Positions 1 to 22,012 of a DNA stretch of 22,012 bases are shown one piece after another. The first letter of the stretch is position 1; each line of letters opens with the position of its first letter. Both the position numbers and the translations under genes were made by a program. A model generated the notes under the pieces. The model had not been told where the DNA came from and made no database searches. It saw only the letters and a program-made list of their open reading frames with translations. The stretch is taken from the IMG/VR virus record IMGVR_UViG_3300040801_003600, positions 1 through 22,012 of that record; one strand, given 5' to 3'. The stretch comes from a virus.

Positions 1-174
1 AAGCTCAGCTTCTACTGAGCTAAACATAAGCTTCTTTGTTGTTACTGCTGGAAAGCCAAAGCTTAATGCTAACTTGATTTGCTTTCCAAATACGCTACGG
101 GTCTTACCGACTCTAGATTCACGATCTATGCCATCGGTTAGGATTTCTTCTAGCAGGTTAAGCCACTGTTTCAC
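1..174 (-). CDS. thyA: Thymidylate synthase-family protein, N-terminal part (cut by window edge)
   Basis: The reverse strand reads from a GTG at 174-172 through 58 open codons to the window edge. The translation has the N-terminal signature of thymidylate synthase: a leading KQWLNLLEEIL helix, then DRESRVGKTRSVFG, aligning with the family's R-T-G-x-x-x-S-I-F-G loop that holds the phosphate-binding Arg, then GFPAVTTKKL, aligning with the conserved GFPLVTTK strand. The family methylates dUMP to dTMP with methylenetetrahydrofolate; phage relatives include dUMP/dCMP hydroxymethylases that feed base hypermodification, and the diagnostic C-terminal part is outside the window. The start overlaps the end of the upstream MazZ-like gene by 17 nt, which implies translational coupling. 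The ribosome site is weak. Family assignment is firm; exact substrate is not. Confidence 0.85.
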   Translation of the reverse strand, partial: MKQWLNLLEEILTDGIDRESRVGKTRSVFGKQIKLALSFGFPAVTTKKLMFSSVEAEL

Positions 175-463
175 GGGTATTGTCCAGGTAGAGTTGAAGG
201 GTAGCGAGAGCATTCCAAGCACGATGAGCTAGATGAAGTAGTTTAGATTCTTCATCATAGATTTCGTCCTGGTAAATCGCCATGGTATGCCGGAGTAATG
301 CTTCTTCGTAGCGCTCACTAGCTTTGTCGAGAAAAAGCCAATCCCTTGGGGCATATTTCTTTGCACCAAATTCGGCTACTTCTGTGACAGCCTTAAGGGC
401 ATCAGTCATATCCATGAGGATAAGACCATACCGAAGTTTCTCTTGGTCGTGCTTAGTACCCAT
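158..463 (-). CDS. MazZ-like dATP/dGTP diphosphohydrolase (DUF5664-type)
   Basis: This 101-aa protein matches the phage dATP/dGTP diphosphohydrolase N-terminal family (formerly DUF5664, includes MazZ). Visible family features in order are KHDQEKLRYGLI near the start, an EVAEFGAKKYAPRDW block at about residues 28-42, a helix with YEEALLRHTMAI, and the ESKLLHLAHRAWNALATL block containing the metal-site acidic and His residues. Members hydrolyse purine dNTPs to dNMPs. It sits between a dUTPase/MazG-like gene (overlap 11 nt) and a thymidylate synthase gene (overlap 17 nt), so it belongs to a nucleotide-pool module. MazZ proper works with PurZ in phages that replace A by 2-aminoadenine; no PurZ is visible here, so that role is not claimed. 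Confidence 0.75.
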   Translation of the reverse strand: MGTKHDQEKLRYGLILMDMTDALKAVTEVAEFGAKKYAPRDWLFLDKASERYEEALLRHTMAIYQDEIYDEESKLLHLAHRAWNALATLQLYLDNTRETVA

Positions 464-776
464 TTTCGATTCTCTCTACGATTTTGAGGACAGACTTATT
501 CCAAGCCTTATCAAACTCAGCTTCTGTTACATCTGCGGCTAACAGTATGTTACAGAAGAAATGAAAGAGATCAGCAAGCTCGTCTACAAGAGCTTCTTTG
601 TTTATTGCTTGTTGCTGTACCCTCCAGGATTTCCAGTTAACCTCATTGAGAACCTCTACAGCTTCAACGATTAAAGCTAAGACGTTCTCTTTAACAGCAG
701 TATCTTTTTTAACCATTGGGTAGTTAAGATGTCGCTGTAATATTTCTTGATCACCGAGATACTTGTGTAGGTTCAT
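453..776 (-). CDS. All-alpha NTP pyrophosphatase, dUTPase/MazG-like
   Basis: This 107-aa helical protein carries the two acidic helices of the all-alpha NTP pyrophosphatase superfamily: ExxE at residues 38-41 (VEAVEVLNEVNWKSW) and ExxD at 66-69 (VDELADLFHFF), which together bind the Mg ions. The NExxWKSW stretch and the following DELADLFHF resemble dimeric dUTPase (dUTPase_2) more than classical MazG, so dUTP to dUMP is the favoured reaction, feeding the thymidylate synthase two genes downstream. The protein is shorter than cellular dimeric dUTPases. It overlaps the helicase gene upstream by 26 nt and the MazZ-like gene downstream by 11 nt. Substrate is inferred; fold is well supported. Confidence 0.7.
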   Translation of the reverse strand: MNLHKYLGDQEILQRHLNYPMVKKDTAVKENVLALIVEAVEVLNEVNWKSWRVQQQAINKEALVDELADLFHFFCNILLAADVTEAEFDKAWNKSVLKIVERIENGY

Positions 777-2334
777 TCCACATATGCCCTATGACTGATG
801 GCCATTGACCAATAAGCTCTAGCTTGATAGCTGTTGGTGCTTGAAGCTCGTATATTCTATTTAATGCTTCATCTACTGTAGCAGGCACGGGTGCGTGCCC
901 ACCCCACTTGTGCCACCAAGCTGCGGCTCGTTTCTTGGGATAACCTTCATGCTCAAAGGCTATCCACTCATTGTAGAATAATAAACCACATGAGTATGTA
1001 ACCTTCAGCGACGGAGGTTTACCAGGTTTTTTGTGCTTGCTGTACGTTACGTTATTTACTTGTACTGTTTGAGGTTTGTAATCTCCTTTTAGTAAGGCAT
1101 TGGTGCCAGCAGTTGTATTCAGCTTAGTTTTCGGAGGTGGAAATGCGTAGCCACAAGCTGGACAAAGCTGCTTAGATATATGTACGATCTCACTGCAGTC
1201 AGGGCAGATTCTAGTAAAGCCTGTGCCTTTACCTTTGCCTTTTTCTTTCTTTGATCTAACCTGCACTGCATCTACTGGACCTAGCCGCTGTACATTACCG
1301 GCAAAATCTAGCACTAAGCATTCTTTCTTGCCGTCAGCTGGACGCATACCACGGCCGAGCATTTGTACATGTAATACAGGAGATGCAGTAGGCCTAAGCA
1401 TACCTATTAGATCTACATCTGGTGCATCAAATCCAGTAGTTAAAGTCTCGACAGCTATAAGAGCTTGTATCCTTCCCCCAAGGAACAAGTCTAGTAAGTG
1501 CCGCCTATCAATATCGAGCTTGCTATGCACGGCTGCTGCTATAATGCCAGCCTTATTAAGCTGGTCTGCTATATGCTCACAATGATCTATGTCAATAGCA
1601 AAGATCAGCCAATGCTTATGGCTATTCCTAAATTGTAACAGCTGTGGAATAATCTGATCTGTTACATGCGTTTGATCAAAACGCGAGCTAAGCTGTGCTT
1701 TATTGAAGTCACCACCAGTTACGGTTATACCTTTTGTGTTAAAGGTATAGCCTTGCTTCTTAGCGCGCAATGGTACTAGATAGTCTTGATCAATTAGTGT
1801 TTGAAGCTCGATTTCATAAATAATCTTGTCGAACAAATGCCCTTCAGTTAGCATGCCCGAGGCACGCCGAAATGGGGTGGCGGTAACCCCTAAGATAGGA
1901 ACACCCTTGGGGATTTTGGCAAAGAAGGTACGGTAGCGGCCTTCTCCATCTGGCGGTATAAGATGTGCTTCATCTACAATAATAAAGTTGAAGTGTGCAA
2001 ACAGATCAGCTCGTTTGTAGATAGTCTGTATACCGGCTACAGTGAATTGCCGAATATCAGATCTCCCAAGGCCGCGGCTATAGATACCGACAAGATTTGG
2101 TGGCACATAGTGCTTGAGCTTTGCTACATCCTGGCGTATGATTTCTTTGGTATGTGTAATTACCAGGATGTTCTGTGCTGGGTACTTTTCATATACCTCA
2201 GCACAGAATCCTGCAATGATGTGCGACTTGCCGGAACCAGTAGGGGCAACGATCAATGGATGGCCGCGATTACCAAACCTAAAATAGGTAAAGATAGAAT
2301 TGATCGCTGCTTTCTGGTAGGCACGAAGCTTCAT
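751..2334 (-). CDS. Superfamily 2 DEAH-box helicase with C-terminal zinc ribbon
   Basis: This 527-aa protein is an SF2 helicase of the RecG/UvsW/Type III restriction-like phage group. Motifs are complete: Q-like RAYQKAA at 4-10, Walker A APTGSGKS at 30-37, Walker B DEAH at 121-124, motif III TATPF at 151-155, motif V region TTGFDAPDVD at about 299-308, and motif VI QMLGRGMRP at 324-332 with the arginine finger. A zinc ribbon follows with Cys 377, 380, 391 and 394, preceded by a KKEKGKGKGKG basic linker; the last 100 residues are unrecognised. The likely role is ATP-driven branch migration or D-loop remodelling in phage recombination. The ATG is preceded by AGGAG and overlaps the stop of the 37-aa membrane peptide gene (ATGA). 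Confidence 0.9.
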   Translation of the reverse strand: MKLRAYQKAAINSIFTYFRFGNRGHPLIVAPTGSGKSHIIAGFCAEVYEKYPAQNILVITHTKEIIRQDVAKLKHYVPPNLVGIYSRGLGRSDIRQFTVAGIQTIYKRADLFAHFNFIIVDEAHLIPPDGEGRYRTFFAKIPKGVPILGVTATPFRRASGMLTEGHLFDKIIYEIELQTLIDQDYLVPLRAKKQGYTFNTKGITVTGGDFNKAQLSSRFDQTHVTDQIIPQLLQFRNSHKHWLIFAIDIDHCEHIADQLNKAGIIAAAVHSKLDIDRRHLLDLFLGGRIQALIAVETLTTGFDAPDVDLIGMLRPTASPVLHVQMLGRGMRPADGKKECLVLDFAGNVQRLGPVDAVQVRSKKEKGKGKGTGFTRICPDCSEIVHISKQLCPACGYAFPPPKTKLNTTAGTNALLKGDYKPQTVQVNNVTYSKHKKPGKPPSLKVTYSCGLLFYNEWIAFEHEGYPKKRAAAWWHKWGGHAPVPATVDEALNRIYELQAPTAIKLELIGQWPSVIGHMWNEPTQVSR

Positions 2335-2444
2335 CCAAATACTCCTAGGTCATACAACACCCAGAATATTAGCACCCAGGACAGAATTCCGGCAAGTAGT
2401 ACAGGTAAACAGCCTTCGAAAAGTACTGGATCTTTCATTACCAT
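2331..2444 (-). CDS. Small single-pass membrane protein (37 aa)
   Basis: A short open frame on the reverse strand encodes 37 residues starting MVMKDPVLFEG. It has one strongly hydrophobic stretch at about residues 13-31 (VLLAGILSWVLIFWVLYDL), long enough to cross the membrane once. The start follows a GAGAGAG ribosome-binding sequence and lies inside the last codons of the preceding Cys-rich gene. The stop TGA overlaps the helicase ATG, so the frame fits exactly between two real genes with operon-like overlaps, which is the main argument that it is translated. A second ATG two codons in is an alternative start. Function is unknown; a membrane regulator or small anti-host peptide is possible. 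Confidence 0.6.
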   Translation of the reverse strand: MVMKDPVLFEGCLPVLLAGILSWVLIFWVLYDLGVFG

Positions 2445-2662
2445 ACTCTCTCTAATGCATGCTTAGCGCAGTATACTCCACCACGGAGCATAACAGTACC
2501 GACTGCACCACAGTCTTTACAGGGCACTGGTGCAGTAACACCTTTTGATGATTGTACAGCAATCAGCTGACCTTTATTCTGATGAAGATGTAAACCGATA
2601 CTTGCTAAGGCTTCGGTTAACTTAACAACTTCAACTGAATCGGGGAACTCAATGCTAACCAT
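2438..2662 (-). CDS. Hypothetical protein with CxxC zinc-ribbon-like end (74 aa)
   Basis: The family is not recognised. The first 45 residues look like a small alpha/beta domain (VSIEFPDSVEVVKLTEALASIG). The C-terminal half has a CKDC knuckle at residues 48-51 and a single C-A-K-H pair at about 65-68, a C2CH arrangement that could hold one zinc ion. It starts 8 nt inside the end of the nuclease gene and ends over the start of the 37-aa membrane peptide, so it is co-translated with recombination genes. A nucleic-acid or partner-protein contact through the zinc site is a reasonable guess only. Confidence 0.7.
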   Translation of the reverse strand: MVSIEFPDSVEVVKLTEALASIGLHLHQNKGQLIAVQSSKGVTAPVPCKDCGAVGTVMLRGGVYCAKHALERVW

Positions 2663-3320
2663 GGCAGATACCTTTGTAGGTGCAGAACCGACACGTGAAC
2701 CAATCTGGCCCTCCGATACGATCGGGTGGCTCAGACATCTCTAGGATCTCAGCAGTGCGGATGATATACTTGTTAGCACAAGCATGATCCGTATGCCAAC
2801 GCTCGAAGCAGCGCTCTTCGGTATTCTTATTGACTGCAACGAATAAAACACGTGGAAGCTTTAATGCTTGTGCATATACGTTGGACTGAACAGCATATTG
2901 CATATTGACATCATAGATTCCTTTCTTTTCGTATTGCTTCCAGCTGGCATCATTCATTGTTTTGATTTCAAGCAGGTGTGGTTTGATAGAAATTGGTAGA
3001 CCAATAACTATGCCATCACAGTGGCCTTTAAGCTGGCCATCAAGTAAGCTAACTTCAGCCTGAGTGCCGTACACAGTACAACCGATAGACTCCAGGTCAC
3101 TGATAATTCGATTCTCTTCCCAAGTGCCGCGCTCCCATATACGCAGCGTCCTTGGGGCAACAGGTTCACGGTCTGCATTGTGTGCAGCATACCAGATATG
3201 ACGCGGGCACTCATGCCCTATTTGTGATACTCCCAAGTAGCCACGGCTATCTTGCACAGTTAGCCGGCTCTCGATAAGGGCATTGATTTTATCTTTTGTG
3301 AATTGGTGAATGTCTGCCAT
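2655..3320 (-). CDS. Cas4/RecB-like PD-(D/E)XK nuclease with probable Fe-S cluster
   Basis: From the ATG at 3320 (AGGA upstream) the protein is 221 aa. It carries the RecB/Cas4 exonuclease core: GHCDGIV with the catalytic Asp at 102, LLEIKTM with Glu 118 and Lys 120, and a QYAVQSNVYA helix at 141-150 matching the family's Q-x3-x3-Y motif. One Cys at 38 (ECPRHIWY) and three at 210, 213 and 219 (CRFCTYKGIC) form the split four-cysteine signature of the Cas4/AddB Fe-S nucleases. The expected activity is single-strand DNA exonuclease or end resection in phage recombination, consistent with DUF669 and Sak4 genes upstream. A longer TTG-initiated frame to 3416 exists but its extension is Ala-rich and poorly supported. 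Confidence 0.85.
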   Translation of the reverse strand: MADIHQFTKDKINALIESRLTVQDSRGYLGVSQIGHECPRHIWYAAHNADREPVAPRTLRIWERGTWEENRIISDLESIGCTVYGTQAEVSLLDGQLKGHCDGIVIGLPISIKPHLLEIKTMNDASWKQYEKKGIYDVNMQYAVQSNVYAQALKLPRVLFVAVNKNTEERCFERWHTDHACANKYIIRTAEILEMSEPPDRIGGPDWFTCRFCTYKGICHG

Positions 3321-3396
3321 TTGGTAAAATCCTCGAAAATATGCTGCTAGCGCAGCATGAAGAGCAAGAGCCGGCTTAGCTGCTAAAAGAGCTTTG

Positions 3397-3660
3397 TTAT
3401 GACTCAGCGTCGACAATCACCGGGCCGGTATTGTAAAGTTGCTTTGGCCTAGTCTTCAGCCAATGTAGTAACTCATTATTATGCATCATCTTAGTTTGTG
3501 CATATTGTTTAGCTAGCTCTTGCTCCAATTCAGTGATGTAGTCAGAAGCAGCAATCCATTGGTCTCCATCGTAGTCTACGCTACCTTCATACTCTTTGGT
3601 CTCAGTCGTCAAGTATGGCGGCAGTTGATCTCGCACGTATTTATAGCTGTATGAACCCAT
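3397..3660 (-). CDS. Hypothetical protein (87 aa)
   Basis: The family is not recognised. From the ATG at 3660 the product starts MGSYSYKYVRDQLPPYL and is mixed charged and aromatic, with a predicted helix or short coiled coil at about residues 40-62 (ITELEQELAKQYAQTKMMHN). No cysteine pairs, signal peptide or membrane segment is visible. An upstream in-frame GTG at 3675 would add five residues; the ATG is preferred. The gene lies between DUF669 and the Cas4-like nuclease, with a 76-bp gap after its stop and a 58-bp gap before it that contains a post-stop hairpin repeat. Context suggests an accessory recombination or replication protein, but nothing more. Confidence 0.65.
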   Translation of the reverse strand: MGSYSYKYVRDQLPPYLTTETKEYEGSVDYDGDQWIAASDYITELEQELAKQYAQTKMMHNNELLHWLKTRPKQLYNTGPVIVDAES

Positions 3661-3718
3661 TTCTCTATACCCCACTTTAGCTTAATCTGTTGAGCGGCCA
3701 TCCTTGGCCTACGAAATC

Positions 3719-4144
3719 CTACTCCCAAGGAGCGACAGACTCACCGCTGGTTACTGGCTCCTTGAATGCGCCAACCGTATTGGAAGGCGAGTACCCGTCA
3801 GTGCCGGGCTTGATCTTCACCTGGCCGCTAACGATCTCGCCGTGGAGCTCTTCGGAATCCTCGATTGACATCTTACCGCAGGCCCGGCAAAGACCAGACA
3901 GCTCACGCTGAGCGATTTCAACTGCCTTGGGATTCGGGTTATCGAGATTGAGGTTGAGCCAGATAAACCGGTTAACGTATTCCCCTTCGATAACTTTGAA
4001 GGTAATCTTCAGGTAGTGCCCGTTGCCGGCTTTGGTCTCGCACATGTCGGTATCTTCAACCATGAGGTTGTACCGGCCTGCAGGAATGGGATCAAAGCCA
4101 GTGTTGGGCTCGACGTTTTCAGCGTTGAAGTTCAGAGTTGCCAT
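3719..4144 (-). CDS. DUF669 family protein, putative single-strand DNA-binding/recombination partner
   Basis: This 141-aa protein matches the DUF669 family of phage proteins found beside Sak4, Cas4-like and RecT/Erf genes. Recognisable features are the N-terminal NFNAENVEP and FDPIPAGRYNLMVEDTD block, GNGHYLKITFKVIEGEYVNRFIWLNLNL, and a long middle helix that carries LSGLCRACG. The predicted beta-rich core followed by an acidic tail (SGESVAPWE) resembles single-strand DNA-binding proteins, and an SSB-like role is widely inferred for the family but is not shown here. The start has an AAGGTGAT ribosome site. The gene begins 26 nt inside the Sak4-like gene, so the two are translationally coupled. 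Codon use is more GC-rich than in the small genes around it. Confidence 0.8.
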   Translation of the reverse strand: MATLNFNAENVEPNTGFDPIPAGRYNLMVEDTDMCETKAGNGHYLKITFKVIEGEYVNRFIWLNLNLDNPNPKAVEIAQRELSGLCRACGKMSIEDSEELHGEIVSGQVKIKPGTDGYSPSNTVGAFKEPVTSGESVAPWE

Positions 4145-4814
4145 TAGGTATCACCTTTTTGAACAGTTTCGTGAGGTTTGGTTCTTCCATAGATTCAAGT
4201 CGTCCTGACCGGTCCTTAGCGAGATACTGCATATCTGGCTGAGTTTGCAGATATCTCGTACCTTCTTTGGATACGCGCAAACAGCACACAATATCCATCA
4301 GGTATGGGAAGTTCTGGGTATACAGCTGCCCAGGTAGCATAGGTCCAAAGCGTAGCATCTTCTCGTCCTGGATTTGGCCTTGCTTTGCCGTGAACACTAT
4401 GTGTTTGTTAAGGTTACGGAAACCTCGAGTGAGCTGCATCATCTCGAGAGCCATCTTTCCGTATCCTTGCCGTGGGTCCATACTACCGCCTTTATCAGCA
4501 GCTGCTTTGGCAAGATCAGCCATCTTAGCGTCAAGCACCTGCTCGGCGATATCGGATATGGAGTCAAGGCAAATAGTATCGAAGGGGGCGCCGTGTTCTT
4601 TGACGAACTTGTACGCTTCATGAAGTTCCCCAAGGGTGCTGATCTCAATGACAGGAATATCCTTGCCGGCAAGTGATAACAAGCCAGCTTCCGCGCTGAT
4701 TATCAGTGGTCTTGGGGCAGTTGAACACAGGACGGTTTTGCCTACGCCAGCATTACCGTAGACGGTAAATTTGACGTAGTGCACATCCCGTTTGGTGGAA
4801 GTGATTGCGATCAT
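4119..4814 (-). CDS. Sak4-like RecA-fold ATPase (phage recombinase)
   Basis: This 231-aa single-domain P-loop ATPase has Walker A GNAGVGKT at residues 20-27, a Walker B strand FDTICLDS at 78-86 and a GQIQDEKM region at about 146-153, with the TVLCSTAPRPLIISAEAG segment typical of the phage AAA_24/Sak4 group. Family members are short RecA/Rad51 relatives that promote single-strand annealing with the phage SSB, here most likely the DUF669 protein whose gene overlaps its end. The upstream gene overlaps its start by 4 nt. Length and motif order match Sak4 rather than RecA proper (no C-terminal domain). The role in recombination is inferred from family and neighbours. Confidence 0.85.
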   Translation of the reverse strand: MIAITSTKRDVHYVKFTVYGNAGVGKTVLCSTAPRPLIISAEAGLLSLAGKDIPVIEISTLGELHEAYKFVKEHGAPFDTICLDSISDIAEQVLDAKMADLAKAAADKGGSMDPRQGYGKMALEMMQLTRGFRNLNKHIVFTAKQGQIQDEKMLRFGPMLPGQLYTQNFPYLMDIVCCLRVSKEGTRYLQTQPDMQYLAKDRSGRLESMEEPNLTKLFKKVIPNGNSELQR

Positions 4815-5176
4815 TCCTTGATCTCAAGAGCAGGTTGTCCTGGCTTCACAGTCACGAGCTGACGAAGCTTGCAGTCCGCTGGCAGTGTGCGGTACCTCGC
4901 TGGCATGATCTCGAATTTGGTGCGGACTGCACCCTTTTCGATTTCCGTCAGATCATCCCAGTAGATAGCCAACTCCGCTTGGTCAGGCGAGTAGTTGAGA
5001 TGAGTTTTGACGGTAAGCTTTGTACCCTGGAAATCCAAGGTCTGTGAGCCTTCCGGTTTCTTAGGGTCGATGCGCTCAATAAGCTTGTTACGAAGCTTAA
5101 GCTCGGTAGCTTTCAAGCTTTTGAGCTGTGCTTGTACAGCGAGCCATTCATATAGTAGAGTTCTGTCTTTGTTCAT
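4811..5176 (-). CDS. Hypothetical protein, helical N-terminus (121 aa)
   Basis: The start is set at ATG 5176, with CGAGAG upstream; a longer frame to 5203 adds nine residues with no ribosome site. Residues 1-35 form a charged amphipathic helix (YEWLAVQAQLKSLKATELKLRNKLIERI) and the rest is a beta-rich segment with FQGTKLTVKTHLNYS and a final KLRQLVTVKPGQPALEIKE. This layout resembles small phage proteins that accompany Sak4/Cas4 operons, such as the DUF-type partners of exonucleases, but no family is named with confidence. It overlaps the Sak4-like gene by 4 nt (ATGA) and follows the HTH-repeat gene after a 46-bp gap carrying a hairpin. Confidence 0.7.
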   Translation of the reverse strand: MNKDRTLLYEWLAVQAQLKSLKATELKLRNKLIERIDPKKPEGSQTLDFQGTKLTVKTHLNYSPDQAELAIYWDDLTEIEKGAVRTKFEIMPARYRTLPADCKLRQLVTVKPGQPALEIKE

Positions 5177-5222
5177 GTTGCTCTCGTTTGGTTGAGGCCC
5201 CATCCTTGGGCCATAGAAGTTC

Positions 5223-5924
5223 CTAGCCCTCGATTTCCTGCTTGGCCCACTCCTTCGCGAAGTTGACGTAGGTCAGGAAGGCGCCAGCGGTGGACTCGGC
5301 ATACCCAAGCTCATCCGCCATCTTACGGGCAAGAGCCTTGCGGCCGAGACCCTGGTTGGTACGGATGAAGGACACCGTCTCGGAGAGCGGAACGGTCGCA
5401 GCGGCACGCCCGGTGCTGAGGCCGAGCTCGCGAGTCGCCCTGGAGTACGCCGAAGCTGCCGTGTTGGCAGTATAGCCCATCTCCTCTTCCAGGGCAGTCT
5501 TGACTTCCTTGGAGGTCTTGCCGCTGTCCAGCATCTCCTTGACGAACTTGACCATGTCCTCGAGGCTGGTACGCTTGATCTGCGGCAGCTCGATGTCGTT
5601 GTCTTCGCAGTACTTGCGGACATGAGCCGCAGCAGTGGCCTCACTGACATCGAAGCGATCCGCAATGGCCGTCACGATATCGCGCCGCGTCTCGACCTCG
5701 ATGAAATCTTCCGCGGTGTAGTCGGCGAGATACTCATTCACTTCCTTGTTACGCTCAGCCGCCCCAAGGATCAGGCCAGCCGCCTTGGCCATGCTTTGAT
5801 AGTCCCGGACAGCCTGGGTGACACTGAGACCGCCCTCAGTGACCAGCTTCATGATGGTGTCGTCTTTGCCAAGACCCTCTTCACGCGCTGCGTTGAAGAT
5901 AGCGAGATTTGCATCGTTCGTCAT
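5223..5924 (-). CDS. Four-repeat helix-turn-helix-like protein (233 aa)
   Basis: The start is set at ATG 5924, six bases after an AAGGTG ribosome site; a GTG at 5933 would add three residues. The protein consists of four degenerate copies of a 40-50 residue helical unit at about residues 7-51, 76-112, 121-169 and 181-228. Each has an 'h-x2-hh ... G-hs-x-s/t-TA-x3-h-x3' pattern: LSVTQAVRDY, VSEATAAAHVRKY, YTANTAASAYSRA and YAESTAGAFLTYV are the equivalent recognition-helix segments. This looks like tandem HTH DNA-binding domains. Its promoter region contains an iteron-like sequence that also occurs as an array at 13.2-13.4 kb, so autoregulation or origin binding is plausible. A shorter relative lies at 12766-13083. 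The specific function is unknown. Confidence 0.75.
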   Translation of the reverse strand: MTNDANLAIFNAAREEGLGKDDTIMKLVTEGGLSVTQAVRDYQSMAKAAGLILGAAERNKEVNEYLADYTAEDFIEVETRRDIVTAIADRFDVSEATAAAHVRKYCEDNDIELPQIKRTSLEDMVKFVKEMLDSGKTSKEVKTALEEEMGYTANTAASAYSRATRELGLSTGRAAATVPLSETVSFIRTNQGLGRKALARKMADELGYAESTAGAFLTYVNFAKEWAKQEIEG

Positions 5925-5946
5925 GTCATTCACCTTTTTACATTGG

Positions 5947-5982
5947 AGAGTATATTATACTCTGCTTTTTACGAAAAGGGAA
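5947..5982 (-). promoter_or_regulatory. Promoter-like region of the HTH-repeat gene with 17-bp palindrome
   Basis: On the reverse strand a perfect TATAAT lies at 5959-5954, with a weak -35 (TTCCCT, 5982-5977) 17 bp upstream. The -10 box sits inside a perfect 17-bp palindrome, AGAGTATA-T-TATACTCT, at 5947-5963, which would allow a repressor to cover it. The start codon is 30 bp downstream. An iteron-like stretch lies a further 25 bp upstream (6002-6020). Confidence 0.55.
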
Positions 5983-6001
5983 CTAAAAGTTTTCTATAGC
6001 T

Positions 6002-6020
6002 ACATAGATTTTTCTTATAG
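6002..6020. repeat. Single iteron-like element (copy A)
   Basis: The segment reads ATAGATTTTTCTTAT on the + strand (core 6007-6018). The same GATTTTTCTTAT core occurs at 13389-13400 in the tandem array, and AATTTTTCTTAT at 8746-8757 in the divergent promoter region. It lies upstream of the promoter for the HTH-repeat gene, followed immediately by a CCCCCTTGGG copy of the dispersed motif. Confidence 0.5.
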
Positions 6021-6040
6021 CCCCCTTGGGAACATCGAAT

Positions 6041-6247
6041 CTATAGTTGCTCTCTTTCCTCCTTAGTTAGTCCGTCGTACATATGGCCGTTGTCATCGAT
6101 GTCTGTCTTGTCATCATTGATGATGTAGTGGACATGATCTCTTTTGTCAGACAAACTGCTATATCTGGCAAGAGCAGCAGAGAAGTTGTATGATCTATAC
6201 ACAGGATAGTCATTCCCGGCAAGATCTACTTCTTGGACTACGTACAT
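6041..6247 (-). CDS. Hypothetical protein (68 aa)
   Basis: The family is not recognised. The product is a small acidic protein beginning MYVVQEVDLAGNDYPVYRSYNF with a beta-rich N-terminal half, an HVHYIINDDKTDIDD strand-turn in the middle and a charged helical tail (GLTKEEREQL). A strong GGAGG site precedes its ATG, which overlaps the stop of the 67-aa gene upstream (TGATG). It is the last gene before the promoter region of the HTH-repeat gene. No membrane segment or metal site is visible. Confidence 0.65.
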   Translation of the reverse strand: MYVVQEVDLAGNDYPVYRSYNFSAALARYSSLSDKRDHVHYIINDDKTDIDDNGHMYDGLTKEEREQL

Positions 6248-6450
6248 CAGTAACCTCCACGATCTTCTGTGTAGCGACGATTGATATCGCGCTTCTTCTT
6301 ATAGAAGTACGCTTTCAGATTCGTGCTCGCTGCGAGTTGATATGCCTTATCAGCGACGGACTCCGGATCAGGATGCCGGTAATCTCGAAGAGCTTCTTCA
6401 TACTCATCGAAGATAAGTGACATCTTGTACATGATGTCTGCCTCATTCAT
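6247..6450 (-). CDS. Hypothetical protein (67 aa)
   Basis: The family is not recognised. The predicted structure is all-helical and strongly charged, starting MNEADIMYKMSLIFDEYEEAL and ending in a basic KKKRDINRRYTEDRGGY tail. AGAGAAG lies upstream of the ATG, and the start overlaps the end of the 94-aa gene by 4 nt while the stop overlaps the next start. Part of a run of four small early genes with no informative motif. Size, charge and position fit a small host-takeover or regulatory protein, but that is context only. Confidence 0.6.
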   Translation of the reverse strand: MNEADIMYKMSLIFDEYEEALRDYRHPDPESVADKAYQLAASTNLKAYFYKKKRDINRRYTEDRGGY

Positions 6451-6731
6451 AGTGTCTTCTCTATATCACGCCTTTCTTGCTCTTTGTAAAGTTGACGCAT
6501 GATCATGTTATGGATATCGTCGCTGCGAAGCTTTAGTTCGTCACTATCGATGCCGATACGCGCCGCTAGCTCACGAGCTACTTCTCCCTGGAAACTAAGC
6601 ACGAGCTCAGCCAGGGTCTTTATTGCAGTTTTAGATACTTCAATGTCGCAGGCAGTCTCAATGTATGAGACGTATATACCTGCTGTTAGAACGTTCGTCA
6701 ACAGCTCGATGTCAGTCATTTGGTTACTCAT
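6447..6731 (-). CDS. Hypothetical helical protein (94 aa)
   Basis: The family is not recognised. The protein is predicted all-alpha, with an MTDIELLTNVLTAGIYVSYIE helix, a second helix AIKTLAELVLSFQGEVARELAARIG, and an acidic C-terminal helix ending ERRDIEKTL. The middle helices are amphipathic rather than membrane-spanning. An AGGAGATAG ribosome site precedes the ATG. Its end overlaps the 67-aa gene by 4 nt, and a 51-bp gap with a GC hairpin (6758-6773) separates it from the gene upstream. Confidence 0.65.
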   Translation of the reverse strand: MSNQMTDIELLTNVLTAGIYVSYIETACDIEVSKTAIKTLAELVLSFQGEVARELAARIGIDSDELKLRSDDIHNMIMRQLYKEQERRDIEKTL

Positions 6732-6757
6732 TTGCTATCTCCTGTGGGTTGTAGCAG

Positions 6758-6773
6758 ACCCCGCGTACGGGGT
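6758..6773. other. Intergenic hairpin without T-tract
   Basis: ACCCCG-CGTA-CGGGGT forms a perfect 6-bp stem with a 4-nt loop in the gap between two - strand genes. No T-run follows on the reverse strand, so it is more likely an mRNA-processing or stabilising stem than an intrinsic terminator. Confidence 0.45.
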
Positions 6774-6782
6774 TTCGTCTCA

Positions 6783-7034
6783 CTAAGACTCGTCAGTGCT
6801 ACTCATCCGCGATGATATCCGTGAGCAAAGCCTTCTCGGGCGGTATACTTGCACACAGAACAGGCTGGCCAATTCGTGGAACTTTTTGAACTCAGGGTTC
6901 AATAAAGCAGCATCACTGTATCCCCATCCTAGCATCAGCAGAGCCAGGGATTGGCGATCCGGCTCTACTGTATCGAAGATCGAATTAAAGCTCATCTCGA
7001 TCCTCTCCAACACTATTTCTGGAAGCTCACTCAT
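6783..7034 (-). CDS. Hypothetical protein (83 aa)
   Basis: The family is not recognised. The N-terminal 60 residues look like a compact helical domain (LPEIVLERIEMSFNSIF, RQSLALLMLGWGYSDAALL, FKKFHELASLFCVQVY), followed by a basic, Ser-rich disordered tail (RPRRLCSRISSRMSSTDES). GGAG lies upstream of the ATG. The 139-bp gap before it (7035-7173) shows no open frame of interest; it holds ATTCGAT and ATCGAAT as an inverted pair and one CCTTGGGG motif. No function can be assigned. Confidence 0.6.
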   Translation of the reverse strand: MSELPEIVLERIEMSFNSIFDTVEPDRQSLALLMLGWGYSDAALLNPEFKKFHELASLFCVQVYRPRRLCSRISSRMSSTDES

Positions 7035-7173
7035 TATTTTACTCCGCTTAGTTGAAGGGGTCCTGGATCACGTCTCGATATAGGAGAATTCGATGCTCCG
7101 CTCCAGGTGCTAGAGGTTACTTTCCGAGCTACGGCGACTCTCTAGCTAAAGCCGTACCTCATCCTTGGGGACG

Positions 7174-7434
7174 CTACCAGTATCGAATGTTAACGTTGTG
7201 CTCTCTAGGCTGCATTGCGGCAGCTGCGGCAGCATTAGCATTAGCGCTGGCACGCTTTTGTGCTTGGTCATTTTGAACACAGTATGCAAAGCTTGCTGAA
7301 CCTTGTTCAAAGCCATAAGCTTTACAAGCTTCTATACTGCGCGCAATAGACTCAGGAGTGCCCGTCATAGGAGGAATAGTAATGCATCCCCCAAGAAAGC
7401 TAGACAGAATAATGATAGCTACAGATTTAGTCAT
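7174..7434 (-). CDS. Small secreted lipoprotein
   Basis: This 86-aa product has a lipoprotein signal peptide: MTKSV, a hydrophobic IIILSSFL stretch and the lipobox LGGC with Cys 17 as the lipidated residue. The next residues (ITIPPMTG) give no Asp at +2, so outer-membrane sorting is expected. The mature part has the ACKAYGFEQGSASFAYCVQND pattern, two cysteines flanking a G-F-x-x-G-S core that recurs in short bacterial envelope lipoproteins, and an Ala/Asn-rich tail. GAGGAA precedes the ATG. It is placed in the early - strand operon rather than beside lysis genes, which favours superinfection exclusion or envelope alteration over a spanin role; this is inference. Confidence 0.75.
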   Translation of the reverse strand: MTKSVAIIILSSFLGGCITIPPMTGTPESIARSIEACKAYGFEQGSASFAYCVQNDQAQKRASANANAAAAAAMQPREHNVNIRYW

Positions 7435-7472
7435 GTTGGTTTCCTCATACCCCCATCTCTGGGGAACTCTTG

Positions 7473-8459
7473 CTAGCTTAATGGAGGTAATGACTGACGA
7501 ATTGATTCGCTAGCTTTAGTGATAGCTACGAACTTTTCATCAGTGCCACCTTTGTCAGGATGATTTTGTTGGCGGGCTGCTTTGACAAGGCCAGCGAGCG
7601 CAGAGTCGCTGATTCTGTCAATATAGCCATTGCCATCAATCTCAATTCCTAAGAGTAGGAATGCGTCAGCCAATACATGCTTTGGCTTGTGCTTTGGCTT
7701 CTCGGTTTTCTCTTCCTTGGGTTCCTGGCCGCGAAGAACCTGGATTCCGCTCCACGTATTCTTGTGCAGCGTGCAGATCCAGATAGTCTCTTGGCCATTG
7801 AGCATCGTCTCAGGGAACTTGAGCGTGTGTGCTTCCTTGAATTTCTCGCTCCCAAGTTCCGCCGCCATGTCCTCGATCTTCTCAATGATGAACTCAGGTA
7901 TGTTATCATCATACTTGAAGGTGAGGAGATCATCTTCCACTTCAGCCGTGCGCTGCTTGTGCTGCTTATCCTTAGCTTGCTCTTGCTCCTTTTTATCTGC
8001 GCGTAAAGAACGCTTGAAGTCTTCAATTTCTTCACGCTTTGTTTCGGCATGAATTAGCTTGAGTGAGATAGCTTGAGCTAACTCGTCGTCTGTAAGCCGT
8101 GCAATCTCTGAGAGAGTTCGCATGGAAGCAGGAAGCTCATCTTCCCGCGGGAAGACGGTAGCTAGTCTGGTGGCAATTAGCTGCCCAGCTGCTACCCAAT
8201 TACTTACAGTAGTATCGGAATAGCCTAGCCAAGCTTCACAACTGCTTGTGAAGTATTGTTTAGCAGCACGTGGAAGACCGTCGACTTCATGTGCGTCGCA
8301 TGCACAGCGGAATTCATAAAGTTCACGTGCATGGCGGAACAGCCACTCCCTGGACTTTTGCTTACCGCCAACCAGAATCTTCTTCCATTTAGACTCAAAG
8401 GCTTTGAACTCCTTACTTTGCTGGAGCTCAACTTGGGCTTGTGTGACAACGTCGTTCAT
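7473..8459 (-). CDS. Replication-associated protein with C-terminal J-domain (DnaJ-like)
   Basis: This 328-aa protein ends in a J-domain-like segment from about residue 262: helix LADAFLLLGIE, then ALAGLVKAARQQ, the invariant HPD at 300-302 within NHPDKGGTDEKF, and a final AITKASESIRQSL helix. HPD is the motif by which J-domains stimulate DnaK ATPase. The N-terminal 150 residues are helical and include an HTH-like stretch (CEAWLGYSDTTVSNWVAAGQLIATRL) followed by MRTLSEIARLTDDELAQAI, resembling DUF3102/ParB-like phage DNA-binding proteins. A Lys/Glu-rich linker (150-175) and a beta segment lie between. A strong AGGAG site precedes the ATG. The protein could recruit host DnaK to phage replication or regulation; the function is inferred. 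Confidence 0.75.
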   Translation of the reverse strand: MNDVVTQAQVELQQSKEFKAFESKWKKILVGGKQKSREWLFRHARELYEFRCACDAHEVDGLPRAAKQYFTSSCEAWLGYSDTTVSNWVAAGQLIATRLATVFPREDELPASMRTLSEIARLTDDELAQAISLKLIHAETKREEIEDFKRSLRADKKEQEQAKDKQHKQRTAEVEDDLLTFKYDDNIPEFIIEKIEDMAAELGSEKFKEAHTLKFPETMLNGQETIWICTLHKNTWSGIQVLRGQEPKEEKTEKPKHKPKHVLADAFLLLGIEIDGNGYIDRISDSALAGLVKAARQQNHPDKGGTDEKFVAITKASESIRQSLPPLS

Positions 8460-8659
8460 TGCAGGCGCTCCTCTTGCTCTTCGCTGTGTATGAATTGAAT
8501 CTCTGAGATCTCAAGATCACGATTTAGCAAGTCTTGCACATATTGCTTGACTTGCTCTACATTATCAAACGTAGTAGCATTAGGTATCGTGATTATTGCC
8601 CATGCTGGTTCATGTCTGAATCCAACTTCTACGATGACTGTGTACAGTTTGTTCGTCAT
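8456..8659 (-). CDS. Hypothetical protein (67 aa), first gene of the leftward operon
   Basis: The family is not recognised. The product looks like a small alpha/beta protein: strand KLYTVIVEVGF, strand WAIITIP, helix NVEQVKQYVQDLLNRDL, and a strand-turn ISEIQFIHSEEQEERLQ. It has an acidic C-terminus and no membrane or metal motifs. Its end overlaps the J-domain gene by 4 nt (ATGA), and its start lies 34 bp downstream of the -10 box of the leftward promoter. As the promoter-proximal gene it is likely among the earliest expressed. Confidence 0.65.
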   Translation of the reverse strand: MTNKLYTVIVEVGFRHEPAWAIITIPNATTFDNVEQVKQYVQDLLNRDLEISEIQFIHSEEQEERLQ

Positions 8660-8692
8660 GCTCTGTCATTCGTTCATTCATTGTGTACGTAT

Positions 8693-8721
8693 ATTATAAA
8701 GCGAATTTTTGCAAAAGTAAA
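8693..8721 (-). promoter_or_regulatory. Leftward early promoter
   Basis: On the reverse strand TTTACT (8721-8716) is separated by exactly 17 bp from TATAAT (8698-8693), a good sigma70-type promoter for the leftward operon. The palindrome TTTTGCAAAA (8707-8716) lies in the spacer and touches the -35 box, and is itself nested in the inverted repeat CGAATTTT/AAAATTCG (8702-8709 and 8719-8726). These are strong operator candidates. Confidence 0.65.
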
Positions 8722-8745
8722 ATTCGAATTTTTTATGCGCATATA

Positions 8746-8757
8746 AATTTTTCTTAT
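8746..8757. repeat. Single iteron-like element (copy B)
   Basis: AATTTTTCTTAT followed by GCTTGG. It is the same core as copy A (6007-6018) and the array unit at 13389-13400, and the array's last unit is also followed by GCTTGG. It lies between the two divergent promoters. Confidence 0.45.
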
Positions 8758-8791
8758 GCTTGGTGTTCGGCTTTGGTTAGCTATAAGGTAA

Positions 8792-8847
8792 TCTTATACT
8801 AGTATAAGAAATTTGAATTTTACTTGTGCTCCACTCTATGTTATAAT
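8792..8847 (+). promoter_or_regulatory. Rightward promoter with 18-bp palindromic operator candidate
   Basis: TTTACT (8819-8824) and TATAAT (8842-8847) are 17 bp apart on the + strand, the same -35, spacing and -10 as the leftward promoter. Immediately upstream, at 8792-8809, lies the perfect 18-bp palindrome TCTTATACTAGTATAAGA, a likely operator. The promoter drives the zinc-ribbon and primase-helicase genes, whose first start (GTG 8877) is 30 bp beyond the -10 box. Confidence 0.65.
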
Positions 8848-8876
8848 ATCCTAAGAATGTCAACTAGGAGTTAATC

Positions 8877-9071
8877 GTGCAGTTCAAAGTATGTAATACA
8901 TGTGGTAAGAATCTGCCAGATACTGGTGAATACTTTAATCTGCGAATTAAGAAAGGCGGAATTTGGGGTACCACAGCTAAATGCAAGTCTTGTATGCTAG
9001 TCCGGCATCGGGAACTGCGAGAGATTAAACGTATAACTAAACTGCTTAAGGGGGCAGACGTCAATGTTTGA
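8877..9071 (+). CDS. Zinc-ribbon protein (64 aa)
   Basis: The product starts at GTG 8877 behind a strong AGGAG site. It carries two CxxC knuckles, CNTC at residues 6-9 and CKSC at about 36-39, separated by a KNLPDTGEYFNLRIKKGG segment, and a basic C-terminal helix (RHRELREIKRITKLLKG). The spacing and the 'K-x-C-x2-C-x3-L/K-P ... F ... C-K-x-C' layout is that of the small treble-clef/HNH-associated zinc fingers common in phages, but no HNH catalytic residues follow. It overlaps the primase-helicase gene by 8 nt. A DNA-contact or primase-accessory role is plausible. Confidence 0.7.
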   Translation: MQFKVCNTCGKNLPDTGEYFNLRIKKGGIWGTTAKCKSCMLVRHRELREIKRITKLLKGADVNV

Positions 9072-11352
9072 TGTTGCTAACCGCTTCTTGACTGCGCTTG
9101 ATCCAACCGCGAAGAAGTTCCTGTTTGTCACATTCGATGATGTTCCGGGTCGCCGCAATAATGCGCTGCTCAATACGTTCTATGGTTCGCTTGCCACATA
9201 CTATAGCAAGCTGGAGTACCTCAATCGCCAAGGTGCTGGAATCTACGTCACTATCAATAAGACCAAAGCCAATCGCCGTAAGAAAGGCGATATCATCGAA
9301 GCCAGGGCTTTGTGGCAAGAGGACGACTCTGGTATCGTACCCAAGCTGGCCGCTGATCACCCTCCGTCGATCATAGTTAACACCAGCAAGAATCACGCGC
9401 ACAGGTATTGGCTCATTCACCCAAGTGAGGACCTGGCTGCTTGGGAGCGTGCACAAGAAGCTATGTGCCGCACTCAGCATTCGGATCCCGGCGCTAAAGA
9501 CTTGGCCCGCGTGTTGAGACTCCCTGGATTCTACAACAATAAACGTGCAGCACCCGAGCTGGTCGAGCTGGTCAGCGTGGATGACCGTATGTACCACCTG
9601 GCCGATTTGTGCACCGAACTTGGGGTAGCTCCGCCGACTGAGTTCATAGAAGAAGAATCGATACCTGGTACCGGGGCAGAAGGCGGCATTGATCAACAGA
9701 GTATGCTCCTAGAATACTACGCGCAGATACAGCGTGGTGAGCACCTGCACACGCCAATCCGTGCATTGATGATGATCTTTGCCAACCAAGGGCAAGATAT
9801 CACAATGAACAAACTCCAGTGCCAGATCGCAATCGGTGCTTGGCCGCACAATGACGAACGCAAGCAGAAAGCACTCGATGATCTCGACAGTATGCTTGCT
9901 GCTACATATCGCAAGATAGAGCAGGAAGAACACGAAGAGTACATTCCGCTCAGTGAAATCCGCGGCAGCCTGCTCGACGAACAACCCCAAGTTGAGCCTG
10001 ACTGGCCACCCGGCATGATGGGCGACCTTGCCCGCGCTGCTAATGAGTTCTTCGTAGTGCCGAATAAGACTGTGGCAATCATGACCGCGTTGAGTCTGGT
10101 AGCCGGCATCGTAGGGAGGCGGTACAATGTATCGAGATCCGGACTCAACCTGTACAGCACAATAATGATGCCAACCGGCGCCGGCAAAGACTCAATTCGT
10201 AAGTTCTGCCAGCGTGTACTGATGGATAAGACTATGTTGGGCACAAACGGCCTGGCATTCTTAGGCCCGCAGAACTTCACCGGCCCTGCTGCTCTGCTCA
10301 AGACCCTAGTGCGGCAACCCAGCATGCTGTGCGTAATGACCGAAGCTGGCTTGCTGTACAAATCCGATAGCGGCGACAAGAACGGGCTAACGCGTGTCAT
10401 ACTCCAGGCGTACACATCCAGCGGCGCCAACGAGTTCATCGAAACCGAGAAGTACACCCAAGACCGCGATGACATCCCAGCTGTTCGGGCCCCGGCGCTA
10501 ACCATAATCAATGAAGCCACGCCGATCACACTCCTTGGGGAACTGAAGAAACGGGAGTCTATCAATACCGGTGAAATACCGCGCATGTGGATCTTCATGC
10601 TAGATGGCCGCAAGCCGTACAATAACCCAAACCCACACGATCTTCATCTCCCAAGTGAGGTATCCCGGCGCATCAAAGACCTGCTGATCGACTGCTACAA
10701 TGTACAGAACGATCAACATCCCCAAGTAGTGAACATAGCGCCGCCACTCGAGTACATAGACTTCACTATCGAATGTACTGATAGATACAACCAACTCATA
10801 GCAGAGGACCCTAACCGTGCTATCATGTACACCCGCGCCGCGCACAAGGTACTGAAGGTAGCCAGCATCATCGAAGTATTCAATAATCCCTCTGCTACAG
10901 TACCGGATGGCCGGGCTTGGGAATGGGCGCGCTCACTATTCGAGGTAGAAATGCAACACGTACACAAGATCATCGGGTATGTTGAACCAATGGATAAAGC
11001 TACTGAAGATGCCTTCCGCATCATACTCAACTTACTCGAAGGTGTATACAAAGGCCAGAACAAATACATTGATCCTAAACTGCGAGAGAAGAATATATTC
11101 ACCGAGTCACCATTTCGGCAAGCTGCTGCAAGCACTGCATCGATACGTGATTGCGGCATTTCCCCTAAGTATGGTTCCCCCAAGTCCGGCGCCCGCATTG
11201 TGCTCGAGTATTTACAAGCCGAAGGTTATATTCGCAAAGTTAAACTGCGGCTAATGGATGGCCGTGGTAAGAATACCAGCGTGCAATACCAGTTAACTCC
11301 GCAAGGTCAAGATATGGCTAAACAGCTATTCAACAATGCTATTGTCGTTTAA
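9064..11352 (+). CDS. Primase-helicase: RepB/AEP-like primase plus DUF3987-type helicase
   Basis: This 762-aa protein combines two domains. The N-terminal 190 residues fit RepB-type archaeo-eukaryotic primases: GAGIYVTINKT at 58-68, ALWQEDDSG at 82-90 with acidic residues, NHAHRYWLI at 110-118 (the conserved s-x-H strand) and DPGAKDLARVLRLPGFYN at 141-158. The central part matches DUF3987/superfamily 3-like phage helicases, with Walker A MPTGAGKDS at about 369-377, CVMTEAGLLYKSDS as the Walker B region and a further conserved APALTIINEATP segment. The last 100 residues look like a winged helix (QLTPQGQDMAKQLF). It is expected to prime and unwind phage DNA. Codon use is GC-richer than its - strand neighbours. 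A structured non-coding region directly downstream is a candidate origin. Confidence 0.85.
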   Translation: MFDVANRFLTALDPTAKKFLFVTFDDVPGRRNNALLNTFYGSLATYYSKLEYLNRQGAGIYVTINKTKANRRKKGDIIEARALWQEDDSGIVPKLAADHPPSIIVNTSKNHAHRYWLIHPSEDLAAWERAQEAMCRTQHSDPGAKDLARVLRLPGFYNNKRAAPELVELVSVDDRMYHLADLCTELGVAPPTEFIEEESIPGTGAEGGIDQQSMLLEYYAQIQRGEHLHTPIRALMMIFANQGQDITMNKLQCQIAIGAWPHNDERKQKALDDLDSMLAATYRKIEQEEHEEYIPLSEIRGSLLDEQPQVEPDWPPGMMGDLARAANEFFVVPNKTVAIMTALSLVAGIVGRRYNVSRSGLNLYSTIMMPTGAGKDSIRKFCQRVLMDKTMLGTNGLAFLGPQNFTGPAALLKTLVRQPSMLCVMTEAGLLYKSDSGDKNGLTRVILQAYTSSGANEFIETEKYTQDRDDIPAVRAPALTIINEATPITLLGELKKRESINTGEIPRMWIFMLDGRKPYNNPNPHDLHLPSEVSRRIKDLLIDCYNVQNDQHPQVVNIAPPLEYIDFTIECTDRYNQLIAEDPNRAIMYTRAAHKVLKVASIIEVFNNPSATVPDGRAWEWARSLFEVEMQHVHKIIGYVEPMDKATEDAFRIILNLLEGVYKGQNKYIDPKLREKNIFTESPFRQAAASTASIRDCGISPKYGSPKSGARIVLEYLQAEGYIRKVKLRLMDGRGKNTSVQYQLTPQGQDMAKQLFNNAIVV

Positions 11353-11729
11353 CCCCCAAGGAAGGCAGCGCCGCTACTAGTGCTCATAAGCTGCGCAGCT
11401 TGCGGGCGCTAGATACGGTAAGAAAAAAGGCTTTAAAATCAAGGAGTTACCTAGTTTTAGGGTAAGCCCTTGATTTCTAAGGGCTTCACCTGTGAAAAAA
11501 TGAGCGCAAGGGGGTAAAAAAGAGCGTAAGCTATTGATTTTAAAGGGTTTTTGGCTTCTCTACCTTTCATTTTAGGCCCCCGGCGAGCGAAAGAGGGCAT
11601 AGGGGGCGTAAGGGGAAGGAAGAAGAAAGAAAAAAAGATAAGAAAATCAATAACTTACTTAATTATTTACTTATTTTTTTACCTTTCCTCTTATCCCCTT
11701 CCTATACCAACCTTGGGAGAATAAACAGT
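11353..11729. other. 377-bp non-coding region, candidate replication origin
   Basis: No convincing gene is present. In order the region holds: a CCCCCAAGG motif at the stop; a perfect 14-bp palindrome AAGCTGCGCAGCTT (11388-11401) inside an outer AGCGCCGC/GCGGGCGCT stem (about 11367-11411); CTTTAAAATCAA (11431-11442) and its exact inverse TTGATTTTAAAG (11534-11545); the inverted pair AAATCAAGG/CCTTGATTT (11436-11444, 11468-11476), which would compete with it; three GAGCGNAAG direct repeats (11502, 11522, 11585); a 29-nt pure purine run (11610-11638); an AT-rich stretch (11640-11690); and a pyrimidine-rich arm partly complementary to the purine run. Position after the primase-helicase, iterated repeats and an AT-rich tract fit an origin; a terminator/leader role is the alternative. 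Confidence 0.45.
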
Positions 11730-12098
11730 ATGTTAAATGGTCGCGTGAAGGGCCAAATCGGTGAGCGTGAAGCGTGCCGGTTGCTCGGCGATGTCATTGG
11801 TGAGCTGGAACTAACCCGCAATCTCGAACAAGTTCGGAGCGGCGGCGCTGACATCCTTGGGATATCTGGCTTATGCATTGAGGTCAAGCGGCAGGAGACG
11901 CTGTCGATAAACAGTTGGTGGCAACAGGTTTGCCGGGCCGCTGACAACAGAGGTGATGTTCCCGTACTCATGTTCCGGCAGAATAGGAAACCCTGGAGAT
12001 TTTTGCTACCTGCCTATTTGCTCACCGTTGGCGCCCCAGGTTACATAGAGCTGCAGGAACCAGCATTCCGTTGCTGGCTCCGAGCATGGGTTAGATGA
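11730..12098 (+). CDS. Small PD-(D/E)XK endonuclease, Holliday-junction-resolvase-like
   Basis: This 122-aa protein has the full compact PD-(D/E)XK core: GQIGEREACRLLG with Glu 12/14 in the first helix, RSGGADILG with the catalytic Asp 41, LCIEVKRQE with Glu 51 and Lys 53, and a following WWQQVCRAA helix. Size and motif spacing resemble archaeal Hjc-type resolvases and the phage family often annotated as PDDEXK endonucleases. Likely work is resolving branched DNA before packaging or nicking recombination intermediates. The start ATG follows CTTGGGAGAATAAACAGT, where GGGAG serves as the ribosome site and overlaps a dispersed CTTGGG motif. It converges on, and overlaps by 8 nt, the - strand 47-aa gene. 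Confidence 0.8.
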   Translation: MLNGRVKGQIGEREACRLLGDVIGELELTRNLEQVRSGGADILGISGLCIEVKRQETLSINSWWQQVCRAADNRGDVPVLMFRQNRKPWRFLLPAYLLTVGAPGYIELQEPAFRCWLRAWVR

Positions 12099-12234
12099 GA
12101 TGCATCACAAGAGTGACTACGGTGACAATCATTGCGAACCACAATGTGATGCCAAAGTCACGGAGCATAGCCATGATCGCATAGAACACGAATGCTAGAG
12201 CCCCGACTTGGGTGATGGCTACAAGGATACTCAC
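12091..12234 (-). CDS. Small two-pass membrane protein (47 aa)
   Basis: A reverse-strand frame from GTG 12234 encodes 47 residues, almost all hydrophobic: MSILVAITQVGALAFVFYAI, a short polar turn MLRDFGIT, then LWFAMIVTVVTLVMHLI. Two membrane segments with a short loop are predicted. The start overlaps the stop of the 78-aa gene (GTGA), indicating coupling, and its end overlaps the end of the convergent nuclease gene. The exact fit between neighbours and the periodic hydrophobic coding argue it is real. It could be a small holin-like or membrane regulatory protein, but lysis genes are not seen nearby, so no function is claimed. Confidence 0.6.
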   Translation of the reverse strand: MSILVAITQVGALAFVFYAIMAMLRDFGITLWFAMIVTVVTLVMHLI

Positions 12235-12467
12235 TCCCAGATACCCCAGCCGTACTCGCCTGTGCTTGGGAGTACCCGGTACTGCAGGTGATTACCGTGC
12301 TCGATGCTGGCACCCCAAGTTTCGACTTCGGCATCAGTGAAGTCTAACAGGAAGTTGGCAGCAAGGCACTTGACTTTCTCTATTATCTCGGGCTCGAGCT
12401 TACCCCATACGGACAGCTCGTCCAAGTAGGCGGCTACCATCAGATCATGCAGGTCACGTCTTTCCAC
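12231..12467 (-). CDS. Hypothetical acidic protein (78 aa)
   Basis: The family is not recognised. Two helices (LHDLMVAAYLDELSVWG and EPEIIEKVKCLAANFLLDF) are followed by an aromatic C-terminal part (YRVLPSTGEYGWGIWE). The start is GTG 12467, placed after AGGAGAATATC; the same leader precedes the 69-aa gene upstream, so the two genes share a duplicated translation-start region. A UUCG-loop hairpin lies just upstream of this ribosome site. The protein is acidic and lacks membrane or metal motifs; a role in inhibiting host DNA-binding proteins is possible but unsupported. Confidence 0.65.
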   Translation of the reverse strand: MERRDLHDLMVAAYLDELSVWGKLEPEIIEKVKCLAANFLLDFTDAEVETWGASIEHGNHLQYRVLPSTGEYGWGIWE

Positions 12468-12486
12468 GATATTCTCCTGGTATATG

Positions 12487-12505
12487 AAAGGGGCCCGAAG
12501 GCCCC
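12487..12505 (-). terminator. Terminator/attenuator hairpin
   Basis: The reverse strand reads GGGGCC-TTCG-GGCCCC followed by TTT, a 6-bp GC stem (12500-12505 with 12490-12495) with a UUCG loop. It follows the stop of the 69-aa gene and lies only 20 bases from the next start codon, so it probably acts as a leaky attenuator or 3'-end stabiliser. Confidence 0.65.
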
Positions 12506-12511
12506 CATTGG

Positions 12512-12721
12512 TTACTTGTAGTCCAAGACGAACTCATTGAGGCGCTGCCTCACTTCACGATGCCCAGGAGTGCGGCAATGTGTGAAGTTGACCAGGACAT
12601 ACTGAAGCTGATAGGCAAGCTCCTCGTCATCAAAGGGATACTCTTGGGCAACTTGGGCATAGGCAACAGCTTGGGGATTGCCATGCTTGATAATGAAACA
12701 AAGGGCTTCATTCACGGTCAT
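12512..12721 (-). CDS. Hypothetical protein (69 aa)
   Basis: The family is not recognised. The product is helical, with TVNEALCFIIKHGNPQAVAYA, DDEELAYQLQYVLVNFTHC and a closing EVRQRLNEFVLDYK helix, a pattern seen in small phage proteins that are repeat-like or regulatory. The ATG follows GGAGAATATC, the same leader used by the 78-aa gene downstream. UUCG-loop hairpins lie both just before its ribosome site and just after its stop. It forms part of the - strand island that interrupts the rightward gene block. Confidence 0.65.
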   Translation of the reverse strand: MTVNEALCFIIKHGNPQAVAYAQVAQEYPFDDEELAYQLQYVLVNFTHCRTPGHREVRQRLNEFVLDYK

Positions 12722-12735
12722 GATATTCTCCGGTT

Positions 12736-12757
12736 AAAAGGGGCCCCGAAGGGCCCC
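12736..12757 (-). terminator. Intrinsic terminator/attenuator hairpin
   Basis: The reverse strand reads GGGGCCC-TTCG-GGGCCCC-TTTT: a perfect 7-bp GC stem (12751-12757 with 12740-12746), a UUCG tetraloop and four Ts. It follows the 105-aa HTH-like gene and precedes the ribosome site of the 69-aa gene by about 5 bases, suggesting partial termination that lowers downstream expression. Confidence 0.75.
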
Positions 12758-12765
12758 AGGTCAGC

Positions 12766-13083
12766 TTATGCACTCATAAGCTCATGATATGCCTCGACGT
12801 ACTTCATGAGGCTCATGATGTGATACGCAGTCTTCTCAGTGCACAAGCCTTGGGATGCGATTCGCTCCGCCTTTTGTTTGTTGTTGAGCTTCTCATCAGC
12901 CAGGTCTATGACCATCTGCATGATAGCCATGGCATCGTTCGCATCAGCTTTCTTACTGGGCACATTAGCTGCACTAATGTCAGCCTTCTTGAAGCCCTCA
13001 GCCTTGAGCACACCCTCGATCAGGGTCTTGCCATAGCCCGCTTCGACCAGCTCGTTCACGCGCGTCGTGATGTCATTAGACAT
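12766..13083 (-). CDS. HTH-repeat protein, short paralogue of the 233-aa repeat protein
   Basis: This 105-aa protein contains a C-terminal unit (about residues 51-102: AMAIMQMVIDLADEKL ... KAERIASQGLCTEKTAYHIMSLMKYVEAY) with the same helix spacing and the G-h-x-x-x-TA-x-x-h pattern as the repeats of the 5223-5924 protein. A degenerate first unit covers residues 4-36 (TTRVNELVEAGYGKTLIEGVLKAEGF). The two are probably paralogues by module loss or gain. TAGGAGATAGAA precedes the ATG. The gene has a roughly 100-nt leader with a hairpin, and its promoter abuts the iteron array, so it is a candidate regulator or array-binding protein. Confidence 0.7.
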   Translation of the reverse strand: MSNDITTRVNELVEAGYGKTLIEGVLKAEGFKKADISAANVPSKKADANDAMAIMQMVIDLADEKLNNKQKAERIASQGLCTEKTAYHIMSLMKYVEAYHELMSA

Positions 13084-13119
13084 TTCTATCTCCTATAGGC
13101 CATATTGATGATGCACAGC

Positions 13120-13143
13120 ACGTGTGTGGCCCAGCACACGCGT
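13120..13143 (-). promoter_or_regulatory. Leader hairpin of the 105-aa gene
   Basis: ACGTGTGTG (13120-13128) and CACACGCGT (13135-13143) form a 9-bp stem with one mismatch around a GCCCAG loop. It lies in the 5' leader of the 105-aa gene between the promoter and the ribosome site. A regulatory role is possible. Confidence 0.4.
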
Positions 13144-13185
13144 TGTGATAGAGTCATGATGATGATCAATTTTCATTATGTATAT

Positions 13186-13214
13186 ATTATAGTACATACA
13201 TTTTATTTTGTACA
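13186..13214 (-). promoter_or_regulatory. Promoter of the leftward small-gene island
   Basis: On the reverse strand TGTACA (13214-13209) is 17 bp from TATAAT (13191-13186). The promoter points to the 105-aa gene, 103 bp downstream, and starts directly beside the tandem repeat array at 13230. Confidence 0.55.
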
Positions 13215-13229
13215 ATTCAATGTTTCTAT

Positions 13230-13417
13230 GTGCGTATAGATTTTATTTATACATAGCTGTACTTATGCCCATATAGATTCTACTTATACATAGCTGTGCT
13301 TATGCCCTTATAGATTCTACCTATCTATTAGTTCAGCTTATGTGCTTATTAGTTCTACCTATCCATTAGTTTTACCTATGACCACATCGATTTTTCTTAT
13401 CGATAGGTTCTACCTAT
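13230..13417. repeat. Tandem iteron-like array, five 37-38 bp units
   Basis: Five head-to-tail units are seen at 13230-13266, 13267-13303, 13304-13341, 13342-13379 and 13380-13417. Each begins with G, holds TTCTACCTAT or a close variant (TTCTACTTAT, TTTTATTTAT, TTTTTCTTAT) and ends in CTTAT or CCTAT. On the reverse strand each unit splits into two half-units resembling ATARGTAGAAYCTAT, giving about ten half-sites. The last unit contains the palindrome-like ATCGAT-TTTTCTT-ATCGAT. Related single copies lie at 6002-6020 and 8746-8757. The array separates divergent promoters; it could be an origin iteron set, an operator array or an enhancer-like site. It is not a CRISPR: repeats are adjacent with no unique spacers. 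Confidence 0.75.
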
Positions 13418-13681
13418 GCTTGGATAAGGTGAGCCTATGGCCGGGCCCCCCTCTACGCGGTCGCTGTCGCTCCCGCTGGTGTTATTCATTCAATATTCAC
13501 CAATTTACCTGCCGAAATATTTCCGGTACAATTTTCGTACACGATTTGTGTGCAGTGCAAGCGAAGTGCTTTCACGATGCCTAGCTCGGGGAGCCCCCTT
13601 GGGGGAATTGGCTTCACAGATTTGCAATAGAATTTTCCTATGTAGCATAGAAATATTTTATGCACTTTTGCAAAAAAGTGG
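13418..13681. other. Non-coding spacer between iteron array and late promoter
   Basis: No gene is supported. The segment begins GC-rich (GGCCGGGCCCCCC at about 13439-13451), becomes AT-rich, and contains CCCCCTTGGGGG (13594-13605), a near-perfect inverted copy of the dispersed motif. It ends with the inverted repeat CACTTTT/AAAAGTG (13663-13669, 13674-13680) containing TTTTGCAAAA (13666-13675), the same palindrome found in the leftward early promoter. Confidence 0.5.
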
Positions 13682-13710
13682 TTTACTTTTTCCCTGGACT
13701 GTGATATACT
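13682..13710 (+). promoter_or_regulatory. Rightward late/packaging promoter
   Basis: TTTACT (13682-13687), a 17-bp spacer and TATACT (13705-13710) match the architecture of the two promoters at 8.7-8.85 kb. TTTTGCAAAA lies 6 bp upstream of the -35 box. The small terminase start is 28 bp downstream. Confidence 0.65.
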
Positions 13711-13738
13711 TAATCCAAATATGTAAAAGGTGACTTTG

Positions 13739-14050
13739 ATGGCGTTCAGCGAGTCCGATCTGAAGCTCATTGAGAGCATGGCCGAAGGCCTTGCCGAGCT
13801 GGAGATCTGCGATTACTTTGGCATTGATGCGAAGGAGCTCAGTGCTGAAGATCGCGGCGCTTTCATTCGGGCGTATAGGCGCGGTCGCACGAACATTAAG
13901 CATTTCGCGCTCACTAAGCTGAAAGAGCAGTGTAGTGGCCGGAATGGCCTGCAGGCTTCGCTGTCGATTTTGACGCAGTTCGGCACTGAGTGGGAACGTG
14001 CCGGTGAGATGGCGAATGTCAAAAGCTTCAAGATTGTACTGGAAGACTGA
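13739..14050 (+). CDS. terS: Terminase small subunit
   Basis: The start is set at ATG 13739 behind AAAAGGTG; a GTG at 13730 falls inside that ribosome site. The 103-aa product has an N-terminal HTH-like domain (SDLKLIESMAEGLAELEICDYFGIDAKEL) and a basic RAYRRGRTNIKHFALTKLKEQ helix, then GRNGLQASLSILTQFGTEWE, a layout typical of phage small terminases that end with the 'G-d-x-x-A-x-x-f-x-L-k-x-x-x-G-W' helix preceding oligomerisation. It recognises the packaging site and loads the large subunit. It is the first gene of the late operon; a metallopeptidase-like gene separates it from the large subunit. Short length leaves some doubt. Confidence 0.75.
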   Translation: MAFSESDLKLIESMAEGLAELEICDYFGIDAKELSAEDRGAFIRAYRRGRTNIKHFALTKLKEQCSGRNGLQASLSILTQFGTEWERAGEMANVKSFKIVLED

Positions 14051-14114
14051 GTGCGCATCAGTGCGGCCTTGCCTGGGGCTGCGCCTTAGGCTACTGTACT
14101 AGGTATCGGCATTC

Positions 14115-14813
14115 GTGAACCTGCTAGAAGAAATAAAGAAAGAAAATGCCTGGTTACGGGAAGAGCCAAGAGCCGCTCGTGATACTGTGTATAGCGGGTT
14201 GTTGGATGAAGGCTTGGCGCCGGCTATGGCTTCGTATTTTGCTAACAGTTATGAGTTCCCGGCGAAGACTAACTGGGGAATGCTAGCTGCAGACTTGGGG
14301 AGAACGTCGACAGCGCAAGATTACCCGGAGTTGTATTTCAGCAAAGGTGGTCAGCTTGGCACAGCCGACACATACGGTATTCTGGATATCGAATTAGGTC
14401 CTGGCGCGCTAGGTGGCGCCACGATACCAGAACCACCGTATGATATCTTTGTCAAGAATGACAACTCCCTGCTTCATGAATTCGGACACAAGAATTCAGC
14501 CACACTTGGGGAAGCTGACCTAGATTGGGAAAAGTCAATTGGTCAGTACACCGACCGCGCCCTCACTAACGATACCAGGCCTGTTCAGCGATACCTACCA
14601 GGTGGTAGCCGTTCTGGCCAACCTGGGCATAGTCCGTGGGCTGATCTAGTCATGGAAGATATGACAATGCCCAGAGGCCAGCGAGTTTGGGATAAATACC
14701 CCGAGCTGTTCCCTACTGACAAGGAGAAGTCGGCCTTCCTCTATCATGCCTACGGTAAGACTCCGCAGATGTCTGCCGACCCTAGATCCTGGTGGGAACG
14801 CCTGTTCCGATGA
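14115..14813 (+). CDS. HExxH metallopeptidase-like protein in the packaging operon
   Basis: This 232-aa protein starts at GTG 14115. It carries LLHEFGHKN at residues 119-127, the HExxH zinc-binding motif of metallopeptidases with His 121, Glu 122 and His 125. A third ligand is likely in the downstream DLVMEDMTMPRG region with its acidic residues. An ELYFSKGGQLGTADTYGILDIELG segment precedes it, and the C-terminus is aromatic and basic (RSWWERLFR). No signal peptide is seen, so it acts in the cytosol or in the virion. Position between the two terminase genes is unusual. Prohead maturation, virion peptidoglycan cleavage or processing of a host protein are possible. Motif evident; substrate unknown. 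Confidence 0.65.
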   Translation: MNLLEEIKKENAWLREEPRAARDTVYSGLLDEGLAPAMASYFANSYEFPAKTNWGMLAADLGRTSTAQDYPELYFSKGGQLGTADTYGILDIELGPGALGGATIPEPPYDIFVKNDNSLLHEFGHKNSATLGEADLDWEKSIGQYTDRALTNDTRPVQRYLPGGSRSGQPGHSPWADLVMEDMTMPRGQRVWDKYPELFPTDKEKSAFLYHAYGKTPQMSADPRSWWERLFR

Positions 14814-14820
14814 GTACCCC

Positions 14821-15009
14821 ATGCAAAGTAAGTTACTGCGCGTTGAGCATCCCGGCTGGTGCGCTGGGGTTGTGGTGCATCGTAACGGAACTTGGGGACG
14901 CTGTGCGCCGATTCTGAGGCGAATAATCGGCAAATCTACACCGAAAGAATTTTTACGCTTCCTTGATGGTATTGGGAAGCGAAACGGCTGGAAATATCAG
15001 TGGCTATAG
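14821..15009 (+). CDS. Hypothetical basic protein (62 aa)
   Basis: The start is set at ATG 14821, 7 bp after the stop of the metallopeptidase-like gene. A longer frame upstream would overlap that gene extensively and is rejected. The product is basic and mixed alpha/beta (KLLRVEHPGWCAGVVVHRNGT, PILRRIIGKSTPKEFLRFLDGIGK), and ends NGWKYQWL. No ribosome site is obvious, which is consistent with translational coupling. Its end overlaps the large terminase start by 10 nt. The family is not recognised; nucleic-acid binding is suggested by charge only. Confidence 0.55.
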   Translation: MQSKLLRVEHPGWCAGVVVHRNGTWGRCAPILRRIIGKSTPKEFLRFLDGIGKRNGWKYQWL

Positions 15010-16412
15010 AAGAATATAAAGCATCGAATACTCTGCGGAAGTTCCACCGCAGTGATGCTTTTGTTCGCCTGGTCGTTGGGCCTATCGGTTCTGGTAAATC
15101 AGTTGCCTGTGTAATCGAAATTCTTCGCCGTGCTTGCAAACAGACGCCAAATTCCGAAAAAGTACGCAAATCTCGGTGGCTCATAGTTCGAAATACGTAC
15201 ACCGAGCTTAAAGACACTACAATCCGCACCTTTTTTGATTGGATCCCAAGGGAAATGGGGTACTGGAATGAGCAGAATAAGCTTTTTCGCTTCAGATTTG
15301 CGCCAGGGGACGGTACGATAGTAGATCTGGAGGTCCTTTTCCGCGCTTTGGACTTGCCCAGTGACGTCAGAAAGCTCTTATCGCTAGAGTTAACTGGCGC
15401 TTGGCTTAATGAGGCCAGAGAATTGGGCAAACCGGTTCTCGATATGCTTATTGGCCGTGTCGGGCGCTACCCTAGTCGGCGAGAAGTAGACCGATACTGG
15501 CACGGGGTCATTCTTGATACTAACCCATGCGATGTGGATCACTGGATCTACAAGTCTTTCGAGGAAAATAAAGCCCCAACTTGGGATATTTTTCATCAGC
15601 CGTCTGGTTTGAGCCCGGATGCTGAGAATAGGGAGAATTTACCTGCCACATACTACGAGCAGATGCTGCCTGGCAAGACTGCAGAATGGATTAAAGTCTA
15701 CGTGCATGGGCAATGGGGCTTTGTAGCTGATGGTAAACCTGTTTACCCAGAGTACAACGATGATATCCATGTTGCAGACCACATACTTACTCCTGTTCCA
15801 GGGGAGACTATTTATGTGGGCATGGATTTTGGGCTTACTCCTGCTGCTACTATCAGCCAGATAATCGATGGCCAGCGCCGCGTTATCGATGAAGTAACTA
15901 CTGAGCGAATGGGTGCGCTCAACTTCGGTAAAGTGCTAGGTAAGCTTTTGCGCAGCAAGTATGATGGTTACCCACTTGAAATGTATGGTGACCCAGCTGG
16001 TTCTAGCGCTGCACAAACGGATGAGATGACTCCGTTTCTAATTCTGCAATCTCAAGGTTTGTTTGCTAGCCCAGCACCATCTAACGATTGGGACGTGCGC
16101 CGTGAAGCCGTAGCTAGTCAGCTTACTGAGCTACTTATGACTGGTGAGCCCGCAATGCTTATTTCACCAGCCTGTAAGATGCTTCGTAAAGGTATGGGCG
16201 GCGGCTATAAGCTACGTCGAGTGCAGATTTCAGGTGAAGAACGCTTTCATGAGAAACCCGATAAGCAAAGTCAGTATTCTCATGTCTGCGATGCTGACCA
16301 ATACGCCGTACTTGGCTGTGGGTTAGGCTTTAAGGTCTTGGGGTATACAAAGGATTGGGATACTCCATTAAACGGCACTAAAAAAGCCAAAATTGGTAGG
16401 CTAGGCGTATAA
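15000..16412 (+). CDS. terL: Terminase large subunit
   Basis: This 470-aa protein starts at GTG 15000, overlapping the previous gene. The ATPase domain has Walker A GPIGSGKS at 27-34, an adenine-binding/arginine region RWLIVRNTYTELKDTT at 59-74, and the Walker B strand ELTGAWLNEARE at about 130-141 with the catalytic Glu 138 or 141. The C-terminal RNase H-like nuclease begins with YVGMDFGLTPAATI at 272-285 (Asp 276) and includes MYGDPAGSSAAQTDEMTP with Asp 331. It is of the podovirus/T7-gp19-like Terminase_6 group by the TGAWLNE signature. It pumps DNA into the prohead through the portal encoded next (stop and start overlap: TAATGG). Confidence 0.9.
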   Translation: MAIEEYKASNTLRKFHRSDAFVRLVVGPIGSGKSVACVIEILRRACKQTPNSEKVRKSRWLIVRNTYTELKDTTIRTFFDWIPREMGYWNEQNKLFRFRFAPGDGTIVDLEVLFRALDLPSDVRKLLSLELTGAWLNEARELGKPVLDMLIGRVGRYPSRREVDRYWHGVILDTNPCDVDHWIYKSFEENKAPTWDIFHQPSGLSPDAENRENLPATYYEQMLPGKTAEWIKVYVHGQWGFVADGKPVYPEYNDDIHVADHILTPVPGETIYVGMDFGLTPAATISQIIDGQRRVIDEVTTERMGALNFGKVLGKLLRSKYDGYPLEMYGDPAGSSAAQTDEMTPFLILQSQGLFASPAPSNDWDVRREAVASQLTELLMTGEPAMLISPACKMLRKGMGGGYKLRRVQISGEERFHEKPDKQSQYSHVCDADQYAVLGCGLGFKVLGYTKDWDTPLNGTKKAKIGRLGV

Positions 16413-18445
16413 TGGATCTAAAAACGATCATTGCTCGTGAGTTTTCGGCAGCGAAGACTTATTATACGAACAATTTTGCTTCAAATGAGGAAGAGGCACT
16501 AGACTACTTTAATGGTGAAAAGCCAGGCGAAATCGACACTGATATCAAAGAAGTATTTACAAAAATAGTTTCTCCGGATGTCGCAAATGCTGTAGAGCAT
16601 ACACTTGCTGACATTATGCCGGCTTTCTCGTCTGAGGCACCTGCGATATTTGTGCCCACCAGTAAAGACGATGAGATAAGGGCACAGATAGAGACTACTT
16701 TTGTAAATGATGTCTTTTTGCAGCAGTCAAATGGTTTTATCAAGCTAACTACTGCTGTTAAAGATGCTTTCATTCGTAAGATCGGCGTTGTAGAAATACA
16801 AACTTACGAAAAGACTGTAGTACAGTATCAAAAACTGGAAAAGACGAACGCCGAGGTTCTTTCTACTCTTTTACGTGAAAGCCAAAATCAAAACGATACG
16901 GTTGAAGTCGCGGAGATTAACGGCAAAACTGAGTATGATCCTACTGTTTTAGACTCTACCTTTTCAGCTACTATTAAGCGATCGCAAAAGCAACGGCAGC
17001 TTTACATTGATGTATTTCCCCCTGACGAGCTACTGTTTAGCGACGATGCTGAAGAGCCAAATCTTGATAACTGTCGCTTTGTAGCTCGTGAACGGTTACT
17101 TCGTGTTTCTGAGCTAATTGAGCTTGGATACGATCGTACTACTGTTGAAAAGCTGCCGCCATATAGCCAAACTACTTCAATTGGCTCAAAACCGCATAAT
17201 AGGGATATTCAGGTAGACAGAGATAACGAAACGCATATAAGCAATAGGGAAGTTCGTGTTGCTTTTTGCTACATGCTTATCGATACAGACGATGACGGCA
17301 TTGCAGAGCGCCGAAAGATTGTAATAGCTGGCGATCTTGAGTCGTCTCCAAAGATTCTGAGCAATGAACCGTGCAGTATGCAACCCTTTGCGGTTGGTGT
17401 ACCGTTTGTTTACCCACACCGTGTTCGCGGCATAAGCTTGTTTGACAAAATCAAGCAGATTCAGCTTATCAAGACAAAAGTACTTCGGCAGCTACTTACA
17501 GCAGGTGAGCAAGCAGCCAGGGGCCGTCTTGGCGTAGTCAACAATATGGCTAACGTTGTTGATTTGGAAGCTTCTATTTTCGGAGGTTACGTTCGCCTTA
17601 CTTCGCCTAATGGTGTAGTTAATCTACCTAATCCGCCTTTCCCAAGCGATGTAGCTCAGCTACTCAATATTATGGACAAAGAGCGGAAAGAAAGTGGTGG
17701 ATCCGCTATCGATAAAGCAGATGAAACAATGCTTATTGGCGGTGATACAGCTCATGGCCTTGAGCGTATCATGTCTGCAATGGAACAGCTAAACAGCCTC
17801 ATTGCTAAGACTATTGCGGAAACGCTAGTTCGGCAAATTTACGTAAAGATTCATTCGAATTTGCGCCAGCACTTCCTTGGGGAAATGAATCTGCAGCAAG
17901 GCGGTAACTGGATTACTGCAACTCCAAGCACCTGGCCAGTTCGTAACAATGTGAAGATTTCCCTTGGGTTGACCATGGGTGATCGGATGCGGATGGCACA
18001 GAATTACACCATGCTGCTTAACGAGCAAAAGGAAATGCTTGAAAAAGGTAGTATTTTGACTACCGAGCAGAATATGTATGCATTGCTTATTGCTCGAGCA
18101 AATGCGCTCATGATTCCGAATGCGCATGGGTACTATACAGATCCGCGTAGTCCAGAAGGCCAGCAAGCAGTACAAGCTAGAACAGTGCAGCAACAGCAGC
18201 AACAGCAACTGCTAATGCAAGAAAAGCTCATGAATCTAGAACTGCTGCCAAAGGTCGAAGCAATTAAAGCCCAAGGTGCCGCTACCGTGCAGCAGCTTAA
18301 GAATGATGTAGAGCTTCAAAAGATGCAAAGTGAGATGAACAAAGCTATTGCTGAGCTCTCCGTCAAATACTCTGAGCTGGGGTTGAAACTCACCGAGCTA
18401 AATGCAAAATATGACGGGGAAGAAGTTCCAGACACAGTTCAGTGA
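16412..18445 (+). CDS. Portal protein, SU10-like
   Basis: This 677-aa protein matches the SU10-type podovirus portal. Features in order are an N-terminal EALDYFNGEKPG block, KIVSPDVANAVEHTLADIMPAF at about 51-72, the paired VFLQQSNGFIKLTTAVKDAFIRKIGVVEI stretch, and a clip/stem region. A Gln-rich run (QQQQQQQ) then leads to a 100-residue coiled coil (KLMNLELLPKVEAIKAQGAA...), which would form the barrel/crown at the DNA-facing vertex. The dodecameric ring anchors packaging motor and tail. Start overlaps the terminase stop by one base. The repetitive Gln codons (CAG/CAA) are coding, not a separate repeat. Confidence 0.85.
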   Translation: MDLKTIIAREFSAAKTYYTNNFASNEEEALDYFNGEKPGEIDTDIKEVFTKIVSPDVANAVEHTLADIMPAFSSEAPAIFVPTSKDDEIRAQIETTFVNDVFLQQSNGFIKLTTAVKDAFIRKIGVVEIQTYEKTVVQYQKLEKTNAEVLSTLLRESQNQNDTVEVAEINGKTEYDPTVLDSTFSATIKRSQKQRQLYIDVFPPDELLFSDDAEEPNLDNCRFVARERLLRVSELIELGYDRTTVEKLPPYSQTTSIGSKPHNRDIQVDRDNETHISNREVRVAFCYMLIDTDDDGIAERRKIVIAGDLESSPKILSNEPCSMQPFAVGVPFVYPHRVRGISLFDKIKQIQLIKTKVLRQLLTAGEQAARGRLGVVNNMANVVDLEASIFGGYVRLTSPNGVVNLPNPPFPSDVAQLLNIMDKERKESGGSAIDKADETMLIGGDTAHGLERIMSAMEQLNSLIAKTIAETLVRQIYVKIHSNLRQHFLGEMNLQQGGNWITATPSTWPVRNNVKISLGLTMGDRMRMAQNYTMLLNEQKEMLEKGSILTTEQNMYALLIARANALMIPNAHGYYTDPRSPEGQQAVQARTVQQQQQQQLLMQEKLMNLELLPKVEAIKAQGAATVQQLKNDVELQKMQSEMNKAIAELSVKYSELGLKLTELNAKYDGEEVPDTVQ

Positions 18446-18623
18446 TCATGGGAAAGCTATCTGTAAGCAGTTACAGAGTAGCGGCTTTCTCGAAGAGCTA
18501 ACTGAGGTGGCAACATCACGACTCTATACAGAGTTCGTTAGTGCTGATGATGTTTCAGCAATAGCAGTTAAACAACGTCAGCATGCTTTGCAGTACATAA
18601 TCAATATACTTTCCGGGGAATAA
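18402..18623 (+). CDS. Hypothetical protein (73 aa) between portal and scaffold
   Basis: The family is not recognised. The frame begins inside the last 44 bases of the portal gene; ATGs at 18402 and 18411 are possible starts, and no strong ribosome site distinguishes them. The product is helical and slightly charged (CKQLQSSGFLEELTEVATSRLYTEF, SAIAVKQRQHALQYIINILSGE), with a short HTH-free pattern. It stops one base before the scaffold-like gene start (TAAAATG). Small proteins at this place in SU10-like phages are usually uncharacterised; a head-assembly accessory role is possible. Confidence 0.55.
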   Translation: MQNMTGKKFQTQFSDHGKAICKQLQSSGFLEELTEVATSRLYTEFVSADDVSAIAVKQRQHALQYIINILSGE

Positions 18624-18624
18624 A

Positions 18625-19614
18625 ATGCCAAGTATAAGCCAGATTGAAGAATTCACCAAAGGGTTAAGCGCGGCCTCCCCTACTGAACCTGATACGGTAG
18701 AAGAAGAGCAAGCACAGGAGCCCCAACTTGGGGAAGAAATTGAGCAAGAGCCAGTAGAAGCCGAGCAAGAGCAGCCACTTGTTTTCTTCAACGAGCTCCC
18801 TGAAAAGTATGGGATTGATGCTGAAGACTTTTATAAGCTCAAGCTTAAGACCGATACAGGGCAAGAGTATACGCTATCTGAAGTAAAAGATCAACTTCAG
18901 ACGTATTCTCGGCAGCAAGAGGAGCTTGCCAGGCAGCAAGAAGTACTGCAGGCAAAGGAACGAGAGCTTATTACTCAGTTCCAGCAAACTGCACCTCGCG
19001 AAAGAGAAATCGTCCAGCTTGAGCAGCATTTGTCAAATGTACAAATGAGCAAGCAGCAATTGCTGTCTCAGCTGTCCCAACTACAAGAAGAAGGTGATGC
19101 TAATTCTCTTATCCGGGCGCAAACACAGCTTTTGCAGCTTGATCACGCTGAGCAGCAGCTGACAGGCCAGCTTAACAATCTTGTGTCGGCTAGCCAAGAG
19201 CAGCGGCAGCAAAGGTTGATGTCTTATAAGCAAGAGCAGTTTAACCTACTGCTCAACAAGATTCCCGATCTTCGCAATGATGATACACGTAAGGCTACAT
19301 TTGCGGAGATGAAAGAGTTCATGGCAAAAGAAGGCATTACTCCAGCTGAAGCAAATCAGCTATACGATGCCAGACATGCCGCAATCGTGTACAAAGCAAT
19401 GCTTTGGGATAAGCATCAACGAGATGTAGCTAATACGAAGCAAACGCTTTCTACCGGTAAACTTACTACGAGAGTAGCAGGTGCCGGTCTTGACAGAAAA
19501 GCAGCAGAGGCTAATAAGCTCGACGCTGCTATTGAACGTGGTACGAAATCCAATCGAGAGAAGGATAAGCGTGCTGCGTTTACTGCCGTAGCCAAAAAGG
19601 CTGGGCTAATATAG
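18625..19614 (+). CDS. Scaffold-like protein, coiled-coil and acidic
   Basis: This 329-aa protein has an acidic, Glu/Gln-rich N-terminus (TEPDTVEEEQAQEPQLGEEIEQEPVEAEQEQPL), then a short DAEDFYKLKLKTDTGQEYTLSEVKDQLQTY module, a long continuous coiled coil at about residues 90-200 rich in Gln, Glu and Leu, and a basic C-terminal region (RKAAEANKLDAAIERGTKSNREKDKRAAFTAVAKKAG). The layout, length and position directly before the major capsid gene match phage scaffolding proteins, which are disordered and helical and leave the prohead before or during packaging. The basic tail would contact capsid. No protease motif is present. ATG is preceded by CCGGGGAA. Confidence 0.8.
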   Translation: MPSISQIEEFTKGLSAASPTEPDTVEEEQAQEPQLGEEIEQEPVEAEQEQPLVFFNELPEKYGIDAEDFYKLKLKTDTGQEYTLSEVKDQLQTYSRQQEELARQQEVLQAKERELITQFQQTAPREREIVQLEQHLSNVQMSKQQLLSQLSQLQEEGDANSLIRAQTQLLQLDHAEQQLTGQLNNLVSASQEQRQQRLMSYKQEQFNLLLNKIPDLRNDDTRKATFAEMKEFMAKEGITPAEANQLYDARHAAIVYKAMLWDKHQRDVANTKQTLSTGKLTTRVAGAGLDRKAAEANKLDAAIERGTKSNREKDKRAAFTAVAKKAGLI

Positions 19615-19692
19615 GAAGATGCCTGAGAGGGCTTATTCCAAAGGTACGAGAGTACTTGCACCCTTGGGTTAATCTTCATTACGGAGCCTACC

Positions 19693-20763
19693 ATGGCAAC
19701 TACCAATACCGATGCTGTTGATCTGGCTGCTGCGCCAGTCGGTGGCGTCATTCACGAAGATGTTATGGATCAGCTGTACAATATCGATCCGGTGGAGCGC
19801 CCCTTCATCGACATGATCGATAACGTCTCCGCTGACAACCAGTACAAGGAATTCGTTGAGCGCCCGCTTCGGGCTCGCAACCTGGCTAACCATGCCGTTG
19901 ACGGCATGGCCATCACCGCTAAGAAGGGCAATCCCGGTAAGCGGATGGGCGCGTACCACCAGATCCTGTACGATAACGTTGCGGTCTCTGAGCGCGGCCA
20001 GAACGTGGATCCGATCGCTCGTACCAATGAGCTGCTCTTCCAGGTCGCGATGATCCAGAAGGAGATTCGTCGAGATGAGGAGGCCATCAAGCTCAGTAAC
20101 CAGAAGTCACAGCCTGGTGATGGCGATGAGGCCAACATTGCTACCACTGGCCCTGGTCTTCTGCCTGGCGCTCCGACGTGGCTGATCACGCATCGCAACG
20201 GTGGTGCTACTGGTACTGCTCCACAGATGTCCGATAACGTCAACAAGGCCGGCTATCCCAGCGTTGCGGCAGGTGCCGGTACGGCACGTGGGCTCACGGA
20301 CACTATGGTCCGGGACATGCTGGAGGACATCTATACCGCTGGCGGTAACCCACGGTACGCTATCAGCCATCCCAAGGTGATTCGGAACTACTCTTCGTTC
20401 CAGTTCACCAGTTCTGCTCGTATCGCTACGCTCACCAGCGACAAGCCGCAGAGCGGTGGCATGGGTGGCGGCCTCACCGCCTACGGTGCTGTCAACGTGA
20501 TTGCCACCGACTTCGGCATCACGCTCGAGCTAGTTCCGGATCGGCAGTACGAGCTCTACAGCGGCGCAGCTGATATGTTGCTGATTGACCCGGATTACTG
20601 GGCGAACAGCACGCTACAGGGCTACGAGACCAAGCCTTTGGCCAAGGTCGGGTTGTCGGACCACCGGGTCATCAGTGCTGACCTGTCGCTTCTCTGCTTC
20701 CAGGAGAAGTCCAGTGGCTGCATTGCTGACATCGATCCGGCGGTTCCTGTCACCGATGCTTAA
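19693..20763 (+). CDS. Major capsid protein, DUF5309/SU10-like
   Basis: This 356-aa protein matches the DUF5309 (SU10 major capsid) HK97-fold group. Recognisable are the N-terminal DQLYNIDPVERPFIDMI and YKEFVERPLRARN segment, the DEEAIKLSNQ spine helix region, and the P-domain and C-terminal AKVGLSDHRVISADLSLLCFQEKSSG close, which corresponds to the family's 'LAKTGDSxKxxilaExxLxxxN' ending. A strong ACGGAG site precedes the ATG. Codon use and GC content are higher than in the portal and scaffold genes, as expected for the most expressed late gene. A 78-bp gap before it contains a GTAC-GAGA-GTAC stem, a CCTTGGGT motif and nothing clearly promoter-like. Confidence 0.9.
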   Translation: MATTNTDAVDLAAAPVGGVIHEDVMDQLYNIDPVERPFIDMIDNVSADNQYKEFVERPLRARNLANHAVDGMAITAKKGNPGKRMGAYHQILYDNVAVSERGQNVDPIARTNELLFQVAMIQKEIRRDEEAIKLSNQKSQPGDGDEANIATTGPGLLPGAPTWLITHRNGGATGTAPQMSDNVNKAGYPSVAAGAGTARGLTDTMVRDMLEDIYTAGGNPRYAISHPKVIRNYSSFQFTSSARIATLTSDKPQSGGMGGGLTAYGAVNVIATDFGITLELVPDRQYELYSGAADMLLIDPDYWANSTLQGYETKPLAKVGLSDHRVISADLSLLCFQEKSSGCIADIDPAVPVTDA

Positions 20764-21178
20764 ACGGATTTCAGATAAAGCCACGGATGGCTATACCGTT
20801 CACGAAATTGATGGTAAGCATGTACGGGTTACTCGTGTGCAGAACACGGACCCGTACTATGCTGAAAACCAGCAATTACGGAACAATATCGGCAAAGACG
20901 CTGTACGGCGCTGGGCAATGCCTATTGCCCAGATTCCCTTCGCTGATTATCAGGAACTGGTCAAGCGTAATCCTGGCTTACGTAAAGGAGATGCTCAAAG
21001 CACTACTGCTGAGTGGCTCAAGCTACTTCGCACAGGTGCAGCTGAGCAATTCCGTACAGTAAGGCGGAACCTTGTTCCTGATTCTATGCGCCCTGACTTG
21101 GGAAGTATCATTCTCCCAAGCCGCGTGCAAAAGGCTATCTTGGGAGAGCAAAATGCCAGGCAAACTGTACAAGAATGA
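20756..21178 (+). CDS. Head/neck-associated hypothetical protein (140 aa)
   Basis: The start is set at ATG 20756, which overlaps the capsid stop by 8 nt; a longer frame upstream lies wholly inside the capsid gene and is rejected. The product opens MLKRISDKATDGYTVHEIDGK, followed by DPYYAENQQLRNNIG, IPFADYQELVKRNPGLR with the following KGDAQSTTAEWLKLL, and a basic RRNLVPDSMRP turn. The 'Y-x-E-N-x-x-L-R-N ... I-P-x-x-x-y-x-x-l' spacing resembles a conserved small protein found next to capsid genes in several podoviruses. Head completion or decoration is suggested by place alone. Confidence 0.65.
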   Translation: MLKRISDKATDGYTVHEIDGKHVRVTRVQNTDPYYAENQQLRNNIGKDAVRRWAMPIAQIPFADYQELVKRNPGLRKGDAQSTTAEWLKLLRTGAAEQFRTVRRNLVPDSMRPDLGSIILPSRVQKAILGEQNARQTVQE

Positions 21179-21374
21179 TGTTCGGCTTAGCAAGGCCCAC
21201 TCCGAAGGATTCGAGGCAGCGAACGGCGCGAGCAACCCGCATCCCCCCGGCACCCCGGCTGCCCATGCCTGGGATGATGGTTACCTGCAAGGGTGTGACC
21301 CGGACGGCTACCGGGGGAACGCCCTAAACACGGCGAACTACTGGTGCGCTCCTGGTGGGCCCGGAGGTAACTGA
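21153..21374 (+). CDS. Rmf/CrpP-like small protein (73 aa)
   Basis: The start is set at ATG 21153 after GGGAG; this ATG overlaps the end of the previous gene. The product carries AHSEGFEAANGASNPHPP followed by AHAWDDGYLQG at about residues 15-48, the 'A-x3-G-x2-A-x3-G-x-x-N/C-P-x-x ... A-W-x-x-G' arrangement of the ribosome modulation factor fold, which also includes CrpP. Rmf converts 70S ribosomes into inactive dimers; CrpP-like relatives have been linked to fluoroquinolone resistance. Ribosome hibernation or a DNA/RNA-binding function for the phage copy is inference. The tail is Gly/Pro-rich (CAPGGPGGN). GC content rises sharply from this gene on. Confidence 0.55.
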   Translation: MPGKLYKNDVRLSKAHSEGFEAANGASNPHPPGTPAAHAWDDGYLQGCDPDGYRGNALNTANYWCAPGGPGGN

Positions 21375-21631
21375 TGAATGCCACAGCAGCCGCGATTGCC
21401 GCACGGTTCAACCATAACGCACGGGTCCGGGACCAGGCTGCGGAGCAACTGGGCCTCGCCCGTGCCACAGTCGAGCAGGCCGCAGAGTCCGTTGCCACTG
21501 AGGTCAGGCACTCTCAGCCTGACTCGACCTGGACCAAGGCGGAGATCAGGGCCTGGATCGAGGGTCATGGCGGACACCCCGACTCCAGTCTGACCAAAGC
21601 CGAGCTACTGGAGATGGCGGGAGCAAGCTGA
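21374..21631 (+). CDS. HeH/LEM-like domain protein (85 aa)
   Basis: The C-terminal 40 residues carry a HeH (LEM/SAP-like) motif: TWTKAEIRAWIEGHGGHPDSSLTKAELLEMAG, two short helices each preceded by a T-K-A-E cap around a G-H-P turn. HeH domains in phage and virion proteins typically bind DNA or RNA. The N-terminal half is a long amphipathic helix (AAAIAARFNHNARVRDQAAEQLGL ... ATVEQAAESVATEV). The ATG overlaps the previous stop (TGATGA) and GGAGG lies upstream, so the cassette is translated as a coupled unit. A head-tail or nucleic-acid-binding role is possible. Confidence 0.7.
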   Translation: MNATAAAIAARFNHNARVRDQAAEQLGLARATVEQAAESVATEVRHSQPDSTWTKAEIRAWIEGHGGHPDSSLTKAELLEMAGAS

Positions 21632-21855
21632 TGGAAAACCAACACCGAAAGATCAAAGGCTATCGAGAGCTGGACGAGGCAGAAATCGCCTTGATGAATG
21701 AGGTCAAGGCACAGGGCGTTGTGCTTGGTGCGCTGGTCGAGAAGCTTCGTGATCTGCAAAGCAATGATCAACGATGGGTAGCTATCGGCGAGACCCATCT
21801 CCAGACTGGTCTGATGGCACTCACTCGGGCGATTGCGAAACCGGAGTTCTTCTGA
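21631..21855 (+). CDS. acb2: Acb2-family anti-CBASS cyclic-nucleotide sponge
   Basis: This 74-aa protein matches the phage Acb2 (T4 Vs.4-like) family, including the start QHRKIKGYRELDEAEIALMNEVKAQG and the closing RWVAIGETHLQTGLMALTRAIAKPEFF. Family members bind cyclic di- and trinucleotides and thereby block CBASS (and in some cases Thoeris) signalling; they act in the cytosol as hexamers. From memory, Tyr 11 and Lys 26 are nucleotide-contact residues in the Pseudomonas phage protein, and Tyr 11 and Lys 26 are found here at the same numbers. The linker between the two conserved blocks is short. ATGA-type overlaps on both sides tie it to the late operon. Homology is strong; binding is inferred. 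Confidence 0.8.
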   Translation: MENQHRKIKGYRELDEAEIALMNEVKAQGVVLGALVEKLRDLQSNDQRWVAIGETHLQTGLMALTRAIAKPEFF

Positions 21856-22012
21856 TGCCTTGGAAAGCCGGCAGCGCGAAGCGACACACGGCGAAGGCGA
21901 AGTCCCTCGCGCAGAAGCGCAAGTGGGCGAAGACCGCTAACGCCGTGCTCAAGGACTCTGGTGACGAGGGCAAGGCGATTCGCATCGCCAATGCCGCGAT
22001 GAAGAGGCGCAA
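21855..22012 (+). CDS. Small basic phage protein, start of gene (cut by window edge)
   Basis: An open frame from ATG 21855 runs to the window end, giving 52 residues without a stop. It overlaps the acb2 stop (TGATGCC). The product is very basic and helical, MPWKAGSAKRHTAKAKSLAQ followed by KRKWAKTANAVLKDSGDEGKAIRIANAAMKRR. This 'MPW-x-x-x-d-A-k-r-x-x-k-k-A ... W-A-x-x-A-N-x-V-L-x-x-x-G-D-E-G-x-A-I-R-x-A-N-A-A' form recurs in many phage genomes near head genes, either alone or at the start of longer proteins. The function is unknown; which of the two forms this is cannot be seen here. Confidence 0.65.
   Translation, partial: MPWKAGSAKRHTAKAKSLAQKRKWAKTANAVLKDSGDEGKAIRIANAAMKRR

Follow-up and report, generated by a model that had tools for sequence, protein, structure and literature searches.

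A densely repeated hexamer in a phage genome as a candidate recognition site of the phage's own primase

INTRODUCTION

Why should a virus of bacteria carry one hexamer, CTTGGG, dozens of times in a short stretch of genome? The question is raised by a contig of 22,012 bases (hereafter the window), which probably covers some half of a phage genome of ~40 kb (size references: Ss1, 42,205 bases; the contig of L190, 42,807 bases). A first-pass annotation of this DNA had listed as possible roles a nick or recombination site, a modification site, a Chi-like or uptake-like sequence, and binding sites of a nucleoid-like protein. Recognition by a primase, the role considered below to have about an even chance of being the right one, was absent from that list.

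RESULTS

CTTGGG is enriched as an exact word

CTTGGG and its complement CCCAAG were found exactly 59 times in the window, 35 times on the + strand and 24 times on the – strand, spanning 345..21144 with a mean spacing of 373 bases. The heptamer form CTTGGGG accounted for 24 of the 59 sites (reversed-pattern control count 0), and the extended form CCTTGGGG for 11. The first-pass figures of about 59 copies, about 24 heptamers and about one copy per 370 bp were thus reproduced. The counts expected from first-, second- and third-order Markov models were 10.0, 13.8 and 17.1, respectively, so that no model up to third order, a check named beforehand, accounted for the observed number. The excess of about five times chance that had been claimed was real, with a magnitude of 3.5 to 5.9 times depending on the Markov order. 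Under the third-order model CTTGGG had a z of 10.1 and ranked first among all hexamers of the window; a fourth-order model, the pentamers of which contain the motif itself, expected 34 copies. The 18 one-mismatch variants were near or under expectation, the largest excesses being 22 vs 19.3, 16 vs 12.7 and 18 vs 14.7. The flanks preferred C at –4 (1.96–2.47-fold enrichment in the window, L188, L189 and L190) and at –1 (1.07–2.93-fold), and a purine 3' of the motif.

When synonymous codons were shuffled 1000 times in 27 genes, CTTGGG occurred on average 10.6 times (sd 2.8, maximum 21), whereas 41 copies were observed. Therefore, neither the proteins nor their codon usage can explain the motif, in agreement with the earlier argument on this point. 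These shuffles, with the Markov models of first to third order, ruled out composition, codon usage and protein conservation as the cause, and there is good support for selection that targets the DNA word and not its codons.

Distribution of the sites along the window

CTTGGG sites occupied all six strand/phase classes, as the first-pass annotation had stated for frames and strands. The seven gap positions it had called non-coding were all intergenic in the gene list used here; of the positions it had listed with frames, 14891 falls outside that list. By a first gene list 24 sites were co-oriented with genes, 20 were opposite and 15 were intergenic; by a second, slightly different one, 18 lay outside genes. 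The density was 4.11 per kb outside genes vs 2.33 per kb inside. No link between CTTGGG and gene orientation was seen (24 same vs 20 opposite). Stoperators have by definition a fixed orientation relative to transcription, and repressor stoperators were rejected on the same counts.

Within the window, the spacing of the sites did not depart from randomness (P 0.15), and it was more even than random in only two of 11 genomes, Ss1 (P 0.009) and G005 (P 0.004). Three co-oriented copies lie within 33 bases at 12643..12675 (+ strand) in a large gap; as a putative origin, the surrounding cluster of seven copies in 700 bases was not significant (P 0.30). An orientation switch noticed by eye where the GC skew reaches a minimum, near 11.4 kb, was not significant and was discarded (sign test 0.23, permutation 0.57). 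The capsid region had been described as sparse in CTTGGG, but one copy in the capsid gene vs 2.9 expected was not significant (P 0.22). Neither was the absence of copies after 21145 (0 vs 2.3 expected, P 0.10), and the proposal that the right-hand cassette was newly acquired, which had been drawn from this absence, is therefore unsupported.

The window primase and its neighbouring genes

The window encodes an AEP primase fused to a helicase (9064-11352, + strand), the whole protein of which matched Pfam RepB_primase (E 2.5e-6). Its catalytic domain, RepB_primase-like, occupies 9064..9690 (end approximate), and its DUF3987-type helicase half 9991..11352 (Pfam DUF3987, E 2.5e-7); the latter is homologous to primases of Ss1, VA-RY-3 and viral contigs. 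An AlphaFold2 model of 9064-9999 (mean pLDDT 83.5) aligned with the S-2L PrimPol 6zp9 (Z 22.5, rmsd 2.2 over 176) and with RepB' 3h25 (Z 18.6, rmsd 2.7 over 177). According to this model, the catalytic domain is followed by a helix bundle, with helices within residues 211-290 (9694..9933, + strand; block pLDDT 81-93), at a position matching the bundle of RepB' / PriCT-1. The bundle was compared within the whole N-terminal model: alignment with RepB' 3h20, bundle region included, covered 241 residues and reached residue 291 (Z 19.0), and its rmsd of 13.1 implied that the domains are arranged differently in the model and in RepB'. For the primase N-terminus of L208 the model gave weaker matches (S-2L PrimPol Foldseek E 2.4e-4, Z 7.8; RepB' Z 6.7-6.9), its highest Z being 8.5, to H. 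pylori HP0184.

The primase is adjoined by a PDDEXK resolvase (11730..12098, + strand; Pfam PDDEXK_15, E 2.7e-11), which also matched PHROG 244 'RusA-like Holliday junction resolvase' (E 3.3e-18). On the – strand, a replication-recombination module comprises a ResIII/DEAD helicase (751..2334), and further genes on that strand encode a Cas4-domain exonuclease (2655..3416; PHROG 1990, E 1.8e-62), a single-strand DNA-binding-like protein (3719..4144; Pfam DUF669, PHROG ssDNA-binding families) and a Sak4-like single-strand annealing protein (4119..4814; Pfam AAA_24, PHROG 124, E 7.3e-58). The ResIII helicase, Cas4 and Sak4 genes are common to the window, VA-RY-3 and Ss1. Rfam gave no match.

CTTGGG is shared by a clade with one type of helix bundle

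Relatives were restricted to the best 80 of 168, and a further survey took 39 new loci; scans with single proteins gave one relative for the portal, one for a 236-aa protein and none for the whole primase. By primase similarity search, four relatives with CTTGGG were found, L187-L190 (L187 and L188 near-identical there), with z of 6.0, 7.3, 7.0 and 5.0, respectively; in L190 the overlapping CCTTGG outranked it (z 6.6). The enrichment is thus conserved in close relatives, a point the first-pass annotation had raised, while in the other 31 genomes compared the z of CTTGGG never exceeded 3.1. Coding CTTGGG sites stood at the same codon position in 6/27 (L188), 4/27 (L189) and 3/33 (L190) cases, and the chance figure for such sharing ignores protein conservation.

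Clustering of the predicted bundles, from which 11 of 47 primases (L204, L205, L211, L222, L225, L127, L193, L206, L195, L085 and L201) were left out as truncated, near-duplicate or having an unusable N-terminus, placed only the window and L187-L190 in a cluster H2. CTTGGG was enriched in all five of these, and near-duplicates (L187/L188, L221/L223, L214/L215/L224) were retained in the bundle/motif comparison. Five genomes of the RepB-like catalytic cluster without the H2 bundle (L198, L199, L203, L209, L217) had z of –1.1 to 0.0. Among eight phages with primase catalytic domains 22-36% similar, seven were without CTTGGG excess; the eighth, Shewanella phage 1/44, had 18 copies vs 8.9.

As the CTTGGG genomes form one clade, other clade genes co-vary with the motif, including the PDDEXK gene and that of the 236-aa protein, 'htb' (5223..5933, – strand), which has repeated helical segments as read from its sequence. 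CTTGGG might be bound by a DNA-binding protein peculiar to this clade, such as htb, in a nucleoid or regulatory role; this reading includes the nucleoid-like protein proposed earlier. Among the searched records, good conservation of htb was confined to the CTTGGG clade (L188-L190, 57-62%), with weak homologues in L203, L207 and L010 (36% over 72 residues in the last), and the higher site density outside genes is also consistent with this role. Against it, htb had no match in the phage collection and only a sub-threshold one, PqqD, in Pfam, where no DNA-binding family passed the threshold, and the sites show no link to gene orientation. The equivalent hexamers described below, in phages where htb was not found, would be left unexplained. 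We therefore give this role a slim chance.

Other hexamers in phages with related replication modules

Phages that are less closely related but share the replication module were found to favour other sharp hexamers instead, namely AGCGGA (Vibrio VA-RY-3, Cronobacter Ss1 and others), CGCGGA and CCGTGG. L198, which combines the RepB-like catalytic type with a different bundle, H1, contained 87 copies of CGCGGA vs 24.6 expected (z 12.6), and this word was likewise enriched in L194 and L082, which combine H1 with a Prim-Pol (PF09250) catalytic domain. AGCGGA or CGCGGA reached z of at least 3 in 18/25 H1 genomes vs 1/11 others, the sole exception being L220, whose bundle was mis-cut. Among 24 loci (L282-L306, at least 6 kb each) with catalytic-domain matches, mostly weak, and no H1 bundle, none reached this z. 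The closest helix bundles of the three CCGTGG genomes were not one another's.

A host- or modification-driven word (restriction-modification, uptake sequence or host Chi), or a compositional artefact, is very improbable. Composition is excluded by the Markov and synonymous-shuffle controls, and Pfam scans of 24 window proteins revealed no methyltransferase. AGCGGA was enriched in phages of both Vibrio and Cronobacter, whereas no enrichment (z –1.0 to 0.3) was seen in four phages that bear the name Vibrio phage, one of them with Shewanella as recorded host, and that are without the VA-RY-3-type primase N-terminus. By analogy with AGCGGA, host uptake and host Chi, as versions of the uptake-like and Chi-like roles suggested earlier for CTTGGG, are disfavoured.

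The hexamer could instead be a sequence that a Holliday-junction resolvase prefers to cleave or bind. Such an enzyme is encoded beside the primase, as RusA in the AGCGGA/CGCGGA phages and as PDDEXK in the window, and the word would be selected for resolving recombination or packaging intermediates anywhere in the genome. Resolvases show sequence preferences, and RusA was present in 18/18 AGCGGA/CGCGGA genomes and 3/19 others. In a screen of ORFs of at least 70 aa from three genomes, the best separators were RusA (9/9 positive, 2/10 negative genomes) and the helix bundle (8-9/9 positive, 1-3/10 negative). Of ten RusA-bearing records on which no H1 bundle occurs, three enriched AGCGGA (L080, L096 and L102, z 3.3-4.0), although the L080 primase runs off the contig end and no primase was found on L096 and L102; L209 and L217, with RusA and no H1 bundle, enriched AAGCGG, which overlaps AGCGGA. 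Conversely, no AGCGGA enrichment was seen in RusA-bearing G008, G020, L089, L110 and L124, nor in four phages of enterobacteria from outside the module whose RusA is 38-42% identical (23, 16, 23 and 13 copies vs 28, 13, 27 and 28 of the reversed word). RusA was found in 0/4 CTTGGG, 0/3 CCGTGG and 0/2 CTGTAG records, some of them partial, and relatives of the window's PDDEXK with 40-50% identity (L199, L202, L203, L207, L211, L225) had CTTGGG z of –1.1 to 1.3. A resolvase site is regarded as unlikely, though it is a strong rival of the primase reading.

H1-like bundles also occur on records with no RusA. Nine with diverged bundles had z below 3 for AGCGGA/CGCGGA (L199, L207, L211, L270, L271, L272, L275, L277, L279), and a tenth, L274, had eight copies (z 4.1). 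The remaining H1 records that lack RusA and enrich these words (L117, L223, L224, L265) stop in or near the primase gene. It was also observed that the type of helix bundle is linked to the type of resolvase in the same phages.

Which gene tracks the motif

The genes were compared by how well their similarity recognised genome pairs with the same motif, in 37 hand-labelled genomes (primase found in 34), the motif labels for this AUC test and for the word comparison being set from the enrichment itself. Among distant pairs, in which five other genes averaged below 50% identity, the AUC was 0.88-0.89 for the helix bundle, 0.87-0.88 for the helicase part of the primase, 0.79-0.83 for the ResIII helicase, 0.78 for polIII, 0.74 for terminase, 0.73 for the catalytic domain, 0.71 for Sak4, 0.67-0.69 for RusA, 0.58 for SSB and 0.56-0.59 for Cas4. 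Motif identity was thus best tracked by the primase gene among distant pairs, and RusA was a poor predictor. When close pairs were kept, the ResIII helicase (0.89) equalled the bundle (0.88), and PDDEXK gave 0.95, on seven same-motif pairs.

The fairly good tracking by the ResIII helicase bears on a Chi-like signal, which would halt degradation by a phage helicase-nuclease (ResIII helicase, Cas4, Sak4) and start recombination. All three genes occur in the window, VA-RY-3 and Ss1, and AAGCGG resembles the Chi sequences of B. subtilis and S. aureus. However, Cas4 tracked the motif poorly, and Chi has an orientation bias, which was not seen in CTTGGG genomes. This role, kept from the earlier list, is quite improbable.

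DISCUSSION

A primase recognition site

The reading to which we assign an even chance is that the phage's RepB'-like primase recognises CTTGGG on the template and that the word is selected for density. This agrees with a hexamer that is exact, occurs on either strand and in every frame, and does not depend on codons (41 copies in genes vs 10.6). It also agrees with the persistence of CTTGGG in L187-L190 and with the other words that take its place in relatives, which among distant pairs are best tracked by the primase gene. We infer that the primase binds CTTGGG and primes there, and that the predicted helix bundle would be the reader. The primase-helicase may travel along the single-stranded lagging-strand template and halt at CTTGGG, with the primer starting at the site, probably just 5' of it. 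If closely spaced start sites are favoured on the two strands, the genome would then fill with the word, and related phages with a diverged primase would acquire a different one. For the primases of pRN1 and NrS-1, it is reported that the recognition site is bound by the helix bundle, and that priming by NrS-1 begins chiefly one base 5' of that site (PMC8718748). The excess of C 5' of the site in the window clade is counted on the same side.

Several observations count against a primase site, among them those given above on co-varying clade genes, RusA, the ResIII helicase, and the bundles of the H1 and CCGTGG genomes. The orientation bias expected of lagging-strand sites was weak: AGCGGA was oriented 274:168 toward the terminase strand, and CTTGGG had strand ratios of 35:24 in the window, 11:11 in L187 and 28:31 in L190. 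Moreover, the priming words of T7 were only modestly enriched in its genome (GGGTC 39 vs 28, TGGTC 79 vs 66, GTGTC 43 vs 23, TTGTC 26 vs 20). Together with the two sites of NrS-1 and its use of GTG, this means that priming sites need not be enriched.

More generally, we tentatively propose, at somewhat less than an even chance, a genome-wide priming code with one sharp hexamer per primase helix bundle, at up to ~3 copies/kb on both strands, which would be rewritten throughout the genome upon primase divergence or domain swap. The specificity of a primase would then be readable from genome sequence alone, a word count yielding the recognition sequence of an uncharacterised enzyme. If true, a protein domain would be tied to a DNA word across many phages, natural domain swaps included, start-site choice by AEP primases would be directly testable through ready-made protein-motif pairs, and a single replication enzyme would impose a constraint on a whole genome. 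Among the matches listed in the open-access literature, no title or abstract start reported such hexamer enrichment in phages.

Relation to known systems

One close parallel is RepB' of plasmid RSF1010, which acts at ssiA/ssiB: the window primase matches the RepB_primase family, its model aligns to the catalytic domain and helix-bundle region, and each enzyme would read a specific template sequence. In RSF1010 each strand is described as carrying a single ssi site of 40 nt (PMC4434180), whereas the window has a bare hexamer 59 times in 22 kb, and its primase, unlike RepB', carries a fused DUF3987 helicase. The NrS-1 primase-polymerase and pRN1 ORF904 share with it the order of AEP domain, helix bundle and helicase, and recognition of a short template word is credited to their bundle (PMC8718748, PMC7102993). 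But the 8-nt site of NrS-1 is reported to occur just twice in its genome (PMC7102993), vs 59 copies of CTTGGG here, and a second word used by NrS-1, GTG, is far shorter than CTTGGG and has a flexible start (PMC8718748). T7 gp4 likewise uses short template words, (G/T)2GTC, as lagging-strand start sites, with Okazaki fragments averaging ~3 kb (PMC12839067); it is a zinc-binding, DnaG-like primase, unlike the AEP primase of the window.

The localized nick sites of phage tf are also a repeated short word in phage genomes, but lie on one strand only, with 14 in tf (PMC3517423). Strand-specific nick sites of this type, one form of the nick role suggested earlier, were ruled out for CTTGGG by its strand balance. 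tf groups with PaP3 (PMC3517423), the portal of which is a distant relative of the window portal.

Over-representation of CTTGGG in the phage genome

The source record, a virus contig, carries genes for a portal and capsid of SU10 type, a terminase, replication and recombination proteins (Sak4, a Cas4-type nuclease, an SSB-like protein and a ResIII helicase) and a primase (9064-11352, + strand) that combines a RepB_primase with a DUF3987 domain. The nearest isolates found were Cronobacter phage Ss1 and Vibrio phages VA-RY-3 and PVA7. The terminase is ~50% identical to those of Ss1 and VA-RY-3, whereas identity of other shared proteins was 25-42%. Many genes of the deposited PVA7 genome (portal, polymerase, helicase) are fragmented, perhaps through sequencing errors. 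Within a large intergenic gap, an A+T-rich unit of 37-38 bases, with GCTTAT and ATAGATTCTACCTAT cores, is repeated five times in tandem (13217-13404); this iteron-like array may be a replication origin or have a regulatory role.

CTTGGG/CCCAAG was counted 59 times in 22,012 bases, against 17.1 expected from a third-order Markov background (z 10.1, first among the window's hexamers) and 10.0 from a first-order one, which agreed with the strong excess of about 59 copies claimed in the first-pass annotation. The extended form CTTGGGG accounted for 24 copies. Because its 18 one-mismatch words were near or under expectation, the word is exact. As had been noted, copies lie on both strands (35 +, 24 -) and in every strand and phase class. 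The claim that codon or protein conservation is insufficient also held: 1000 synonymous-codon shuffles of 27 genes gave 10.6 copies on average and never more than 21, versus 41 observed. The density was 4.11 per kb outside genes and 2.33 inside. However, the low count in the capsid gene and the lack of copies beyond 21144, both remarked on in that annotation, did not depart from chance. Overall, the hexamer is a real genomic signal at the level of DNA, conserved within its clade and replaceable.

Hexamers of related phages

A primase-based scan yielded four relatives (L187-L190), whose helicase halves were 45-63% identical to that of the window. CTTGGG was enriched in all four (z 6.0, 7.3, 7.0 and 5.0), ranking second in L190 to the overlapping CCTTGG. 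Only 3 to 6 of 27-33 coding sites matched the window in codon position, indicating that density, not position, is maintained. The flanking bases are also shared: in the window and in L188, L189 and L190, C at -4 exceeded background 1.96-2.47-fold.

No CTTGGG enrichment was observed in Ss1, VA-RY-3 or PVA7. These contained 59, 84 and 54 copies of AGCGGA (z 7.9, 9.9 and 6.8), likewise in all frames. The palindrome TGATCA was also over-represented in VA-RY-3, Ss1 and PVA7 (31, 33 and 31 copies versus 10 to 13 expected). Scanning viral contigs by terminase yielded 168 relatives; the 80 best of these were retained. In records of judgeable length, AGCGGA enrichment accompanied the VA-RY-3-type primase N-terminal half: z was 4.2-9.9 in VA-RY-3, Ss1, PVA7 and the relatives G004, G005, G007, G011, L097 and L117, and weaker in G014 (2.5), L085 (1.8) and L127 (1.3). 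Man711 and G009, distant partial matches to this N-terminus, showed no AGCGGA enrichment. Short contigs L080, L086, L091, L094, L096, L102 and L113, where the primase N-terminus was not found, had z of 3.0-4.0. L082, with the remaining replication genes and a different catalytic domain, was enriched in CGCGGA.

Among relatives lacking the resolvase RusA, L270, L207 and L199 were the top three of 137 records for CCGTGG, L279 and L274 the top two for CTGTAG (PaP3 close behind), and L271 was enriched in AGTGGA; these labels were set after enrichment was seen. Rhodobacter phage RcHartney (TGTGGG, 30 versus 3.2, z 15) and Sphingomonas phage Lucius (GGGCAG, 41 versus 8.1, z 11.5), whose replication genes are distantly related, carry words spread across all frames. 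Sinorhizobium phage phiM5 had 169 TGACAG and 159 TGTCAG (64 expected each), the largest copy excess among the top hexamers listed for the phages compared.

Apparent co-variation of the word with the primase

Primases were divided into the catalytic domain and the following helix bundle, which were clustered separately. Bundle cluster H2 comprised the window and L187-L190, with CTTGGG in 5/5. The larger cluster H1 combines with several kinds of catalytic domain, and AGCGGA or CGCGGA reached z of at least 3 in 18 of 25 members (below in L213, L215, L218, L192, L196, L212 and L207), versus 0 of 24 loci matching the catalytic domain alone. The clearest case was L198, in which a catalytic domain that clusters with the window's (30% identical over 139 residues; Pfam RepB_primase score under the curated cut-off) is joined to an H1 bundle: CGCGGA occurred 87 times versus 24.6 (z 12.6), and CTTGGG had z -0.8.

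For genome pairs whose other genes averaged <50% identity, same-word and different-word pairs were best told apart by similarity of the helix bundle (AUC 0.89) and primase helicase part (0.87), followed by ResIII helicase (0.83), polIII (0.78), terminase (0.74), catalytic domain (0.73), Sak4 (0.71), RusA (0.69), Cas4 (0.59) and SSB (0.58). With all pairs retained, the ResIII helicase (0.89) was on par with the bundle (0.88).

RusA separated distant pairs less well than the bundle, and four RusA phages outside this replication module had no excess of AGCGGA. Recognition of the hexamer by the resolvase encoded beside the primase is the less likely reading. Against the primase, RusA was present in 18/18 AGCGGA/CGCGGA genomes and 3/19 others; diverged H1-like primases without RusA were not accompanied by that word, except L274; and L209 and L217, with RusA and no H1 bundle, were enriched in AAGCGG. 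Primase and resolvase are therefore incompletely separated. In the L209 and L217 primases, a Cys/His-rich segment that looks zinc-binding replaces the bundle.

Possible recognition of CTTGGG by the primase

The most likely explanation, at about an even chance, is that CTTGGG is the word recognised by the primase that the phage itself encodes; the new aspect is its genome-wide density and apparent co-change with the primase. Published work describes a helix bundle taking part in reading or binding initiation sites in RepB', pRN1 and NrS-1 (PMC4434180, PMC8718748, PMC7102993), that of pRN1 being PriCT-1 (PMC5862659). If the analogy holds, CTTGGG on single-stranded template would be recognised by the window's bundle, and primer synthesis by the catalytic domain would begin 5' of it, on the side where C is enriched. 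With one site per 373 bases when both strands are counted, or per ~630-920 on a single strand, such binding and priming might serve lagging-strand synthesis. Against this reading, the strand bias of CTTGGG and AGCGGA is modest, T7 priming words are only modestly enriched in the T7 genome, the NrS-1 genome holds two copies of its site (PMC7102993), and clade confounding links the resolvase with the primase.

The model of the window primase N-terminus (pLDDT 83.5) matched cyanophage S-2L PrimPol (Z 22.5, rmsd 2.2, 176 residues) and RSF1010 RepB' (3h25, Z 18.6; 3h20, Z 19.0). The 3h20 alignment had an rmsd of 13.1 over 241 residues, indicating that the domains are placed differently. The model of L208, a relative with the other catalytic type, showed weak likeness to known AEPs.

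Follow-up and report, generated by a model that had tools for sequence, protein, structure and literature searches.

A phage protein that joins a ParA-partner-like N-terminal module to an atypical C-terminal J-domain

Phage lambda and plasmid P1 were the systems in which chaperones were first found to act at replication origins, and there host DnaJ picks the target. DnaK and DnaJ act on replication initiation in lambda, in plasmid P1 (RepA) and in Vibrio chromosome 2 (RctB) (PMC5395669). Phages may also encode a J-domain themselves, as with Rki of phage RB43, whose J-domain works with host DnaK and matters for phage growth (PMC3486835). Rki has also been examined by swapping its J-domain into DnaJ for rescue of an E. 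coli dnaJ cbpA djlA triple mutant. Given functional Rki and the presence of J-proteins in many phage contigs, the premise of an initial annotation of the DNA described here, that phages borrow host DnaJ/DnaK instead of encoding a J-domain, is wrong as a generality. J-proteins are not rare in phages, and several are encoded beside replication genes. Known precedents also include DNA-binding J-proteins (CbpA) and J-domains within viral replication proteins (T antigens). The unusual feature of the protein examined in this study, designated P0001, is its fusion of a DNA-binding-type N-terminal part to a C-terminal J-domain, not the phage-borne J-domain itself.

The window analysed is one IMG/VR virus record, a linear fragment of 22,012 bp. 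P0001 is encoded by an undecayed ORF of 328 codons that begins with ATG, with a plausible Shine-Dalgarno sequence (AGAGGAG) located 8 nucleotides ahead of the start codon. This gene had been described as the second of a leftward operon, which agrees with its position after a gene for a 67-amino-acid protein, with which it shares an ATGA overlap, and with a predicted promoter at 8693–8721 that is sigma-70-like and near-consensus. The product of the 67-amino-acid gene (8456–8659) yielded no Pfam match and a weak PHROG match alone, and its relatives were not found. Just downstream of the P0001 gene, within the replication operon, a small ORF (7174–7434) carries a lipoprotein-like signal at its start (ILSSFLGGC). 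The features of the locus are listed below.

7473–8459, minus strand: P0001 gene, encoding the 328-amino-acid fusion protein (ORF listing, translation)
8456–8659, minus strand: first gene of the operon, 67 amino acids (ORF list)
8693–8721, minus strand: predicted operon promoter, TTTACT-17-TATAAT (10 of 12 consensus matches)
8733–8757, no strand assigned: 25-bp element upstream of the operon promoter, common to the 13.2-kb array (PWM)
8154–8270, minus strand: HTH-like predicted helix pair, residues 64–102, FTSSCEAWLGYSDTTVSNWVAAG (weak HTH_17 match, model)
7965–8276, minus strand: module homologous to DUF3102-type ParA partners, residues 62–165 (HMM, hhalign)
7926–8036, minus strand: long charged helix, probable coiled coil, residues 142–178 (full-length AlphaFold2 model)
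7734–7895, minus strand: small predicted alpha-beta-beta-beta domain, residues 189–242 (AlphaFold2 pLDDT about 80–89)
7686–7727, minus strand: K/P-rich flexible linker, residues 245–258 (pLDDT <50 at 249–258)
7491–7682, minus strand: J-domain, residues 260–323 (tblastn, profile score, fold model, Foldseek)
7554–7562, minus strand: HPD motif, residues 300–302 (translation, residue mapping)

Searches of Pfam, NCBIfam and PDB sequences with whole P0001 returned neither a J-domain family nor a family for its N-terminal part. The Pfam DnaJ model (PF00226) did not report P0001 at E-values up to 10, nor in a six-frame search, and thus the protein fails the gathering score for this family. P0001 is nevertheless detected by a phage-specific J profile built from 18 phage J-domains with P0001 excluded, which scores 47.5 bits at residues 260–323, whereas none of 20,000 shuffles exceeds 18.3 bits; the 18 rows are not fully independent because they were collected by similarity to the P0001 J region. 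Several of these rows pass Pfam DnaJ unaided. When P0001 is included in the profile, the best PDB matches are J-domains, with DnaJ, Sis1, CbpA, SV40 large T and Tim14 among the proteins recovered. Similarly, tblastn with residues 257–328 matches J-proteins encoded by two Aeromonas phages, AS-zj and Asswx_1 (E 3e-4). The Asswx_1 protein passes Pfam DnaJ unaided, and a viral DnaJ is 43% identical to the J region. PHROG 13942 matches residues 281–323 (E 2.8e-4), but its model also gives matches in 12 of 14 control genomes. Shuffled versions of P0001 contain HPD in 1.9% of cases and HPD[KR]GG in 0.001%, and a chance occurrence of the motif is ruled out by the phage-J profile score. Judged by sequence, residues 260–323 are an atypical but genuine J-domain.

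The order of elements in this domain is helix I, a 7-residue insert, helix II, the HPD loop and helix III, with no helix IV. An AlphaFold2 model of residues 250–328 places helices at 260–269, 285–298 and 307–323 with a mean pLDDT of 79, although this model is not independent of its alignment, in which the remaining rows are J-domains. Structure prediction had been proposed as a check of this region, and the helix II-HPD-helix III hairpin is present with pLDDT >90; likewise, the intact HPD motif reported earlier is found at residues 300–302 between the second and third of these helices. Foldseek ranks Tim14 and the polyomavirus T-antigen J-domain as top matches to the J model (probability 1.00, TM 0.61), but with weak E-values (0.09–0.13) for this very small fold.

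Positions that matter in J-domains tested previously were taken from PMC1906734 and mapped onto P0001. Seven of the eight are kept or conservatively replaced, including the HPD motif, Tyr7 (F267), Leu10 (L270), Lys26 (K293), Arg36 (K303), Phe47 (F310) and Leu57 (I320). Helix I carries the conserved Leu10 within an LLLG sequence that aligns with phage J-domains, and K293 and F310 supply the basic residue at position 26 and the large hydrophobic residue at position 47. The exception is Tyr25, which is required in tested J-domains (PMC1906734) and corresponds to V292. This substitution lowers our confidence in J-domain activity, although Tyr25 is not an absolute criterion for the family. Helix II also presents a thin basic surface, with A289 and A294 replacing R22 and R27.

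These departures raise the alternative that the J-domain is a relic from which DnaK activation has been lost. The valine at position 25, the 7-residue insertion that separates helix I from helix II and the silence of Pfam DnaJ would agree with such a history. However, the core helices are preserved, as are the HPD motif, Phe47 and the lysine at position 26, and the ORF is undecayed, making a relic very unlikely in our estimation.

The initial annotation described the N-terminal part of P0001 as HTH-like. By itself this description is weak, as HTH_17 matches with E = 0.014 and the helix pair (64–77 and 85–102) comes from a low-confidence AlphaFold2 model. The region is solid, however, as a homologue of plasmid ParA partners. 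A search of plasmids with P0001 led to a DUF3102 protein adjoining ParA, and an HMM of six such plasmid proteins, traced from one weak P0001 match but excluding P0001 from the profile, scores 45.8 bits on residues 62–165, whereas none of 10,000 shuffles exceeds 16.4 bits. Comparison of this segment with the plasmid family by hhalign gives a probability of 97.3 and an E-value of 2.5e-11. P0001 was not reported by Pfam scans at the gathering score for DUF3102 (PF11300), and ParA (PF13614) is absent from the 22-kb record, which is itself a fragment.

In all six alphaproteobacterial plasmids read (L015 and L174–L178), the DUF3102-type protein is encoded directly after ParA. This arrangement suggests that the proteins constitute an uncharacterised ParB-equivalent family; the literature searched contains no description of DUF3102 proteins binding a centromere-like DNA site. 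The natural reading of residues 62–165 is a partition-type DNA-binding module.

A search based on Sak4 led to a related phage contig (L094), whereas a primase-based search for closely related phages found none. L094 encodes a 244-amino-acid homologue of the N-terminal module (E 7e-11) that has no J-domain. The gene for this homologue is flanked by those for a DnaQ-type exonuclease and a dUTPase, and a DNA polymerase III alpha-like gene lies downstream of it (the names dUTPase and DNA polymerase III alpha-like were assigned by reading translations). DNA binding by P0001 is likely because of the homology to plasmid ParA partners together with this J-less homologue in a phage replication operon. 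The same L094 module also contains a homologue (E 5e-8) of a 236-amino-acid protein encoded at 5223–5933 of the window, which has weak HTH-like matches.

The full-length AlphaFold2 model of P0001 is poor in the N-terminal part (pTM 0.30), and Foldseek found no convincing match in this model for the N-terminal or alpha/beta (189–242) parts. The combination of a DNA-binding-type N-terminal part with a C-terminal J-domain, as first annotated, is backed by two separate homology results and by fold prediction. Full-length homologues of P0001 were not found among the phages, plasmids, IMG/VR records and GTDB genomes searched, and the collections and literature searched yielded no phage protein that combines a C-terminal J-domain with a module of ParA-partner type. 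The fusion therefore appears to be new, though phage J-proteins are known, and it is represented by one sequence.

The surroundings of the P0001 gene resemble the replication modules of Septimatrevirus, Titanvirus and Cronobacter phage Ss1. Within the window, a RepB/DUF3987 primase-helicase is encoded rightward, and DUF7173, Sak4, a Cas4-type exonuclease and a helicase are encoded leftward. Genes for a RusA-like resolvase, terminase, portal and major head protein lie beyond these replication genes. An ORF just upstream of the terminase gene (14115–14813) has a metallopeptidase-like HEFGH (HExxH) motif and no PHROG match. A role as a folding or assembly cochaperone for virion proteins has been proposed for jumbo-phage J-proteins (PMC7824862), but P0001 has a DNA-binding-type N-terminus and is encoded in the replication half of the record, in the direction opposite to the structural genes, such that we consider a virion role highly improbable.

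Seven TATAAT boxes occur in the window, and all four of the intergenic ones have a 25-bp element (ATAAGAAAAATCTATANGCGCATAG-like) exactly 34 nucleotides upstream of the -10 box (sites 5954–6018, 8693–8757, 8783–8847 and 13186–13250). The elements at these promoters score 30.1, 29.6, 20.5 and 9.6, relative to a 99.9% quantile of 6.2, and the copy at 8733–8757 accounts for the value of 29.6 bits (null maximum 21.3). The pairing of TATAAT with this element has the appearance of a class of phage promoters at which a regulator binds, with its site centred near -59. In addition, a divergent intergenic region carries five tandem 37–38 bp AT-rich repeats (13217–13404) with the 25-bp element, near the low of cumulative GC skew; this array could possibly be an operator array or an origin. 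Imperfect inverted symmetry of 47 nucleotides, with small palindromes AAATTCGAATTTT and CTTATACTAGTATAAG, is present in the divergent promoter region at 8711–8829. The exact element was not found in other viral contigs, nor was a similar repeat array found in L094. The element was considered as the binding site of P0001, but this assignment was dropped because nothing indicates which protein binds it.

These repeats bear on a second alternative, in which the J-domain would act in cis on its own N-terminal module, much as DnaJ/DnaK activates P1 RepA and RctB for origin binding, with P0001 active without host DnaJ. DnaJ/DnaK is known to promote DNA binding by iteron initiators (PMC5395669), and the 25-bp element is present both in the P0001 promoter region and in the five-fold array of 37–38 bp repeats at 13.2 kb. 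However, no observation connects P0001 with the element, which other phage or host proteins could bind, and we find such self-remodelling doubtful.

Among six viral contigs scanned for the neighbours of J-genes, a small and hand-picked sample rather than a test of enrichment, four have a J-gene adjoining replication genes. The adjoining genes encode a primase and a DNA ligase in L056, DNA helicases in L064 (with a DNA polymerase next but one), a DNA polymerase in L050 and a processivity factor in L032. The J-genes of L052 and L061 have no adjoining replication gene among the neighbours scanned. An Eggerthella phage record also has a J-gene after helicase and primase genes. Separately, L017 encodes an SNF2-type helicase (1067–2596) that ends in an HPD-containing hairpin resembling a J-domain without helix I, and similar C-terminal hairpins close several other short phage proteins.

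The observations on P0001 comprise two homologies, a fold prediction, and the setting of its gene in an operon and a replication module. From these we infer DNA binding, DnaK activation and the nature of the target complex, and we give about even chances to the reading that P0001 is made early and serves as an adaptor, bringing DnaK to DNA-bound phage complexes. Such recruitment would follow logically from the joining of a DNA-binding-type part to a J-domain. The most likely target of the N-terminal module would be phage DNA itself or a phage complex on DNA, and the coiled coil, small alpha/beta domain and flexible linker would display the C-terminal J-domain. The latter would most likely bind host DnaK-ATP and trigger ATP hydrolysis where the N-terminus sits. 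In this way DnaK would reach replication or regulatory complexes of the phage with no need for host DnaJ in targeting. The action would be like that of host DnaJ/DnaK on lambda P and plasmid RepA, except that the J-domain would be part of the phage protein itself.

The adaptor reading is favoured by a promoter class common to the P0001, Sak4 and primase operons, by the replication context of the J-less L094 homologue and by other phage J-proteins encoded beside replication genes. Against it we count the replacement of Tyr25 by Val292, the thin basic surface of helix II, the low quality of the full-length model at the N-terminus and the lack of a full-length homologue. The L094 homologue also demonstrates that the N-terminal module manages without a J-domain in another phage, and just four of the six other J-loci, hand-picked as they were, adjoin a replication gene.

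The main rival to the adaptor reading is a global effect like that of Rki, in which an early J-domain would engage host DnaK throughout the cell (for example by stabilising sigma-32 or titrating DnaK) while the N-terminal part autoregulates or is incidental. Rki is early, depends on its J-domain, is no generic cochaperone and stabilises sigma-32 (PMC3486835), and the P0001 gene likewise occupies the second place in an operon whose promoter is near-consensus. However, when pseudotevenvirus J-proteins are compared with P0001, the J region alone aligns and no similarity to the Rki family was found beyond it. Moreover, the N-terminal module is of ParA-partner ancestry, and its J-less homologue in L094 is encoded in a replication operon. 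We therefore regard host takeover of this type as possible but unlikely.

A more specific form of the adaptor reading holds that an initiator-like or partition-type DNA-binding phage protein has captured a J-domain and uses it to place DnaK directly on sites in phage DNA (possibly the 25-bp element found in the 13.2-kb array and upstream of the P0001 promoter), making replication or early transcription independent of targeting by host DnaJ. This specific form is speculative, and we judge it unlikely. A phage protein in which a partition-type module carries its own J-domain would offer a compact and testable example of how a chaperone can be directed to DNA. It would also suggest that J-domains serve phages as portable tags, reused for recruitment on proteins of the replication module.

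Among known systems, Rki (gp057w) of RB43 and its pseudotevenvirus relatives resemble P0001 as early phage-encoded J-domain proteins with an HPD[KR]GG-type loop, but their J-domain is N-terminal, the remainder is unrelated and a DNA-binding module is not described. The plasmid DUF3102-type proteins encoded after ParA (Azospirillum, Roseomonas, Skermanella and Acetobacter) are homologous to P0001 over residues 62–165, but they lack a J-domain, whereas the 22-kb fragment encoding P0001 lacks a partner ParA. The closest J-domain in the alignment (37% identical, with LADAxLLLG of helix I in common) belongs to a J and zinc-motif protein of a viral contig (L056:2444–2794), which is encoded between primase and DNA ligase genes and differs in its length of 117 amino acids, its N-terminal J-domain, its CXXCXGXG motif and its lack of the N-terminal module. 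PHROG 9210 and PHROG 13942 are phage families with J-like stretches that match P0001 weakly, but have other partner regions and no assigned function. E. coli CbpA is a J-domain protein that binds DNA (PMC4063869), as we propose for P0001, but with an N-terminal J-domain, a DnaJ-type C-terminal part and no HTH. Large T antigen of SV40 and polyomavirus is a viral DNA-binding replication protein with a J-domain whose fold is among the top matches, but this J-domain is N-terminal, the protein is a helicase and the host is eukaryotic, so the likeness is one of analogy only. Finally, lambda P and P1 RepA, together with host DnaJ-DnaK, exemplify the chaperone action on replication initiation complexes that is proposed for P0001, but these proteins need host DnaJ and have no J-domain of their own.
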